This document shows positions 1-64,000 of a DNA stretch of 64,000 bases, piece after piece (within the stretch, counting starts at the first letter, position 1; the number at the start of each line of letters is the position of its first letter). Source of the DNA: Rhizobium sp. RU36D (GTDB lineage: Bacteria > Pseudomonadota > Alphaproteobacteria > Rhizobiales > Rhizobiaceae); NCBI RefSeq assembly GCF_900176345.1, contig NZ_FWXU01000011.1, forward strand, positions 1 through 64,000. Direction: 5' to 3'. The notes below the pieces were generated by a model, which saw nothing but the letters and a program-made list of their open reading frames with translations, was not told the DNA's origin and did not search any database. The translations under genes and the position numbers were made by a program.

Positions 1-117
1 AGACAGCGACGCCAAAACGTCCAGCGACTGCACGACTACTTTCGCCGTTTAAAACGGCTGCAACAACACGCTCACGCAGATCATTTGACAACGGTGCGTA
101 CAGCGCGGCAATAAGGA
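1..117 (-). mobile_element. IS630-family transposase, N-terminal end (runs off left edge)
   Basis: Read on the minus strand, positions 91 to 1 encode LSNDLRERVVAAVLNGESS and then RAVAGRFGVAVS. This is the N-terminal helix-turn-helix of IS630/IS-Rh type transposases. The rest lies outside the window. No ATG is visible: the reading frame stays open upstream of the conserved start, with a TTG at 91-89. The junction with aldehyde dehydrogenase sequence falls near 117-121, so the outer end of the element is probably here. I could not define its terminal inverted repeat. Confidence 0.65.
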
Positions 118-120
118 TGA

Positions 121-267
121 AACGCGGGCCTTCGTGTCAATCGCGGTGCTGGCGAGGCCGCGCAGGGCTTTCACAACGGCTGGAAGCAATCCGGCCTCGG
201 CGGCGAGGACGGAAAGCACGGATTGGAAGCCTACCTGCGCAAGCGAACCGTCTATGTGGGAGCTTAA
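121..267 (+). pseudogene. Aldehyde dehydrogenase C-terminal remnant
   Basis: The frame from 121 to the TAA at 265-267 reads [15 protein letters not shown]-like sequence, then [19 protein letters not shown], then [14 protein letters not shown]. This matches the C-terminal oligomerisation tail of ALDH-superfamily enzymes, where the GG-KxSG-GxE-G motif and a final LxxYxxxKxVYV strand are conserved. There is a stop codon at 118-120 in frame, and nothing of the roughly 430 preceding residues is present. The fragment touches the IS630 end, so the most likely history is truncation by insertion or an IS-mediated deletion. It is not functional. Confidence 0.7.
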
Positions 268-814
268 GTTTGGGTCTGGTCAACTGAGGGGCAACGCCCG
301 CTTGCAGCGGCAACCCATGGCAGTGGAACGGCTCTTGCGCGTTTGTTTCAACAAAATCCGTCGGAAACACTATTCTGCTAAGCCGCAAGCGAGTCGGTCA
401 TGGTGAAGCGACAATAGGGAAGATCGGGCGCCCGGCGGTCGAGATCATGAAGTCACCAAGACCGCGCCTTCGGGTCATCGAAAGGACGTTCCCGTGGCTT
501 GGCCGATGGAGGAGTCTGGCCAAGAGGTCCCGTCAATTCTACATCGAACTAGCGGCCAATCTTGAACGATCTCGCATCTGGACGCCCTAATTGTAATTTC
601 AAAACGGGATATTGCAGCGTCGATTCCCTTGGCTTTGCCCCGTTCTGACCATTGCAAGCTATTCGCCGCATCGTGAGGCGTCTGCTGTGGCGATGCTTCG
701 CAAAGAGGCATCGAGCAATTCCACCTTCTGACTGATGCGCCTGCGCCAATATGCAGAGCATTGCCGGGCGAGACAGGAAGTTGCCAGCGCTTACTGGCAA
801 CTCCAGGGCGGCAT
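268..814. other. Intergenic stretch with no recognisable gene
   Basis: About 550 bases lie between the ALDH remnant and the end of the SDR gene. Short open frames exist on both strands, but none has a recognisable domain, a ribosome-binding site at its start or the codon bias of the neighbouring genes. The position beside an IS end and a truncated gene suggests decayed sequence. Confidence 0.5.
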
Positions 815-1633
815 TCACCAAGCGGTAAAACCGCCGTCAAGCACCAGATTGGCGCCCGTCATATAGGTTGACGCATCAGACCCGAGGAACTGGACGATGG
901 GACCGAACTCCTCGATCTCGGCCTGCCGTCCCATGGGCACCCGTTCCAGGAAGGCGTCGATAAACTCCTTGTCGAAAGAACCCGTCTTGACGCCGCCGAA
1001 GGTGACGAGATTGACCCGCACACCCTTCTTGGCCCAGTAGGTGGCGAGGTAGCGCGTCATATTGATGAGGCCGGATTTCGAGGCGGCATAAGAGATCGCC
1101 TTGATGAACGGCTTGCCGTCGCGCGCTTCGCGATAGGCGTACAACGCCTGGTTCGGTGACACCATTCCATACATCGAGCCGACCATGATGATCGAGCCAC
1201 GGCCGGCATCCGCCATCTTGCTGCCGATGACCTGGGTCGTCAGCATCACGCCGGTCAGGTTGGTATCGATGATCTCATCCCAGTATTTCTGCGGATAGTG
1301 CTCAAAAGGCGCATTCTGATCAGCATCGCCATTCGGCTTGCTGTCGATACCGGCATTGTTGATCAGGATATGCGGGACACCCCAATCCGCAATCAACTGG
1401 TCCGTCGCTCGGATAAGCTGTTCCTTGTCACGCACGCTGGCCTCATGGACGCGAACTTGATCGGCGAGAGCACCGAATTTCTCAGTGATCTGCTCGCGTG
1501 AGAACGGGCGTCGGCTGAAGATCGCGACCTTCGCACCGGCTTCAGCCAGCGTCTTGGTAAACTGCGTCCCGAGTTGTCCCAGGCCACCTGTGACCACGGC
1601 CACCCGGTCCTTGACGGAGAAAGCATCGCTCAT
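815..1633 (-). CDS. SDR-family NAD(P)-dependent oxidoreductase
   Basis: This 272-residue classical short-chain dehydrogenase/reductase has a Rossmann start (VAVVTGGLGQLG), the NNAG motif and the catalytic Ser and Tyr-x-x-x-Lys (SYAASK) before a C-terminal DGGF end. The ATG at 1633 overlaps the stop of tctA (ATGA), so it is the last gene of a tctC-tctB-tctA-SDR operon and is translationally coupled. The open frame extends further upstream inside tctA, but homology begins at this ATG. It probably oxidises or reduces the hydroxy or keto acid brought in by the Tct transporter. An insertion between the catalytic Ser and Tyr (a YAYREARDGKP-type loop) is typical of a subset of sugar-acid SDRs. The substrate is unknown. 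Confidence 0.85.
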   Translation of the reverse strand: MSDAFSVKDRVAVVTGGLGQLGTQFTKTLAEAGAKVAIFSRRPFSREQITEKFGALADQVRVHEASVRDKEQLIRATDQLIADWGVPHILINNAGIDSKPNGDADQNAPFEHYPQKYWDEIIDTNLTGVMLTTQVIGSKMADAGRGSIIMVGSMYGMVSPNQALYAYREARDGKPFIKAISYAASKSGLINMTRYLATYWAKKGVRVNLVTFGGVKTGSFDKEFIDAFLERVPMGRQAEIEEFGPIVQFLGSDASTYMTGANLVLDGGFTAW

Positions 1634-3192
1634 TGGGAATTTCCTTTCAGGGATTGATTGGCGTCCATGGCGGCGTCTTCGGCCATGGCGCTCGAGGAAA
1701 CGAGGCCGCGCCTTGTCCAGGCGCGATAGATGGTGATGACCAGCACGATGCAGACCATAGTGCCCAGTCCGGCGGCGACCGGTCGGTCGAAGAAGTCGAG
1801 AAGGTCGCCGCGCGCAATCTGCATCGACATGATGAAGTTGCGCTCCAGCACCGGGCCCAGCACAAGGCCGAGGATCAGCGGCGCGATCGGGAAGCCATTT
1901 CGTTCCATCAGGTATCCGACCAGACCGGCAATCAGCATCGCCCAGACGTCGAACAAGGTGTTGTTGACAGCGTATGAACCAATGAAGCAGCACAGCAGGA
2001 TCATCGGTACGATGACCGCCCTGGGTATCGACAGGATATGGCGCGCCGCCTTGATCGCGATCCAGCCCAAGGGGAAGAGCAGCAGATTGGCGACAAAGAA
2101 GGATATGATGATCGCCGTCGGCATCGTCGGGTTTTCGACGAACAGACGGGGACCAGGCGACACGCCCTTCATGAAGAGGACGCCAACGGCAATTGCCGTG
2201 ACCGCATCACCGGGAATGCCGAAGACCAGCGCTGGAATCCAGGCCGCAGACAGCCCTGCATTGTTCGAGGATGTCGCCTCCACCAAGCCTTCCGGATGCC
2301 CGGTACCGAACTTTTCCGGCGTCTTCGAGAACTTGCGGCTGAGGCCATAGGAGATCCAGGCCGCAAGGTCGCCGCCGACACCCGGAAGGGCGCCGATCGC
2401 CGCGCCAAGCGAGGTGCCGCGCACGACACTCATGGGATAACGCCGGAGCAGCGCCAACATCCCGCGATAAGGCTTGACGTCACCGACCTTGAGAGGAGCA
2501 GGCTGCTCCCGTTCAAGGGTGGTGAACCCGCGCAGGATCTCCGACAGCGCGAACATGCCGATCATGACCGGAATGAAGCTGACACCGCCGCTCAATTCCA
2601 GGACATCGAAGGTGAAGCGCGGCTGGCCAGTGGTCACATCGAGTCCGACCGTGGACACGAGAATGCCGAGCACCAGAGAAACGCCGCCCTTCACGGGATT
2701 GTTCGCGCTGACGAGGGCGCAGGTCATCAGGCCCAGCACAGCAAGCCAAAAGAACTCGAAGCTGGAAAAGTTTAAGGAGACCTGCGCCAAGGCGGGACCG
2801 GAGACAAGAAGAACAACCGCACCGATCAATCCACCTAGTGCGGAAAAGAAGAAGCCGAGTGAAAGAACTTCGCCGGCTTTGCCCCGGCGTGTCATCTCGT
2901 AGGACTCTTCCGTGTAGGCTGCAGAGGCCGGCGTCCCGGGAATACGGATCAAGGCGCCGGGAATATCGCCGGCGGTAATCGCCATCGCCGTACTGGAGAC
3001 GATCAGGGCGATCGCGGCCAGCGGCTCCATGTAAAATGTCACGGGAACGAGCAGTGCGGTCGCCATTGTCGCCGTCAGCCCAGGCAGCGCACCGATGAAC
3101 AGTCCATAGACGGCCCCAATTACAATAGCGAGCAGCACGCCCGGCGCCATCACCATCAACAGTGCCTGCCAGAGGGTGTCGAGGGACATCAT
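1630..3192 (-). CDS. tctA: Tripartite tricarboxylate transporter, large membrane subunit TctA
   Basis: The 520-residue protein is almost entirely hydrophobic, with about 12 predicted membrane segments, and carries TctA-family signatures. These include the N-terminal G-x-x-x-G-ALPGLTATMATALL segment and a second, related inverted-repeat segment (AIGALPGVGGDLAAW) in the second half. It is the permease of a secondary, cation-driven carboxylate uptake system that depends on a periplasmic binding protein. Its ATG at 3192 overlaps the tctB stop, and its own stop overlaps the SDR start. Family members carry citrate, tartrate, terephthalate and other acids, so the substrate cannot be named here. Confidence 0.93.
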   Translation of the reverse strand: MMSLDTLWQALLMVMAPGVLLAIVIGAVYGLFIGALPGLTATMATALLVPVTFYMEPLAAIALIVSSTAMAITAGDIPGALIRIPGTPASAAYTEESYEMTRRGKAGEVLSLGFFFSALGGLIGAVVLLVSGPALAQVSLNFSSFEFFWLAVLGLMTCALVSANNPVKGGVSLVLGILVSTVGLDVTTGQPRFTFDVLELSGGVSFIPVMIGMFALSEILRGFTTLEREQPAPLKVGDVKPYRGMLALLRRYPMSVVRGTSLGAAIGALPGVGGDLAAWISYGLSRKFSKTPEKFGTGHPEGLVEATSSNNAGLSAAWIPALVFGIPGDAVTAIAVGVLFMKGVSPGPRLFVENPTMPTAIIISFFVANLLLFPLGWIAIKAARHILSIPRAVIVPMILLCCFIGSYAVNNTLFDVWAMLIAGLVGYLMERNGFPIAPLILGLVLGPVLERNFIMSMQIARGDLLDFFDRPVAAGLGTMVCIVLVITIYRAWTRRGLVSSSAMAEDAAMDANQSLKGNSQ

Positions 3193-3659
3193 AGCAAACC
3201 TCCCAGAGGCCCGGCCGGAAGCTCCACCATCATGACACGCGAAAAACCGAGATAGAGCGCGAGCACAAACAAGGGCGTGACGATCGCAATGGTCAGGGGC
3301 CGCGCACCTATGAGAGCCATCAGGCCGGCCATGTAGATCAGCCCGACCAGGGGAAAGCCGAGGGTCTGGAAAAGCAGTGCGCCGGTCATCAGGCCGCCGA
3401 CGGTCCAGAGCGCGGTTATGCGCTTGCGCCAGGACACATCCCATTCGCTGACGTCCAGCAGCGGGCCGCCATCCGCTTGAGACCAAGCCGGCCAGGCAAT
3501 CAGAATGCCGAACAGTATGAGCGCTGCACCGGCGACGTCAGGCATCAGGTCCGCGCCGAATTGAACCCCGGGAACTCCAGGCAACTGGCTGGACGCCGCA
3601 ATGACACCCGCGCCAAAGAGAACCAGGCCGGGCCCGGTCAGTCTTTCACTAAGCTTCAT
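3189..3659 (-). CDS. tctB: Tripartite tricarboxylate transporter, small membrane subunit TctB
   Basis: This 156-residue membrane protein has four hydrophobic segments, the usual size and topology for TctB. I chose the ATG at 3659 (MKLSERLTGPG). The open frame continues upstream, but that part lies in the intercistronic hairpin region and is not TctB-like. The gene sits between tctC and tctA and overlaps tctA by four bases. TctB subunits are poorly conserved, so position and topology carry most of the assignment. Confidence 0.85.
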   Translation of the reverse strand: MKLSERLTGPGLVLFGAGVIAASSQLPGVPGVQFGADLMPDVAGAALILFGILIAWPAWSQADGGPLLDVSEWDVSWRKRITALWTVGGLMTGALLFQTLGFPLVGLIYMAGLMALIGARPLTIAIVTPLFVLALYLGFSRVMMVELPAGPLGGLL

Positions 3660-3692
3660 GTCAAAATCTCGCACGATGGCGGTTCGATTTGA

Positions 3693-3734
3693 TGCATGTC
3701 CGGGCGCAGGCTCTACCCGGGGCCCGGACATGCA
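3693..3734 (-). promoter_or_regulatory. Intercistronic hairpin between tctC and tctB
   Basis: A perfect 13-bp inverted repeat (TGCATGTCCGGGC at 3693-3705, complementary arm at 3722-3734) lies in the 82-bp gap after the binding-protein gene. No T-run follows it on the minus strand. It is more likely an mRNA-stabilising or partial-attenuation hairpin, which would let tctC be made in excess over the membrane subunits, than a full terminator. Confidence 0.7.
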
Positions 3735-3741
3735 GTGCCAT

Positions 3742-4725
3742 TTACTTCGCGAGGCCAACGGCCTTCATCGTCTCCGTCAGTCCCTGCTGGGCGGATTTGA
3801 CCGTTGCAGCGAAGGTCGGTCCGTCCTGATAGGCGACAGAGAAACCGCGAGACGTCATGAACGTCTTGAATTCAGCATTCTCGGTGATTTCCTTGAGCGC
3901 GGCGCTGACTTTCAGGACAACGTCATCAGGTAGCCCCTTGGGACCGGCAAGGCCGCGGAACGGCAAGGGCGACCATTTGATATCAAGCAGTTCATCCGAC
4001 GTCGGCAAATCCGGATACAGAGGGCTGCGCTCGCTGGAGATCAAAGCAATCGTCTTGGCCTGGCCTGCGTCCACCAGGGCCTTTGCTTCGGCCGGGGAGG
4101 TGGAAACGACAGCAATCGCATTCGATGCGAGCTGCTGCAGCGCCGGCGCCGAACCATCCGATGCTACCCAGTTGGCCGCCATGGGATCGATCCCGACCTT
4201 TGACAACATACCAACCCATGCCAGGTGTGAAAGGCCACCACGGTTTGCGCCGGAGGCCGCGACACCGCCAGGATCCTTCTTGACCGCTTCGATCAGGCCC
4301 TTCAGATCGGAATAGGGGGCGTCTGCACGGACGTTCACGCCGATGGCATCGGCATTGAAGCGGCCGATGAAGCTGAAGTCGGCAGGTGTTGCGCCTTTGA
4401 GGCCCTGCGCCTCATACATGGCGCTTTCGATGGTGATGACGCCGAGGGTGTAGCCATCGGGCGCGGCCTGCACGATCGCTGCATGGCCCACAAGCCCACC
4501 GCCCCCGGTGCGGTTCATCACGTTGAACGGCTGGCCGAACTTCTTCTGCAAACCTTCAGCCACCGCGCGCGCCGTGGCGTCCGTGCCGCCACCGGCGGCC
4601 CATGGGACGATAATGGTAACGGCCTTTTCAGGCCACTCGGCGGCGGCAGCGCCGGCTGCCAGCATCACGGCGATACCGGCGGCACCCGCCAGGACCGGGC
4701 TCAATAAGTTTCTAAACAATGACAT
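3742..4725 (-). CDS. tctC: Tripartite tricarboxylate transporter binding protein TctC (Bug family)
   Basis: The protein has 327 residues. An N-terminal signal peptide with an Ala-rich core ends near AAAA-EWPEK. The Bug-family opening follows (TIIVPWAAGGGTDATAR), in which the Gly-rich loop binds the ligand carboxylate. The start at 4725 is preceded by a strong GGGAGGAA ribosome-binding site, and an alternative ATG five codons upstream is inside that site. It is the first gene of the operon, transcribed away from the GntR-type regulator. It should be periplasmic and deliver a carboxylic acid to TctAB. Confidence 0.92.
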   Translation of the reverse strand: MSLFRNLLSPVLAGAAGIAVMLAAGAAAAEWPEKAVTIIVPWAAGGGTDATARAVAEGLQKKFGQPFNVMNRTGGGGLVGHAAIVQAAPDGYTLGVITIESAMYEAQGLKGATPADFSFIGRFNADAIGVNVRADAPYSDLKGLIEAVKKDPGGVAASGANRGGLSHLAWVGMLSKVGIDPMAANWVASDGSAPALQQLASNAIAVVSTSPAEAKALVDAGQAKTIALISSERSPLYPDLPTSDELLDIKWSPLPFRGLAGPKGLPDDVVLKVSAALKEITENAEFKTFMTSRGFSVAYQDGPTFAATVKSAQQGLTETMKAVGLAK

Positions 4726-4788
4726 TCTTGTTCCTCCCAAGGATCTGCATTTGCATCAGGGCCTGACGATCCTCATCCATCAGGACAC

Positions 4789-4818
4789 TTGACATATGAC
4801 TTATGACATAAGTATCTT
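4789..4818 (+). promoter_or_regulatory. Promoter with embedded palindrome, tctC / gntR divergent region
   Basis: TTGACA at 4789-4794 and TATCTT at 4813-4818, separated by 18 bases, form a good sigma-70 type promoter for the rightward regulator gene. Lying between and just into these boxes is a perfect dyad, ACTTATG-A-CATAAGT, at 4799-4813. It is positioned to act as the operator through which the GntR/FCD protein represses itself and probably the leftward tct operon. The promoter and dyad are seen in sequence; the protein-site pairing is inferred. Confidence 0.6.
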
Positions 4819-4892
4819 AAGCGCAAGGATGGCGATGCGTCAACAGGCTCGCTAAAGTCAGGAAAGCCGAAGCCAGAACATGCGAGCCTCCT

Positions 4893-5648
4893 ATGATCAA
4901 AGCTGACACAGTCCAAGCCTCCAAACGCGACCGCCTTCACACAACTGTTGCCGCCGCGATAGAGGCGAGCATCCTGAATGGCGCCCTCAAGATCGGCGAC
5001 AAGCTCGAATCGGAAAGCACGATTGCGCGCGAATTTGGGGTTTCGACCCGGGCGGTTCGTGAAGCCATTCACACCCTGGAGACCAAGGGCCTGGTCATGC
5101 GCCGCCATGGCGAGCGGACCACGGTCGTTCGCGAGGACGTCAATGAGTTTCTCGATACATTGGCGGTGACGGTTCGACAGCGGCTGGCGAGCGAACCCGA
5201 ATATCTCAAGCAGTTGATGGTGGCTCGACGCATGGTCGAGACCGAAGTCATCGAGATCCTCTGTTCACGGGACACGCCCGTAGCCGATACCGTGACCGAA
5301 AACCTGGAGCGTATGCGCAGGGCGCGAGACGAGATGGATTTCTCGGGCTTCGTCGATGCCGACGCCGCGTTCCACCTGGCATTGGTGCACTCGGCCGGCA
5401 ACCGCATCCTGTCGATCATCTATGACAACTTCGCCAGCCTCATCAACGAGGTGATCCAGGTGACCAGTCGCGTGCCGACGAAATCGCTGGTCGAGGCCTA
5501 TGACGAGCATGCCGAGATCTATTCGATGATCCGCGATCGTGACGAGGCGGGCGCCAAGGCGCTGATCCGCGCCCAGATCGATAACAGCGCCAACTATCTG
5601 CGCATCGCAATTGAAAAAGCTACCAAGGGAGAGACTAAGAATGCCTGA
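4893..5648 (+). CDS. GntR-family (FCD subfamily) transcriptional regulator
   Basis: This 251-residue regulator has an N-terminal winged helix (about residues 12-80; ESTIAREFGVSTRAVREAIHTLE is the recognition region, split here as ESTIAREFGVS and TRAVREAIHTLE). It is followed by an all-helical FCD ligand domain with the D-x-x-F-H metal-binding stretch (DADAAFHLALVHSAGN) and a later conserved His (DEHAEI). FCD regulators respond to organic acids. It is divergent from tctC and overlaps the start of the RraA-like gene by eight bases, so it probably controls both. The ligand is likely the transported acid or its first product. Confidence 0.9.
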   Translation: MIKADTVQASKRDRLHTTVAAAIEASILNGALKIGDKLESESTIAREFGVSTRAVREAIHTLETKGLVMRRHGERTTVVREDVNEFLDTLAVTVRQRLASEPEYLKQLMVARRMVETEVIEILCSRDTPVADTVTENLERMRRARDEMDFSGFVDADAAFHLALVHSAGNRILSIIYDNFASLINEVIQVTSRVPTKSLVEAYDEHAEIYSMIRDRDEAGAKALIRAQIDNSANYLRIAIEKATKGETKNA

Positions 5649-6300
5649 CTTCAACTACTCGGATGTCGACTGGAACGCCATTGAACGTCTCAAGAAATGG
5701 TATTCCGGTGACGTGCACGACAGCATGGAGGCGCTTGGACTTTGGGGGCATCTTGAGGGAATCAAGCTCCTCGGTGCACTGGCGGAAGGAGAAGTGGTGT
5801 GTGGTCCGGCTGTTACCGTTCTGTTCGGACTTTCTGATCGCAAGGGCGAGCCACAGGACGTCTATCACAACGCCATCGACAACGCCCCCCAAGGCGGCAT
5901 CCTGGTTTGCGACGCCTCTTGCGCCCCCGGCTCCTGCTCCGGGGAGTTGATGAGTTCGGGCGCAAAGACGCGCGGCGCTGCGGCGACGATCGTCAATGGC
6001 ACGGTGCGCGATCTGGCGCAGGTCCGCAAGCTTGGCTATCCGCTATTCGGCACCGAGCCCAGCCCCGTTGGGGTCACCGGCAAGAAAGAGCCTATTGAGG
6101 CACAGGTCCCCATCACCATAGGTCGCGTAACGATAAAGCCCGGCGATGTGATATTCGGTGACATTGACGGCGTGGTGTGCATTCCGAAGGAGCATGTGGA
6201 AGCCGTTGCCGATCAGGCAGACCAACTCGGCCGACATGAGACCGCCGCGCGCGACCGCATTCTCGCCGGCGAAAAGCTGCAGTCGGTCTGGCCGGTCTAA
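5641..6300 (+). CDS. RraA-like protein (HMG/4-carboxy-4-hydroxy-2-oxoadipate aldolase family)
   Basis: This 219-residue member of the RraA/HMG-aldolase fold carries the family core: GELMSSGAKTRGAAATIVNG, then TVRD, followed by GDIDGVVCIP. In characterised class II pyruvate aldolases the Arg-Asp pair positions pyruvate enolate and Mg2+. The usual D-G-x-x-R-D appears here as N-G-T-V-R-D, a conservative change. The ATG at 5641 has a GGGAGAG site and overlaps the regulator's end. Beside a carboxylate transporter, an aldolase or oxaloacetate-decarboxylase role on a 2-oxo acid is more plausible than RNase E inhibition. Confidence 0.82.
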   Translation: MPDFNYSDVDWNAIERLKKWYSGDVHDSMEALGLWGHLEGIKLLGALAEGEVVCGPAVTVLFGLSDRKGEPQDVYHNAIDNAPQGGILVCDASCAPGSCSGELMSSGAKTRGAAATIVNGTVRDLAQVRKLGYPLFGTEPSPVGVTGKKEPIEAQVPITIGRVTIKPGDVIFGDIDGVVCIPKEHVEAVADQADQLGRHETAARDRILAGEKLQSVWPV

Positions 6301-6495
6301 AGCAACTCTCACTGCGGCCCATGGTGCGATCTTGAACACCTCCCCCGCAAACTACAGCCATGGCGGCATGTATTGCGCCTTACAAAGGCAGTGGTGTCCA
6401 AAGACAGCACTGCGAAAAACCGAGGCTGCGATAATAATGTCAGCTTCTGCTGATAGCAGCGCCAACGTCTGGCGTGTTGCCGTCATGCTTGTTGG

Positions 6496-6990
6496 CTACC
6501 TCTGACCCAACATCTTTCTCGCCTTGCGATAGATGGCGTCATCCTGCTGCGGTCCACCACGGCACTGTTTGGTACCGAGAGCCACCGACCTGATTGCTGA
6601 GATGACCTTCTTGCCGAGGCTGAGCGTCGTCGAACCGGTGATATCTGTTCCAGGATCGGAGTGGCGGTTTTCGTGAAACACGGCGATTGTCGCCCCCGCT
6701 TGATCGCGCAACAGCAGTGTCACACAGACATCGTCGCCATCCAGTGGGTCATCATTTGACAGCCTGGTTCGTATAGTCAGGCCGTTCATCGTCGGCGTCA
6801 GCGATACCGTTACTGTCTGCGGCCGCTTCCAATCCCATTTCAGCGAGATTGGAGGACAAGACGTCTTAAGACAGGTATCAATGGTCTGAGTCCTCCAGAC
6901 ATACTCTCTCCATTCCCCCGCGTTGACGCTCGGATCGCTCCCAAGCAGCCCAATCGCCAAAGAAAGCGCCTTAAGGCTATCAGCCATCAA
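6496..6990 (-). CDS. Uncharacterised protein downstream of repC
   Basis: This 164-residue ORF starts at an ATG at 6990 and lies in the same orientation as repABC, 98 bp after repC. It has a short hydrophobic stretch near the N-terminus (LKALSLAIGLLG), four cysteines and a beta-rich middle, and no motif I recognise. It could be exported, but the signal is weak. Convergent position with the RraA-like gene leaves a 195-bp gap (6301-6495) in which I see no gene. It may be a plasmid-borne accessory protein; no function is assigned. Confidence 0.55.
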   Translation of the reverse strand: MMADSLKALSLAIGLLGSDPSVNAGEWREYVWRTQTIDTCLKTSCPPISLKWDWKRPQTVTVSLTPTMNGLTIRTRLSNDDPLDGDDVCVTLLLRDQAGATIAVFHENRHSDPGTDITGSTTLSLGKKVISAIRSVALGTKQCRGGPQQDDAIYRKARKMLGQR

Positions 6991-7088
6991 TGCTCCATTC
7001 GTTTTACCCCGAATTACGAAATCGGGCTTTTATAGAGCTTGCCGTCGTTCGGCCAGCCTTGCGCCAATCCGCTCAGTTCACTCAACAC

Positions 7089-8327
7089 TCATGCCGATCG
7101 CCTGTCTGCTCCTGAGTTTGCGCGGAGCAGTGACATGATCATCGGACCGAGTGAGAACTCCCCTGCCCTCGCTCGGCGCGTCAGGTCGCGAAGATATCCA
7201 CCTGGCGAGTTGATATGCCCCGCCCTTTCCAGAATTGCGGCCATGCCAACCGCGGCGTTCTCCGGTCCCATCACCTCGCACGCCTCCTGATAGGCTGAGG
7301 GGCTGACCCCAAGCATGGATCGAACCACGACCGCAGCGCCCATCAACTCACGCCAATGGGAAATCGTGCCCCCGGGCCCATAGTCGGAAATCTGCGGGCA
7401 GGCTTTCAGCACCATCGAAAGCGGAAATGCCTTCATCTGTTCAGGCTTTGCCAACGGTTGGGCTATCACTGCGGGTTCAGCTTCTGGCTCGACGGCTCCG
7501 CCCTGCTCTAGTCTAGAGCTAGGTTCAAGATCACTGATGGATTCGGGTTTTGAATTCTGTATGTGGCATCCACTTTGAACAGCATTGTCATCCATATTTT
7601 GAGAATTTAGCTGTTTTCCCAGAAGGTTGAGGATCTCAGAGCGCAGAAGCTGCATCTCGTTGAGGACTGTTTCCACCTGGTGACGGACTGGGCTGCGCGG
7701 AAGTCGGCCGACAATGCCGACATACATGTCCTCAATCGCGTCCCAGTCGCCGGCAGCTCCCTCCTCGATAGCAGCGGAAATCAGCTTGCGGACGTCACGC
7801 CGGCAGATCGTCAGTGCCTCTTTGGCTCGACGGAACTGAAGGCGTTCGGCCGCAACCTCTTGCGCCAGGTTTGCAAGTTCGGCAGCGCGCGCCAAAAGTG
7901 GCGAAAGATCGAATCCAAAGGCCTGCTCTATATCGCCCCCCTTATCCCGGTGCGCGTAACGCTTGCCGTTCGGACTGTCCCGGCGCTGAATGAGGCCAGC
8001 TTCGACCAGGGCAGCCAGATGCCGTCGCAAGGTCGTTCCCGTGATGCCATGCGCTCTGACCGAGAGCTGGGCATTGGATGGGAAGACCACCAATCCATTC
8101 TCGGAATTGAGCTCGCTCTCCGGATAAAACGTCAAGAGCGCGTCGAGCACCGCCAGTGCCCTGTCCTGGAGACCCAGGCGCTCACGTGCCTCGCAGGCGT
8201 CGCGAAACACCTTCCACTTTTCGACCGGGCGGTTTGGTTTCGTTTCGGCCGTCTGTAGCTGCCTCTTCACGAGCGCAAGCACAGCAGGCCGCCGCCCAAA
8301 GGGCGTCGTCACATTTTCGAGATGCAT
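7089..8327 (-). CDS. repC: Plasmid replication initiator RepC
   Basis: This 412-residue RepC initiator has an N-terminal winged-helix region (about residues 55-135, with AHGITGTTLRRHLAALVEAG and RRDSPNGKRYAHR) that binds the origin, and a C-terminal region with the conserved SPSAYQEACEVMGPENAAV segment. RepC is essential for replication of repABC replicons and acts in cis on an origin inside its own coding sequence. A GAAGGAAA site precedes the ATG. Synthesis is expected to be limited by the antisense RNA encoded just upstream on the other strand. Length and motifs are normal, so the replicon looks functional. Confidence 0.97.
   Translation of the reverse strand: MHLENVTTPFGRRPAVLALVKRQLQTAETKPNRPVEKWKVFRDACEARERLGLQDRALAVLDALLTFYPESELNSENGLVVFPSNAQLSVRAHGITGTTLRRHLAALVEAGLIQRRDSPNGKRYAHRDKGGDIEQAFGFDLSPLLARAAELANLAQEVAAERLQFRRAKEALTICRRDVRKLISAAIEEGAAGDWDAIEDMYVGIVGRLPRSPVRHQVETVLNEMQLLRSEILNLLGKQLNSQNMDDNAVQSGCHIQNSKPESISDLEPSSRLEQGGAVEPEAEPAVIAQPLAKPEQMKAFPLSMVLKACPQISDYGPGGTISHWRELMGAAVVVRSMLGVSPSAYQEACEVMGPENAAVGMAAILERAGHINSPGGYLRDLTRRARAGEFSLGPMIMSLLRANSGADRRSA
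7545..7630. other. AT-rich segment inside repC, candidate origin of replication
   Basis: This stretch of the repC coding sequence is clearly richer in A and T than the rest of the gene. In characterised repABC plasmids the origin maps to an AT-rich region in the middle to late part of repC. The location fits, but I see no iterated sites, so this is an inference from family knowledge plus base composition. Confidence 0.45.
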
Positions 8328-8420
8328 TTTCCTTCACCTTTCTTTAGGCAATAGAAATCTGCTCACCAAAACGGTGCCAAAGACTCTTGACTGTGATTCC
8401 GGGAAATGCGATTCTCGATC

Positions 8421-8477
8421 TTGCTACGGATAACGAGAGAGGCTTCCACGGTTCGCCGTTTGGGGGCCTTTTTCTTT
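8421..8477 (+). ncRNA. repABC antisense RNA (ctRNA / incompatibility RNA)
   Basis: The 156-bp repB-repC gap carries, on the strand opposite repC, a TTGACT -35 box (8387-8392) with a weak GATTCT -10 box 17 bases later (8410-8415), then about 55 bases, then a factor-independent terminator. This matches the small counter-transcribed RNA of repABC plasmids, which pairs with the repB-repC leader and lowers RepC synthesis, so it sets copy number and incompatibility. The RNA's 5' end is estimated from the promoter boxes. Confidence 0.75.
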
Positions 8478-8478
8478 T
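8440..8478 (+). terminator. Rho-independent terminator of the antisense RNA
   Basis: An 8-bp stem containing two G-U pairs continues, after a two-base bulge, into a perfect ACGG-UUCG-CCGU hairpin with a UUCG tetraloop. It is followed by TTTTTCTTTT. This is a textbook terminator reading on the plus strand, so it ends the antisense RNA and not repB. Confidence 0.8.
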
Positions 8479-8483
8479 GCTGC

Positions 8484-9482
8484 TTACTCTCCGTCAGTGT
8501 TGGTCTTGGACTGTTGGTACTCTTGGTAGAGGCGGTCTATTCGAGCCGTGAGCCAATTGCTAAATGGCTTAGCCTCAATGCTAGATAGCTCGATTGCCAC
8601 CTTTTTTGCTCTAGAACTCACGGCCAAGCTCAGGGACTTATCCCCGGATGTCCATTCTTTGACTGGCTCGACTGCCTTTGGGGTCTTCGCTGCCGATTTG
8701 GCCTTATATTTCTTCGCGAAATCATGCAGTGCATCGAACCGCCTTTCCTCCGGTATTTCCAGGAAGTCAGGCGTGGATACATAGTCGTTGGATGCGCGAA
8801 GAAGCATTGGGGCTAAAAGCAACTGTCGCAAGCTGAGCCATTTATCACGGCCAATTTTTTTCGAGGCTCCAAGCACCTTGATAACTGGCTCCGGTATGAC
8901 CTCGACTACCCCAAGCATCTTGGAGAGCATGGCCTCATCGATAGCAAGGGAAGATCTGACAACATCCTTGGTCATTCCAGTCGCCAAGAGATTACGGGCG
9001 AAGTAGGCACGCTCGATAAAGGAGAGGTTCGATCGTGCTGAATTTTCTTGTCCCTGCGCAATGGCGGATGTGATGTCATCCAGCTTCTTAATGACAGCCT
9101 TGACAGGTATACCGAGTTCTTCAGCGACCCGACGCCTTCGGTGACCAAACACCACCATATATCGTTGGCTGTTGGGTATTGGTCGTACCAGAATTGGCGT
9201 GGACTGGCCGGATTCCCGGATCGCTTGTTTGAGCTCCTGATATTCTTCGTCCTCGTCAGAAAGACGGTCAGCGACCAAGGAGACGTCAAGCAACCGTGGG
9301 TCCAACTCCACGACCACCTCACCGTCCATCAGCTTCTTTGTATTCTCAGCAAGATCCTCGATCGATCTGACCACCGTTTTTGCTGCTCCGGTCATGGCAT
9401 AGCTAGGGTGACCAGAGGCTTTCCTCTCAGGAATGGTTGAGAGGTCCAACTTAGCGAACGGATTATCACGTGCCACGAACAT
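8484..9482 (-). CDS. repB: Plasmid partitioning protein RepB (ParB family)
   Basis: This 332-residue RepB has an N-terminal linker, then a ParB/Spo0J nuclease-fold domain with the CTP-binding GHRRRRVAEELG motif (about residues 113-124), a helix-turn-helix region (about 160-200) and a charged C-terminal dimerisation part. It is the centromere-binding protein of the repABC partition system and helps RepA repress the operon. It follows repA with a 78-bp gap. I could not identify its parS palindrome with confidence near the operon. Confidence 0.97.
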   Translation of the reverse strand: MFVARDNPFAKLDLSTIPERKASGHPSYAMTGAAKTVVRSIEDLAENTKKLMDGEVVVELDPRLLDVSLVADRLSDEDEEYQELKQAIRESGQSTPILVRPIPNSQRYMVVFGHRRRRVAEELGIPVKAVIKKLDDITSAIAQGQENSARSNLSFIERAYFARNLLATGMTKDVVRSSLAIDEAMLSKMLGVVEVIPEPVIKVLGASKKIGRDKWLSLRQLLLAPMLLRASNDYVSTPDFLEIPEERRFDALHDFAKKYKAKSAAKTPKAVEPVKEWTSGDKSLSLAVSSRAKKVAIELSSIEAKPFSNWLTARIDRLYQEYQQSKTNTDGE

Positions 9483-9560
9483 CTCCTTTCACATGGTTCA
9501 TCTTCAACAACGACCTGAATTCATTGATCAAATCGGCAAAAAAAACGGCTGACAAGAAAG

Positions 9561-10751
9561 TCATTTTCGCCCCCATGCACTATGGATCAAGTCCATGATC
9601 TCGCCATTGGCAGCGTTAAGGCTCTCGATTGCACGGTCGTAGGTTGACCTGACAAAATCACCACGTTCGACTTCATAAAGTGTCTGCTTCTTGATTGAAG
9701 CATCGGAAATGGCTGTCGATTTGAGTATGTGGTTTCTCAACATATGTTGCGCGAACATGGATTGCATAAAACCTACCATCTGGGCTTGCGGGATGTCCGT
9801 GGGCTCGAATCTTGTTACAAGGTATCGGAACCACTCAATCCGGATCTCCGCACCAGCCTCGGCAACCGGCGTCAAGATGCCACCGAGCATCATGAGAAAC
9901 TGGCTCATTGACATGATGTCCAACATCTGAGGGTGAATGGTTATCAGAATACCCGTCGAGGCCATCAGTGCGGTGATCGTCAGGTACCCGAGCTGAGGAG
10001 GGCAGTCTATGACAACGACATCATATCGATCATCGACAGCTTTCAAGGCATTGACAATGCGCATATGAAACAGTCGTCCCTCATCATCTTTTCTCGACGA
10101 GATAGCGAGCGGCACATCATATTCATATTCCTGGAGCACGAGGTTCGCAGGAACGACGTCAAGACCCGGAATGTTGGTCGGCTGAATGACCTCAGCAATT
10201 GACTTCTTCTCGTCGTCAAAGCGAATCGCTTCATAGAGAGAAGATGTCTCATCGAGCTCTGGTTGGATGCCGAAGAGGGACGTCAATGACGCCTGCGGAT
10301 CGAGATCGACGGCAAGTACGCGATGTCCTGTCAGTGCAAGATACTGAGCGAGATGCGCAGCTGTCGTTGTCTTTCCACTTCCACCTTTAAAGTTGACGAC
10401 TGACACCACTTGCATCTGCTCACCGGCGCGGCGTTTCGGCAAGTAGTATCTCTTGTCAGACTTCTTGTTGGCTTCGAGAAACTCACGGAGCTCCAGCATC
10501 TGATCGGCCGTGTAGTACCGCCGGCCGCCGACCGTTTCGACTTCTGGACCTTTTCCTTCCGCATGAAGCTGCCTGAGATGACTCTGGGTTACGCCCATAA
10601 AGTCAGCAACTTCGCCAATCTGGAACCTTCGCAGACCCTTGCGAGCATCTGGCGGGTACTGTTGGCTACGCAGCATATGCAAGGCGCCTGAAATCTTCGA
10701 ACCCTGTTCGGCGATTTCCAGATCAAAACGGTTGGGCTGCAACGGGCTCAT
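9561..10751 (-). CDS. repA: Plasmid partitioning ATPase RepA (ParA family)
   Basis: This 396-residue type Ia ParA has an N-terminal helix-turn-helix (about residues 45-65, IGEVADFMGVTQSHLRQLH), a deviant Walker A box (FKGGSGKTTTAAH, about 121-133), and Walker A' and B regions (VDLDPQAS, VVIDCPPQLG). It drives plasmid segregation and, with ADP or ATP bound, represses the repABC promoter. It is the first gene of the operon. The ATG at 10751 has only a weak upstream AGGAAA site, roughly 11 bases away. Confidence 0.97.
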   Translation of the reverse strand: MSPLQPNRFDLEIAEQGSKISGALHMLRSQQYPPDARKGLRRFQIGEVADFMGVTQSHLRQLHAEGKGPEVETVGGRRYYTADQMLELREFLEANKKSDKRYYLPKRRAGEQMQVVSVVNFKGGSGKTTTAAHLAQYLALTGHRVLAVDLDPQASLTSLFGIQPELDETSSLYEAIRFDDEKKSIAEVIQPTNIPGLDVVPANLVLQEYEYDVPLAISSRKDDEGRLFHMRIVNALKAVDDRYDVVVIDCPPQLGYLTITALMASTGILITIHPQMLDIMSMSQFLMMLGGILTPVAEAGAEIRIEWFRYLVTRFEPTDIPQAQMVGFMQSMFAQHMLRNHILKSTAISDASIKKQTLYEVERGDFVRSTYDRAIESLNAANGEIMDLIHSAWGRK

Positions 10752-10790
10752 TTTGCAAACTATTTCCTGAGGAGGATAATTTTCAAAAAA

Positions 10791-10806
10791 ATGGCGCTTT
10801 CGCCAT
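10791..10806. promoter_or_regulatory. Dyad upstream of repA (candidate RepA/RepB operator)
   Basis: ATGGCG-CTTT-CGCCAT lies 40 bp upstream of the repA start. It is followed by TTGCGCAA (10810-10817), and TTTGCAAA (10752-10759) sits beside the start codon. Small dyads in front of repA are where RepA, alone or with RepB, is known to autoregulate repABC operons. Assignment of any one of these as the operator is inferred. Confidence 0.45.
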
Positions 10807-10835
10807 CATTTGCGCAACTATCTCCCGATTCTGAA

Positions 10836-10890
10836 TACCCAGCAAGGAATTTAAAGTTAACAACTCGTCAATGTCTTCATCTGCTGGGTA
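10836..10890. repeat. Spaced inverted repeat upstream of repA
   Basis: TACCCAGCA at 10836-10844 and TGCTGGGTA at 10882-10890 form a perfect 9-bp inverted repeat with a 37-base AT-rich spacer. It could be a pair of protein sites at the repABC control region or a large mRNA leader structure. The rest of 10752-11219 shows no recognisable gene. Confidence 0.5.
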
Positions 10891-11219
10891 ACCTATGCCT
10901 GGCTGGCTCCGTTTTCCTGTTGTTTTTCATTGCCATAGAGGCACGGCATGGATTCGTGGCTCCGTTAGCTATTCACAGTCTTGCTAGTCGCACAAAGCAT
11001 CCTGAGACCTGTAGCCATCGGGTCTACCAGCTTGAGGCAGAATCAGAAGCCAACCCTTTTGGCAGTAGATCGAAGCTCACAGCCCCGGCAAACCTCCTTG
11101 CATCACCGAAGCAGGGGGGAGGGGGGCTCGATGCGCATCGTCGCCATCAAGGGGCGAAGCTGAACGCCGCCCAATTCACGACATGCACCGGCTCCGCGCC
11201 CACGTTTTCCGGCAATAAA

Positions 11220-11835
11220 TCGTCATGCAGGCGAATGCCGAGCGAACGATTGGCTCAGTCGGAGCGGACCGCGCGATCGGGGAGGGGCGGGTTGCCGACG
11301 GCGAGGTCGTAGATTGGCGACAGGTCGGTACGGGTGAAATCGCCATTGATGATCCGGGCGCTGGCTGAAGCGGCCGGGTGATGCGTGCCGTCACAGGATC
11401 GAACTCAATTCCGGTCACATAGGCGTTGTCCCGATAATCGGCCGGCGTGAGGGCAGGGGGATAACCCTGTACCAATAACTGGCCCAAGCACGCGACCCCC
11501 GCGCCAACCGAGAAGCTGCAGCCCAGTCCAGATCGCCCTGATGATAAAGTCTTGCGTGAAATGCGCATACTGGGTGCAGCGGGCGAGGGACACATAGTTG
11601 ACCTCATTGACCGCAGCTTCCAGCGCGCAGCTCAGATCATCCCACCCTTGCGGAACTCGGCTTCACCGGGGCGGAGAAACATGTCGTTCGCGATATCCGA
11701 TGCGCCGAAACCTGTGAAGCGGATGAGCTTCGCCTGATTGTCGCGCGAGTGACCGGCACGTCATTCCGCTCGATCTCGTTCGCGGTGAGGATCGCGGCTA
11801 CGTTGCTCCCCGCACGCACGCGGGGGCAGGCGAGG
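11220..11835 (-). pseudogene. Decayed plasmid N6-adenine methylase/helicase-type gene
   Basis: Pieces in different minus-strand frames line up with one family. In order they read AILTANEIE, then DNQAKLIRFTGFGASDIAN, then WDDLSCALEAAVNEVNY, then SLARCTQYAHFTQDFIIRAI, then GGRVL-IGTGLSP (SAM-binding region), then NAYVTGIEFDPVTARI, then NGDFTRTDLSPIYDLAVGNP. The last holds the NPP catalytic motif, as NPPL instead of NPPF. At least four frameshifts and an in-frame TGA separate them. Large methylase/helicase proteins of about 1500 residues with this core are common on Rhizobiaceae plasmids near repABC. Only about 200 codons remain, so it is not functional. The 225 bases up to purU (11836-12059) hold nothing else I recognise. 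Confidence 0.72.
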
Positions 11836-12059
11836 GGGCCTGGGACGGGCGAGGGCGCACCAGGATCATCGCACCAGCCGGGCTTGGCGATGAGGCTCTT
11901 TGCGCCGACATAGCCGTTGCTTGCAGGATCATGACCGACGATGACAACTGGAAGACCGTGCTTGCGATGACCGGAGCTTTTCAGTGTCGTTGCTGCCGAA
12001 GTTGTCGCCTCGATCACCGAAGCGGCGGAGGCCTATCCGTTGAGGACAACGGTCATGGA

Positions 12060-12944
12060 TCATCCCATGCGCTCGGAGGCGTAGGAGCCCGGGCTTGCCG
12101 GGAAGACCACGGTGCGGTTGCCGTTGATGAAAGTGCGGTGATGGATATGGGCGTGGATGGCCCGTGCCAGTACCTGGCTTTCCACGTCACGGCCAATCGA
12201 GACATAGTCGTCCGCGGACTGCGCATGGGTGATGCGGGCAACGTCCTGCTCGATAATCGGACCTTCGTCGAGATCGGCGGTCACGTAATGGGCGGTCGCA
12301 CCGATCAGCTTCACACCACGCTCGAAGGCCTGTTTGTAAGGATTCGCCCCCTTGAAGGACGGCAGGAAGGAGTGGTGGATGTTGATGATCTTGCCGGACA
12401 TCTTCTTACACATGTCGTCCGAAAGCACCTGCATGTAACGGGCCAGCACGATGAGCTCGGTGTCGGTCTGTGCAACCAAATCCATGATGCGGGCTTCGAC
12501 CTGCGGCTTGTTCTCCTTGGTCACCTTGATGTGGTGAAATGGAATGTCGTGATTCACGACGACCTTCTGGTAGTCGAAATGGTTGGAGACGACGCCGACG
12601 ATATCGATCGGCAAGGCGCCGATTTTCCAGCGATAGAGCAGGTCGTTGAGGCAGTGGCCGAAGCGCGACACCATCAGGAGGACCTTCATGCGCTTGGCGC
12701 CGTCATGCAGGTTCCAGTTCATGCCAAACTTCTCGGCAACGGGAATGAAGCCCTTTTCAAGCTTGGCCTCGGTGACACCTTCCTCCGAAATGAAGGAAAT
12801 GCGCATGAAGAACTGTCCGGTGTACAGATCGTCGAACTGGGAGCTGTCGACGATGTTGCAACCCTGTTCGGCGAGGTAACCAGAGATCGCAGCTACAATG
12901 CCGCGGGTCGACACGCACGTGACCGTCAGTACATAAGTAAGCAT
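12060..12944 (-). CDS. purU: Formyltetrahydrofolate deformylase PurU
   Basis: This 294-residue PurU has an N-terminal ACT domain (about 4-85) and a formyltransferase-fold domain with the catalytic IHHSFLPSF (about 189-197) and DLDEGPI (about 224-230) motifs. It hydrolyses 10-formyl-tetrahydrofolate to formate and free folate. It is the last gene of a long operon that also encodes MocD/E/F-like demethylation proteins. Its job here is likely to discharge one-carbon units after demethylation rather than to supply purine synthesis. The start has a weak AGAG site. Related PurU proteins accompany demethylation genes elsewhere, which supports but does not prove this reading. Confidence 0.93.
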   Translation of the reverse strand: MLTYVLTVTCVSTRGIVAAISGYLAEQGCNIVDSSQFDDLYTGQFFMRISFISEEGVTEAKLEKGFIPVAEKFGMNWNLHDGAKRMKVLLMVSRFGHCLNDLLYRWKIGALPIDIVGVVSNHFDYQKVVVNHDIPFHHIKVTKENKPQVEARIMDLVAQTDTELIVLARYMQVLSDDMCKKMSGKIINIHHSFLPSFKGANPYKQAFERGVKLIGATAHYVTADLDEGPIIEQDVARITHAQSADDYVSIGRDVESQVLARAIHAHIHHRTFINGNRTVVFPASPGSYASERMG

Positions 12945-13024
12945 TTCATCTCTTTCACAAAATGGCCCCCGTCAGGCCCGTTATGCCGGGCCAGACGCTG
13001 ATGTCGAAGGGGTGTGGTAGACGC

Positions 13025-13822
13025 TCAGGAATCGAGCGCCCTCAGGAAGCTTTCGAGCTCGGCGGGGTCCATTTGGACAACATGGCGGCTCTCGGGATAG
13101 GCGAGGCTTTCAACATCCTGGCGATATTCCGTAAACGCGGCAATCCGCTCCTGCTGGAGCCGGTCATATTCAGCGGCGAAATTGCGATAGACCTTGGAAT
13201 GGCGGGGCATATGGCCGCGGTTCTGGCCAAGAATATCCTCGGCGAACAAATATTGCGCATCGCAGCCGGTGCCAGCGCCCATTGACAGCATGAAGAGCGA
13301 AGTTCGTTCCGAAATCGCCTTGGCCACCTCGACGGGAACCACCTCGATTTCTGCACCGAAGGCGCCCGCCGCTTCATATTTGCGCACAGCATCCATGATC
13401 TGGAGCGCAGACTGCGCGGTTTTGCCGACCGCCTTTAAGCCACCCGTCCAGGTCGCCCGTGACGGGATCAGGCCGACATGGCCGATCACCGGGATCGCCT
13501 CGTCCGCCATCGCCTTCACCGTAGCATAGCTTGCCGAGCAATAGACGGCATCCGCCCCGGCCTTGTAGAGCCGGAAGGCCCAACGCACGAAATCGTCCGC
13601 CGTGCCAATCTCGAAGAAATTGTCGCCGGGCATCGAAAAGAGCGTCGGCGCCGCATCGCGATATTCAGGATTGAGCATCAGATCCGGTGGGATCGAGACA
13701 ATATCGATACCGGCTTGTTCAGCCGCCTCGGCCTCTTCGAGTGTCATGACGCGCAGCATGGTCAGCTGACGTTTTCCTTTCATCGCGCGGAGGTCGGCAA
13801 TGGTGGGTCTCTTTCTGGACAT
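13025..13822 (-). CDS. PanB-like (ketopantoate hydroxymethyltransferase family) protein
   Basis: This 265-residue TIM-barrel protein shows the PanB landmarks: an N-terminal MLRVMTLEEAEAAEQAGIDI segment, the central IPVIGHVGLIPSRATW, the EAAGAFGAEIEVVPVEVAKA stretch with the catalytic-region Glu, and a closing MGAGTGCDAQ. True PanB transfers a hydroxymethyl group between 5,10-methylene-THF and 2-oxoisovalerate. No panC or panD is nearby. The neighbours (PurU, MocDEF-like) point instead to handling formaldehyde or methylene-THF during substrate breakdown. It is divergent enough from housekeeping PanB (an IPPDLMLNP segment where VGDSLG is expected) that a different acceptor is likely. Confidence 0.8.
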   Translation of the reverse strand: MSRKRPTIADLRAMKGKRQLTMLRVMTLEEAEAAEQAGIDIVSIPPDLMLNPEYRDAAPTLFSMPGDNFFEIGTADDFVRWAFRLYKAGADAVYCSASYATVKAMADEAIPVIGHVGLIPSRATWTGGLKAVGKTAQSALQIMDAVRKYEAAGAFGAEIEVVPVEVAKAISERTSLFMLSMGAGTGCDAQYLFAEDILGQNRGHMPRHSKVYRNFAAEYDRLQQERIAAFTEYRQDVESLAYPESRHVVQMDPAELESFLRALDS

Positions 13823-13840
13823 GCGTTTCCCCTTCCAGGA

Positions 13841-15070
13841 TCAGAGTAGCGATTTGAGTTTGACAGACGGATCGGCAAGGAATGCCGGGTCTGGCCGGGC
13901 ACCGCGGCCAATCAGCATCTCGGCGAGCCTTATGTCTCTGGCCACCGCCTGACCCGGCCCGAAACCTTGCGCCGCCACCAGCCGACCATCGGCGGCGAGA
14001 TGAAAGCTCATAAGCACATCCTCGTTGGGCCGGCGCAATATTTCGGTCCCCCCTTCATCGATGAGGCCCGCCACCTGCAGCCCATGATCATACTGGTCCG
14101 ACCAGAACCAGGGCAACGGCATCTCGCCGATCGCTTCGCCGGAGAGCAGGGCCGCAGCCATGGCCGCCTGGTCGCGTGCATTGCGCCAGGATTCGAGCCT
14201 GACCCGCCGACCGCCATAGATCGAAAGCGGAAAGGCGCAACAATCGCCGATCGCCAGGATGGCTGGATCGGAGGTTTGAAGCCGCGCATCGACGGTGATG
14301 CCATTGTCGACCATCAGACCTGCCTCGCGCGCCAGCGCCACCTCAGGCACAGCGCCAATGCCGATCACGATTGTGGTAGCCGCAATCGTTCCGCCATCCG
14401 AAAGGATGAGTGCAATCGTATCGCCGCTTCGATCGATGGTGCTCACGCTCGTCCCAAGGCGAAAGGCGACGCCGTTCCGTTCGTGCAGTTCCTGGACCTT
14501 TCCCGCAATCGATGCCGAGACACCGCGCGCGAGAATTCGTGCCTGCGGCTCGATGACGCTCACAGCCGTTCCGTGCTTGCGCGCGGCAGCCGCCACTTCG
14601 AGCCCGATGAAGCCGGCCCCGAGAATGGCGATCGGGCCACCGGCCAACAGAAGCGGCCGCAACGCCTGCGCTTCGCGGAGGTTTCTGAGATAGTGAATGC
14701 CGACAATGCCCTCGGCGATCGGCAAGCGCCGCGACGCGGCGCCGGTGGCCAGCACCAGCCGGCCATAGTCCAGTCGTTGGCCGTCCGACAGTTCGACCGT
14801 CCGCGCCGCTCGGTCGATCCGCAGCGCATGGACGCCGCGATGATGAATGATCGCGTCCGGAATGTCTCCACCGGCAAACAGCGGAACCACTCGCGCTATC
14901 TCATCGGGCTCGAGATGGGCCTTCGACAGTGGCGGCCGTTCATAGGGCGCGCAATCCTCCGCCCCGACGAGATGGATCGGCAAGGAATTTCCGCGCCGCG
15001 CGAGGTCTGCCGCGAGTGTAGCACCCGCCTCACCGGCGCCGATGATGACGATGGGTCCGTCGGTTTTCAT
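13841..15070 (-). CDS. mocF: FAD-dependent ferredoxin reductase (MocF-like)
   Basis: This 409-residue reductase has an N-terminal FAD dinucleotide fold (IVIIGAGEAGATLAADL), an internal NAD(P)H fold (IAILGAGFIGLEVAAAAR), the ILAIGDCCAFP FAD-flavin contact and a C-terminal reductase domain. Putidaredoxin-reductase-like enzymes of this type pass electrons from NADH to a ferredoxin. The MocE-like Rieske ferredoxin is encoded immediately upstream with a 10-bp gap. The start at 15070 gives the canonical FAD-binding N-terminus; the longer open frame overlaps mocE. I infer its role as the electron source for the MocD-like oxygenase. Confidence 0.87.
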   Translation of the reverse strand: MKTDGPIVIIGAGEAGATLAADLARRGNSLPIHLVGAEDCAPYERPPLSKAHLEPDEIARVVPLFAGGDIPDAIIHHRGVHALRIDRAARTVELSDGQRLDYGRLVLATGAASRRLPIAEGIVGIHYLRNLREAQALRPLLLAGGPIAILGAGFIGLEVAAAARKHGTAVSVIEPQARILARGVSASIAGKVQELHERNGVAFRLGTSVSTIDRSGDTIALILSDGGTIAATTIVIGIGAVPEVALAREAGLMVDNGITVDARLQTSDPAILAIGDCCAFPLSIYGGRRVRLESWRNARDQAAMAAALLSGEAIGEMPLPWFWSDQYDHGLQVAGLIDEGGTEILRRPNEDVLMSFHLAADGRLVAAQGFGPGQAVARDIRLAEMLIGRGARPDPAFLADPSVKLKSLL

Positions 15071-15080
15071 GACAGGACCG

Positions 15081-15395
15081 TCAGCCGATCCGGAAGAGGA
15101 TGTCGCCATCCTCCACCTTGGCCTCATAGGTCTTGAGATCGACGCAGATCGGCGCCTTCAGCCCCTTGCCGTTGCGATAGTCGAAGCGCCCATTGTGCTT
15201 CGGGCATTCGATGACATGACCCATCACCAGCCCGTCGGCGAGATGGACCCGCTCATGGGTGCAGAGCCCGTCTGTCACATAGACAGTGTCGTCGGGGGCG
15301 CGGATGATCGCAAAGGTCTGGCCAGCATGGTCAAACCGCATCACATCCTCGGCGTCGATATCGTCCAGCGCGCAGGCCCTAATCCAGTCGCTCAT
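15081..15395 (-). CDS. mocE: Rieske [2Fe-2S] ferredoxin (MocE-like)
   Basis: This 104-residue single-domain Rieske protein has C45-T-H47 and C64-P-K-H67 as cluster ligands and the G-R-F-D-Y-x-x-G-x-G-L-K-A-P end typical of bacterial Rieske ferredoxins. Two in-frame ATGs are close together. The one at 15395 has GGAG at good spacing, whereas for the ATG at 15401 the site directly abuts the codon. It probably carries electrons from the MocF-like reductase to the MocD-like membrane di-iron enzyme. The trio in this order (D-E-F) matches the rhizopine-demethylating genes known from Rhizobium. Confidence 0.88.
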   Translation of the reverse strand: MSDWIRACALDDIDAEDVMRFDHAGQTFAIIRAPDDTVYVTDGLCTHERVHLADGLVMGHVIECPKHNGRFDYRNGKGLKAPICVDLKTYEAKVEDGDILFRIG

Positions 15396-15475
15396 TGTCA
15401 TTCTCCGGTTCTTGGACATGAGTTGGTTTTCGCCCTTGCGGGGCGGTCACACCTTCCCTCAGTGTCAGTGTCAGT

Positions 15476-16555
15476 TCAGTGGACGAGGTTCGGTTGCAGA
15501 TCCTCGCGATAGGGCCGTGCCGTTGGCGGCAGCTCCCGTTTCACGAAATAGTCCTCGTAGCGCAACTGGCGCAGCCAGGCCGGGATCACCTCGCGATATG
15601 CATGGATGATCGACGGGTTCGGCACAGGCAGGTCATGCTTGATCAGACGATGCAGTTCCGGCAGCGCGTGGTAGGGCACCATCGGGAACATGTGATGTTC
15701 GACATGGTAGTTCATGTTCCAATAGATGAAGCGGCTGATCGGATTCATGTAGACGGTGCGGCTGTTCAGCCGGTGGTCGAGCACGTTTTCGGCAAGGCCG
15801 CCATGCTGCAGAAGCCCGGTCATGATCATGTGCCAGCAGCCATACATGCGTGGCAGACCAATCAGCATCAGCGGCAGCCAGGATTGCAGATAAAGTGCGG
15901 TGACGATGGTGGCGATATAGATCAGCACATGCACGCGCGCTGCCCGGACGCCCTTCGGAATTTCAGTGGCCGGAATGTAGTCACGTTCGTCGGCGGAGTA
16001 GCGACCGACCGCATTGCGAATGAGCCCGATCAGCGAATGATGGACGTCGAGAATGCCGAACACATTCAGCATCACCTTCAGGAGATCAGGCGGCCGCATC
16101 ACGGCGATTTCCGCGTCACGGCCGACGATGATCGTATCGGTATGGTGCCGCGCATGGCTCCAGCGCCAGTTCACCGGATTGCGCATCAGCATGAAGGAGG
16201 CGATCTGGTAGACGACGTCGTTCATCCAACTGGTGCGAAAGGCGGTTCCATGTCCGCATTCATGCCAGCGCGCATCGCTTGCCGACCCGTAAAGCACGCC
16301 ATAGACTAGGAAGAACGGAACGCACCACCAGCTTCCCCAGAAATAGACGCCGAACGCGCCTGAAACGACCATCAATCCGAGCCAGATCACCGTGTCCCGG
16401 ATCGCAGCGGCATCGGAGCGCTGCATCAGTGCCTTCATCGTCTTGCGGTCGACATCCGAATGATACCATTCTGCCGAGGCCAGGCCGAGCGCGACGGCGC
16501 GCGCAGCACCTTCGCCGGTCAGCGAATAATCCCGCTTATCTACCCTATCCAACAT
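15476..16555 (-). CDS. mocD: Membrane di-iron oxygenase, fatty-acid-desaturase fold (MocD-like)
   Basis: This 359-residue membrane protein has the three histidine boxes of desaturases/hydroxylases, HECGH (about 98-102), HARHH (about 134-138) and HVEHH (about 284-288), plus an extra HGG near 251, on a four-segment membrane scaffold. MocD in Rhizobium takes part in removing the methyl group of 3-O-methyl-scyllo-inosamine. Here the gene sits in a sugar/cyclitol-type operon with ferredoxin and reductase, so O-demethylation releasing formaldehyde is the best prediction, not lipid desaturation. The ATG at 16555 has GGAGG eight bases upstream; an ATG five codons earlier overlaps that site. Confidence 0.87.
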   Translation of the reverse strand: MLDRVDKRDYSLTGEGAARAVALGLASAEWYHSDVDRKTMKALMQRSDAAAIRDTVIWLGLMVVSGAFGVYFWGSWWCVPFFLVYGVLYGSASDARWHECGHGTAFRTSWMNDVVYQIASFMLMRNPVNWRWSHARHHTDTIIVGRDAEIAVMRPPDLLKVMLNVFGILDVHHSLIGLIRNAVGRYSADERDYIPATEIPKGVRAARVHVLIYIATIVTALYLQSWLPLMLIGLPRMYGCWHMIMTGLLQHGGLAENVLDHRLNSRTVYMNPISRFIYWNMNYHVEHHMFPMVPYHALPELHRLIKHDLPVPNPSIIHAYREVIPAWLRQLRYEDYFVKRELPPTARPYREDLQPNLVH

Positions 16556-16581
16556 GTCGTTGACCTCCATGCCCCTGCCGT

Positions 16582-17778
16582 TCAGCCGGCGGGTTCTTGC
16601 TTCTTTCTCGTGATGTTCGGAAACTGGCCGGATGGTTTCGGAAAACTATCCGCCGGCTGTGTTGCGATCGCGGCAATCTTGCCGAGCGATGCGGCAAGGG
16701 CAGGCGCACCGGCCAGCACCCGGAATGTCACGTCGTAGCGGCGCTCCTCGCCATGATGGAGCCAGATAAGTTCGCCTGTCTCGCGCGCCCGGCCACGGCC
16801 CATCACATGGTCTGTCGAAGGTTCGATACCGAGGGCATAGAGTCCCGATTGCAGGGCCTGCCATTCGAAAAGGCAGGGGAACTGGTCCTTGCGGAATGAT
16901 ACTTCGAGGCCAAGCCCCGCACGGTCGTTGACGAGTGCCACCGGCACCTGTCCGGCCGCATCAGCCACGACGTCATGTTCCCATACCTGTTCGTGAAACC
17001 GCTCCTGCGGCGCCGGCATCCGGTCATAGCCGACATTCTGCGCACGATAATTTTCGCCCTCATGGGCAGCCCACAGAACATCGCGGATCGGCGCGGCATA
17101 ACGCGATCCTTCCGCCAGCACCGGATGGCCGACATTGACGTGATACATATACATATGCGGTGTCGGGCTGAAGCCACGATTGGCAACCCGGTCGGTGATC
17201 CGAATCTCGTCGGTCCCCACCTTCGCCTCGATGCGGCGGGTGAGTTCGAGATGTTCACCGAACACGGCGGCCTGCCGCACGATCCCCTCGCACCAGAGCC
17301 AGCAATCATCGCCGTCCCAGCGTTCGCCATAGCCCGATAGGCGGGCGGGAATGGTGCCGACGCGGCCATGGATCGAATGTTTGACCGTCTGGCGCGGCCG
17401 GTAATTATAGTGGTCCGCCGGTTCCTCGGCCATGAAGAGCGTATGATCGAGGCCGCAGGTGACAAGCAGTCCGGAAAAGGACCGCATCCAGCCCAGGCCA
17501 CCCTCTCCTTCATAATCATGCAGGCCGGGATGGCGAAATCCGGTCGCGGAATGCCAGCCGATCGCCATGCCGTTATGTTCGCAATCGCCGATGTCCATCG
17601 CACGATCGATGAGGACGGTAAAGCGAAGCCCGGTACCGGTGCGGAATTCGAGCAGGCGCACGCCACGTTCGACGCCGTCGCCCAGCGTCATCAGGCGCAC
17701 GCCGGCGAACTGCGACAGGCTGCCCGCATAGGCGGAAAGCTCCCGTCTGGTCCTGCGCTCGCCATAAAGTGTCACCAT
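16582..17778 (-). CDS. DUF4432 family aldose-1-epimerase-like protein
   Basis: This 398-residue beta-rich protein of the DUF4432 / galactose-mutarotase superfamily contains FTVLIDRAMDIGDCEHNG, GLLVTCGLDHT, the SIHGRVGTIPA loop and the central HMYMYHVNVGHPVLAEG segment. Proteins of this group bind sugars or cyclitol-like ligands and are usually encoded with sugar catabolic genes; catalytic roles are mostly unproven. It lies between the TIM-barrel isomerase and the MocD-like gene in the same operon. It may epimerise the anomeric centre or handle the demethylated product. The family assignment is firm, the reaction is not. Confidence 0.82.
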   Translation of the reverse strand: MVTLYGERRTRRELSAYAGSLSQFAGVRLMTLGDGVERGVRLLEFRTGTGLRFTVLIDRAMDIGDCEHNGMAIGWHSATGFRHPGLHDYEGEGGLGWMRSFSGLLVTCGLDHTLFMAEEPADHYNYRPRQTVKHSIHGRVGTIPARLSGYGERWDGDDCWLWCEGIVRQAAVFGEHLELTRRIEAKVGTDEIRITDRVANRGFSPTPHMYMYHVNVGHPVLAEGSRYAAPIRDVLWAAHEGENYRAQNVGYDRMPAPQERFHEQVWEHDVVADAAGQVPVALVNDRAGLGLEVSFRKDQFPCLFEWQALQSGLYALGIEPSTDHVMGRGRARETGELIWLHHGEERRYDVTFRVLAGAPALAASLGKIAAIATQPADSFPKPSGQFPNITRKKQEPAG

Positions 17779-17860
17779 CGCCGCTGCTCCGTCGCTGAAA
17801 CGTCATCTGTCCGACATCGGGCGATTATTCCGCCCGATGTCATTCCTTGTGATCCGGGTT

Positions 17861-18775
17861 TCAGAGGCCCTGGGCCCGGAGCTTGCCGTCCAGGAATGTC
17901 TTGGCGCGCGGTACATCCGACTCTTCCAGATGCTCGATGATGATCGGAATGTTCGGATGCTTCTGCGCCAGCCGCTTCAGGTAGAGATCGTAGTTAAGCG
18001 AGCCGAGGCCCGGGGCAGGCAGTTCGATCTCGCCGACGCCACGGAACGTATGGCTTTCCATCGCATCTGCATCGCCGATATCGGCATGCTTTTCGGATTT
18101 GTCATCGCCCGAGCGCTTGACGTCCTTGGCATGAGCGATCCTGATCTTGTCGGTCAGCGTGTCAAAAACCTGATTGAGGATCTGGTCCATCCGGTCGATA
18201 TTGTGGGTCTCGAAATAGTTGGTCGGATCCATCAGCAGGCCGAGGCCCTGGTGATCGACCTGGGCGAACATCTTCACCGTTTCCTCGACGGAACCGACGA
18301 CATTGTTCACATAGGTTTCGAGCAGGAAGGTCGCGCCGTGATCATAGGCATGTTGCGACAGGTCGGCGATGACCTTGCGGCATTCCTCGAAACCTTCTTC
18401 CGTCTTGTTCTTCGGATGATGAACCCAGTCCGACTCGGTGTTGTAGGTGCCGGTTTCGGAGATCACATAAGGCGTGCCGAGATGTTGTGCATGCCGGATG
18501 ATTTCCTTGAGATAGCCAACACGACGGGCACGTTCGGCCGGATCGGGATGGATGATGTTGGTATAGCCGGAGATACAGCAGATCGGCAGATTGTGATCGC
18601 GGAACGTCTCGCGGATGCGGATGCACTTTTCCTTGGTGATCTGGCCTGCACTCAGATCCATATCCTTGAAATGCAGGTCGAGCTGCACGGTGTTGAAGTT
18701 GAGCGCACGGATCTTCCTTGCAGTCTCTTCGAGGCTGTAGGGGAAATATCCGGTGAAAATGCCGGTCTGCATCAT
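17861..18775 (-). CDS. Sugar phosphate isomerase/epimerase family protein (AP endonuclease 2-like TIM barrel)
   Basis: This 304-residue xylose-isomerase-like TIM barrel has metal-ligand positions visible as Glu in FLLETYVNN, Asp in GLLMDPTNYF, His in IRIAHAKDV and Glu in IIIEHLEE. The family includes IolE, IolI, MocC, tagatose/psicose epimerases and related enzymes. MocC of the rhizopine locus belongs to it, which fits the MocDEF-like neighbours. It probably isomerises or dehydrates the keto product made by the Gfo/Idh enzyme encoded just upstream (26-bp gap). The substrate is not predictable from sequence alone. Confidence 0.87.
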   Translation of the reverse strand: MMQTGIFTGYFPYSLEETARKIRALNFNTVQLDLHFKDMDLSAGQITKEKCIRIRETFRDHNLPICCISGYTNIIHPDPAERARRVGYLKEIIRHAQHLGTPYVISETGTYNTESDWVHHPKNKTEEGFEECRKVIADLSQHAYDHGATFLLETYVNNVVGSVEETVKMFAQVDHQGLGLLMDPTNYFETHNIDRMDQILNQVFDTLTDKIRIAHAKDVKRSGDDKSEKHADIGDADAMESHTFRGVGEIELPAPGLGSLNYDLYLKRLAQKHPNIPIIIEHLEESDVPRAKTFLDGKLRAQGL

Positions 18776-18801
18776 GGTTGAGTCCTCCCTTTGGATCGAA
18801 A

Positions 18802-19890
18802 TCAGATAGCGATATCAGCGAGTTTGACCGCACGCCCTTCGGCCATCGAACGATAGCCGGCCTCCACGAGCGCCATGGTCTTGACATTGTCGGCAACCGA
18901 AAGTGCCGGGGCCTCGCCGGAGCGAAGCGCATATTGCAGCTGTTCCATCACGCCGATGAAGGCATGCGGGAACCACATCGTGTCCCATTTGGGCGAGACC
19001 CATTTGCCGCCGGTGGTCTTCTTCGACGCATAGGTCAGCGTCGAGGGCGAACCATCCGGCCAGCCGATCGTGCCCTGCGCGACGCCATCGGTGCCTTCCA
19101 CGCGCCACTTGATGTAGATGTCGCTGTCGAAGCCTTCCTCGCGCGGACCCGACCAGACATCTTCGAGCGACACCGCAAGGACATTATTGGGGAATTTCAG
19201 CGTCGAGACGGTCACGCCGTCGCTATGGTCGAACCGGGTGCGCGGATCGGTACGGGCTGCGGTATAGATTTCATCGGGATCGCCGAACAGGAAGCGCAGC
19301 ACATCGAGATGATGCACACTCATATTGGCAAGCGTCAGCCGGTCGTAATCCTCAAGAAAGCCCTGCCAGTGGGGGATCGCGCGCATCTCGATCGTGGCGA
19401 TGACCACCTGGCCGAGTTCGCCGCGATCGAGAATTTCCTTCAACACCCGCATGGACTGGTCATAGCGCATGTTCTGGTTGACCGAGATGATCTTGCCGGC
19501 CGCCTTTGCCTCGTCGCGCAGCTTCTTCGCCTCTTCAAGCGACAGCGCCAGTGGCTTCTGGGCGAGGATCGCCTTGATATGCGGTGTGGCAAGCGCCTTG
19601 CGGATCAGGTCCGGCTGCTGATCCGGCGGATAGGCAATATCGATGATCTCGATCGAAGGATCGGCAATCAGCGCCTCCGGCGTCTCGTGCACGGTCGGAA
19701 TGTCCCAGCGCTTGGCGACCTCAGCAGCGCGCGGCCTCGTACGCGACGCGATGGCGGCCACAGTGAAACCGGCCATCTTGTAGGCGGCAAGATGGCATTC
19801 CGCCATGATCATGCCGGCGCCGATGCAGCCGATGCGATAGCCCTTTTCCCGAACATTGACATCAGGATGAAATGGCTCAGCCTTCGTCAT
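18802..19890 (-). CDS. Gfo/Idh/MocA family NAD(P)-dependent oxidoreductase
   Basis: This 362-residue dehydrogenase has an N-terminal Rossmann fold (YRIGCIGAGMIMAECHL) and the conserved lysine in a QKPLAL segment, a variant of the usual EKP. The C-terminal alpha/beta domain contains the catalytic-site MSVHHLDVLRFL. The family oxidises a hydroxyl of sugars or inositols; MocA of rhizopine catabolism and inositol dehydrogenase are members. It is the first catabolic gene after the five transport genes. In context it most likely oxidises the imported polyol or cyclitol, before or after demethylation. Confidence 0.9.
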   Translation of the reverse strand: MTKAEPFHPDVNVREKGYRIGCIGAGMIMAECHLAAYKMAGFTVAAIASRTRPRAAEVAKRWDIPTVHETPEALIADPSIEIIDIAYPPDQQPDLIRKALATPHIKAILAQKPLALSLEEAKKLRDEAKAAGKIISVNQNMRYDQSMRVLKEILDRGELGQVVIATIEMRAIPHWQGFLEDYDRLTLANMSVHHLDVLRFLFGDPDEIYTAARTDPRTRFDHSDGVTVSTLKFPNNVLAVSLEDVWSGPREEGFDSDIYIKWRVEGTDGVAQGTIGWPDGSPSTLTYASKKTTGGKWVSPKWDTMWFPHAFIGVMEQLQYALRSGEAPALSVADNVKTMALVEAGYRSMAEGRAVKLADIAI

Positions 19891-19903
19891 CTTCTCCTCC
19901 CCT

Positions 19904-20968
19904 TCACAGATTTTGCAGTTTCGGCAGGGCCCTCCCGGCCCTGTCGAAATAGAACATGCGCGCCGGCTCGCACGCGAGCCCCACGTAACTGTTGAGCCGG
20001 ATCTGCGGCTGACCGCGCATCAGGGCCCGAAGCCGGATAGGACCGCTTTCAAGCGTGACGACCGTATGGCCGCCGAGCGGCTCGACTTCGAAGACCCACG
20101 CTTGGTTCGCCGCTCCACTATCGGCTCCGACCTTGAGGTCTTCCGGCCGGATGCCGATGCCGACCGCACCATCCGGAATCCGCGCCGGATCGAGTTGCAA
20201 GGCGCCGGCGGCAGCCGATGGTGTCGGTCCAGCCTCGATCGACAGAATGTTGATCTGCGGTGAGCCCAGAAGCCCTGCCACATAGCGATTGGCTGGATTG
20301 TCGTAGATTGCTTGCGGCGTATCTATCTGGCGGATGGCGCCATGTTCGAGCATCGCCATCCGGTCCGCCACCGACATCACCTCTTCCTGGTCATGCGTCA
20401 CATAGACCAGCGTATGACCTAGCTCGCGCTGGATGCGCTTGAGTTCGACGCGGGTTTCCTCGCGCAGCCGCGCATCGAGCGCTGAGATTGGATCATCCAT
20501 TAGATAGGCGACCGGATCGCGCACAAGAGCCCGGGCGATTGCCACGCGCTGTCGCTCGCCGCCGGAGAGATGGGCCGGCATCTTGTGCAAGAGATGCGAG
20601 ATATGGAGCTTTTCGGCGACGCTTGCGACGCGTCTGGCGATCGCATCGGGCGCCACCTTCCGCTCGACCAGCGGAAAGCGCACATTGTCGCCGGCCGTCA
20701 TATGCGGAAAGAGCGCCAGGTTCTGGAACACCATCGCGACGTTGCGCGCCGGCGCCGGTACATGGGTTACAGGCTTGCCGTCGATGAGGATTTCGCCCCT
20801 GTCCGGCATTTCGAGGCCGAGGATCAGCTTCAGAATCGTCGATTTGCCTGAGAGCGGTGGCCCGAACAGACAGAAGAATTCATTGTCGCCGATCTCGAAG
20901 CTGACATCGTCGACGGCGATCTTGTCGCCATAGCGTTTGGTGACATTTTCGAAGCGGATGGTCGCCAT
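19904..20968 (-). CDS. ABC transporter ATPase 1 (MalK/UgpC type), degenerate Walker B
   Basis: This 354-residue ATPase has a C-terminal regulatory/TOBE region (IGIRPEDL). The Walker A is GPPLSGKST and the signature is a normal LSGGERQR. In the Walker B the catalytic glutamate is replaced by aspartate (YLMDDPISALD, where LLDEP is usual), and the GAT codon at that position is clear. It is encoded next to a second, different ATPase; together with two permeases and a large binding protein this resembles the GlpSTPQV layout of Rhizobium. The start at 20968 (MATIRFENV) gives the standard N-terminus; the longer frame overlaps ATPase 2. Confidence 0.9.
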   Translation of the reverse strand: MATIRFENVTKRYGDKIAVDDVSFEIGDNEFFCLFGPPLSGKSTILKLILGLEMPDRGEILIDGKPVTHVPAPARNVAMVFQNLALFPHMTAGDNVRFPLVERKVAPDAIARRVASVAEKLHISHLLHKMPAHLSGGERQRVAIARALVRDPVAYLMDDPISALDARLREETRVELKRIQRELGHTLVYVTHDQEEVMSVADRMAMLEHGAIRQIDTPQAIYDNPANRYVAGLLGSPQINILSIEAGPTPSAAAGALQLDPARIPDGAVGIGIRPEDLKVGADSGAANQAWVFEVEPLGGHTVVTLESGPIRLRALMRGQPQIRLNSYVGLACEPARMFYFDRAGRALPKLQNL

Positions 20969-20972
20969 GGTA

Positions 20973-22067
20973 TCAAGCCTCCCCGATCGCCATGCCGGTG
21001 TCGGCATCGAACAGTCTCACGCCTTCGCTGGCGAGCGCCACGGGCGCCATCTTGCCGGCCTCTATCCCTTCGCCATTGTCAATCACTGCCTTGGCGAGCG
21101 TGCGTTCGGCGCCGAAATGCAGCGTCGTGCGCGCGCCGATCCGCTCGACGAACAACACCGGTAGCGAGATACCGCCACCCTGTCGGTCAATCGACACCTG
21201 TTCGGGCCTGAAACCGAACCACACATCGGCGCGCTTGCGGCGCCGTAGAGCAGCGGCAAGCCCGCGTGGCAGCACCGGAGACAGGCCGAGCTGGCCGAGA
21301 TCGATACGGATTTCAGCGCTCTCTTCGGTAACCGTACCACGGATGAGGTTCATGCCCGGCGCCCCGATGAAATTGGCAACAAATAGGTTGGCCGGATGGT
21401 TGTAGACCTCGAGCGGTGTACCCACCTGCTGCAGCACCCCGTGATCCATCACCGCGATCCGGTCGGCCATCGTCATGGCTTCGAGCTGGTCATGGGTGAC
21501 ATAGACCATGGTCTGGCGGAACTGCCGCTGCAGATGCTTGAGTTCGGTGCGCATGACAGAGCGGAAGGCGGCGTCGACATTGGAGAGTGGCTCGTCGAGC
21601 AGGAAGATTGCCGGTTCGACGATTGCCGAACGGCCGATCGCCAACCGCTGCAGGATATTGACCGAGAGTTTCGCCGAGGGCTTGTCAAGCAGTTCGGTGA
21701 GCTGCAGGAACTCCGCCATCTGCCTGACGCGGCGGTTGATTTCAGCTGCCGGCAACCGGCGCATCTTCAGGCCGAAGGCGAGGTTGTCGCGCACCGTCAT
21801 ATGGGTGAAGATCGCATAGTTCTGAAAGACGAAACCGACCCCGCGCCTACCCATCGGCACGTCGATCATATCGCGACCGTCGAAGAGAATGCGGCCACCG
21901 GTCGGCCGTTCCATGCCGGCGATCATGTTCATCGTCGTCGACTTGCCGCAGCCGGAGGGTCCGAGCAGCGCCACGAACTCGCCGTCGGCGATCTTCAGGT
22001 CCATGGTCTTCAGGGCCTGGAAGGCACCGAAACTCTTTTCGAGATTTTCGAGATGGATCGACGTCAT
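20973..22067 (-). CDS. ABC transporter ATPase 2 (MalK/UgpC type), degenerate signature motif
   Basis: This 364-residue ATPase has a consensus Walker A (GPSGCGKST) and Walker B (FLLDEPLSNVD), but its signature motif is LSVNILQR instead of LSGGQQQR. Combined with ATPase 1, the heterodimer would have one intact site (this Walker A/B with the partner's LSGGE) and one degenerate site (partner's Asp Walker B with this LSVNI). GGAGG lies ten bases upstream of the ATG at 22067. It is followed by ATPase 1 with a 4-bp gap and preceded directly by a permease gene. Confidence 0.9.
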   Translation of the reverse strand: MTSIHLENLEKSFGAFQALKTMDLKIADGEFVALLGPSGCGKSTTMNMIAGMERPTGGRILFDGRDMIDVPMGRRGVGFVFQNYAIFTHMTVRDNLAFGLKMRRLPAAEINRRVRQMAEFLQLTELLDKPSAKLSVNILQRLAIGRSAIVEPAIFLLDEPLSNVDAAFRSVMRTELKHLQRQFRQTMVYVTHDQLEAMTMADRIAVMDHGVLQQVGTPLEVYNHPANLFVANFIGAPGMNLIRGTVTEESAEIRIDLGQLGLSPVLPRGLAAALRRRKRADVWFGFRPEQVSIDRQGGGISLPVLFVERIGARTTLHFGAERTLAKAVIDNGEGIEAGKMAPVALASEGVRLFDADTGMAIGEA

Positions 22068-22068
22068 G

Positions 22069-23010
22069 TCAGGCCTCCGCACGCGCCTTGTTCATCCGGG
22101 ATATCGCCAGGGAAACAAGGATGGAGAGAACGATGAGGATGACGAGCGCGATCGCCGCGACATAGCCCCAGATAAGATCCTGCTGGGTGACCTTGTAGAT
22201 ATAGACGGATATCGTCTCGGTCGCGACACCCGGGCCGCCGCCTGTCATGATGAAGAGCGTGTCAAAGATCTTGAAATTCTCGATGACGCGGATGGCAAGC
22301 GCGATCAGGATAATCGTCTTCATGCGTGGCAGCATGATGTAGCGGAAGCGTTGCGGCCAGGAAGCGCCGAGCAGGCTTGCCGCTTTCAGCTGGTCCTCCG
22401 GCACGCCGACGAGGCCGGCTAAGAGGATGAGGAACATCAAGGGCGTCCATTGCCAGATATCGGCGATCATCACCGCGATCAGCGCCGTTCCGGGGCTTGA
22501 TAGCCAGGCAAGGGCCACTGGCTGGCCGGTGAGCGCCGAAATCAGCATATTCACCGGCCCACCCGACTGGAAGAGCATGAAGAACATGTAGCCGGCCACG
22601 GCAGGCACCACCATCATCGGCATCAGCAGTATCGAGTAGAACACTCGCTTGCCCGGAAAGTCCTGCACGAAGAGGATCGCGAGCCCGAGCCCGAGCAGGA
22701 ACTCGACCGGCACGCAGACCAGCATGATCAGCGCAGTGCGACCGAGCGCGCCGAAGAAGCGGTTGTCCGTCATCAGATCGGTGTAGTTGGCGAAGGTATT
22801 CCAGCTTTCCCAGGCCATCCACCAGCCGGTGCCATCGAGCGGCGACCAGTCGGTGAGCGAGATATAAAGCTGCATCAGAAGCGGGAAGACCGAGATAAAC
22901 AGCACCAGGATCTGGGCCGGAAGCGTCAACCACAGTCCAAGGCGGCGGCCTTCGTCGGCATCCGTCGCCGCGTTGCTGGATGGAGATACGGTCTGATCGA
23001 GAGCTGGCAT
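22069..23010 (-). CDS. Sugar-type ABC transporter permease 1 (MalF/UgpA type)
   Basis: This 313-residue membrane protein has six predicted transmembrane segments and the EAA-loop (LKAASLLGASWPQRFRYIML, then P) that docks on the ATPase. The start at 23010 is preceded by GGGAGGA. A longer open frame into the upstream permease is not homologous. It partners permease 2, encoded 38 bp upstream. The substrate follows from the binding protein and operon context: a polyol, cyclitol or sugar, possibly methoxylated. Confidence 0.9.
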   Translation of the reverse strand: MPALDQTVSPSSNAATDADEGRRLGLWLTLPAQILVLFISVFPLLMQLYISLTDWSPLDGTGWWMAWESWNTFANYTDLMTDNRFFGALGRTALIMLVCVPVEFLLGLGLAILFVQDFPGKRVFYSILLMPMMVVPAVAGYMFFMLFQSGGPVNMLISALTGQPVALAWLSSPGTALIAVMIADIWQWTPLMFLILLAGLVGVPEDQLKAASLLGASWPQRFRYIMLPRMKTIILIALAIRVIENFKIFDTLFIMTGGGPGVATETISVYIYKVTQQDLIWGYVAAIALVILIVLSILVSLAISRMNKARAEA

Positions 23011-23048
23011 GACGCTCTGTCCTCCCTGTTCAAGACGATGGTCGAGGC

Positions 23049-23915
23049 TCATTGCTTCAGCGCCCCGAATGTCAGCCCCCGCACCAGATGGCGCTGGATG
23101 GCGATACCCATAAGGACGGGCGGCACGGCGGCGATGAGACCGAGCGCGGCCTTGGCGCCATAGAGCTGTCCGGTCATCGAGGAGGAGAGGGAGGCCATAT
23201 AGACCGGGATCGTTACCCATTCCCGGGTGGTCAGAAGCAGGCCAATCAGATAGTCCGACCAGTTGAGAATGAAGACGAAGAGGGCTGAGCTTGCGAGCGG
23301 CGCGCGCATCATTGGCAGCGTGATCTTGGTGAAGACGCGCCAGCGCGAACAGCCTTCCACCCGCGCCGCGTCCTCGATTTCGCGCGGCATGTCGTCAAAG
23401 AAGGTCTTCATCAGCCAGAAGGCGAATGGCAGCGTGACGATGCCATAGATCAGCGCGAGGCCCCACCAAGTATCGACCATGTTGAAGAAGGCCCACATGA
23501 TCATGACCGGGATCATGACGGCCATCGGCGGAAACAGCCGGAGCTGGATCAGCGCCAGCGGCAGATTCCCGCCAGATCCGAAGCGCGACAGGCCATAGGC
23601 GGCCGATGTGCCGAACACCATGGCGATAAGCGTGCCGAACACAGCCGAAAGCAGCGAGGCGAGAATGGGCTTGGCCGCGGTCTTGTCGAGCGCGACGATC
23701 AGTTCGCTCGAGGATTGCCCAAAAATGAAGCGGAAATTGTCGAGCGTCGGCTGTCTGGGCCACCAGGTCAACTGATCGCCCGTCGCCGTCCATTCGGCGA
23801 TCGGCTTGAAGGCCATCGAGGCCATCCAGAGAATGGGGACGAGCGTGATAGCCAACGCCGCGCAAATGGCGAGATAGCGAAGACACTCAAGGGCAAACGA
23901 ACGATGCATGGCCAT
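23049..23915 (-). CDS. Sugar-type ABC transporter permease 2 (MalG/UgpE type)
   Basis: This 288-residue inner-membrane permease has six predicted segments and a MalG-type EAA loop ([20 protein letters not shown], then TLP). It ends with the family's usual hydrophobic helix and a short GLTFGALK tail. Two close ATGs exist (23915, 23909); I took the longer. It follows the binding-protein gene across a 72-bp gap that holds a strong hairpin. Confidence 0.9.
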
Positions 23916-23936
23916 CAACTGTGATTGTTGGAGATC

Positions 23937-23958
23937 GGAGGGGCGAAAACGCCCCTCC
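23937..23958 (-). promoter_or_regulatory. Intercistronic hairpin after the binding-protein gene
   Basis: GGAGGGGCG-AAAA-CGCCCCTCC (9-bp perfect arms, tetraloop) lies between the binding-protein stop and the first permease start. There is no T-run after it in the direction of transcription. It probably protects the upstream mRNA, which would raise binding protein over membrane components. Confidence 0.72.
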
Positions 23959-23987
23959 ATGCCCGGGGAGAAAAACTGTGCAGTCGA

Positions 23988-25592
23988 TCAATCGACCACG
24001 GTCGGCCAGGCAGCCATGTTCGCCTTGACGGCACTGACAAGCTTGTCTTCGCCGATGCGCCGGGCGATGCGCTTCCATTCCTTTTCGGTGTCTGCCATCG
24101 CCTGTTCCGGTGTCTTGGCCTTGGTCAGCGATGCGACGAGGTTCTCGTCGAGCGCATTGTGGAAGGCAGTCGCACCCGGATAGTTGATGGTTGGCACGGC
24201 GCGCGCCACGCTCTCGCGGACGATATCCATGTGGTAGTCGTGGTAGGTCTGGCGCACGAGCGGATCGGAAAAGTTCGACAGCTGGAACGGATCGAAGTAA
24301 CCGCCCGGATTGGCCGTCATCCACGAATAGATCCGGCTCGAACCGAGCCATTGCAGCAGAAGATAACAGGCTTCCGGATGCTTGGACTGCGACGAGATCG
24401 AAGCCGACAGGTTGAGCCAGAGCACGGTGCGGCGGATCAGCTTGCCATCGACATCGCGGCCCGGCGGCAGCATGGAACCCACCTTGCCGGTGACCTTGGA
24501 GCCGGTATTGCCGGCATTGTCGAGGAATTTCGGCAGGTTGGAGAAGGCGCAGGTCATCGCCGCACCGCCATTGGCGAAATTGCCATATTGTTCCGGCCAG
24601 CCCCAGGAGATCGCATCCGGCGAGTGATGCGACAGCGATTCCACATATTCCAGCGTGGCGGCATAGCCGGCCTCGGAATTGATCAGCGGATTTCCGCTTT
24701 CATCGAACAGGAACTGGTTCGGATTGCCCATCGAAACATAGCGCTGATACCAGTTGGTATAGCCCCAGCCCTGGTTGCGCAGGTCGGTCGACCCGAACAG
24801 ACCCTTGTCCGGACGGTGGAAGAAGGCCGCAATCTCGGAATGTTCCTTCCAGGTCCGCGGTGGCTTCAGTTCATAGCCATGCTTGTCGGCGAAGGCCTTC
24901 TTCTCGGCCTCGTCGTTGAAGAGATCGGTGCGGTAGTTCCAGGTTTGGAAGTCACCATCCAGCGACACACCATAGGTCGAACCATTATACTGGTTGAGCA
25001 GCGAAACGCCTTGCTTGCCGTTGACGTAACCGCGCTCCGGATCGTCCCATTCCGGCTTGTGTGCCGCAACGAAATCGTCGAGATTGAGGATGCCGCCGGT
25101 TTCAGCGAGATCGCCCAGACGGTTCCATTCAACGGCATAGATGTCGAACGCCCCACCCTTGGTGGAGATATCCTGCATCGTCTTGGTGAATTCCTGTCCG
25201 TTCGGAACGCCGACGATCTCAAGCTTGATTCCGGTTTCCTTTTCCCACAGATCCTTGATCGAGGGCGCGCCCTTCGGGAAAGGCTGCGTCAATTGCCCGA
25301 TCGAACCGTCAGACAGGCCGAGAACGATCCGTTCCGGCGATTTGCCGGCTGCCTTGAGAGCCTTGGCTGCTTCCACGGCCCGGCCTTCGGGCGTCTCCGC
25401 GCCATACTGGTACCGTTCGGCTCCGTCAAATCCGGTCGGTCCGCCAATCATGCCTGGCGCCAGTGCGTCCGCAGCAAAGGCCCGACCCGGCCGGATGAAT
25501 TGCGGTGCAATACCAATGGCGGCTGTCAGCACAGCCGCCTTGCCGCCACTGGCCAACAGGCCACGACGGGTCATTTCAAGTCTTGAGACCAT
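23988..25592 (-). CDS. Extracellular solute-binding protein, large (Tat-exported, GlpV-like)
   Basis: This 534-residue binding protein is larger than the usual 420-residue sugar-binding protein. A twin-arginine signal (MTRRGLLASGGKAAVL) ends near GRAFAA. The size, the two-ATPase transporter and the general layout match the GlpV group of the Rhizobium glycerol-3-phosphate system, but glycerol phosphate is unlikely given the catabolic genes downstream. GGGAGG precedes the ATG at 25592; the open frame continues further upstream without homology. It is the first gene of the operon, facing the LacI-type regulator. Tat export implies folding before export. Confidence 0.88.
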   Translation of the reverse strand: MVSRLEMTRRGLLASGGKAAVLTAAIGIAPQFIRPGRAFAADALAPGMIGGPTGFDGAERYQYGAETPEGRAVEAAKALKAAGKSPERIVLGLSDGSIGQLTQPFPKGAPSIKDLWEKETGIKLEIVGVPNGQEFTKTMQDISTKGGAFDIYAVEWNRLGDLAETGGILNLDDFVAAHKPEWDDPERGYVNGKQGVSLLNQYNGSTYGVSLDGDFQTWNYRTDLFNDEAEKKAFADKHGYELKPPRTWKEHSEIAAFFHRPDKGLFGSTDLRNQGWGYTNWYQRYVSMGNPNQFLFDESGNPLINSEAGYAATLEYVESLSHHSPDAISWGWPEQYGNFANGGAAMTCAFSNLPKFLDNAGNTGSKVTGKVGSMLPPGRDVDGKLIRRTVLWLNLSASISSQSKHPEACYLLLQWLGSSRIYSWMTANPGGYFDPFQLSNFSDPLVRQTYHDYHMDIVRESVARAVPTINYPGATAFHNALDENLVASLTKAKTPEQAMADTEKEWKRIARRIGEDKLVSAVKANMAAWPTVVD

Positions 25593-25664
25593 CTTATCCT
25601 CCCACCGGGCAGACCTCCTTCCGCCCAATGATGAGGAAAATGACGACCATTATGATGACTGTCA

Positions 25665-25684
25665 ACATCATTTTGCATCAAATT
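25665..25684. promoter_or_regulatory. Operator copy 1 (20-bp repeat) near binding-protein promoter
   Basis: ACATCATTTTGCATCAAATT matches a second copy at 25858-25877 (ACATCATTTCACATCAAAAT) at 17 of 20 positions, in the same orientation. An overlapping inverted repeat ATCAAAT (25677-25683) / ATTTGAT (25701-25707), with ATGCAT almost at its centre, follows. It lies about 75 bp upstream of the transporter operon and is a good candidate binding site for the adjacent LacI-type protein. Confidence 0.6.
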
Positions 25685-25857
25685 CATCATGCATCGCATC
25701 ATTTGATTGCATTCAGGCGTAACCTTGCAAATCAATTCGTTGATAAATAAGCGCTTTACCCGTTCGATTGAAGGAATGAGCCTGACAGATCCCCGTTCAA
25801 ATCGGGGATATCAACGCATCAACTGATTTTAAGATTGCTTTTGCCGTCAGTTGAACT

Positions 25858-25877
25858 ACATCATTTCACATCAAAAT
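25858..25877. promoter_or_regulatory. Operator copy 2 (20-bp repeat) just upstream of the LacI-type gene
   Basis: This second copy of the 20-bp repeat ends 15 bp before the GTG start of the regulator. A separate perfect inverted repeat, TCAACTGA (25819-25826) / TCAGTTGA (25847-25854), lies just upstream. The arrangement suggests autoregulation and possible looping with copy 1, about 190 bp away. Pairing with the regulator is inferred from position. Confidence 0.55.
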
Positions 25878-25892
25878 ATAAAGGCAGAGGCC

Positions 25893-26900
25893 GTGAGATC
25901 GACATTGATTGACATTGCAAGAGAATCCGGTGTCTCGACCGCCACGGTCGACCGGGTTCTCAATAATCGTCCGGGCGTCAGGGAGCGAACGCGGCTCATC
26001 GTCATGGAGGTTGCGACACGGCTTGGCTATTTCACCGCGCCAACCGGTCAGGATAGTCGTCTCCGCATCGATTTCGTTCTGCCCGAAGGCACCAACGCCT
26101 TCATCTTGAACCTCAAATCCGAACTTGAACGCCAGATCTCCGCAATGACGGATCTTGATGCGCGTATTCATACGGTCGAAGGGTTCAACCCGGATGTGCT
26201 CGCCGCCAAACTCGCCGAACTGGAAGACAACTCGCAAGGTGTAGGCCTGCTCGCATTCGATCATCCGGCAGTGCGCGAAGCGATGCGGCGTCTGGCCGAT
26301 CGCGGCGTCAAGATCGTGACCATGGTATCTGATATCCAGCATACCCCGCGCATCGGCTATGTCGGGGTCGACAATCGAGCTGCCGGTCGCCTGGCCGGCT
26401 ATATGATCGGTCGCTTTCTGCCGAAGGACCAGCCGCAAAAGATCGCCCTTTTTGCCGGCTCGCTTGCCTATCGCGGCCATGAAGAGCGAGAAATGGGATT
26501 CCGCCACATCCTGTCGGAAGAATTTCCATATCTCGAAATTGTCGACCTGCGCGAAATTCGAGATGACCGCATCCGCGCCTACGCGGAATCTACCTCGCTT
26601 CTGAAGCGCCACCTCGATCTTGCAGGCATTTACAATATCGGCGGTGGCAATTCCGGCATTGGCAAAGCGCTCGATGAATGCGGTCGAGGTCGCGAGGTCG
26701 TTTTTGTAGGCCATGAGGTGACAGAAGACACGAGGCTGATGCTTATCAAGGGTACGATGGATGCGCTGATAGACCAGAATCCGCGTGTCGAAGCCCGCGA
26801 AACAATTTCAATGCTCAAAGCCGCCATCCGCGGTGAAGCGATCAGCTATATCGGCCCGCGTATCCAGGTGGTGCTGAAAGAGAACATTCCGGATCAATAG
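25893..26900 (+). CDS. LacI-family transcriptional regulator
   Basis: This 335-residue LacI/GalR regulator has an N-terminal DNA-binding headpiece (STLIDIARESGVSTATVDRV, then LNNRPGVRERTR) and a periplasmic-binding-protein-like ligand domain. I chose the GTG at 25893, which gives the normal distance to the headpiece. A TTG at 25851 gives 14 more residues but would place a repeat element in the coding sequence. It is divergent from the 13-gene moc-like operon and probably its repressor, relieved by the imported sugar or cyclitol. The ligand domain is of the type that binds free sugars or inositols. Confidence 0.88.
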   Translation: MRSTLIDIARESGVSTATVDRVLNNRPGVRERTRLIVMEVATRLGYFTAPTGQDSRLRIDFVLPEGTNAFILNLKSELERQISAMTDLDARIHTVEGFNPDVLAAKLAELEDNSQGVGLLAFDHPAVREAMRRLADRGVKIVTMVSDIQHTPRIGYVGVDNRAAGRLAGYMIGRFLPKDQPQKIALFAGSLAYRGHEEREMGFRHILSEEFPYLEIVDLREIRDDRIRAYAESTSLLKRHLDLAGIYNIGGGNSGIGKALDECGRGREVVFVGHEVTEDTRLMLIKGTMDALIDQNPRVEARETISMLKAAIRGEAISYIGPRIQVVLKENIPDQ

Positions 26901-26969
26901 CAAGACTTTGACAGATTAAATCAAAACACTGATAGCCTTGCAGAGTAGGTATTCCATATCGGTTTGTAG

Positions 26970-26990
26970 AAAGGCGGCGATACGCCGCCG
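26970..26990 (-). terminator. Terminator of the TRAP operon
   Basis: On the minus strand GGCGGCG-TAT-CGCCGCC is followed directly by TTTCT, 13 bases beyond the end of the DctM gene. The stem is 7 bp of pure G-C. It also lies at the convergent junction with the LacI-type gene. Confidence 0.7.
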
Positions 26991-27002
26991 CCTCACTCGC
27001 TG

Positions 27003-28262
27003 TCAGTAAAGCGTAAGGGCTGGAACGAAACTCACGGCGAAAAGCAGAAGCATCGCCATTATGAAGAACGGCGCAAGTTCCCGCGTCGTTTCGCCGAGCG
27101 GGGACTTCGCGATCGACGACGAGATGAAGAGCGTGGTTCCGATCGGCGGCGTATAGAGACCGATACCGAGATTGATCACCATCATCAAGCCAAGCTGCAC
27201 GCGGTCCAGGCCGATCGCGTCGGCGAGCGGCACGAAGATCGGGCCGAGCAACAGGATGGCGGGTGGCATGTCGAGCGGCATGCCCACGATCAGCATGATG
27301 ATGTTCATCATCAGGATGATGGCGATGGGGCTCGAGATGTTGCTCGCGACCCAGTCGGCCATCTGCTGCGGCGCCTGATCGAAGGTCAGCACCCAGCCGA
27401 CAGCAGCACTCCCCATGATTACCAGCATGACGACACCCGTCCCGACACCGGCTTCAACGACGTTGTCACAGAAGCGTTTCCACGTGAGATCGCGGTAGAA
27501 CAGCAGGCTGAGGAGCAGCGAGTAGACGACCGAGAGCACGGCGACTTCGGTCGGCGTTGCGAAACCGAAGCGCAAGAGCAGGATGATCAGGATCGGCAGC
27601 AGGATAGCCGGAAAGCTCTTGATCGCGAGCGTTGCCAGTTCCCGTCCGCCGAGGCGGGCCTTCTGCGTCGGATAGTTCCGGCGCACCGAGACGAACCAGC
27701 AGACAAAGACGAAGCTCGCCGCCATGATCAGCCCGGGCAGGATGCCCGCAACGAACAGGTCGCCGACGCTCACCCCGCTGACCAAGGCATACAGGATCAT
27801 CGGGATCGACGGCGGGATCAGCACGTCGATGACCGAGGACGTTGCATTGTTGGCGGCGCAGAGCGCCGGCGGATAGCCGTGCTTCTTCTGCCAGGGAATC
27901 AACACCGATCCCAGGGCGCTGGCATTGGCGACGGCCGAGCCAGAGACACCACCGAACACGACGGACGAAACGACCGTGGTTGAGAGTGGCCCACCTCGCC
28001 AGCGTTGCATTGCCTTGGAGGCGAGCTCTAGCAATTGCCGACCGAGTTCTCCACCGAGCATCAGCGTGCCCGCCAGCATGAAGAACGGCAGCGCCAGCAT
28101 TGGGAAAGACTGGGTTTGGTCATAGACCTGCTGGGCCACGATCGAGAGCGGAATATAGCCGTTGAACAGCACCGCGATACCGGCGGAGATGATTAGGGCG
28201 TAACCGACCGGAACCGCCAGAACCATGAGGATGCAGAAGGCGGCAATCATGATGAGCGTCAT
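27003..28262 (-). CDS. TRAP transporter large permease DctM
   Basis: This 419-residue membrane protein has about 12 segments and DctM-family motifs such as the P-F-F-M-L-A-G-T-L-M segment and PPSIPMILYALVSGVSVGDL. With DctQ and DctP it makes a sodium- or proton-driven TRAP importer for organic acids or polyols. The start overlaps the DctQ stop by four bases. It is the last gene of a transketolase-SDR-TRAP operon. Confidence 0.93.
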   Translation of the reverse strand: MTLIMIAAFCILMVLAVPVGYALIISAGIAVLFNGYIPLSIVAQQVYDQTQSFPMLALPFFMLAGTLMLGGELGRQLLELASKAMQRWRGGPLSTTVVSSVVFGGVSGSAVANASALGSVLIPWQKKHGYPPALCAANNATSSVIDVLIPPSIPMILYALVSGVSVGDLFVAGILPGLIMAASFVFVCWFVSVRRNYPTQKARLGGRELATLAIKSFPAILLPILIILLLRFGFATPTEVAVLSVVYSLLLSLLFYRDLTWKRFCDNVVEAGVGTGVVMLVIMGSAAVGWVLTFDQAPQQMADWVASNISSPIAIILMMNIIMLIVGMPLDMPPAILLLGPIFVPLADAIGLDRVQLGLMMVINLGIGLYTPPIGTTLFISSSIAKSPLGETTRELAPFFIMAMLLLFAVSFVPALTLY

Positions 28263-28789
28263 AGGGGCACATCCTCCATCTTGAGTTCGATCCGGTGCTC
28301 CCAGCCGTGCCGGAAGACACGGGCCGTGGCGGCGACCGTCAACAGGGCGACGAGCAGGGCACCGATTGCCAGCGCGTAGTATCCGACGCTGTTCGGGATA
28401 CCAAGCACGGGGCTGCTTTCGGCGCTGGCGATCTCTGCCACCAGCACCGACTGATAGGCGAGAACCAGAAATGACAGGACGCTGATCGCGCCTGCCAGGG
28501 CGAAGGCGCCAAGCCGGGCGGTTCCGGTCAGCTTGTCATAGAGCCACTCGACGGCCATGTGGCCGCCCATATGCGCGGCCAACACGATCCCTGACAGGAT
28601 GAACCAGGGAAAGATCAGCATTGGCAGTTCCTGTGCAAAAGAAAAACCGCCGCTGCTCAGCGCGTATCGGGCCAAAACGTTCGTCGTGGTGACGACAGTC
28701 AGCGCGATGCCGCTGGCGATAACCATGAAGCGTGCGAACTTCACGGTCAAAAGCGCCAAAATGTCGAGGGACCTCAAAAGAGCAGACAT
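28259..28789 (-). CDS. TRAP transporter small permease DctQ
   Basis: This 176-residue protein has four membrane segments and the conserved W-F-I-L-S-G-I-V-L-A-A-H-M-G-G-H motif of DctQ subunits around the second to third segment. It sits between DctP and DctM and is translationally coupled to DctM. A small 5-bp stem (28793-28805) lies over its ribosome-binding region. Confidence 0.9.
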   Translation of the reverse strand: MSALLRSLDILALLTVKFARFMVIASGIALTVVTTTNVLARYALSSGGFSFAQELPMLIFPWFILSGIVLAAHMGGHMAVEWLYDKLTGTARLGAFALAGAISVLSFLVLAYQSVLVAEIASAESSPVLGIPNSVGYYALAIGALLVALLTVAATARVFRHGWEHRIELKMEDVPL

Positions 28790-28815
28790 GGAAAGCCTCC
28801 GGCTTGGCAGTAGAA

Positions 28816-29820
28816 TCAGCCGCGTGCGGCCGCTTCGATCTGTTTGACAAAGTCCCCGAACGGCTTCTGCTTCCAGTTTTCCGCGACGACGGTCGTTGCC
28901 TTCACGAAGGCTGAACGATCGACTTCCGTTACGTCAACCGCCGAATTCTTCTTGAAGGCCTCGAGCACCTGCGCAGACTTTTCGAGCGACAGCTTGCGCT
29001 GCAGATCCCCGGCCTCTTTCGCGGCGGCGCGAACGGCCTCAAGATCGGCACCCAGCCGCGCTTCGGCGATCTTGGACATCAGGAATGGCGTCGATTCCCA
29101 CTTGTGTGCTGTGAGGCTGATGAAACGGTTGACCTCGAACAGCTTGGAACTTTCGATATTGGCAAGCGGGTTCTCCTGCCCGTCGACGACGCCCTGCTGC
29201 AGGGCAATATAGAGTTCGCCGAAGGCAATCTGTTCCGTGCTGGCACCGAGCGACTGGAAGATGTCGATCGTCATCGGGTCAGCAGGCGTGCGCACTTTCA
29301 GTCCCTTGACCTCGTCCGGTGTGGTCACCTTCCGCTTAAAATTGGTCAGGTGGCGGATGCCGTTGTCCCACCAGTCGAGCGGAACGACGCCAACGGCCTC
29401 GAAACGCTTGTTGAGATCCTCGCCGACGGGGCCGGCGAGCACCCGCATCGCTGCCGCAGTGTCGGCAAACAGGAAAGGCAGACCAAGCGCGGCGAGTTCC
29501 GGAACAATCGCCGAGGTTGCGCCCTGGCTGTTTGCAGTAAAGTCGAGTGCGCCGGTGCGGAGACTGGTCAGCATGGCGGAATCACTGCCGAGCGTTTCGG
29601 CGCCAGCAACATTGATCGTGACGCGGCCTTCGGTCTTCTGTCCAACCAGTTCGGCAAACTTTGCCGCTGCGACCGTGAGCGGATTGCCGGGTGCCGCGCC
29701 GTGGCCGAGGGTCAGCGTGGTGGCAGCCCGTGCCGGGCGAATGCCGACCACGATTGCCGGAGCAGCAAGAGCCACGCTGGCGCCTGTCAGGAATGTCCGT
29801 CTGTTGATGTTCATATGCAT
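28816..29820 (-). CDS. TRAP transporter solute-binding protein DctP
   Basis: This 334-residue periplasmic receptor has a twin-arginine type signal (NRRTFLTGASVALAAPAI) cleaved near ARA. It contains the TRAP-P core with the conserved arginine in the GLKVRTPADPM segment that binds a carboxylate in most family members, and GVVDGQENPLANI. Carboxylated substrates (sugar acids, keto acids) are therefore more likely than neutral sugars. GGAGGAG precedes the ATG. Confidence 0.92.
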   Translation of the reverse strand: MHMNINRRTFLTGASVALAAPAIVVGIRPARAATTLTLGHGAAPGNPLTVAAAKFAELVGQKTEGRVTINVAGAETLGSDSAMLTSLRTGALDFTANSQGATSAIVPELAALGLPFLFADTAAAMRVLAGPVGEDLNKRFEAVGVVPLDWWDNGIRHLTNFKRKVTTPDEVKGLKVRTPADPMTIDIFQSLGASTEQIAFGELYIALQQGVVDGQENPLANIESSKLFEVNRFISLTAHKWESTPFLMSKIAEARLGADLEAVRAAAKEAGDLQRKLSLEKSAQVLEAFKKNSAVDVTEVDRSAFVKATTVVAENWKQKPFGDFVKQIEAAARG

Positions 29821-29917
29821 GTTCTCCTCCTTGGTGATAGTGCTTAAGTGCGAAGCCTGGCTCCGCTAGACCGCCTCCTCCTCTTGGAAAGCAGTCATTT
29901 CGACGATCTCGATCTAA

Positions 29918-30670
29918 TCAGTGGATCAGCGAGCCACCGTTGACGTCCACCTCCGTGCCCGTGCAGTAGGCAGAGAGATCGGATGCAAGAAACAGGGCGC
30001 AACCGGCGACATCGGATGCCTCACCGGCGCGGGCCATCGGGATGCCTTCCACGATCTTCTCGAGCATATCAGGCGTCAGCTTGCCGGCGGTGATGTCGGT
30101 TGCGATGAAGCCGGGGCAGATCGCGTTGACGCGGACATTGGCAGGCGCCAGTTCGCGGGCCATCGCCTTGGTCAGGCCAAGCACGCCGGCCTTGGCGGCG
30201 GAATAGTGCGGGCCGCCGAAGATGCCGCCGCCGCGCTGCGCGGAAACCGAGCTGAGGTTGACGATAGAGCCGGACTTCTGCTCCCGCATCCCCGGAATGA
30301 CCGCCTGGCTCATGTAGAGCGTGCCACGCAGGTTTACGTCGAGCACGGCGTCGTAATTGGATGGACCGATGTCCATGACCTTCAGCGGCTGCGTGATGCC
30401 GGCATTGTTCACGAGAATGTCGACGCGGCCCCAGCGCTTCAAGAGTTCGGCGATGGCCGCGTCGCAGGCAGCCTTGTCCGTCACGTTGCAGGCCAAGCCG
30501 ACATGATCGGGCCCGAGGTCGGCGGCGGCACTGCGTGCGGCCTCCGCATCAAGATCGAGAATGGCGACGGTCGCACCATGTTCGGCGAACAATTTCGCAG
30601 TTGCCTTTCCAAGGCCACGTGCCGAGGCAGCGCCCGTCACCACGGCAAATTTTCCCTTCAGAAGGCTCAT
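29918..30670 (-). CDS. SDR-family dehydrogenase in the transketolase/TRAP operon
   Basis: This 250-residue classical SDR has a nucleotide-binding VVTGAASARGLGKA (one residue longer than the usual TGxxxGxG spacing), LVNNAGI, the catalytic Ser in NLSSVS and Y-S-A-A-K, and a final VDVNGGSLIH. It resembles FabG-like and gluconate/threonine-type dehydrogenases. Between transketolase halves and the TRAP receptor, it probably converts the imported hydroxy acid or polyol to the keto form that the transketolase needs. Confidence 0.88.
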   Translation of the reverse strand: MSLLKGKFAVVTGAASARGLGKATAKLFAEHGATVAILDLDAEAARSAAADLGPDHVGLACNVTDKAACDAAIAELLKRWGRVDILVNNAGITQPLKVMDIGPSNYDAVLDVNLRGTLYMSQAVIPGMREQKSGSIVNLSSVSAQRGGGIFGGPHYSAAKAGVLGLTKAMARELAPANVRVNAICPGFIATDITAGKLTPDMLEKIVEGIPMARAGEASDVAGCALFLASDLSAYCTGTEVDVNGGSLIH

Positions 30671-30717
30671 AAGCCCTTCTCCTCCCTTTATGCTGTTTGA
30701 GGTATTCGGCGGGCTCT

Positions 30718-31752
30718 TCAGAGCCAGCCCTTGATCTGTTCGATAACCTTGCCCACCGAGATGCCGTACATCTCGTGCAGCGTCGGCAATGCGCCAGCCT
30801 CCAGGAACGCGTCCGGAAGGCCGATCATGCGGAAGCGCGGAGCGATGCCGCGCGACAGTAGCCCGGCAGCAACGGCCTCCCCCAAGCCGCCCATCAGCGT
30901 GTGGTTCTCGGCGGTGACGACCAATCTTCCCCCCTTCGCCGCTTCGGCGGCGATGGTTTCGAGATCGAGCGGCTTGATGGTCGGGCAGTGCAGCACCGCC
31001 ACGTCCACCTTGTCGTCGGCCAGCTTCACAGCCGCATCGAGTGCCCGCATGGTCATCAGGCCAGTGGAAATCACGAGGACATCCTTGCCCTCGCGGATCA
31101 ACTGCGCCTTGCCGAGTTGGAACCGATAGTCAGGCTTGTGCTTCTTGATGACCGACGGCACCTTGCCGCGGAGCAGGCGGGAGTAAACAGGGCCCTCATG
31201 GGCAATCATCTGCGGGACCATGCCGAGAATATCGTCGGCATCGCAGGGATCGATCAGCGTCATGTTCGGCAGACCGCGGAAGATCGCGAGATCCTCCGTC
31301 GCCTGGTGGCTCGGGCCATAGCCCGTCGTCAGACCCGGCAGAGCGCAGACGATCTTCACGGGCAGGTTTTCCTCGGCAATCGCCATGGCGATGAAGTCGT
31401 AGGCGCGACGCGAGGCAAAGACGGCATAGGTCGTTGCAAAAGGGATGAAGCCTTCGCGAGCGAGACCCGCGGCTGCCGACATCAGCACCTGCTCGGCCAT
31501 TCCCATCTGGTAGAAGCGATCCGGCATCGCCTGCTGGAAGATGTGGAGGTCGGTGTATTTTCCGAGATCGGCGGTGAGACCGACGATGCGTTCATCCTTG
31601 CGCGCGGCGTCGACCAGGGCATTGCCAAACGGGGCCGCGACGGTGTCATAGCCCTCGGCCGCCAGAGAGGCGATCATCGCGGAGGTCGCCTGACGCTCGC
31701 CTTCGGGCGCTTTGCGGGCTTCGTATTTGCGGGCCATTGATGCGAGGGTCAT
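30718..31752 (-). CDS. Transketolase, C-terminal half (Pyr and C domains)
   Basis: This 344-residue protein covers the pyrimidine-binding and C-terminal domains of transketolase. It has MGMAEQVLMSAAAGLAREGF (the Glu that activates the TPP aminopyrimidine is in GMAEQ), PGLTTGYGPSHQATED, and a C-domain with TAENHTLMGGLGEAVAA. Its ATG overlaps the stop of the N-terminal half. Split transketolases with TRAP or ABC partners serve special routes (for example apulose-4-phosphate or sulfo-sugar cleavage) as well as unknown ones, so I would not call it the housekeeping enzyme. Confidence 0.9.
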   Translation of the reverse strand: MTLASMARKYEARKAPEGERQATSAMIASLAAEGYDTVAAPFGNALVDAARKDERIVGLTADLGKYTDLHIFQQAMPDRFYQMGMAEQVLMSAAAGLAREGFIPFATTYAVFASRRAYDFIAMAIAEENLPVKIVCALPGLTTGYGPSHQATEDLAIFRGLPNMTLIDPCDADDILGMVPQMIAHEGPVYSRLLRGKVPSVIKKHKPDYRFQLGKAQLIREGKDVLVISTGLMTMRALDAAVKLADDKVDVAVLHCPTIKPLDLETIAAEAAKGGRLVVTAENHTLMGGLGEAVAAGLLSRGIAPRFRMIGLPDAFLEAGALPTLHEMYGISVGKVIEQIKGWL

Positions 31753-32603
31753 GCCGGTTTTCCTTCTTCCAGAATAGCGCGCGCCTTGTCCCATTCATCC
31801 GCTTCAACGCGGACGAAGTGGGTGATTTCGCGGCTTTCGAGGAAGGGGACCCCTTTACACATGGTGGTATCGAAGATGATGACGCGCGGCTTGAGTTCCT
31901 TGAACGCGCGCGCCTTGTCGAACGCCTCGACGACAGCGGCGAGATCGTTGCCATTGACCCGCTGGGCGTGCCAGCCAAAGGCTTCCCATTTCTCGGTCAA
32001 CGGCTCGGAGCACAGCATCTCCGTCGACTTGCCGTCAGCCTGCTGGTCGTTGAAATCGACGAGGCAGATCAGGTTGTCGAGCTTGTGGTGGGCGCCGGAC
32101 ATCGCCGCTTCCCAGGTGGATCCTTCGCCCAATTCGCCATCCGACATCAGGTTGTAGACGAAGGCGCGATTGGCCTTGCGCTTCAGACCCATCGCCATTC
32201 CCACGGCAATGCCGAGCCCATGGCCCAGCGAACCACCGGTGATTTCCATACCCGGCGTATAGGAGGCCATGCCGGACATCGGCATGCGGCTGTCATCCAT
32301 CCCATAGGTCTGCAACTCATCCTCAGGCAGGATGCCGGCTTCCATGAGAACCGCGTAGAGCGCGATGGCATAATGGCCGATCGATAGCAGAAAGCGGTCT
32401 CGCCCCTCCCACTCAGGATCTTCCGGACGATAGTCCAGAGCGTGGAAATAGGATGCAGCGAGAACGTCTGCGATGCCGAGCGCCTGCCCGATATAGCCCT
32501 GTCCTTGAACCTGCCCCATGAGCAGTGCTTTACGTCGGATGTTCCAAGCGCGCAGCTCCAATGAAACATTGGAACGCGCGACAGCGCGGCCAGCCAAAGT
32601 CAT
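31749..32603 (-). CDS. Transketolase, N-terminal half (TPP pyrophosphate-binding domain)
   Basis: This 284-residue half contains the Mg-TPP motif (MSDGELGEGSTWEAAMSGAH through VDFNDQQ) and the substrate-side histidine region ITGGSLGHGLGIAVGMAMG. It is the first enzyme gene of the operon. The strong RBS (GGGAGGAAAT) before the ATG contrasts with the overlap that couples the second half. Downstream of a LysR-type gene on the same strand, it may be read with it. Confidence 0.9.
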   Translation of the reverse strand: MTLAGRAVARSNVSLELRAWNIRRKALLMGQVQGQGYIGQALGIADVLAASYFHALDYRPEDPEWEGRDRFLLSIGHYAIALYAVLMEAGILPEDELQTYGMDDSRMPMSGMASYTPGMEITGGSLGHGLGIAVGMAMGLKRKANRAFVYNLMSDGELGEGSTWEAAMSGAHHKLDNLICLVDFNDQQADGKSTEMLCSEPLTEKWEAFGWHAQRVNGNDLAAVVEAFDKARAFKELKPRVIIFDTTMCKGVPFLESREITHFVRVEADEWDKARAILEEGKPA

Positions 32604-32712
32604 TATTTCCTCCCGGTATTCTCTGCGGTCAGAAATAGCACTGACATCGGAGGAAGGATTTTAAGAAAAGTGAAAGAGCTTTGTAGGTCACCTTAACGAA
32701 GAGCCGATAGGC

Positions 32713-33699
32713 TTACAGCCCCCAAGGCTTCACCTCGATCAGGTCAGTTGCCGAACCGATCCGGAAACGGCACCCCAACTGCGTCAGATGGGTGCGGGCG
32801 GCATCGTCATGCTGTTTGCACGCATTCGTCATCCAGGCCTGGAAACGCTGAACGATGCGTCGAGTGAGATGCCGTGACGGACAAACCAGCCAGTAGGCGG
32901 GAAAATCGATCACTTGATAGGCCGTCGAAAAGGGGACCAACTCGCCCCTCTGCAACTCGCCGAGACACAAGGTGACGCTGTCGAGAGCAACACCTCCTCC
33001 CTGCTTCGCCATCTCGATTGACATCGAGGATCGGTCGAACCGTAGCGGATAGTTCACCCTGGGGATATCGATCCTGTTGGCCGCGAGCCACAGATCCCAG
33101 CGATACAGCGTCTTGACACTGTCGATGAGGCGGGCACCGGCGAGTTGCCGCGAGGGATCGGGATCAATCTGCCGCAAACGTTCCAGATAGTCAGGGCTGC
33201 AGAGAGGCAGAACCAGATCGTGCATCAACGGCGTGACGGCCACGCCGCTCCAGGTGCCCATGCCGTAGCGCAGGTCGATGTCGACACTTTCGGTTTCAAA
33301 CGCAGTGAAGTCGGGCGTCGCATCGATCCGGATGTTCCAGTCCTCGTTTTCGGCGGCAAATGCCCCGACCCGAGGCCCTAGCCAGCGCACCCCAAAGCTC
33401 GGACTGACACGAATGACGAAATTGCGTCGGTCGCGCTGAAAGGAAATCGCCGACCGAGCATTGCGGATAGCGCTGAAGGCCTGGGTCGTGGTCTGGAACA
33501 GGCGGTCCCCGTCCAGCGTCAGCACGAGACGACCTTTCTCACGGCGGAAGAGCTTTACGCCAAGTTGCGCCTCAAGCAGTGACAGTTGTTGGCTCACTGC
33601 CGAGGGCGAAATGCCCAGTTCTTCGGCCGCCTTGGTCACGCTGTTCAGCCGAGCGACGGCTTCGAAATACTCGGTGGCTTTGAGATTGAGATCACGCAT
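32713..33699 (-). CDS. LysR-family transcriptional regulator (GcvA-like)
   Basis: This 328-residue LysR protein has an N-terminal winged helix (about residues 8-66; TKAAEELGISPSAVSQQLSL, then LEAQLGVKLFRR) and a type 2 periplasmic-binding-like effector domain of the GcvA group. It lies upstream of, and on the same strand as, the split transketolase with a 109-bp gap (32604-32712). It is divergent from a TetR-type gene across 175 bp. It probably controls the transketolase/TRAP operon. Confidence 0.88.
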   Translation of the reverse strand: MRDLNLKATEYFEAVARLNSVTKAAEELGISPSAVSQQLSLLEAQLGVKLFRREKGRLVLTLDGDRLFQTTTQAFSAIRNARSAISFQRDRRNFVIRVSPSFGVRWLGPRVGAFAAENEDWNIRIDATPDFTAFETESVDIDLRYGMGTWSGVAVTPLMHDLVLPLCSPDYLERLRQIDPDPSRQLAGARLIDSVKTLYRWDLWLAANRIDIPRVNYPLRFDRSSMSIEMAKQGGGVALDSVTLCLGELQRGELVPFSTAYQVIDFPAYWLVCPSRHLTRRIVQRFQAWMTNACKQHDDAARTHLTQLGCRFRIGSATDLIEVKPWGL

Positions 33700-33874
33700 T
33701 CAGCGACACTATCCGATTGAACTGGAACGATCCATCACTGCGGGCAGCCGAACAGTCCGGCGGGGCGAGAGGTCGAGGCGTGAGCGCTGATCGACGCCTT
33801 GACAAACCGGATCGACCGTCCACCCTTGCGGCATGTAAAGGGAAGATTTCAAAGAACATGGAGAGCATAGGCTC

Positions 33875-34504
33875 TTGAGAAAAGATGCAGCAGAAAATCG
33901 CCAACGCCTTCTGATCGCCGCCCGCGAGATCGTGCGTCAGCACGGCGACGATGCGCCGCTGGAGTTGATCACCGAAAAGGCCGGCGTGACAAGGGCGACG
34001 CTCTATCGCAATTTTGCTGACCGAACCGAACTCTATCAGGCCGTGTTGGAGCACGAGATCGAGGTGATCCGCGGGGAAATCGACGTGGCCGAGGGGTGCG
34101 GTCTGTTCGAGGTCATGCGCAAACTCATCGATGTCAGCGATATCTACCACGCCTTCGCCAGCGCAAGCCAGAACACGTCGGAACCCGGAGAGGCCTGTTC
34201 GCCCGCCCCGCTGTTGAGCCTCATCGCCGCGCCCCTTGAGAACGCCAAGGTTCAGGGAATGGTCCGGCAAAGCCTGACGCCGGAGGAGGTGCTTCTGGCC
34301 TGCCGCATGGTGTCCTATGGCTGGAAGCTCGATGGGGAGCCAGACCAGCGCGTCGCGATCAATCGCCGGCTTTTGCTTGTTATTCGCGGGCTGTCCGGGG
34401 ATCTTCGGTGGATCCCGACCGATCCCACGGCATCCGATCCGGCCGACCGCATTCATCGGAATGCGGCCGCAAAAGAGACCGGACCGGAAATCACGGAAGC
34501 ATGA
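33875..34504 (+). CDS. TetR-family transcriptional regulator
   Basis: This 209-residue regulator has a TetR N-terminal domain (NRQRLLIAAREIVRQHGDDA, then VTRATLYRNFADRTELYQAV) and a divergent ligand domain. No ATG is available at the right place; the TTG at 33875 gives the normal N-terminus. It overlaps the end of the convergent SDR gene by 14 bases. Its target is probably that SDR or nearby stress genes; no clear operator was found. Confidence 0.82.
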   Translation: MRKDAAENRQRLLIAAREIVRQHGDDAPLELITEKAGVTRATLYRNFADRTELYQAVLEHEIEVIRGEIDVAEGCGLFEVMRKLIDVSDIYHAFASASQNTSEPGEACSPAPLLSLIAAPLENAKVQGMVRQSLTPEEVLLACRMVSYGWKLDGEPDQRVAINRRLLLVIRGLSGDLRWIPTDPTASDPADRIHRNAAAKETGPEITEA

Positions 34505-35198
34505 CTTCGGCACGCTCGCGCCGGGTGACGGAGGTCCAGATTTCATCGGCGATCCGGTCCGGCTGAATGACCATGGCCGGATCGATGGGGATGCCGGCTT
34601 CCTTGGCGCTGCGCATGCCCGTGGAATTGCCGATGAAGGAGCCGATGCTGACGCCGCCGGCATAAACGCCCTTGTCGGCGACCTCACCGTTGAGCGTGAG
34701 AATGTAATTGCGCGCAGCCGCCATCACGGGGCCAACGCCGCTGAGACCCGGCATTGGCTTGACGGCCGTCGAACCGCCGACGATGACAATGGCGCCATCC
34801 CCACGCGCCAGCATGCCGGGCAGCACCCGGTTTGCCACTTCGACCGGGCCGAGGAGGTAAAGGGGCGTCAGGTCCTTCAGCTTGTCGGCATCGAGTTGGG
34901 CGGCGGGCACGAAGCCGAAACCGGGCGGCAGGGGTGCATAGACCGCAACATCGATGCCGCCAAGCGTTGCTTCGATGGAGGCCACCAGTTCGGGGATTGC
35001 GCCGGTATCGGTCAGGTCCGCGGCGAATGCCGTTGCCGAGATACCGTCCTTGGCGAGTTCAGCCACGTGTTCTTCAAGAACCGATTTACGACGGGCGACG
35101 AGGGCAACATGATAGCCTTCGCGGCCAAACCGGCGGGCCACCGACGCACCAAGTCCGCTTCCCGCGCCGAAAACGGCTATGGTCTTCTTCTGTGTCAC
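34491..35198 (-). CDS. Atypical SDR lacking the catalytic Tyr-x-x-x-Lys
   Basis: This 235-residue Rossmann protein begins with FGAGSGLGASVARRFG and continues through ARRKSVLEEH like a classical SDR. Where YxxxK should occur it reads GPVMAAARNYIL, with neither the Tyr nor the Lys in place, and NNAG is replaced by VYAPLPPG. It may be a non-catalytic NAD(P)-binding or sensor protein, or use another proton relay. It is convergent with the TetR-type gene and divergent from the broken HxlR gene. Confidence 0.78.
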   Translation of the reverse strand: MTQKKTIAVFGAGSGLGASVARRFGREGYHVALVARRKSVLEEHVAELAKDGISATAFAADLTDTGAIPELVASIEATLGGIDVAVYAPLPPGFGFVPAAQLDADKLKDLTPLYLLGPVEVANRVLPGMLARGDGAIVIVGGSTAVKPMPGLSGVGPVMAAARNYILTLNGEVADKGVYAGGVSIGSFIGNSTGMRSAKEAGIPIDPAMVIQPDRIADEIWTSVTRRERAEVMLP

Positions 35199-35323
35199 TG
35201 CGATATCCTTTCAGGGTTTCAATGGTGCTGCCGATATGATGTCTGCACCCGGGAAGCCGCAAGAACGCAGACGCGTGAGACCTGGTCACATCCATCTGCC
35301 CACCCTGAACGGAGCTGCACACC

Positions 35324-35698
35324 TTGGACTGCACAAAAGTGAACGAAATGCTGGGCCGAATGGGAGACAAGTGGACGATCCTGGTGATGACGTTGCTGAG
35401 CGAAAGACCGCACCGGTTCAACGAGTTGAAGCGCCTCATCGGCGGCGTCTCTCAGCAGATGCTGACGAGAACACTACGCGCGCTGGAGCGCGACGGTATG
35501 GTCTCCCGAGAGGTTTTTCCCACGATGCCGCCCCAGGTCTAATACAGCCTGACCGATCTTGGCCGCTAGGTCTCGGAACCACTCATGCAACTCGCCGGCT
35601 GCCTGCTCGGCCACATCGACGAGATTGAGCGCCACCGGAGCCTGTATGACCAACGGAACGAGGACTCGCGAGGTCGAGGAATAGCAACCTGGCGCTGA
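35324..35698 (+). pseudogene. HxlR-family regulator with two in-frame stop codons
   Basis: From a TTG at 35324 the frame reads DCTKVNEMLGRMGDKWTILV and LKRLIGGVSQQMLTRTLRAL, then ERDGMVSREV-PTMPPQV, the HxlR winged helix. TAA at 35540-35542 sits where the family has Glu (QVEYSLTDLG), and TAG at 35567-35569 follows. Beyond these, in the same frame, comes SEPLMQLAGCLLGHIDEIER and then HRSLYDQRN, ending with TGA at 35696-35698. The full gene is therefore present but has two nonsense changes. A truncated 72-residue product is possible but would lose the dimerisation helix. Confidence 0.85.
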
Positions 35699-35780
35699 AG
35701 GACGCGAACGCACGGGAGTCCGATCCGATGACCGATCGACCGTCTTAGCAAAAATTTCGGTCGATGCTCTTGCGCCAACA

Positions 35781-35831
35781 GTAAACGAACACCATTGTAC
35801 GCTTACAAAACGTACAATGGTGTTCGTTTAT
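35781..35831. repeat. Long perfect inverted repeat upstream of the QorB-like gene
   Basis: TAAACGAACACCATTGTACG (35782-35801) and its exact complement (35811-35830) flank a 9-base spacer, CTTACAAAA. The inner part GTACG-N9-CGTAC has the size of a HxlR-family operator, but 20-bp arms are far longer than such sites need. It ends 16 bp before the predicted start codon and could also fold as an mRNA leader hairpin. Confidence 0.8.
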
Positions 35832-35846
35832 TTCGGAGACATGACT

Positions 35847-36688
35847 ATGTATGCAGTAACTGGTGCGACGGGACAGCTTGGTCGCAAGGTGGTGAAGAGC
35901 CTTCTGACGCGCGTGGCCGCCGATGAAATCGTCGCACTCGTTCGTGACCCGGCCAAGGCTGAAGACCTTGGCGTTCCAGCACGCGCCGCCGATTACTTCG
36001 TTCCTTCTTCCTTCGAAACCGCTCTTTCAGGCGTCGAAACGCTGCTTCTCATCTCGTCCAGTTCGATGGAGAACCCATCAACGTGATCAACGCGGCCAAG
36101 AAGGCTGGCGTCAAGCGCGTGATCTATACGAGCCTGCTGCATGCAGACCGTTGGACTCATTGGTTCTCGGCCGACCATACCAAGACGGAAGAAGCGCTGA
36201 AGGCCTCGGGTCTGGCGTACACGATCCTGCGCAATGGCTGGTACTGGGAAAACCATACCGTCGCTATCGCCCCGTCCCTGGCGCATGGCGCCTTGATCGG
36301 TAGCGCAGGCGACGCGCTCATCTCCTGGGCTTCGCGCCAGGACTTTGCGGATGCGGCAGCCATCGCGCTGACGACATCAGGCCATGACGGCAAGACCTAC
36401 GAACTCGGGGGAGACAAGGGCTATCGTATGGCCGATATCGCAGCGGAAGTGGTCCGTCAGACGGGCAAGCCCTATGTCTATCAGAACCTGACCGAAGCGC
36501 AGCACGCCGTCGTTCTGGAACAGATCGGCCTTCCGAAGATGTTGGCCGAAGTGATCGCCGGCGTCGAAGCCCAGGGCGTCGCAACCGGCGTCCTGCATGA
36601 GGACAACGGCCAGCTCGGCAAGTTCATTGGCCGGCAGACGGCCACCCTGGCCGAGGCCGTCGCCGAGGCGCTGGCGCCTGCCGCCTGA
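35847..36688 (+). pseudogene. QorB/NmrA-family NAD(P)H-dependent reductase, frameshifted
   Basis: The first part (35847-36086) encodes MYAVTGATGQLGRKVVKSLL to LLLISSS, then runs out of frame to a TGA at 36084-36086. The second part (36083-36688) resumes with VINAAKKAGVKRVIYTSLLH and continues to a normal C-terminus. Relative to the family (SSSEVGQR..QH..VI) about 19 bases are missing at the join. The downstream part begins at a GTG overlapping the TGA (GTGA), so two-piece translation is conceivable, but the substrate loop is lost. QorB-type genes are usually controlled by an adjacent HxlR regulator, which is also broken here. Confidence 0.8.
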
Positions 36689-36715
36689 TCTGACAGTATC
36701 CCACTCCGAGTATCC

Positions 36716-36747
36716 CCTCCGGCATCCCACTCGAGCGATGCCGGAGG
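36716..36747. terminator. Strong hairpin at convergent gene ends
   Basis: CCTCCGGCATC and GATGCCGGAGG are perfect 11-bp arms with a 10-base loop. They lie between the ends of the QorB-like remnant (+) and the OppF-like gene (-). No clear T-run follows on either strand, so it may be a factor-dependent or bidirectional terminator. Confidence 0.6.
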
Positions 36748-36852
36748 ATCCCTTGAAGAAAAGACAAGCTTCGCCCGGATGCTTGCCTGATATGCCGTAC
36801 TAACGGCTGCCATGGCGCCCAGCGCGGATCCGGTCGAGGAACGCAAGAAGCC

Positions 36853-37830
36853 TCAGGCTGCCGACTCTGATGCGATGTCTTCTGCGCGGTGGCAGGCGAC
36901 ACGCGTTCCAGCGAAATCACGCAGTTCCGGGCGCTGCTTTCGACAGAGATCCACAGCGAATGGACAGCGCGGATGGAAAGCGCAGCCGGGCGGCGGCGAG
37001 ATGGGGTCCGGCACCTCGCCCCTGGGCAAGTCTATGTCGCGCGTGCGCCCGTCCATCAGCGGCGCCGCAGCCAGCAGCATCTGGGTATAGGGATGTCGCG
37101 GCTGGGCAAACAGTTGCGCCGGGGTCGCCTCTTCCATCAAGCGACCGAGATAGAGCACACCGATCCGGTCCGCCATGTGGCGAACCACAGTCAGATCGTG
37201 GCTGATGAACATATAGGTCAGGCCCAATTCGTCGCGCAGATCGCTCATCAGGTTCAAGACCTGTGCCTGCACCGACACGTCCAGTGCCGAGGTCGGCTCG
37301 TCGCAAATGATGAGACGCGGCTTTGCCGCCAAGGCGCGGGCGATGCAGATGCGTTGTCGCTGCCCGCCAGAAAATTCGTGCGGAAACTTGTCGGCATCTT
37401 CGGCAGACAGGCCCACCTGTTCCAGCAGGCGCTCGGCCAGCCCCTCGGTCGTGCCACCTTTGACCACCACGGGTTCGCAGATGATGCGGCGTACTCGCCA
37501 GCGCGGGTTGAGACTGGCATAGGGGTCCTGAAAGATCATCTGAATGCCGGCATCCCTGCGTATGGCCGGATCGGCGTGGAGGTCGGCACCCCCTACCTTC
37601 ACCGTCCCCTCGCTCGGTGGCATCAGGCCAGCAAGCATCCGCCCGATGGTCGATTTGCCGGATCCGCTCTCGCCCACAAGCGCGTAGACGGCGCCCTCCT
37701 CGATCTGGAACGAGACATCCGATACGGCCAACAGAGTTCGGCGCGGCAGCCGCTCGATGACGCGGTTCAACCAAGGCTTGGATACGTCAAAGCTGCGGCC
37801 AAGATGAGTGACGTCGACAAAGGCAGTCAT
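36853..37830 (-). CDS. Peptide ABC transporter ATPase, DppF/OppF type (system 1)
   Basis: This 325-residue ATPase has Walker A GESGSGKST, signature FSGGQRQRICIARAL, Walker [13 protein letters not shown], and the C-terminal oligopeptide extension with the cysteine-containing [16 protein letters not shown] (iron-sulfur/Opp-C motif). It is the last gene of the leftward operon M20-M24-SBP-B-C-D-F, and its ATG overlaps the stop of the DppD-type gene by four bases. Confidence 0.93.
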   Translation of the reverse strand: MTAFVDVTHLGRSFDVSKPWLNRVIERLPRRTLLAVSDVSFQIEEGAVYALVGESGSGKSTIGRMLAGLMPPSEGTVKVGGADLHADPAIRRDAGIQMIFQDPYASLNPRWRVRRIICEPVVVKGGTTEGLAERLLEQVGLSAEDADKFPHEFSGGQRQRICIARALAAKPRLIICDEPTSALDVSVQAQVLNLMSDLRDELGLTYMFISHDLTVVRHMADRIGVLYLGRLMEEATPAQLFAQPRHPYTQMLLAAAPLMDGRTRDIDLPRGEVPDPISPPPGCAFHPRCPFAVDLCRKQRPELRDFAGTRVACHRAEDIASESAA

Positions 37831-38807
37831 GTGGAATGCTCCAGCGGGAACCAGCAGGCGGCCCGGCCTTGGGGATCATCGGCGATCACGGGCGGCGGGT
37901 CAGTACGGCATTTATCGGCCGATCGAGGACATCGCGGATGGAAGGCGCAACCGGGTGGAAGTTTGGACGGGCGCGGCATGGCGCCGGGAATTTGGCGCAA
38001 CCGGCGCTGCCCGATCGACAGCGACGGCATGGCCCCCATCAGCCCGTCGGCATAGGGATGCCGCGGCGCGTTGATCACCGCGCGAACCGGGCCAAGTTCC
38101 GCCAATCGTCCTGCATACATCACCGCCACGCGGTCCGCGGCCTCGGCGATAACGCCCATGTCGTGGGTGACAAGCATGACTGCCGTGCCACGATCGCGGC
38201 ACAAGCGGCGTAGTAGCGCAATGATCTGCGCCTGCACCGAGACATCCAGCGCGGTCGTCGGCTCGTCGGCGATCACGAGGCTCGGCTCCGCGCACAGTGC
38301 AAGCGCGATCACCACCCGCTGGCGCATGCCGCCGGAAAACTCGTGCGGATAGCTGTTCAGTCGCTCTGCGGCGGCGGGGATACCCACTTCCTCCAAGGCC
38401 GCGACAGCACGATCGCGCGCCTGCGCCGCCGTCAGCGGCAGGTGTTCCCGCATCGTTTCGGTCAACTGATCGCCGATCCGCAACAGCGGGTTCAGCGAGG
38501 TCAGCGGGTCCTGGAACACCATGCCGATCCGACGCCCTCGAATGCGACGCAACGCGTCCGGTGGCAGGTTGTCGATGCGCTGGCCGTTCAGCCAGATCTC
38601 GCCCGAGGCGATATGCGCGGGGCGGTCCAGGAGCCCGATGATGGCATTGCCGGCCATGGATTTTCCGGCACCGCTTTCGCCCACGACCCCCAGGATTTCC
38701 CCAGGTGCTATGTCGTAGCTGATGTTGTTCACCGGGCGACTGATGCCCGAACGGGAGGGGATCGCAACCACGAGGTTGCGGACGGACAAGACAGGCGTTG
38801 ATGTCAT
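37827..38807 (-). CDS. Peptide ABC transporter ATPase, DppD/OppD type (system 1)
   Basis: This 326-residue ATPase has Walker [10 protein letters not shown] (Met after Ser where S/T-x is free), signature [15 protein letters not shown], Walker [13 protein letters not shown] and the C-terminal [17 protein letters not shown] motif. It pairs with the F-type ATPase. Four-base overlaps on both sides show tight translational coupling within the operon. Confidence 0.93.
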
Positions 38808-39721
38808 TTCAGCCTCGGATTCAGGGCGTCGCGCAACCAGTCACCCAAGGAGTTGACGGCCAATGCCAGCGCCAGCAGCGTGATGGCCGGGAACAGCAGG
38901 ATCCACCATTCGCCAGAGAACAGAAAGGTCTGGCCAATGCGGATCAGCGTGCCGAGGGATGGCTGCGTCGGCGGCGCGCCAACGCCGAGAAAGCTGAGCG
39001 TGGCCTCGGCGATGATGGCCAGCGCCAAAGAGATCGTGGCGATTACCAGTATGGGGTTCAGGACATTGGGCAGGATGTGCAGGACCATGATCGCAACCGG
39101 CTTGCGGCCGATCAGGCGCGCGGCTTGGACATAGTCACGGTTCTTTTCCACCATGGTCGCTCCCCGCACGACGCGGGCAAACGGCACCCAATCCGATAGG
39201 CCGATTGCGATGATCAGCACCCAGATCGCCATTTGATCCCGGTATTGCGGATCGATGATGCCTTTTGCGACCCCGAAGATCAGCATGGCAACCAGAATGG
39301 CGGGAAATGTCAGCTGGATATCGGCCACCCGCATGATGAAGCCATCTACCCGCCCGCCGGCATAGCCTGCCACGAGCCCCAGCGAAACGCCGAGCACAAG
39401 CCCAAACAGGACGGCCAGCACCCCGACAAACAGCGAAACCCGCATCCCATATAATATAGTCGAAAACACGTCGCGACCCTGGTCGTCGGTGCCGAGCAGG
39501 AAGACCTCGCCGGTAAAGGCGTTTGGCGTCATTGGTGCGGAAAAGCCGTTCATCAGGTTCAGGCTCGACGAGTCAAACGGGTTGTAGGGCGCGATCAAGG
39601 GGGCGAAGATCGCTGCAAGGACCAGGACCAACGTGACCAAGGCCGAGAGGATCGCCATCGGCGAATGGCGGAATTTCCAGCCGAAATCCGACTGCCAGAG
39701 GGAGGAGAGGTGGCGGATCAT
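38804..39721 (-). CDS. Peptide ABC transporter permease, DppC type (system 1)
   Basis: This 305-residue inner-membrane permease has an N-terminal segment followed by a long periplasmic loop (LLGTDDQGRDVFSTILYGMR, conserved in DppC/OppC) and five further segments. The EAA-type loop YVQAARLIGRKPVAIMVLHI, then LPN, contacts the ATPases. It overlaps the DppB-type gene's end by four bases. Confidence 0.93.
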   Translation of the reverse strand: MIRHLSSLWQSDFGWKFRHSPMAILSALVTLVLVLAAIFAPLIAPYNPFDSSSLNLMNGFSAPMTPNAFTGEVFLLGTDDQGRDVFSTILYGMRVSLFVGVLAVLFGLVLGVSLGLVAGYAGGRVDGFIMRVADIQLTFPAILVAMLIFGVAKGIIDPQYRDQMAIWVLIIAIGLSDWVPFARVVRGATMVEKNRDYVQAARLIGRKPVAIMVLHILPNVLNPILVIATISLALAIIAEATLSFLGVGAPPTQPSLGTLIRIGQTFLFSGEWWILLFPAITLLALALAVNSLGDWLRDALNPRLK

Positions 39722-40695
39722 GCTTTGACACTTTCCATATGCAGCCGGGGATCAATGGCGAAATACAGCAGGTCGACCACCAGGTTGATGCTGACGAACA
39801 GCACTGACATCAGCATCAGGTAGGCCGCCATCATCGGAATATCGACGAACTGCACGGCGTTGATGAACAGCAGGCCCATGCCTGGCCACTGAAACACGGT
39901 TTCGGTGATGATCGAGAACGCGATGATGCTGCCCATCTGCAAGCCGGTGACCGTGATCACCGGCACAAGCGTGTTTTTCAGCGCGTGGCGGAAGTTGATC
40001 GAGCGTTCGCGCAGACCACGGGCGCGGGCGAAGCGGATGTAATCCTGCCGGAGCACGTCCAGCATTTCCGACCGCACGATGCGCATGATCAAGGTCATCT
40101 GGTAAAGGCCGAGCGTGATGGCCGGCAGGATCAATGCGACAAGACCGGATTGCGTGAGAAAGCCCGTTGTCCAGCCGCCGACCCGTACCGTCTCGCCCCG
40201 GCCAAAACTGGGCAGCCAATCCAACTGTACCGAAAACACATAGATCAGCACGATACCGATCAGGAACGTGGGCAGCGACACCCCGATCAAGGACAAGGTC
40301 ATGATCGCGCTGGACATCAGGCTGTTGCGCTTGATCGCGGTGATGACGCCCAGTCCAATACCGAAGACCAGAGCCATCAGCCCGGATACGGCCGCCAGTT
40401 CCAACGTGGCGGGTGCACGTTCCGCGATGATGTCGGCCACGGGCCGCCCCTGCCGATAGCTGATGCCGAAATCACCCTGCACCGCATTGCGAAGGAAGAC
40501 CGCGTATTGCACGAGGACCGACCGGTCGAGGCCGAGGCGTTCACGCAGTTCTACTATGTCGGCCTGGGTGCGTTCCTGCCCTAGCATGTTGTTCACCGGA
40601 TCGCCGATGAAGCGGAACATGCCAAAGGACACCGCCCCGACAACAAGCAGAACAACGGCAGACTGGAACAGGCGGCGAATAAGGAATGCGAGCAT
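39718..40695 (-). CDS. Peptide ABC transporter permease, DppB type (system 1)
   Basis: This 325-residue permease opens with MLAFLIRRLFQSAVVL, the typical DppB first segment. It has the RLGLDRSVLVQYAVFLRNAV and GDFGISYRQGRPV periplasmic loop and the EAA loop YIRFARARGLRERSINFRHA. The start at 40695 excludes a short upstream open frame with no homology. A 76-bp gap with a strong hairpin separates it from the binding-protein gene. Confidence 0.93.
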   Translation of the reverse strand: MLAFLIRRLFQSAVVLLVVGAVSFGMFRFIGDPVNNMLGQERTQADIVELRERLGLDRSVLVQYAVFLRNAVQGDFGISYRQGRPVADIIAERAPATLELAAVSGLMALVFGIGLGVITAIKRNSLMSSAIMTLSLIGVSLPTFLIGIVLIYVFSVQLDWLPSFGRGETVRVGGWTTGFLTQSGLVALILPAITLGLYQMTLIMRIVRSEMLDVLRQDYIRFARARGLRERSINFRHALKNTLVPVITVTGLQMGSIIAFSIITETVFQWPGMGLLFINAVQFVDIPMMAAYLMLMSVLFVSINLVVDLLYFAIDPRLHMESVKA

Positions 40696-40727
40696 CTCGA
40701 TGTTCTCGACTGAAAACGACCAAAGAC

Positions 40728-40749
40728 CCGGCGGCAATGGCGCCGCCGG
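40728..40749 (-). promoter_or_regulatory. Intercistronic hairpin between binding protein and permease (system 1)
   Basis: CCGGCGGC-AATGGC-GCCGCCGG forms an 8-bp all-GC stem 22 bp after the binding-protein stop on the minus strand, with no T-run. It is the third strong hairpin in the window placed directly behind a binding-protein gene. Its probable role is mRNA stabilisation or partial attenuation. Confidence 0.7.
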
Positions 40750-40771
40750 ATCTTCTCGGTTTATGTAAGGG

Positions 40772-42349
40772 TCAGTTCAGCGCGAAATATTTCACGCGTG
40801 CCTGGTTGTCCGGGTCCACCGTCACCTTCAAGCTGTCCTTCATCGCCCAGTTCAGCATCTGGTGATGGATCGGAATATAGGCCAGGTCCTTCTTGGCAGC
40901 GGCCCACATCTCCGCGATCAACGCATCACGCTTGGGCAGATCGATTTCGGCTGCAATTTCTTTGATCTGCGCATCCAGAGCGGGGTTGGAATAGCGCGTG
41001 CTGTTCCAGCTACCATACGACGCTTCGCGGGTGTGGTAGAGGAAGTTGAAGATATATTCCGAGTCATAGCTCGGAACGCCCCAACCCAGCATGTAGAAGT
41101 CGGTCTTCATCGCATTGATCTGCGGGAAGAAGAGGGCCTTGGAGGTCGCGTTCAGGCGAGCCTGGATGCCGATCTGTCCCAGCATGCCGACGGCAGCCTG
41201 GCAGATCGCCTCGTCATTGATGTAACGGTCATTCGGGCAGTCCAGGGTGATCGGAAAGCCGTTTGGATAGCCTGCCTCCGCCAGCAGTGCCTTGGCCGCT
41301 TGATTGTCCGGCGCGGGGTAGCTGTTCAGCTCTTCGGTCCAACCGTTGACGAAGGGCGGCATGATGATGCCGGCCGGCACAGACTGGCCGCGCATGACCA
41401 CATCGCGGATCGCTTCCCGATTGATGGTCATGTTGATGGCCTGACGCACCTTGACGTCAGCGAGCGGGTTCTTGCCGTCGATATTACCGCCGACCAGCGC
41501 GTCGCTCACATTCAGGCCAAAGAAGACAGCGCGGTTTTCAGGCGAGCTTTCGACCTTCAGGCCCGCCGTTCCCTTGACGCGGCCAATGTCTTGAACCGGA
41601 ACGTCCTGAATGAAATCGAGTTCACCCGAGAGCAGGGCGGCGACACGGGTCGATGCGTTCTGGATCGGGGTGAAGACAATTTCGTCAAACGCGAGCGGGA
41701 AAGTACCCTTGCCCCAATAGCCGTCAAAGGCGCGCATCACGGTGCGGGCATCCGCCTCGCGCGAGACGAGCGTGTAAGGGCCGGTGCCGTTCACATTGGT
41801 CGACGAGAATGTCACCTCGCCCGCGGCCACGTTTTGCACGGTGACGGCCTTATTGGCTTCGGTCCAACCCTTATCAAGCATGAAGATGCTGGTCAGGGCA
41901 GCAGGCAGGACAGGGTTCGGGCCCTTGGTAACGATCTCGACCTCATGGGGGCCGGTGGCGCGCACTTCGGCGATCGAGGCAATGATGCCCTTCATCTGGC
42001 TGGATTCAGACCGCGCCCGGTCCATGGAGAAGATCACGTCTTCGCTGTCGAACGTGGCGCCATCGTGAAACTTCACACCCTCACGCAGCTTGAACACCCA
42101 GACGGTCGGATCGCCCGCCTTGACCGCCCATTCCGTCGCCAGCGTCGGTTCCAGCTCGCCGGTGGGGGCACGCGAGACCAAAGGCTCCATCATCTGCGAC
42201 TGCAGCATGATCGTCACGCCTTCGTTCTGGGCATGCGGGTCCAGTGTCAGCGCATCCCCAGCCAGGGCCCAGCGCAGCGTTTCGGCATGCGCTACCGCCC
42301 CCATCGACAGAACCGCTATCGCGGTTGACAGAAACAGTCTTTTTTTCAT
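40772..42349 (-). CDS. Family 5 ABC transporter substrate-binding protein (system 1)
   Basis: This 525-residue periplasmic protein has a Sec signal (MKKRLFLSTAIAVLSMGAVA, then HA) and the family-5 landmarks ALTLDPHAQNEG, WVFKLREGVKFHDGATFDSE and PNDRYINDEAICQA. Close likeness to the binding protein of system 2 (shared INREAIRD and NDRYIND segments) shows they are paralogues. Substrates of the family include di- and oligopeptides, glutathione and other amide compounds. GAGAGGAAA precedes the ATG at 42349. The 138-bp gap upstream may carry its own promoter. Confidence 0.92.
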   Translation of the reverse strand: MKKRLFLSTAIAVLSMGAVAHAETLRWALAGDALTLDPHAQNEGVTIMLQSQMMEPLVSRAPTGELEPTLATEWAVKAGDPTVWVFKLREGVKFHDGATFDSEDVIFSMDRARSESSQMKGIIASIAEVRATGPHEVEIVTKGPNPVLPAALTSIFMLDKGWTEANKAVTVQNVAAGEVTFSSTNVNGTGPYTLVSREADARTVMRAFDGYWGKGTFPLAFDEIVFTPIQNASTRVAALLSGELDFIQDVPVQDIGRVKGTAGLKVESSPENRAVFFGLNVSDALVGGNIDGKNPLADVKVRQAINMTINREAIRDVVMRGQSVPAGIIMPPFVNGWTEELNSYPAPDNQAAKALLAEAGYPNGFPITLDCPNDRYINDEAICQAAVGMLGQIGIQARLNATSKALFFPQINAMKTDFYMLGWGVPSYDSEYIFNFLYHTREASYGSWNSTRYSNPALDAQIKEIAAEIDLPKRDALIAEMWAAAKKDLAYIPIHHQMLNWAMKDSLKVTVDPDNQARVKYFALN

Positions 42350-42487
42350 GGTCTTTCCTCTCCAGTTAGCAATAGGACGCCATTCACACGTCGAGCGCGA
42401 TCGGCGACCTCGTGTGTGGGTCAAGCAGTGGTTTTTCTGGCGCTAGTAAGCTCTACCTTCGGCTCTTCGCAGGCGGGCCAACCTTCC

Positions 42488-43582
42488 TCATGTGGCGACA
42501 AAGGCGTCACGCGGCAGGGACGACAGGATTTCCGGCCCATCGGCCCGCAGAATGACGATCTCTTCCAGGCGGATGCCGAAGCGGCCCGGGATGTAAATCC
42601 CCGGTTCAATCGAGAAGACCATACCTTCTTGCAAAACCGTCTCTGAGGTGGCGGTGAGGTATGGTGGTTCGTGCACCTCCAACCCAAGCCCATGGCCGGT
42701 GCGGTGGACGAAGTATTCTCCATAGCCAGCCTGGGCGATTACATCGCGTGCGGCCTTGTCCACCGATTTTGCCACGACGCCTGGCCGCGCAGCCGCCATC
42801 GCTGCCTGGACCGCGCGCTCGACAATTGCGTGAACCTCGTCATAGCCTTCAGGCGCATGACCAACGATTGCTATGCGGGTCATGTCGCTTGGGAAGCCGC
42901 CCGTCGTGCCGCCAATGTCGATGACAATGGCGTCGCCCGACTGGATCACCCGATCGCCGGTCGAATGATGGGGATAGGCGCCGTTGGGACCGCTGGCCAC
43001 CAGACAGAAGGCCGAAGGGGTGTTCTGTTGCGCAAAGCCACCACGGATTGCCTCGGCCACCTGCCGTTCGGTCAAGCCGGGTCGCAGGGCGGCGAAGCCG
43101 GCCTTCATCGCCTTGTCTGCCACCAGTGCCGCGGCTTTCAACGCGTTGAACTCCGTATCGTCCTTGCGCATTCGCAAAGCCCCCACCGTCTCGGTGGCGA
43201 AGCCTCGCGCTGCATTCCCCAGATGATCGATCAGCAACAGCGCCGCGTCGGCCCGCATCGTTTCGTCAAGCGAAAGCCTGACAGTGCCGCCGGGCAAGAC
43301 AGCCTTCAAGGCGCTGGCCAGCGCGGCCGCCGGACCGTCTTCGTCCGTCCAGACATGCAGTGGCAGGTCGACACGCGCCGCGATATCCTGTGCATTGACG
43401 GACGGTACGACCATCACGGCCTCTGCCGGACCGACGAGCAGATAGGTCGCGCGCTCATCGGGATGGGGATGATAGCCCAGCACCCAATGCATATGCGCTC
43501 CGGGAGCGAGCGCCGTCAGCGTTGCACCGGTTTGCTGCATGATGTCGCGCAGGGCGGAAAGCCTGTTTGAGGAGAATGTCAC
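42488..43582 (-). CDS. M24 family metallopeptidase (Xaa-Pro peptidase/creatinase fold), system 1
   Basis: This 364-residue pita-bread enzyme has an N-terminal creatinase-like domain and a catalytic domain with the five metal ligands visible: Asp in IVIDIGG, Asp in FPSDMTR, His in RTGHGLGLEVHEPP, Glu in FSIEPG and Glu in IRLEEIV. Enzymes of this fold cleave Xaa-Pro bonds or, in creatinase, a C-N bond of a guanidino compound. It has no signal peptide, so it acts in the cytoplasm on imported material. It lies between the M20 enzyme and the binding-protein gene. Confidence 0.9.
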   Translation of the reverse strand: MTFSSNRLSALRDIMQQTGATLTALAPGAHMHWVLGYHPHPDERATYLLVGPAEAVMVVPSVNAQDIAARVDLPLHVWTDEDGPAAALASALKAVLPGGTVRLSLDETMRADAALLLIDHLGNAARGFATETVGALRMRKDDTEFNALKAAALVADKAMKAGFAALRPGLTERQVAEAIRGGFAQQNTPSAFCLVASGPNGAYPHHSTGDRVIQSGDAIVIDIGGTTGGFPSDMTRIAIVGHAPEGYDEVHAIVERAVQAAMAAARPGVVAKSVDKAARDVIAQAGYGEYFVHRTGHGLGLEVHEPPYLTATSETVLQEGMVFSIEPGIYIPGRFGIRLEEIVILRADGPEILSSLPRDAFVAT

Positions 43583-43597
43583 GTCGTATTCCTTCCG

Positions 43598-45004
43598 TCA
43601 CGGCACGTGCGGTTGCGCGTCGGCCGCCAGCGGCGGCACGTATGGCTCCGCAGCCACTCGCTTTGCGTGATCGGCCTTAGCGGCCTCGAGATGTCTTGGA
43701 TTGGTCAGAAGATCGATGACCGTGGATGCCAGGGCTTTGGCAACATGGACCATTGCCTTGTGAGCCGCAGGCGATTTTCCCTGCGCGGTGATCTGCCATG
43801 TATGGCCCGGCGTGCCCAAGGCGTGCGTCGCTTGTCCTGCCTGGGCAAAGGGCACGACCCAGCTGACATCCCCCAGGTCTGTCGATCCCAGCATGGGAAC
43901 ACCGCGAGCCTCCAGCGGCACCAGTCCTTCATGCAGAGGCGCCGAGTCCGGCTCGATCCCTGCCCCCGCAAATGCGGCGGCGATGGCCTCCGGCTGCAAG
44001 GTCGCCTGCATCTTCTTCGCATAGGCGCGGTCGGCCTCGTCAAAATCCGGCGGTCCCAGCCGCGCCATGTTGTCATGCAACAAGCGATACAGCGGCGGGT
44101 TGTCCAGCATTTCAGACATGGCCGTCACCACGGTCGACCGCACCTGCGTATCCGTCATGAGGGCCGCACCTTCAGCAATCTTGCGCACCCGCTCCACCAG
44201 GTCGCGCATGTCGCGAGCCCTGAGCGAGCGCACGGAATAGCGCACCGTGGCCTGTGCCTGCACCACATTGGGCGCGCGTCCGCCCGCGTCGAGATAGGCG
44301 TAGTGGATCCGGCTATCCTGCGGCACGTGTTCGCGCAGATAGTTGACGCCGACACTCATGAGTTCGACCGCGTCCAGTGCCGAGCGCCCCAGATGCGGCG
44401 CAACAGCGGCATGCGCCGCCCGCCCGCTGAAATGAAAATCCACCATGCTGACAGCGAGCGTCAGCGGCGGAATGATCCCGTTGAACGACATCGGGTGCCA
44501 GGAAAGTGCCGCATCGACATCGGCAAAATATCCGTCGCGCACCAGGAAGGTCTTTGCCGCACCACCTTCTTCAGCGGGGCAGCCGTAATAGCGGACACGG
44601 CCCGGCAAACCATGGCGCTCCAGGTAATCCTTGACCGCAGTGGCCGCAGACATCGCACCGGCGCCCAGGAGATTATGGCCACAGCCATGGCCGTTACCAT
44701 CCTTGACCAGCGGTTCGTGTCGGTCTGATCCGGCCTGTTGGCTGAGACCCGGCAGCGCATCATATTCGCCGAGAATAGCGATAACAGGGCCACCCTGGCC
44801 TGCCTCGCCCATCACGGCCGTGGCAATACCGCCGAGTGCTCGCTGTACGCGAAAACCTTCCGCTTCAAGCGCATCCGCATGCAGCCTGGCGCTTTGATGC
44901 TCTTCGTAAAGCAGTTCGGGCACATCCCACACCCGATCCGAAAGCTCGACAAAGCGGTCTTTCTTGCCGTCCACCAGCGCCCAGATTTCATCCGTATTCT
45001 GCAA
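43598..45004 (-). CDS. M20 family amidohydrolase/peptidase (AbgB-like)
   Basis: This 468-residue M20 enzyme has GHGCGHNLLGAGAM (metal-binding Cys/His region), the catalytic Glu pair in CPAEEGGAAK, LSWHPMSFN, and the lid/dimerisation domain with GRAAHAAVAPHLGRSALDAV. AbgB and related proteins split p-aminobenzoyl-glutamate or other N-acyl amino acids. It starts with TTG at 45004 behind GGGAGGG and is the first gene of the leftward operon. It suggests that the imported compound is an N-acylated or amide-linked amino acid, or a dipeptide. Confidence 0.88.
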   Translation of the reverse strand: MQNTDEIWALVDGKKDRFVELSDRVWDVPELLYEEHQSARLHADALEAEGFRVQRALGGIATAVMGEAGQGGPVIAILGEYDALPGLSQQAGSDRHEPLVKDGNGHGCGHNLLGAGAMSAATAVKDYLERHGLPGRVRYYGCPAEEGGAAKTFLVRDGYFADVDAALSWHPMSFNGIIPPLTLAVSMVDFHFSGRAAHAAVAPHLGRSALDAVELMSVGVNYLREHVPQDSRIHYAYLDAGGRAPNVVQAQATVRYSVRSLRARDMRDLVERVRKIAEGAALMTDTQVRSTVVTAMSEMLDNPPLYRLLHDNMARLGPPDFDEADRAYAKKMQATLQPEAIAAAFAGAGIEPDSAPLHEGLVPLEARGVPMLGSTDLGDVSWVVPFAQAGQATHALGTPGHTWQITAQGKSPAAHKAMVHVAKALASTVIDLLTNPRHLEAAKADHAKRVAAEPYVPPLAADAQPHVP

Positions 45005-45050
45005 GCCTCAGTGCCCTCCCGCGCAATCAGCCTAGAGGCAAATGTTCGTA

Positions 45051-45070
45051 CATTTGTTCTCTATGCGAAC
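45051..45070. promoter_or_regulatory. Shared motif copy A, leftward promoter region
   Basis: CATTTGT-N5-ATGCGAAC occurs here, 47 bp before the M20 gene start, and again at 45566-45585 before the rightward binding-protein gene with the same spacing. TGTTCG (45043-45048) and CGAACA (45066-45071) also form an inverted repeat. This is a candidate operator for one regulator controlling both operons. Confidence 0.5.
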
Positions 45071-45546
45071 AATTGAGCGACTTTTTCAAGCCGTGTCAAC
45101 AGCAAATCAGAGGGTTGGTTGGGGACTATGGTAATTCAAATCGAACAGACATTACCGCGTCTCGCTCACGCACGGAGTGTTAGCAAGTCTCAGCGCGAGG
45201 ACGGATACAACTTTCTGTGAGCGCGCCGCAAGAGCGCGGAAACATGCTTGGATAAAGCGTATTTTCATCAGATTGGGCACCAAGCACGCAAAAACGCCCA
45301 TTCTATCGACCACAAATGCGGCCAAAGATCGTAGCTCTCCCAATCCTCGCGGATACCGGCAAAACGACCGCCAGGCTCACATCGACAGCAACTCACAACC
45401 ACCGCCAGTCGCACGCCAAAGTCCAACCGATCGTTACAGGCGATCCGCAGGGGCCCCACTGAGGTCTCCGGAAGGAGCCCGCCACAAACAGCCGCGAGGA
45501 ATATGCGAACTTATGTTCAAATTTCTGGTTTACAGACGCCATCGCT
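45071..45546. other. Long divergent intergenic region with no recognised gene
   Basis: About 480 bases separate the two motif regions. Open frames are present on both strands, but I recognise no domain and see no good ribosome-binding site. ATGCGAAC also occurs at 45503-45510, followed by TTATGTTC, giving GAAC-N4-GTTC. A small regulatory RNA or lost regulator gene is possible but unsupported. Confidence 0.45.
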
Positions 45547-45565
45547 TTGCTTAGCATTCAAAGAA

Positions 45566-45585
45566 CATTTGTGCGCAATGCGAAC
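45566..45585. promoter_or_regulatory. Shared motif copy B, rightward promoter region
   Basis: The second CATTTGT-N5-ATGCGAAC copy lies about 72 bp before the GTG start of the binding-protein gene, in the same orientation as copy A. See the leftward copy for the reasoning. Confidence 0.5.
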
Positions 45586-45657
45586 TTTTGCCGTTCAATG
45601 AGCAAATGCATATTGCCGCGATGTGGGGACCCAAATCACCAAACAGGAGGATCAGAC

Positions 45658-47265
45658 GTGAACAGACTTGGCTTGGCCATTGCGGCCACCCTTGCCCTTA
45701 CCGCGGCTCAGGGCGCTTGGGCCCAGGAGGTGCTGACCATCGGCGTACGCTCGGAAGCGGCGACGCTGGACCCGCACTGGACCCAGCTTTCCGCCGACCT
45801 GCAGTTGCAGGAACATATCTTCGAACATCTGGTCGATCTCGACAGCGCATCGCAGCCTTCGCCCGGCCTCGCTGTCTCCTGGGCCCCCATCAACGACACG
45901 ACCTGGGAGTTCAAACTGCGCCCCGGCGTGAAGTGGCACGACGGCGAAGCGTTTACCGCCGATGACGTGATTTATTCCTTCGACCGCCTGAAAGCCGGCA
46001 TTGAAGGCGCAACCGCAAGCCCCGCCTTCCAGCTTGCCAAGGGCGGCAAGGCCTGGACCAAGGTTGACGACCTCACGGTTCGCATCACCACCGAAGGCCC
46101 CTATCCGACGATGGCCGAGGATCTGGCAATGATCCCGATCGTCGCGCAGCATGTGGTTCCCGGCAAGAAGCCCTCGGTCGATTTCAACTCCGGCGCCGCA
46201 GCCATCGGGACAGGACCGTTCCTCTACAAGGAATTCAGTCCGGGCAATCGCATTGTCGTGGCCAAGAATCCAAACTGGTGGGGCGGCGATCCTGGCTGGG
46301 ATGAAGTCGTGTTCCGGCCCGTCGGCGAGGACAGCGCAAGATTGGCAGCCTTGTTGAATGGCGATGTCGACCTGATTGACTATCCGCCAACCGTGGACCT
46401 GCCGCAGCTGGAAGCCGACACCCGCTTCAAAGTGTCTTCCATCGCGTCGGACCGGCTCATCTACATGATGCCGTCCTATCGCCACAGCGAGACCTATATC
46501 ACGGCAAATGACGGCAGCCCGATGCCCAACCCGATGCGCGACTGGCGCGTGCGCAAGGCGCTGTCGCTGGCCATCAATCGCGAGGCAATTCGCGACCGGA
46601 TCATGGGCGGCGCCAGCCAGCCCACCCGCAACATCGTGCCGCCGGGCTTCTTCGGCTATGTCGATGATCTGAAACCCGATGCCTATGATCCTGACGCTGC
46701 CGAGGCCCTGTTGGCTGAAGCCGGTTATGGCGATGGCTTCCGCATGACGATCCACGGCCCCAATGATCGCTATATCAACGACGCGCGCATCATCGAGGCG
46801 GTCGCACAATTCTGGACCCAGATCGGCATTGCGACCGAAGTGGATACGATGCCGCGTGCGGTGTTCTTCTCGGACCTGATCCGTGGCGGCGCCGACAGTT
46901 TCCCCGGCTTTGACAGCCCGAAATTCTCGATGTCGCTGACCGGATGGGGGACCGTTGCCGGCGAGGCCACCTACACTGTCTCAGGCATTCTCGAAACCTA
47001 CAACGCTGCGACCGGCGGCGGAAACGGCAATTTCGGCCGTTATTCCAACCCCTCGATCGATGCGAAATCGGTGCTTGCCAAGCGCACTATCGACCGCACC
47101 GCACGTCTTGCGCTTTTGCAGGACGCGACCCGCTGGGCGATGGAGGACTATGCGCTGATCCCGCTGCATTTCCAGGTCAACAAATGGGCCATGAAGTCCA
47201 GTCTGGAACATTCGCCGCGCACCAACGAGCGCACGCTGGCGACCGAGGTCAAACGCGTGAACTGA
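45658..47265 (+). CDS. Family 5 ABC transporter substrate-binding protein (system 2)
   Basis: This 535-residue periplasmic protein has a Sec signal (MNRLGLAIAATLALTAAQGA, then WAQ). The GTG at 45658 is behind AGGAGG; longer in-frame starts have no homology. The body has RSEAATLDPHWTQLSADLQL, WEFKLRPGVKWHDGEAFTAD and HGPNDRYINDARI. It shares the last of these with the system 1 protein. It leads the rightward operon SBP-B-C-D-F-M24. Confidence 0.92.
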   Translation: MNRLGLAIAATLALTAAQGAWAQEVLTIGVRSEAATLDPHWTQLSADLQLQEHIFEHLVDLDSASQPSPGLAVSWAPINDTTWEFKLRPGVKWHDGEAFTADDVIYSFDRLKAGIEGATASPAFQLAKGGKAWTKVDDLTVRITTEGPYPTMAEDLAMIPIVAQHVVPGKKPSVDFNSGAAAIGTGPFLYKEFSPGNRIVVAKNPNWWGGDPGWDEVVFRPVGEDSARLAALLNGDVDLIDYPPTVDLPQLEADTRFKVSSIASDRLIYMMPSYRHSETYITANDGSPMPNPMRDWRVRKALSLAINREAIRDRIMGGASQPTRNIVPPGFFGYVDDLKPDAYDPDAAEALLAEAGYGDGFRMTIHGPNDRYINDARIIEAVAQFWTQIGIATEVDTMPRAVFFSDLIRGGADSFPGFDSPKFSMSLTGWGTVAGEATYTVSGILETYNAATGGGNGNFGRYSNPSIDAKSVLAKRTIDRTARLALLQDATRWAMEDYALIPLHFQVNKWAMKSSLEHSPRTNERTLATEVKRVN

Positions 47266-47296
47266 CGTTTGAGCGGGCGAGGCAGAGGGTCAAGCC

Positions 47297-48274
47297 ATGA
47301 CTGAATTCATCCTCAGGCGCATCCTGCAGGCCATGCTGGTCCTGTTCGTGATGACTGTCCTGGTGTTCTTCGGGATCCATGTGATCGGCAACCCCGTCGA
47401 TGTCTTTGCCTCGTCCGAATGCACGAAAGCCTGTCTGGACGAGATCATGGTCAATCTTGGCCTGGATCGCCCGGTTTGGCAGCAATATCTGATCTTCCTC
47501 GGCAACCTCGCCGAGGGAGATCTCGGTCGCTCCTTCACCCACGGCGTCCCGGCAATGAGCCTGATCTGGGAGCGGTTTCCCGCAACGCTGGAGCTTGCGA
47601 TCGCCGCCCTGGTGCTGGCTCTGGTGGTCGGTCTGCCACTCGGATTTTATGCCGGGCTTCGTCCCGACAGTTGGGTCTCCAAGACCATCATGGGCCTGTC
47701 GATGATCGGCTTTTCCGTGCCGATCTTCTGGATCGGGCTCATCCTGATCTTGACGTTTTCCGTCAAGCTGGGATGGCTGCCCGCCATCGGCCGGGGCGAT
47801 CTGGTGAATGTGTTCGGCGTTGAGGTCAGCTTTCTGACCCTGAACGGCCTGCGCCATCTGGCGATGCCTGCCTTCACGCTTTCCCTGCTGATGATGTCGA
47901 TGGTCATCCGCCTGACCCGCGCCGGGTTGCGCGAGGTCATGACCTCCGATTACATCAGGTTTGCCCGCGCCAATGGCGTGCCCGAATACCGAGTGCTGGG
48001 CTGGCACGCGATGAAGAACCTGCTGATCCCGATCGTCACGGTTCTCGGCATGGAGTTCGGCGGCGTCATCGCCTTTGCCGTGGTGACGGAGTCGATCTTT
48101 TCCTGGCCGGGCGTGGGGAAGATGCTGATCGACGCGATCAGTGTGCTCGACCGCCCCCTCATCGTTGCTTACCTGATTTTCGTGGTCACGATGTTCGTGC
48201 TGCTCAATCTGGTGATCGACATACTGTATTCGCTGCTTGATCCGCGTGTGCGCCTTGGCGCCGGGGCGGCGTGA
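47297..48274 (+). CDS. Peptide ABC transporter permease, DppB type (system 2)
   Basis: This 325-residue permease begins MTEFILRRILQAMLVLFVMT and has NLGLDRPVWQQYLIFLGNLA, GDLGRSFTHGVPAMS and the EAA loop YIRFARANGVPEYRVLGWHA. It has the same length as its system 1 counterpart. The gap to the binding-protein gene is only 31 bp and, unlike system 1, holds no strong hairpin. Confidence 0.93.
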   Translation: MTEFILRRILQAMLVLFVMTVLVFFGIHVIGNPVDVFASSECTKACLDEIMVNLGLDRPVWQQYLIFLGNLAEGDLGRSFTHGVPAMSLIWERFPATLELAIAALVLALVVGLPLGFYAGLRPDSWVSKTIMGLSMIGFSVPIFWIGLILILTFSVKLGWLPAIGRGDLVNVFGVEVSFLTLNGLRHLAMPAFTLSLLMMSMVIRLTRAGLREVMTSDYIRFARANGVPEYRVLGWHAMKNLLIPIVTVLGMEFGGVIAFAVVTESIFSWPGVGKMLIDAISVLDRPLIVAYLIFVVTMFVLLNLVIDILYSLLDPRVRLGAGAA

Positions 48275-48281
48275 GGATGCC

Positions 48282-49169
48282 ATGATCATCGCCGAACGCC
48301 CCTCCCGCCTGCGCGCCTTTTTGACGGCATTTTTCAGCTCCCCGACCGCGAGCATTGCGTTTTCAGTCTTCGTCGCGATGTCACTGGCGGCGATCTTCGC
48401 ACCGCTGATCACGCCGCAGGACCCATATGATCTTCGCTCCGTGTCCATCATCGACAACCTCCTGCCGCCAGGCGAAGCCAGTTTCGGCGGCATGACCTAT
48501 TGGTTGGGCACCGATGGGCAGGGCCGCGACATGCTGTCGGCCATGCTTTACGGATTGCGGATCTCGCTGATCGTGGGGCTGGCATCCGGCGTCCTCGCTC
48601 TGGCCTTCGGCACGCTGGTCGGGCTGATTGCCGCGTTTCGCAGAGGTTGGATCGATGCTCTGCTGATGCGGATCGTCGATCTGCAACTCAGCCTGCCCAC
48701 CATTCTGGTGGCATTGATCCTGCTGGTCATCCTCGGACGCGGGATGGACAAGATCATTATCGCACTGGTGGTCGTGCAATGGGCCTATTTTGCCCGCACC
48801 GTCCGCGGCGTGGCGCTGGTGGAAAACGCCCGTGACTACGTCGAAGCCGCGCGTGGCCTGCGTCTGCCATCGCTGCGCATCCTGTTTTTCCATATCCTGC
48901 CCAATTGCCTGCCGACGCTGCTGGTGGTTGCCACGATCCAGATGGCGCAGGCGATTTCGCTGGAGGCGACGCTCAGCTTCCTCGGACTGGGCCTGCCGCC
49001 CACCCGGCCTTCGCTCGGGCTGCTGATCGCCAACGGGTTCGACTATCTGCAATCCGGACGCTGGTGGATTTCGGTTCTGCCCGGCGTGGTGCTGCTGGTG
49101 CTGGTCGTGTCGATCAACGTCGTGGGCGACCGCCTGCGCGAAGTCCTCAACCCCCATCTGAGAGGCTGA
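48282..49169 (+). CDS. Peptide ABC transporter permease, DppC type (system 2)
   Basis: This 295-residue permease has the conserved periplasmic YWLGTDGQGRDMLSAMLYGL, then R, and the EAA loop YVEAARGLRLPSLRILFFHI, then LPN. I used the ATG at 48282, seven bases after the DppB stop. The longer open frame overlaps dppB. Confidence 0.92.
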   Translation: MIIAERPSRLRAFLTAFFSSPTASIAFSVFVAMSLAAIFAPLITPQDPYDLRSVSIIDNLLPPGEASFGGMTYWLGTDGQGRDMLSAMLYGLRISLIVGLASGVLALAFGTLVGLIAAFRRGWIDALLMRIVDLQLSLPTILVALILLVILGRGMDKIIIALVVVQWAYFARTVRGVALVENARDYVEAARGLRLPSLRILFFHILPNCLPTLLVVATIQMAQAISLEATLSFLGLGLPPTRPSLGLLIANGFDYLQSGRWWISVLPGVVLLVLVVSINVVGDRLREVLNPHLRG

Positions 49170-49172
49170 GCC

Positions 49173-50159
49173 ATGGCCCCGGTTCTGTCTGTGCGTGGCC
49201 TGACCACGGTGTTTGACAGCGGTCAAAACGAACTGCGTGCCCTGGATGGCGTGGATCTGACCGTCAACGCCGGTGAAATCGTCGCACTGGTCGGCGAAAG
49301 CGGGTCGGGCAAATCGCTGACCGGTTTTTCCATCAACGGGCTCCTGCCGGGAGCGGCGCGGGTCACGGGCGGCAGCATTCACTTAGGTGGTGCCGATCTG
49401 CGCCGCATGCCCCCGCGCGAGATGCGTCACGTCCGCGGCGGCCGGATTGGCATGATCTTCCAGGATCCGATGATGACGCTGAACCCGGTTCTGCGGGTGG
49501 AGACCCAGATGCGCGATGCCTTGCGCGCCCATGCCTCCCTGTCGCGTGCCGACACGCGCAGGCGGCTGGTGGCAGCACTGTCGGAAGTGGGAATTGCCGC
49601 GCCCGAGCAGCGGTTGCGGGCATGGCCCCATGAATTGTCGGGCGGGATGCGCCAGCGCGTGGCGATCGCAACCGCCCTGTTGCACAGTCCGGAACTGATC
49701 ATCGCCGATGAGCCGACGACGGCTTTGGATGTCACCATTCAGGGCCAAATCCTCGCCCTTGCGCAGCGGCTGTGCCGTGAGCGGGGCACGGCACTGGTGT
49801 GGATCACCCATGATCTGGCTGTCGTGGCGGGTATCGCCGACCGCGTCTCGGTCATGTATGCGGGCCGCGTCGTCGAAGAAGGCCCTGTCGATGCCGTGCT
49901 CGACACGCCAGCGCATCCCTACACGCGCGGTCTGATCGACAGCGTCGCGGCCAGCCAGCCGAAGGGCGCGCGGTTGCCGATGATCCCGGGGCGCATGCCC
50001 CTGCTGTCCGACCTGCCTCAGGGCTGCGCCTTTGCAGCGCGTTGCGCCCGACGCAGTGCGGTCTGCGATACGGTCCGGCCCGAGCCACGGGCCACAGGCG
50101 CAGGCCAGACCGTCCGTTGCCATCACCCCCTGACCGAACCAGCCGGAGCCGTGGCATGA
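49173..50159 (+). CDS. Peptide ABC transporter ATPase, DppD/OppD type (system 2)
   Basis: This 328-residue ATPase has Walker A GESGSGKSL, signature [15 protein letters not shown], Walker [13 protein letters not shown] and the C-terminal PQGCAFAARCARRSAVC motif with the four-cysteine type spacing. The gap to DppC is three bases, and its stop overlaps the next ATG (ATGA). Confidence 0.93.
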   Translation: MAPVLSVRGLTTVFDSGQNELRALDGVDLTVNAGEIVALVGESGSGKSLTGFSINGLLPGAARVTGGSIHLGGADLRRMPPREMRHVRGGRIGMIFQDPMMTLNPVLRVETQMRDALRAHASLSRADTRRRLVAALSEVGIAAPEQRLRAWPHELSGGMRQRVAIATALLHSPELIIADEPTTALDVTIQGQILALAQRLCRERGTALVWITHDLAVVAGIADRVSVMYAGRVVEEGPVDAVLDTPAHPYTRGLIDSVAASQPKGARLPMIPGRMPLLSDLPQGCAFAARCARRSAVCDTVRPEPRATGAGQTVRCHHPLTEPAGAVA

Positions 50160-51130
50160 CAGCCGAGCTACCCATTCTCGAGGCGCGCGGCCTGACCAAG
50201 ACCTTTCGGCAGAACGACAGCCTTCTGTCCCGCGCCATCGGGCGCCTGGGGCTTGGCCCCGGTCCGCAGGTGGTCCGGGCGGTGGATGGGGTGGATTTCA
50301 CACTGCACCGGGGCGATGTGCTCGGCATAGTCGGGGAGTCTGGCTGCGGCAAATCCACCCTGGGCCGCATGGCTGCAGGCCTGACACGACCGTCGTCCGG
50401 TGAGGTGCTGCAGCAAGGCAAGGCACGCGACGTGACGCAAGGCCTGGATCGTCAGATGATCTTTCAGGACCCGTTTTCGTCGCTGAACCCGCGCAAGCGG
50501 GTCACCGAACTGATTGGAGAGGCGCCGCGGGTGCACCGCATCGTCGGCGCCAATGAACTGGAAACCTATGTGCGCACCCTGATGGAACGCTGTGGCATCG
50601 ATCCCGCCTTCCACGACCGTTTTGCGCATCAGTTCTCCGGCGGTCAAAGGCAGCGTATCGGAATTGCCCGCGCGCTGGCGGTCAAGCCCGAGGTGCTGAT
50701 CTGTGACGAAGCGGTATCGGCGCTTGACGTGTCGGTTCAGGCGCAGATCGTCAACCTCTTCATGGATCTGCGCGAAGAACTGGGCCTGACCTACATCTTC
50801 ATCAGCCACGATCTCGGCATTGTCAGGCATTTGGCAGACCGGGTGCTGGTCATGTATCTCGGCCGCGTGGTCGAAGAAGGCCCGGCCGAAGAGGTCTTCG
50901 ACGCGCCGCAACACCCCTACACCCGTGCCCTGGTTAAGGCGGTACCACGGCTCGACCGTCGGCGCACCACGTTTCACCCTGTCGCCGGCGAAATTCCCTC
51001 GCCACTGAACCCGCCTTCAGGCTGCCACTTCCATCCGCGCTGCCCGCTGGCGACAGACCGTTGCCGCGTGGAATCCCCGGCCTTGCGCCAGATCGCGCCG
51101 GGCAGGCGCGCGGCCTGTCACCTGCTTTAA
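50156..51130 (+). CDS. Peptide ABC transporter ATPase, DppF/OppF type (system 2)
   Basis: This 324-residue ATPase has Walker A GESGCGKST, signature FSGGQRQRIGIARAL and a Walker B ending CDEAVSALD (DEA, a frequent DppF variant, with the catalytic Glu kept). The region between Walker A and the Q-loop is shorter than in system 1 (LQQGKARDVTQGLDRQM). It ends with the PPSGCHFHPRCPLATDRC motif. Confidence 0.93.
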   Translation: MTAELPILEARGLTKTFRQNDSLLSRAIGRLGLGPGPQVVRAVDGVDFTLHRGDVLGIVGESGCGKSTLGRMAAGLTRPSSGEVLQQGKARDVTQGLDRQMIFQDPFSSLNPRKRVTELIGEAPRVHRIVGANELETYVRTLMERCGIDPAFHDRFAHQFSGGQRQRIGIARALAVKPEVLICDEAVSALDVSVQAQIVNLFMDLREELGLTYIFISHDLGIVRHLADRVLVMYLGRVVEEGPAEEVFDAPQHPYTRALVKAVPRLDRRRTTFHPVAGEIPSPLNPPSGCHFHPRCPLATDRCRVESPALRQIAPGRRAACHLL

Positions 51131-51156
51131 AAAATCAAACCACCAAAGGGAGAGAC

Positions 51157-52308
51157 ATGATGGCTACCTACCAAGATCGCATGACCCGTTTCCGGGGACT
51201 TCTGCCGGGCAAGGCGGACCTTGTCTTCGTTCCGCTGGGCACCGACCTGGATTACCTCACCGGCATTCATCGCGACATCCCGAACTATGGGCGCAACCTG
51301 CATCCCGGCATGTGGCTGGAAGGGGCCTGGATCGCGCCGGGCCGCGACCCGATCCTGACCATTCCCCGCATGACGGCCGAATTCGGCGCCAAGGGCGGCA
51401 CTGATGGCCTGGATGTGCGGGTTCTGGGCGATTGGGACGACCCGGTGCAGATGGTGCGCGGCATCCTGAAGGAATTCGGCATCAAGGACGGCGCGACCAT
51501 TGCCACCTCAGACAATGCCGAGGCTGAAAGCCTGATGGAACTGCAAAAGCTGGTGCCGGCCGCGCGCTTCACCTCGGCCACCCATATCCTGCGCGCCCTG
51601 CGTGTGATCAAGGATGAGGGTGAAATCGCCACCATGCGGGAGGCAGGCCGAATGACCGAAGCCGCCTTTGCCGATGTTCTGCCGAAATTGAAAATCGGGA
51701 TGACCGAGCTGGACATCGTGGCGGAAGTCGACTTTCAGATGAAGCGCCATGGATCGCTGGGGCCATCGTTCACCACCTCGCTCTATAACACCGGACCGAA
51801 CCACCCAATGCGTTTCGGCCGTCGTCTAGAAACCTGGCCGCGCGTATTGACCGCGCCGGTCTCGGTGCTTTTCGACTTTGGCGCCGTGCATGACGGGATG
51901 TGCTATGATTTCGGCCGCACGGTGAGCTTCGGCGCCCCGAGCGACGAGCAGATCAAGGTACACCGGCTGATCATGGACAGCCAACGCGCCGGAATAGCGG
52001 CGCTGAAAGCAGGCGCCACGACCTGCCAGGACGTGGACAAGATCGCCCGCGACGTCATCGCAGATGCTGGCTACGGTGATAAATTCCGACACCGTCTGGG
52101 TCATGGCATAGGCTGGGACGTGCATGAACCACCGTTCCTCACCAAAGGCGACGAAACCCCCGTCGAAGAAGGCATGATCTTCACCATCGAGCCCTCAATC
52201 TTCCAAGACGGCACCTTCTCGGCACGGGTCGAAGACTGCATCGTCGCCCGCCCCGGCGGCGGCGAGCCGCTGACCACCGGCTGGCAAGATCTGGTTGTCA
52301 TTGAGTAG
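51157..52308 (+). CDS. M24 family metallopeptidase (creatinase/prolidase fold), system 2
   Basis: This 383-residue enzyme is of the same fold as the system 1 M24 protein but from a different subgroup. The metal ligands are Asp in VLFDFGAVHDG, Asp in CYDFGRT, His in RLGHGIGWDVHEPP, Glu in FTIEPS and Glu in ARVEDCI. GGGAGAG precedes ATG-ATG at 51157. It closes the rightward operon, mirroring the leftward arrangement. Cytoplasmic hydrolysis of the imported substrate is the likely role. Confidence 0.9.
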   Translation: MMATYQDRMTRFRGLLPGKADLVFVPLGTDLDYLTGIHRDIPNYGRNLHPGMWLEGAWIAPGRDPILTIPRMTAEFGAKGGTDGLDVRVLGDWDDPVQMVRGILKEFGIKDGATIATSDNAEAESLMELQKLVPAARFTSATHILRALRVIKDEGEIATMREAGRMTEAAFADVLPKLKIGMTELDIVAEVDFQMKRHGSLGPSFTTSLYNTGPNHPMRFGRRLETWPRVLTAPVSVLFDFGAVHDGMCYDFGRTVSFGAPSDEQIKVHRLIMDSQRAGIAALKAGATTCQDVDKIARDVIADAGYGDKFRHRLGHGIGWDVHEPPFLTKGDETPVEEGMIFTIEPSIFQDGTFSARVEDCIVARPGGGEPLTTGWQDLVVIE

Positions 52309-52511
52309 GTGAATAGGAGAAGCTAAACACTCCCCTTTCTCATCGATCATGATGAGGCGTGCCGGCATTTACGCACAGTATTCCGGCTTGAACGAACCAT
52401 GGTTGACCATGGCGGACGCAGCTTCCGCCATGAGGTCGGTGCTGAACATTGATCGTGACTGTACGGTTATTCGGCGGATGTTGTTGGAATGATCGGCCAG
52501 CTTCACCTGGA
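52309..52511. other. Short non-coding gap after the peptidase island
   Basis: About 200 bases between the M24 gene and the LysR fragment. I see no gene, hairpin with T-run or repeat. It may hold decayed remains of the missing C-terminal part of the LysR gene, but I cannot recognise residues. Confidence 0.4.
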
Positions 52512-52769
52512 TCAGATGTCCCGCGCCGATTCGAACACCCGCTTCACCTCCGCATAGAGCATATGGGCTTCGGGCGTCGGAATGAGCCGCTGGCGGCTCT
52601 TGCGTAACAGCTGGAACCCCGCCTTTTCCGTCAGTTGCAAAAGCATCTTGCTGACGGCGGGCTGGGTGACATCAAGCGCATCGGCGGCCTTGGTGGTGGA
52701 ACCGTGCAGCATGACCGCCGCAAACATCTCGATCTCGCGTGGCGAAAACTCGCTATCCCTGGTGGCCAA
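52512..52769 (-). pseudogene. LysR-family regulator, N-terminal fragment only
   Basis: The 85 codons from a TTG at 52769 encode an intact LysR winged helix (EIEMFAAVMLHGSTTKAADA, then LDVTQPAVSKMLLQL) and the start of the linker helix (AEVKRVFESARDI), then a TGA. The roughly 210-residue effector domain is absent. It is either a remnant of the regulator of the peptide island or of hut, or a small DNA-binding relic. The initiation codon is uncertain. Confidence 0.75.
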
Positions 52770-52858
52770 ACCTGATGTTTCCTTGCTTCCGTCTCATCCA
52801 AGCGTCATGTCATATCATGGCTGCAAAAAGCGCAAAAACCAGAAGTTGGTACTTCTCG

Positions 52859-53428
52859 TTACGCCGCTACTAAGGCGATTTCCACGACGAACAACGTGAC
52901 ATCCCGATCAGCGATCAGCACCACCTGTTCGCCGTGATCCAGCACAATGGCATCCAGGGAATGCAGCCTGATATCACCGCCCTCACTCCCAAGCGTCCCC
53001 TGTCCCATCGCCAGCAGGGTCGCCTGTCGCGCATCGAGTTTAAATCTTTGGCCGACTTGGCGGGTGACCCGATGGACATATCGGCCACGGCGGGTCATTA
53101 CGTTGAGGTCAGCGACCGGGCCTGCCATCAGCCTGGCTTTTGTCGGAAGGTCCGCAGGAAAGCCATAAGGCTCGCTATCGGTGCGCAGGGTTGCTGCATC
53201 GTGTCCCTCCACGGACAACGACAATCCTTCGCCCGAGAGGATGCTCAGCGTTCGATCTACGCCCGGAAACAGCGAGAATGCACCATCCGTGACAACGGAG
53301 GCCATGCTGACGCGACAGTCAAAGTCTTCGACGGAGGCGCCCTCAGGAAAGACGGCGATCTCCACCGTCTCGCCCGCTCCGTTCTTCCACGGCATTCTCC
53401 TGTGGTCGGCAGATCTGAGAATTCGCAT
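52859..53428 (-). CDS. hutD: HutD/Ves family protein
   Basis: This 189-residue cupin-fold HutD protein opens MRILRSADHRRMPWKNGAGE, with the conserved PWKNGxG motif, and carries HAGG-like strands further on (FSLFPGVDRTLSILSGEGL). HutD is not an enzyme of the pathway; in Pseudomonas it limits excess hut expression. It overlaps hutU's downstream gap (4 bp apart) and is the last gene of the hut operon. The start at 53428 is chosen by homology, and a much longer open frame overlaps hutU. Confidence 0.9.
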   Translation of the reverse strand: MRILRSADHRRMPWKNGAGETVEIAVFPEGASVEDFDCRVSMASVVTDGAFSLFPGVDRTLSILSGEGLSLSVEGHDAATLRTDSEPYGFPADLPTKARLMAGPVADLNVMTRRGRYVHRVTRQVGQRFKLDARQATLLAMGQGTLGSEGGDIRLHSLDAIVLDHGEQVVLIADRDVTLFVVEIALVAA

Positions 53429-53432
53429 CCGA

Positions 53433-55106
<1,674 letters not shown>

Positions 55107-55118
55107 GGTCCTCGCTCC

Positions 55119-55922
55119 TCAGTGTTTCAGTTCGAGCGCGATGGCTTCGATTGATGTCAAAATGTCCTTGAGATGGCGTCTCAGCGCTTCGGCCTTCCCG
55201 GCGTCATAGGCGAAAGGCGGTGCTTCGGTGGCCAGATGTGTGATTTGCGCCAGCTCCATCTGGATGGCATGCACGCCGCTCTCCGGCTTGCCGTAATGCC
55301 GGGTCGTCCAGCCGCCCTTGAAGCGGCCGTTGACCACAGACGTATAGCCCTCGGCCCGACCGGCAATCTCCTTAGCGGCTTTCTCGATCCTGGCATCGCA
55401 GGTGCGCCCCATATCCGTGCCGATATTGAAGTCCGGCAGGGACCCTTCAAACAGGAAGGGGATCAACGAGCGGATCGAATGGCAGTCATACAGCACCGCC
55501 ACGCCATGGATCGCCTTTACGCGCTCAATTTCGGCGCTGAGTGCCGCATGATAGGGAGCGTGAAAACCTGCCAGGCGCTCGGCGACATCATCGCTCGTTG
55601 GCTCCCCGCCGCTTTTCCAGATGGCAACGCCGTCGAAATCTGTTTCCGGCACAAGGCCCGTCGTGTTCTGCCCCGGATAGAGGCTCAAGCCATCAGGATC
55701 GCGGTTCGCATCGATCACGTAGCGATGGAAGGTCGCCCGGACGGTCGTCGCATTCGGCAACAACCCGGCATATAGCTCATGGATATGCCAGTCGGTATCG
55801 GCGAGCAGCTTTCCGTTGTCATCAAGACGATCCCAAATCGCGGGCGGGACATCCGTGCCGGTATGTGGGAACGCAAGGATGACAGGCGAGGTGCCTTTGG
55901 TGATTTCGAAGATCGGCATCAT
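55119..55922 (-). CDS. hutG: N-formylglutamate deformylase HutG
   Basis: This 267-residue zinc hydrolase of the N-formylglutamate amidohydrolase family has SPVILAFPHTGTDVPP, the HRYVIDANRDP segment, VLYDCHSIRS and the conserved Glu/His region near GGWTTRHYGKPESGVHAIQM, then E. It releases formate and glutamate. Its presence with hutF shows the five-step pathway. The gene lies downstream of the palindromic element that splits the hut operon. Confidence 0.95.
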   Translation of the reverse strand: MMPIFEITKGTSPVILAFPHTGTDVPPAIWDRLDDNGKLLADTDWHIHELYAGLLPNATTVRATFHRYVIDANRDPDGLSLYPGQNTTGLVPETDFDGVAIWKSGGEPTSDDVAERLAGFHAPYHAALSAEIERVKAIHGVAVLYDCHSIRSLIPFLFEGSLPDFNIGTDMGRTCDARIEKAAKEIAGRAEGYTSVVNGRFKGGWTTRHYGKPESGVHAIQMELAQITHLATEAPPFAYDAGKAEALRRHLKDILTSIEAIALELKH

Positions 55923-55950
55923 TGCAGGCCACCTCGGTGGGAGGCTGTGA

Positions 55951-56133
55951 TACCCCCCTCTGGTCTGCCGACCATCTCCCCCTCAAGGGGGGAGATTGAT
56001 CCGCGGCAAGGCTGGAATGCCCATCTTCCCGTGGAGTCAGCGGCTTGCCGAGCTGCATCATTGAGGCAAGGAGAGAGCGTCTTGCCGATCTCCCCCCTTG
56101 AGGGGGAGATGCCCGGCAGGGCAGAGGGGGGTA
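55951..56133. repeat. RIME-like palindromic mosaic element in the hut operon
   Basis: The element is bounded by TACCCCCCTCTG and its exact inverse CAGAGGGGGGTA. It holds two further palindromic modules, ATCTCCCCCTCAAGGGGGGA and ATCTCCCCCCTTGAGGGGGA, around a middle with CTTGCC/GGCAAG pieces. This matches the intergenic mosaic elements common in Rhizobiaceae genomes. It sits between hutH and hutG and, if transcribed, would form a very stable hairpin. Short open frames across it are artefacts. Confidence 0.85.
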
Positions 56134-56148
56134 ACGCAGTCATCGACA

Positions 56149-57684
56149 TCACCCCTCCAGCCCCGGCAACAACCCGCCAGACACGGCCGCAACCAGTGTC
56201 CCGTCTGCCACCAGCCGACCGGCGGCCTCAAGATCCGGCGCCATGTAGCGATCCTCCTCCAAGGTGGCGACGTGGGCGCGCAAGACGGAGATCACCCGTT
56301 GCAGTTCCGGGCTCGTCGCCAGGGGCGCGCGGAATTCGACGCCCTGGGCGGCGGTCAGCGCCTCGATGCCGATGATCGAGAAGAGGTTGTCGGTCATCTG
56401 CAGCAGGCGCCGTGCGCCATGGCAGGCCATCGAGACATGGTCTTCCTGATTGGCGGACGTCGGCGTCGAATCGACCGAGGCCGGATGCGCCATCTGCTTG
56501 TTTTCGCTCATCAAAGCAGCCGAGGTGACCTCCGCAATCATCAGACCGGAATTCAGCCCCGGCTTCTTGGCGAGGAAGGCCGGCAGCCCGTAAGACAGGG
56601 CCGGATCGACCAAGAGCGCGATGCGCCGTTGTGCAATGGCGCCGATTTCGCAAACGGCAATCGCGATCTGGTCGGCGGCGAAGGCCACCGGTTCCGCATG
56701 GAAGTTCCCGCCCGAGACGACGCTCATGTCGGAAAGCACGAGCGGATTGTCGGTGACGGCATTCGCTTCGATTTCGAGCGTGCGGCCGGCCATGCGCAAC
56801 AGGTCGAGGCAGGCGCCGTCGACCTGCGGCTGGCACCGGATGCAGTAGGGGTCCTGCACCCGCTCGTCGCCCTGCAGATGGCTGTCGCGGATCACGGAGC
56901 CGGCCAGCAAGCCGCGGAGGGCCGTCGCCGTATCGATCTGCCCCTTGTGGCCGCGCAGCGTATGAATGTCGGCGGTGAAGGGCGCCGACGAGCCCATCGC
57001 GGCATCGGTCGAGAGCGCGCCGGTAATCAGTGCCGCCTGGGCGGCGCGATGGGCACGGAAGAGGCCGGCTAGCGCGAGCGCGGTGGAGGCCTGCGTACCG
57101 TTGATCAGGGCCAGGCCTTCCTTGGCCGCGAGCACCACTGGCGTCAGCCCCGCGCGCTTCAGCGCCTCGGCGCCGGAAAGCCGTTCGCCCTCAAAGAAGG
57201 CCTCCGCCTCGCCCATCATCACGGCCGCCATATGCGCGAGGGGCGCAAGATCGCCGGACGCACCCACGGAGCCCTTTTCCGGAATGAGCGGCGTGACGCC
57301 CTTGTCCAGCATGCCTTCGATCAGCCGTACCAGTTCGAGGCGGACACCGGAGGCGCCGCGACCGAGCGAGATCAGCTTCAGCGCCATGATCAGGCGCACG
57401 ATGTTGGCACCAAGCGGTTGGCCCACGCCGCAGCAATGCGACAGGATCAGATTGCGCTGCAAAGTCGCCGTGTCGGCCGCATCGATCTTGATCGAGGCGA
57501 GTTTGCCGAAGCCGGTATTGATGCCGTAGACCGGCGCGTTGCCAGCGGCGATTTCGGCAATTCGTGCGGCCGCTTCTTCGATGCCGGCGTCGAAGTTGCG
57601 GTCGAGCACGGCACTTTCGCTGCTCCAGTAGATCTGCGCGAGTTCGGCGAGGGAGACGCGGCCGGGGTGAAGCGTAATGGTCAC
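56149..57684 (-). CDS. hutH: Histidine ammonia-lyase HutH
   Basis: This 511-residue enzyme has the Ala-Ser-Gly triad (residues 142-144 in [16 protein letters not shown]) that cyclises to the MIO electrophile, the active-site Tyr in [13 protein letters not shown] (about 53), and QNMVSMA-like [15 protein letters not shown]. It makes urocanate and ammonia from histidine. The start overlaps the end of hutI by four bases. Length is normal. Confidence 0.98.
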
Positions 57685-58931
57685 GACAGAATTCCTTTGG
57701 TGATGTGGCCGTTCCAGATGCGTAGGTAGAGCGGGTTGAAGCCGATGCGGTAGACGAGCTCAGCCGGGCTCTCGACCGACCAGATGGCAAGGTCGGCCTG
57801 CTTGCCGACCTCGATGGTGCCGACCGTATCGAGACGTCCGAGCGCGCGGGCGGCATTGCGGGTGATGCCGAGAAGGCATTCCTCGACCGTCATGTGAAAC
57901 AGCGTGGCGGCCATGTTCATGGTCAGCAGCAGGGAGGTCAGCGGCGAGGTGCCGGGATTGCAGTCCGTGGCAAGCGCCATGGCCGTTCCGTGTTTGCGGA
58001 AGAGATCGACCGGCGGCTTTTTCGTCTCGCGGATGAAGTAATAGGCGCCTGGCAGCAGCACCGCGACGGTTCCGGCCCGTGTCATCGCGGCAGCACCGTC
58101 TTCATCGGTGTATTCCAGGTGGTCTGCCGAGAATGCCTGATATTCGGCTGCCAGCGCTGCCCCATGGAGGTTGGACAACTGGTCAGCATGCAGTTTCACC
58201 GGCAGTCCGAGAGATTTCGCCGCATCGAAGACAATCCGCATCTCCTCAGGAGAAAAGGCTATGCCCTCGCAAAAGCCGTCCACCGCATCGACCAGCCCCT
58301 CCGCATGGGCTGCCTTAAGGCCCGGCATCACGACATCTTCGATGAAATCGCGATTCTGCCCCTTGTAGTCGGCAGGCGTTGCATGCGCCCCGAGATAGGT
58401 CGTGGTGACAGATACGGTCCGCTTATCGGCGAGCTGCCGTGCGGCCCGTAGCATCTTGAGTTCGTCTTCGACAGTCAGCCCGTAGCCGGATTTGACCTCG
58501 ACGGTTGTCACGCCCTCGGCGATCAGCGCATCGAGCCGGGGCAAAGTTTGCGAGACAAGATCCGCTTCGCTCGCCTCGCGCACCTGACGCACCGACGAGA
58601 CGATGCCGCCGCCGGCGCGGGCGATTTCCTCGTAGGACGCGCCGGCAAGCCGCATCTCGAATTCCTTGGCCCGATTGCCGGCATGGACGAGATGGGTGTG
58701 GCAATCGATGAGGCCCGGCGTCACCCAGCGGCCCTCGCAATCGATCACCTGCATATTTGGCTGCACGGACACCTGGTCTTGCGGGCCTGCGAAGAGAATA
58801 CGACCGTTCTCGATCAGCACAGCACCGTTGTCGACGATGCCGAGGCCGGGCTGGCCAGGCGCCAGCGTGGCGAGCCTTGCATTCCGCAAAAGCAAGGTCT
58901 GGGTTCCTTCGGGTCGGGCGAGCAGTGTCAT
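57681..58931 (-). CDS. hutI: Imidazolonepropionase HutI
   Basis: This 416-residue amidohydrolase-superfamily enzyme has the metal-binding [32 protein letters not shown], and the later [12 protein letters not shown] and [12 protein letters not shown] with catalytic His and Asp. It opens imidazolonepropionate to N-formimidoyl-glutamate. It is 21 bp after hutF and coupled to hutH. Confidence 0.98.
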
Positions 58932-58952
58932 TACGCTGTCTCCTCCCGTGCT

Positions 58953-60323
58953 TCAGGCGAGTTTCACGAGCACGTCGCGAAAGGCGCGGTCGATCGCCTC
59001 TTCATCCCGGTGGCGGCCGTCGCGTACCACCCATTGCCCCGAAGCCATGACATCGCGAACGGCATCTGATCCCGTGGCAAACAGCCAGCGGTCCAGGATC
59101 TGGTCGCCGGACGCCGTCCCGATGAACGGATGATCGCCATCAAGCACGACGAGGTCGGCGCGTGCCCCCACGCTTATGCCGTGGGTGTCCAGTCCCGCTG
59201 CACGACCGCCGCCAGAAAGGGCGGCATCAAACATCGTGCGGCCCACCGAAGCGCCCGAACCTGACGCCAGCCGGTTGCGGCGTCGGTCGCGCAGCCGCTG
59301 GCCATATTCCAGCAGCCGCAGTTCCTCGGCCACGGATGTCGCCACATGGCTGTCGGTTCCGATGCCAAAGGCGCCGCCAAACCCCAGGAAATCGGCTGCC
59401 GGGAAAATGCCGTCGCCAAGATTGGCCTCCGTGACAGGGCAGAGGCCGGCAACAGCGCCCGAGCGCGCCAGCCGCGCCGTTTCCTGCGGCGTCATATGGG
59501 TGGCATGGATGGCGCACCACCTGTCGTCCACCGGCATCTCATCCAGCAGGAACTCCACCGGACGACGTCCACTCCAGGCCAGGCAATCCTCCACCTCGCG
59601 TTCCTGCTCAGCGACATGGATATGCACTGGCCCACCCGTCCGCTCAGCGGCGAGAACCGCGCGCATTTCTTCGGGCGTTGCTGCCCTTAAGGAATGGATC
59701 GCAAGGCCGAGTCTTGCCCCTTGCGCCGCACAGGCCGGTGCAAGGCGCTCCAGCAGCTTGAGGAACGGATCGACATCATGAACGAACGGAAGCTGGCCCT
59801 GGTTCGGCGCCGTGCCTCCAAAACCCGCATGGGCATAAAAGACGGGCAGATGGGTAAGCCCGATGCCGGCTGTTTCTGCTGCTTTCAGGATCCGCAACGA
59901 GGTCTCGGCACCATCATCATAGCGGCGCCCACCATCGGCATGGTGCAAATAGTGGAATTCCACAACGTGACCGAAGCCACCTTTCAAAAGTTCACTGTAC
60001 AACTTTGTGGCAACAATTTCGATGTCGTCAGGTCTCATCCGGGCAACCAGCCGATACATCGCCTCGCGCCAGGTCCAGAAACTATCTTCCGTCGCGCCGG
60101 CCTGTTCGGCCAAGCCGGCCATAGCGCGCTGAAACGCGTGGGAATGCAGGTTTGCCTGGGCTGGAACCACGGGACCGCGTACGATCTCTGCATGGGCCGA
60201 GCCCGTTGGGCCTCGTTCAATCCCTGCAATTCGGCCGTGGCCGTCGATGGCTATCACGACATTGGCCGCCCAGCCGTCGGCCAGCAGGATCTGCGGGCAA
60301 AACAGGGTTCGCAGCATCGTCAT
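58953..60323 (-). CDS. hutF: Formimidoylglutamate deiminase HutF
   Basis: This 456-residue amidohydrolase has VPAQANLHSHAFQRAMAGLA (metal-binding His-x-His), GFGHVVEFHYLHH, HIHVAEQEREVEDC, and AIHATHMTPQETARLARSGA and GIGTDSHVATS for the remaining ligands. It converts formimidoylglutamate to N-formylglutamate and ammonia, feeding HutG. It is the promoter-proximal gene of the hut operon, divergent from hutC. Confidence 0.96.
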   Translation of the reverse strand: MTMLRTLFCPQILLADGWAANVVIAIDGHGRIAGIERGPTGSAHAEIVRGPVVPAQANLHSHAFQRAMAGLAEQAGATEDSFWTWREAMYRLVARMRPDDIEIVATKLYSELLKGGFGHVVEFHYLHHADGGRRYDDGAETSLRILKAAETAGIGLTHLPVFYAHAGFGGTAPNQGQLPFVHDVDPFLKLLERLAPACAAQGARLGLAIHSLRAATPEEMRAVLAAERTGGPVHIHVAEQEREVEDCLAWSGRRPVEFLLDEMPVDDRWCAIHATHMTPQETARLARSGAVAGLCPVTEANLGDGIFPAADFLGFGGAFGIGTDSHVATSVAEELRLLEYGQRLRDRRRNRLASGSGASVGRTMFDAALSGGGRAAGLDTHGISVGARADLVVLDGDHPFIGTASGDQILDRWLFATGSDAVRDVMASGQWVVRDGRHRDEEAIDRAFRDVLVKLA

Positions 60324-60420
60324 TGATCGGCCCTCACAAAGTTGTATAGGGAAGATGTCAGAGATTTCCTAAGCCGACAAGAGGCCGAGCAAAAAATTGC
60401 GCTGCATCTCGGCGTGGTCT

Positions 60421-60434
60421 CTTGTATGCACAGG
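60421..60434. promoter_or_regulatory. Candidate HutC operator
   Basis: CTTGTATGCACAGG contains TGTA-N2-CACA, one base from the TGTA-N2-TACA core known for HutC binding. It lies between the divergent hutF and hutC starts, 25 bp before the hutC ATG, and a partial GTTGTATAGG stands nearer hutF (60343-60352). HutC would release it on binding urocanate. Confidence 0.55.
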
Positions 60435-60458
60435 GCGGCAGCAGCGGGAGAGGCGAAC

Positions 60459-61193
60459 ATGTTTGAGGCGGAGGAGACCATGGCGACGTCAGGCCTTCGC
60501 GATGCGCCGCTCTATGAGCGCTTGAAAGCCGATATCAAGCAGCGGATCGATAGCGGCGAGTGGCCAGCCGATCACCGCATTCCTTCCGAAAACGAACTGG
60601 CGGAGACACTTGGTGTCAGCCGCATGACGGCAAACCGCGCGCTGAGGGAACTCGCCATGGAAGGCGTCATCGTCAGGGTGCAGGGCCGTGGCTCGTTCGT
60701 GGCCAACAGGAAGCGGTCCGCCCCCTTCATGGGCGTGCGCAACATCGCCGACGAAATCGCCGAACGCGGTTCGCTACACACCTCTCAGGTTATCTTGGCG
60801 CAGATGGAAATCTGTGGACACGAACTGGCGGAAGCTCTTGATGTGGCTGTTGGTGCCCAAGCGTTTCATTCCGTGATCCTGCACCTTGAGGACGATCTGC
60901 CGATCCAACTGGAGGACCGCTTCGTCAATGCGGCCATGGCGCCATGGTATCTCGACCAGGATTTTCGCGTGACGACGCCGAACGCCTATCTAACGAAAGT
61001 GGCGCCAATCACCCATACCGAACAGTTTGTCGAGGCTGTGCTGCCGCAATCCTGGGAATGCCGGCATCTCGCCATTGCCCGGACCGAGCCCTGCCTGCTG
61101 ATCCGCCGCCGCACCTGGTCCGGCGAGCACATCGTCACCTCTGTGCGCCTTCTTTATCCCGGCAGTCGGTATCGTTTGGAAAGCACGTCCTGA
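60459..61193 (+). CDS. hutC: Histidine utilisation repressor HutC (GntR/HutC family)
   Basis: This 244-residue regulator has an N-terminal GntR winged helix (PSENELAETLGVSRMTANRA, then LRELAMEGVIVRVQGRGSFV) and a C-terminal UTRA domain that binds urocanate. I took the ATG at 60459 behind GGGAGAGG; another at 60480 (MATSGLRDAPLY), also with a GGAGGAG site, is possible. It is divergent from the hut operon. The 112-bp gap after it shows no clear terminator. Confidence 0.94.
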   Translation: MFEAEETMATSGLRDAPLYERLKADIKQRIDSGEWPADHRIPSENELAETLGVSRMTANRALRELAMEGVIVRVQGRGSFVANRKRSAPFMGVRNIADEIAERGSLHTSQVILAQMEICGHELAEALDVAVGAQAFHSVILHLEDDLPIQLEDRFVNAAMAPWYLDQDFRVTTPNAYLTKVAPITHTEQFVEAVLPQSWECRHLAIARTEPCLLIRRRTWSGEHIVTSVRLLYPGSRYRLESTS

Positions 61194-61305
61194 CAGATTT
61201 CAGGGAACAGCCTTTCGGAATGGCCGACGAGATCGGCAATCGGGTATGTCTCGTCCTCGCGCCGACCTCCGAGCGCGCGCAATGCATTGATCCATGGTCC
61301 CATCG

Positions 61306-62067
61306 CTAATGAACGATCTGGCTGAGAAAGCTTTTTGTCCGCTCATGGGTTGGGGCGTCGAAGAAAGTGTCCGGCGCGCCACTTTCGACGATCGTGCCGC
61401 GATCCATGAACACAACACGATCTGCCACGCGACGGGCAAACCCCATCTCATGGGTCACGACGATCATGGTCATGCCGTCCTCGGCAAGGGTAACCATCGT
61501 CTCCAGAACCTCCTTCACCATCTCCGGATCAAGCGCGGATGTCGGCTCATCAAAGAGCATGATTTTGGGCGACATGCACAGGGCACGGGCGATGGCGACG
61601 CGCTGCTGCTGGCCACCGGAGAGCTGACCGGGAAATTTCAGCGCTTGCTCTGGAATCCGAACCTGTTCCAAAAGTTGCATGCCGCGGTCTTCGGCGAGCT
61701 TCCTCGGCGTTCCGCGTGACAAAATCTGAGGCAGCGCGCAGTTCTCCAAAACGGTGAGATGCGGAAACAGGTTGAAGTGCTGGAACACCATCCCGACATC
61801 GCGGCGGATCGCATCGATGTTTTTCAGGCTGTCGTTCAACGTGACACCGTTCACGACGATCTCGCCCTGTTGATGATCCTCAAGATGGTTGACGCATCGG
61901 ATGAGCGTCGATTTGCCGGAGCCGGATGGCCCGCAGATGACGATGCGCTCACCGGCCTTGACCGACAGGGTGACATTGCGAAGCGCATGGTATGTGCCAT
62001 ACCATTTGTCGAGATTGCGGATCGCGATGGCAGACGGTTCAAGATTGGGCTGTTGTTCAGATATCAT
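61306..62067 (-). CDS. Polar amino-acid ABC transporter ATPase (AapP/GlnQ type)
   Basis: This 253-residue ATPase has Walker [10 protein letters not shown], signature [15 protein letters not shown] and Walker [12 protein letters not shown], with the PAAT-specific [10 protein letters not shown]-like [16 protein letters not shown]. It is the last gene of an amino-acid transporter operon that begins beyond the right edge. It overlaps the upstream permease stop by four bases. With hut beside it, histidine is a reasonable substrate among others. Confidence 0.93.
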
Positions 62068-63170
62068 CGGTAATCCTGTGCTTTGACACGCAGTTCAAGC
62101 CAGCGGGCGTAATAGGAAATGGCAACGCAGAGCGCGAAATAGATGAGGCCGACGAACAGGTAGGCTTCGCGATAGGGCGCGGGCCAGATTGGGTCCATGG
62201 CCGCCGAGCGACCGGCACTCAGCATGTCGAACACCCCGACGATCATCACCAGGCTGGTGTTTTTGACCATGACAATCGCCGTATTCGTTAGCGGCGGGAT
62301 GACCTTCTGAATGGCCTGCGGCATCACGATATGCTGGATCGCCTTCCAGTTGGGAATGCCGAGTGCTTTCGCCGCTTCGATCTGACCGGAGGGGATGGCT
62401 TGCAACCCGCCGCGAATGACCTCGGCAAGATAGGCCGCCGCAAAGACCGTCAGCGCCGCAAAGGTCCGTCCAAGTTTGTCGATCGTCCAGGTTGGCGGCA
62501 GGAGCAGGGGAAGCAGGATCGAGGCGACAAACAGCAGCCCGACAAGTGGAAGTCCGCGGACCGTCTCGATCAGCCCGACGGACAGGAGCCTTGGGATTGG
62601 CAGGGATGACCGCCGTCCGAGCGCCAGAAAGACAGCGAAGGGAAAGCCGCACCCCAGCGACAGCAGAGCCAGCAGGAGGGTGACCGGCAGACCGCCCCAT
62701 TGCGAGGTGGGCACAAAGGGCATTCCCGCAACGCCGCCCCACATCAGGCCCAGCATCACGGCCACGGCCACCAGCCATGCGATAACCAGCTTTCGCCCCC
62801 AGAGCGCTGGCGACAGCGACATCAGAACCATCATAACCATCAGGCCCATCACGGCCATAGGGCGCCATTGCGCCTCGGGTGGATAGAGGCCGAAGAGGAT
62901 GAAACGAAGTTTGGCGCCGATGAAGGCCCAGCATGCCCCGCCGGCTCGGCAGGCCTCGGGATCCGAGGTCGTCCAGGTGGCGTCCAGAAGACCCCACTGG
63001 AGTGCCGGAAGCAGCGCCAAGATCGTCAGCAGCGCGCCGGTCGTCAGAGCCGCACTCAGGATGTCGCCAAATAGCATCTTGCGAATGGGCGTCCGCTTGA
63101 TCGGCGGCGCTTCCCGCGCGGGCAGTATGTCGGCGGCCACGTGGCCGTGCGAAATGGAAAGTGTTGTCAT
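62064..63170 (-). CDS. Amino-acid ABC transporter permease (AapM-like)
   Basis: This 368-residue permease is longer than the ordinary 220-residue HisM/GlnP type. The C-terminal two thirds are the permease domain with the EAA loop [20 protein letters not shown] and MVKNTSLV, and the N-terminal part adds extra membrane segments, as in AapM/BztC of the general amino-acid permease group. Start ATG at 63170 overlaps the upstream gene's stop. Confidence 0.9.
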
Positions 63171-64000
63171 CGCGTCACCAGTGCCACATGGGCATTGTAC
63201 CAGTTCATGAACATCGAAACGGCGATACTGATCGTGAGGAAAACGGCCAGAAGGATGGAAATGCTCTCTATGGCCTGTCCCGTCTGATTGATGACCGTTC
63301 CGACCACGAGACCAAGTTCCGGATATCCGACGGCCAGCGCCAGTGTCGTATTCTTCACCGTCGACAGATACTGGGAAGTCATGGGAGGAACGATGATCCG
63401 CAAAGCCTGTGGAATGATGATGCGAAACATGACGTGCCGTTCGGACAGACCAAGTGCACGTCCGGCCTCCCACTGTCCGCGTGACACAGCTTCGATCCCA
63501 CCGCGGATGACTTCACTAATGAAAACCGAGGTGTAGAGGACGAGACCGAGCATAAGGGCCGCAAATTCCGGGGACAGGCGAAGACCCCCGACGAAATTGA
63601 AACCCTTCAGTTCCGGAAAGCTTGCCGAGGGGCGAAGCAGCATAGCAGCAACCGTGAGCAGGCCGCCAAGCAGGATCCATTTGCCCACGGACCGGACGGA
63701 CTGCGATGCCCATCGATGAATCAGGATGGCCGCCACGAGGAAAGCAAGGCAGGCGATAGCGAAATGACCCGCCTGCGGGCCAAGCGAGATCGCCGGAATA
63801 TAGAGCCCCCTGAGAGACAGATAGAAGCCGGGCAGCGGGTTGAAGGCCAGACGCGGTGCCGGCAGCAAGGTCGTCGCCAGCGCGTACCAGAAGAGGAGCT
63901 GCACAATGAGCGGCATGTTGCGGATGACACCGACAAACAATGCCGCCATCTTTGACGCCAAGGGATTGTTCGATAGCCGGACGAGAGCGATGAACAGGCC
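63167..64000 (-). CDS. Amino-acid ABC transporter permease (AapQ-like), 5' end outside window
   Basis: The open frame continues to the right edge (GLFIALVRLSNNPLASKMAA reads through 64000), so only the C-terminal 277 or so residues are present. It has VIRNMPLIVQLLFWYALATT, an insert with extra membrane segments as in AapQ, and the EAA loop QWEAGRALGLSERHVMFRII, then VKNTTLALAVGYPELG. The partner binding protein (AapJ type) is expected beyond the edge. Confidence 0.9.
   Translation of the reverse strand, partial: GLFIALVRLSNNPLASKMAALFVGVIRNMPLIVQLLFWYALATTLLPAPRLAFNPLPGFYLSLRGLYIPAISLGPQAGHFAIACLAFLVAAILIHRWASQSVRSVGKWILLGGLLTVAAMLLRPSASFPELKGFNFVGGLRLSPEFAALMLGLVLYTSVFISEVIRGGIEAVSRGQWEAGRALGLSERHVMFRIIIPQALRIIVPPMTSQYLSTVKNTTLALAVGYPELGLVVGTVINQTGQAIESISILLAVFLTISIAVSMFMNWYNAHVALVTR

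Follow-up and report, generated by a model that had tools for sequence, protein, structure and literature searches.

A carbohydrate operon joined to a MocDEF-type oxygenase cassette in Rhizobium sp. RU36D is a candidate for O-demethylation with folate-linked formaldehyde disposal

We analysed the open reading frames of a 64,000-nt stretch of DNA from Rhizobium sp. RU36D (the window), in which thirteen minus-strand genes and a divergent LacI gene lie in the order that an earlier note on this DNA had given. All of the genes are present, and the Pfam and NCBIfam profile names match the note's label for every operon gene. The features are listed here from the regulator through the operon.

25851..26900, plus strand: divergent LacI-family regulator (PF00356 and Peripla_BP_4)
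25660..25673, minus strand: conserved promoter-like element, containing TTGACA and lying between lacI and the binding-protein gene
23988..25592, minus strand: CUT1-type solute-binding protein of the ABC transporter (SBP_bac_1; frame open to 25628, with ATG 25592 as the probable start)
23049..23960, minus strand: first ABC permease (BPD_transp_1)
22069..23052, minus strand: second ABC permease (BPD_transp_1; open frame to 23220, ATG 23052 or 23010 likelier)
20973..22067, minus strand: ABC ATPase 1 (ABC_tran; probable start ATG 22067)
19904..20968, minus strand: ABC ATPase 2 (ABC_tran and TOBE_2; probable start ATG 20968)
18802..19890, minus strand: Gfo/Idh/MocA-family dehydrogenase (GFO_IDH_MocA)
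17861..18775, minus strand: TIM-barrel enzyme of the sugar epimerase/isomerase superfamily (AP_endonuc_2)
16582..17778, minus strand: DUF4432 protein, aldose 1-epimerase-like (PF14486, 333 bits)
15476..16570, minus strand: MocD-like membrane di-iron oxygenase (FA_desaturase family)
15081..15419, minus strand: MocE-family Rieske [2Fe-2S] ferredoxin (TIGR02377, 163 bits against a cut-off of 136)
13841..15070, minus strand: MocF-like ferredoxin reductase (Pyr_redox_2 and Reductase_C; frame open to 15127, with ATG 15070 as the probable start)
13025..13822, minus strand: PanB-like protein, proposed formaldehyde-to-folate enzyme (Pantoate_transf, 135 bits)
12060..12944, minus strand: PurU, formyltetrahydrofolate deformylase (TIGR00655, 339 bits against a cut-off of 286)

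Gaps between the operon frames range from -47 to +82 bases, which indicates one compact operon. The promoter-like element is the sole exact copy in the genome: searching for it returned this match and two with one mismatch, and a reversed-pattern control returned none. A scan for consensus promoters found 7 sites against 5.9 expected; terminator-like sites in the same scan numbered 21 against 11.0 expected.

Gene content, conservation and modularity can be read directly from related genomes. The nearest copy, in Rhizobium alvei, is 89–99% identical in every gene, with purU cut by a contig end. The earlier note had proposed a search for the same gene order elsewhere, and this order from LacI to the PanB-like gene recurs in Aquibium carbonis and, minus the reductase, in Mesorhizobium. 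Among 80 named loci, Gfo and TIM orthologues lay near MocD in 54 (class A), and this recurrence argues that the grouping is not due to chance; because the 80 loci were retrieved via MocD itself, these counts do not gauge how frequent the sugar cassette is alone. Within class A, the PanB-like gene was at most 3.5 kb from MocD in 52 of the 54 loci and a DUF4432 gene was present in 49. The reductase was near in only 10, and PurU, at 45% identity or better, in only 13 of the 47 loci whose sequence extends 4 kb downstream; these low counts weigh against the complete demethylation and disposal scheme proposed below. An evenly drawn phylum sample contained the TIM gene in 7 of 299 genomes at E 1e-20, our own genome included, and in all seven MocD lay within 5 kb. 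We also inspected seven plasmid loci, drawn from 28 records with a TIM protein at 80–95% identity (two of the seven are S. medicae). In every one of these, an SDR gene replaced MocDEF in the LacI/Gfo/TIM/DUF4432 cassette, and in three MocD-less loci SDR and lactonase genes followed DUF4432.

The operon is a LacI/ABC/Gfo/TIM/DUF4432 carbohydrate cassette joined to a portable oxygenase cassette. The earlier note had treated it as one dedicated pathway. The phylum sample favours that claim, but it is weakened because the carbohydrate genes and LacI pair with an SDR gene rather than MocDEF in the plasmid loci, so that the substrate of this cassette need not be methylated. The operon might instead hold two independent functions under one promoter, namely a pathway for an unmethylated sugar or polyol (ABC–Gfo–TIM–DUF4432) and a general MocDEF demethylase for other substrates. 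The plasmid loci would fit such an arrangement, as would the many other partner genes with which MocDEF–PanB-like cassettes occur. We consider it unlikely, however, because the phylum sample and the grouping of class-A MocD rows in one supported clade of the MocD tree (17 of 20 rows class A; 98/87) suggest that the pairing of MocD with the sugar cassette is old and has been kept.

The carbohydrate context recognized in the earlier note held up. Among solved structures the binding protein has only weak relatives, such as 5iai ('Sugar ABC transporter', E 4e-8), and plasmid annotations of its relatives are generic among the matches listed. The DUF4432 protein matches 3ty1, a 'Hypothetical aldose 1-epimerase', at E 8e-27. 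The Gfo dehydrogenase shares just 28% identity with a rhizopine-type MocA and 29% with an IolG that adjoins a different cassette, and scores 99 bits against an IolG cut-off of 355. The TIM protein is 78–99% identical to nine relatives from several genera and has no IolE match among NCBIfam profiles; the best PDB matches of its AF2 model (pLDDT 72.6) are 3-epimerases. We rejected an assignment as IolE or MocC, because the fold matches the broad 3-epimerase/IolE/YcjR superfamily at 11–21% identity in the rows shown, which is too weak to name a reaction.

These comparisons bear on what the operon might import. The earlier note had named pinitol and ononitol as candidates, and the transported compound could be an O-methyl-inositol of this kind, with MocDEF demethylating it, the Gfo and TIM enzymes starting its breakdown and the general iol pathway finishing it. 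Inositol genes do adjoin other MocD or PanB-like cassettes: iolG, iolC and iolD in Marivivens, iolG in Peteryoungia and Gemmobacter, iolE/iolD in R. leguminosarum and iolG-like genes in several genomes of the order. The host also encodes one true IolD (922 bits) outside the operon. Pinitol and ononitol are described as abundant in legume nodules in the available part of one paper (PMC8730688), and the accessible text of another proposes that the LacI-family protein FixV, homologues of which lie beside mocDEF, senses an inositol derivative (PMC3538637). However, IolG-, IolE- and IolD-type enzymes are absent from the operon, its Gfo protein resembles MocA and IolG only at the identities given above, its TIM protein does not usefully match MocC, which is IolE-like, and its LacI regulator is just 33% like the FixV type. 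The prevalence of DUF4432 in class A and the SDR and lactonase genes of the three MocD-less loci point instead to an aldose. We therefore judge the inositol route rather improbable as a whole. As to the substrate in itself, an O-methyl sugar is slightly favoured, at a little better than even by our judgement; an O-methyl-inositol is possible but clearly less probable, and something else would be unexpected. Searches of the open-licence PMC literature yielded neither a substrate assay for this operon nor catabolism genes for pinitol or ononitol.

In the oxygenase half, the MocD protein carries the three histidine boxes of membrane di-iron FA_desaturase-type oxygenases (H103 E104 H107; H139 H142 H143; H289 H292 H293), which are invariant in an alignment of 32. 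Across 297 genomes of the order, MocD occurs in 44, the PanB-like protein in 30 and both in 27 (Fisher p 1.5e-23, kinship ignored); the two genes lie within 5 kb of each other in 34 cases, out of 58 loci for MocD and 50 for the PanB-like gene. Of the 16 PanB-like loci away from MocD, nine lie no more than about 8 kb from an oxygenase of the FA_hydroxylase/sterol-desaturase type, one directly adjoins a Rieske oxygenase and one has MocE alone before the contig end; a search for an oxygenase in the other five saw none. In total, 44 of 50 PanB-like loci have a member of three oxygenase families nearby, a raw tally with no random-neighbour control.

The PanB-like protein was compared with ketopantoate hydroxymethyltransferase, PanB (EC 2.1.2.11). 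Its Pfam match exceeds the Pfam cut-off and covers profile positions 93–258 of 259, that is, the C-terminal two thirds, and it falls below the NCBIfam panB cut-off (97 against 208). The AF2 model (pLDDT 90.8) keeps the PanB fold: the top 28 Foldseek rows were all PanB, and a separate structure comparison gave Z 21–24.2 to PanB at rmsd about 3, against Z 15.5 or less for the next superfamily members. In E. coli PanB, we take the metal ligands to be Asp, Asp and Glu and the keto-acid residue to be Lys. In the PanB-like proteins, the Lys of the KLEGG stretch is replaced by Tyr and the Glu mostly by Ser or Ala, the second metal Asp aligns with Gly, and E160, aligned with the catalytic Glu of PanB, is invariant in 42 sequences. 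An acidic residue lies near the first metal Asp in at least 28 of the 42 rows, where the alignment is uncertain. Most of the presumed metal and keto-acid positions are thus replaced while the fold and aligned Glu are common to both proteins, and the chemistry cannot simply be that of PanB. We rejected a role as the host's pantothenate enzyme, since a true panB lies elsewhere (C37, 352 bits), these residues are replaced and the R. etli homologue failed in complementation. In the available text of that study, RHE_PE00443 does not complement a panB mutant and no metal domain was detected in it (PMC3082293); judging by plasmid, length and annotation, this is presumably the PanB-like member of the mocDEF cluster on p42e.

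What, then, might this protein do? As a C–C lyase, it could act by retro-aldol cleavage on a branched or hydroxymethyl keto compound to give methylene-THF or formaldehyde, with MocDEF hydroxylating the skeleton and not a methyl ether. The PanB-family fold (Z 24.2), invariant E160, room for a metal site near the first ligand and the presence of PurU are compatible with this. Such a lyase is nevertheless unlikely, if marginally less so than two independent functions: the other metal-ligand positions and the lysine are changed, and the protein pairs with three oxygenase families and quite different carbohydrate genes, for which a shared one-carbon product fits better than a shared skeleton. Two oxygenase/MocE cassettes without the PanB-like gene (L290 and L211) also encode the glutathione-dependent formaldehyde enzyme, class III alcohol dehydrogenase (in L290 it scores 590 bits to TIGR02818; the L211 copy is 85% identical). 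In three PanB-like loci (L111, L114 and L115), a 61% class III dehydrogenase-like gene lies about 8.6 kb upstream of MocD, a poor fit to simple replacement of the PanB-like protein. The PanB-like gene is missing from 30 MocD loci that span 8 kb or more, many of them selected for that lack; 28 of these showed neither PurU, FolD nor formaldehyde dehydrogenase, so local handling of formaldehyde is not universal. MocD loci without the PanB-like gene include L154 and L158–L165.

Folate-linked disposal would need FolD as well as PurU. PurU is in the operon and the single host FolD above the cut-off is encoded elsewhere in the genome; FolD follows PurU in M. huakuii and Phyllobacterium and adjoins it in Peteryoungia, in keeping with the earlier note's reading of an oxidative demethylation cassette with folate-linked one-carbon disposal. 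Spontaneous condensation of formaldehyde with THF is too slow for growth according to the available part of one study (PMC7073904), and so an enzyme for this step makes sense. In that study, however, E. coli PanB showed no role in the reaction, which counts against our proposal for its relative.

We consider it probable that the operon imports a plant-type O-methylated carbohydrate and demethylates it oxidatively, with the PanB-like protein loading the formaldehyde on folate and FolD and PurU releasing formate. In this scheme, the ABC system would import a small O-methylated carbohydrate, and NAD(P)H would supply MocD with electrons by way of the FAD reductase and then the MocE Rieske ferredoxin. 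Family knowledge suggests that MocD would then hydroxylate the O-methyl carbon, giving a hemiacetal that would yield the free hydroxyl compound and formaldehyde. We infer that the PanB-like protein would put formaldehyde, or the hydroxymethyl group directly, on tetrahydrofolate to give methylene-THF, which FolD would convert to formyl-THF and PurU to formate. The Gfo dehydrogenase, TIM-barrel enzyme and DUF4432 protein would process the demethylated skeleton, in an order that we can only surmise. More tentatively, the PanB-like family may be dedicated to folate-linked formaldehyde capture, using a PanB fold with a rebuilt metal/keto-acid site and serving at least three oxygenase families that would demethylate cyclitols, sugars and further methyl ethers, rhizopine among them. 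Formaldehyde release is a little-studied side of oxidative O-demethylation, and an enzyme for formaldehyde–folate condensation would be a real find, for which the PanB-like proteins are a candidate family. The operon is widespread and transporter-equipped in Mesorhizobium, Rhizobium and relatives, and many of these bacteria have as neighbours plants with plentiful methylated cyclitols and sugars.

Several known systems share parts of this design. The purU-mabO-folD operon of nicotine-degrading Arthrobacter links oxidative demethylation to FolD and PurU as proposed here, but there an amine oxidase makes methylene-THF directly from an N-methyl substrate, and the available text mentions no PanB-like protein (PMC3891541). 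That text has FolD and PurU leading to formaldehyde; we read the PurU product as formate from the enzyme's name. FA_hydroxylase–MocE cassettes (L186–L195, L289 and L290) resemble the operon in their MocE-type ferredoxin and carbohydrate transport genes, with a PanB-like gene in most and often iolG, but their oxygenase belongs to a different family (E 0.44 against MocD, not significant). Among the three FA_hydroxylase-type records inspected of 111, one has PanB-like and iolG genes, one formaldehyde dehydrogenase and one neither in its listed genes; the PanB-like frame of L191 is overlapped by another frame in neighbour listings, and its position was taken from a separate match. The mocDEF clusters under FixV/LacI control on S. 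meliloti pSymB and R. etli p42e and in R. leguminosarum (PMC3538637) share the divergent LacI, MocDEF and PanB-like genes. The operon's LacI is 33% identical to the FixV-type regulator of Peteryoungia. In the three records inspected, mocDEF is not directly flanked by genes for a CUT1 transporter, a Gfo or a DUF4432 protein, and the TIM protein differs.

The closest parallel is the rhizopine (3-O-methyl-scyllo-inosamine) mocCABRDEF locus of S. meliloti L5-30 and R. leguminosarum. A demethylation model for rhizopine catabolism was reportedly put forward by Bahar et al. in 1998. The accessible parts of two papers assign this catabolism to the moc genes, mocDEF among them (PMC10107442, PMC6668481). 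The MocDEF homology claimed in the earlier note was borne out by identities to the R. indicum rhizopine-type locus of 72% for MocD, 61% for MocE and 46% for MocF, with 64% for the PanB-like protein and 85% for PurU. The note had also regarded the PanB-like and PurU proteins as additions relative to rhizopine loci, which proved wrong: MocD, MocE, MocF, PanB-like and PurU occur in this order in all six rhizopine-type loci inspected, taken from 14 plasmid records in which a rhizopine-type MocR matched at 80% or higher (in L282 two overlapping frames together encode the PanB-like protein; the gene table of L277 lacks MocD, whose match there is short). We found no mention of PanB or PurU in moc loci in the open-licence PMC literature searched; if our proposal is true, the PanB-like protein would supply the one-carbon step so far missing from the rhizopine pathway, encoded in moc loci yet unnamed there. 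The transporter and regulator do differ, as the note had said. The operon has an SBP_bac_1 binding protein, which matches MocB (Peripla_BP_4) over just 21 residues, and a LacI regulator in place of the MocR type with GntR and PLP-aminotransferase domains (GntR and Aminotran_1_2 in L169; pairwise E 0.28). It also brings a CUT1 ABC system, DUF4432 and an unrelated TIM enzyme, has no close MocA, MocB or MocC, and its MocD lies in the sister group of the clade that contains the rhizopine-type MocD.

The operon is real and conserved. It consists of 13 minus-strand genes running from 25592 down to 12060 in the window, with open frames spaced by -47 to +82 bases; alternative, better start codons are available for some of them. 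The gene families assigned in the earlier note all came out the same on checking, and in a copy from R. alvei (L087; L numbers denote comparison loci from other genomes or plasmids) each gene is 89-99% identical to its counterpart, so the host is probably a Rhizobium close to this species. Of 17 intergenic sequences compared, 15 have a promoter-like element, TGATGTTGAC, between lacI and the first operon gene; L145 has a variant form and the L151 stretch is cut at that point. Three further loci with an empty stretch were left out. The conserved element TGATGTTGACA possibly overlaps a LacI operator.

25851-26900, plus strand: divergent LacI gene
25660-25673, minus strand: conserved TGATGTTGACA element, with no second exact copy in the genome

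Directly behind lacI are genes for a TRAP transporter (DctM, DctQ and DctP; 27003-29820, minus strand). A ParA/RepA-like protein with a MerR HTH is encoded about 1.3 kb past purU (9561-10751, minus strand), and the mocDEF-PanB-like cassette of R. leguminosarum L035 lies within ~10 kb of repABC. The operon may be on a plasmid, beside a replication region.

A genome scan with MocD as query gave 80 named loci, 54 of which carry a TIM orthologue at 70% identity or more and were designated class A. All 54 contain Gfo, 49 DUF4432, 47 MocE and 10 the reductase, and PanB-like lies within 3.5 kb of MocD in 52, the exceptions being L151 and L166 (contig end). PurU is present in 13 of the 47 loci having at least 4 kb downstream; of the 51 having at least 9.5 kb upstream, 39 encode the CUT1 ATPase. 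In many loci a ribose-type (CUT2) transporter is added or swapped in between TIM and DUF4432; the CUT2 binding-protein cluster spans 23 loci, with families checked on single members from Mesorhizobium, Labrys and Aureimonas loci. In three class-A variants without DUF4432 (L149, L150 and L136), Gfo-TIM-MocD is preceded by an open frame, and the three frames resemble one another as members of a single family. Pfam identifies that of L150 as aconitase X, with a cis-3-hydroxy-L-proline dehydratase-like match below cut-off, and the other two were assigned by similarity. In Rhizobium tubonense a second LacI/MocE/reductase cassette follows shortly after the class-A operon (L118:14220-17350).

Conservation of the TIM enzyme is high, with columns averaging 92% identity in an alignment of 10 sequences. 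The enzyme is also rare, occurring in 7 of 299 phylum genomes, host included; in all seven, MocD lies within 5 kb of its gene. Plasmids of Sinorhizobium, Pararhizobium and Rhizobium carry a LacI/Gfo/TIM/DUF4432 block with 62-92% identity to the window, accompanied by the CUT1 transporter in three of seven cases. An SDR gene, without MocDEF, follows this block in all seven loci read, and is itself followed by a lactonase gene (L271, L278 and L281), by CoA-transferase and enoyl-CoA hydratase genes (L272, L273 and L279) or directly by neither (L280). In P. qamdonense, at least, a MocDEF-PanB-like cassette is present on a different plasmid. Because DUF4432 is similar to aldose 1-epimerase, and because of the SDR and lactonase genes behind the MocDEF-less plasmid block in three loci, an aldose is a somewhat likelier substrate skeleton than a cyclitol.

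Among 297 genomes of the order, MocD was found in 44, PanB-like in 30 and both in 27 (Fisher p 1.5e-23, a generous value since related genomes are not independent). Of 50 PanB-like loci in these genomes, 34 lie within 5 kb of MocD and 44 in total have an oxygenase nearby. Nine of the 16 not beside MocD (L186, L188, L189, L191-L195 and L199) have an FA_hydroxylase/sterol-desaturase-type oxygenase within ~8 kb, Pfam-checked in L186, L188, L189 and L195 and identified by similarity in the other five; that of L199 is encoded on the other strand, with a similarity of just 38%. These loci mostly also contain MocE and a CUT2 transporter, often with iolG. MocD and FA_hydroxylase showed no significant sequence similarity to each other (E 0.44). 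A Rieske oxygenase directly adjoins PanB-like in L200, and L185 has only MocE nearby before its contig ends. No oxygenase was seen near PanB-like in five loci (L187, at a contig edge, L190, L196, L197 and L198). A phylum-wide search found further PanB-like loci in Rhodobacterales, among them L246-L248, where PanB-like is accompanied by MocD, the reductase and MocE, and L245 and L249, which have no MocD close by. The operons FA_hydroxylase-CUT2 transporter-MocE-TIM-PanB-like-iolG of L186, L189 and L289 are good candidates for O-methyl-inositol catabolism.

FA_desaturase-type di-iron oxygenases, together with a Rieske ferredoxin and an FAD reductase, hydroxylate C-H bonds, and a methyl ether so hydroxylated gives formaldehyde. 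The PanB family handles methylene-THF, which FolD and PurU convert to formate. In the operon, the MocD system would hydroxylate the methyl ether of the substrate, PanB-like would produce methylene-THF from the released formaldehyde, and FolD and PurU would then yield formate. What we observe are the parts, their order and the portability of the cassettes. We infer the PanB-like step from its fold family and association with three oxygenase families, from two cassettes in which a formaldehyde dehydrogenase replaces it, from PurU/FolD downstream, and from the reported requirement for catalysis at this C1 step (PMC7073904); in that study E. coli PanB itself showed no involvement. The two cassettes, L290 and L211, are oxygenase-MocE cassettes without PanB-like that encode, on the same strand, a class III alcohol dehydrogenase / S-(hydroxymethyl)glutathione dehydrogenase. 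Against such a replacement pattern, the C1 genes searched for were absent from 28 of 30 MocD loci (at least 8 kb) without PanB-like. The operon of Rhizobium sp. CIAT894 (L290:8037-13720; FA_hydroxylase-MocE-reductase-TIM-class III alcohol dehydrogenase) is apparently a demethylation cassette with glutathione-linked formaldehyde removal. Three host genes exceed the PurU family cut-off (G000:C38:111434-112261, C44:12102-12932 and C23:96894-97724), and other demethylation routes are therefore likely.

The PanB-like fold is that of PanB (AF2 model, pLDDT 90.8; Z 24.2, against at most 15.5 for other superfamily members). We aligned 42 family members to the host's own true PanB, with residue roles that we take to be those of E. 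coli PanB. In the KLEGG stretch the keto-acid Lys is replaced by Tyr and the metal Glu mostly by Ser or Ala, and a Gly stands opposite the second metal Asp. All 42 members keep E158, H115 and E160, the last aligned to the catalytic Glu. The position of the first metal Asp is uncertain, with an acidic residue nearby in at least 28 of 42 members. Because this residue is common, we give very slightly more weight to the unlikely alternative of PanB-like being a C-C lyase (retro-aldol) of the carbohydrate pathway, with MocDEF hydroxylating the skeleton, and very slightly less to O-demethylation with methylene-THF formation, which the oxygenase and C1-gene associations favour and which is still the preferred reading. 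R. etli RHE_PE00443 (p42e) did not complement a panB mutant and is reported to retain 5 of 12 active-site residues, with no detectable metal domain (Villasenor et al., PMC3082293). In L283 (R. etli p42e) a PanB-annotated gene directly follows mocD, mocE and reductase; from plasmid, length and annotation we take it to be RHE_PE00443. In L283, L176 and L035 (R. etli and R. leguminosarum), cob genes precede and nadA and nadB follow the mocDEF-PanB-like cassette.

Judged by comparison, demethylation is a well-supported reading of the operon. Our literature search found no published account of its gene combination or of a PanB-like role, and the PanB-like family is the first priority for laboratory study. 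Outside rhizopine loci, mocDEF-like genes have been reported beside FixV-type regulators (PMC3538637), adjoining a second xylose isomerase gene in Pseudomonas syringae (PMC5132102) and, in R. mesoamericanum, as upregulated in Mimosa root exudate (PMC5789663).

In a midpoint-rooted MocD tree of 68 rows, all 17 class-A rows fall within one clade of 20 (98/87), together with L042, L131 and L120, the last with no TIM gene within 21 kb. This clade is nested in a larger group of 27 rows. The rhizopine-type MocD belongs to the sister clade of that group, which has 22 rows (98/90), and the two join as a group of 49 (100/99). The proposal that PanB-like and PurU are additions over rhizopine moc loci did not hold, as the order MocD-MocE-MocF-PanB-like-PurU is found in all six loci inspected that are rhizopine-type by gene layout: L169 (R. 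indicum pPR12A203), R. leguminosarum A1, R. lentis, Phyllobacterium zundukense, S. meliloti RCAM1115 and S. meliloti BL225C. FolD comes after PurU in L036 and in L276, in the latter located by tblastn and missing from the annotated genes of the record. It adjoins PurU in L172, and weaker FolD matches lie behind PurU in L169, L274 and L275. L169 contains an IolE-type gene (TIGR04379, 395 bits), a Gfo gene, a divergent Gfo/binding-protein pair (Peripla_BP_4) and a GntR-aminotransferase regulator, followed by MocD, MocE, MocF, PanB-like and PurU. This matches the arrangement of moc genes that PMC10107442 describes in rhizopine users, with four units mocDEF, mocR, mocBA and mocC, and the DegT-family aminotransferase and MFS genes further downstream are similar to the mosB/mosC described in PMC6668481. 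Between the window and L169, identity is 72% for MocD, 61% for MocE, 46% for MocF, 64% for PanB-like and 85% for PurU.
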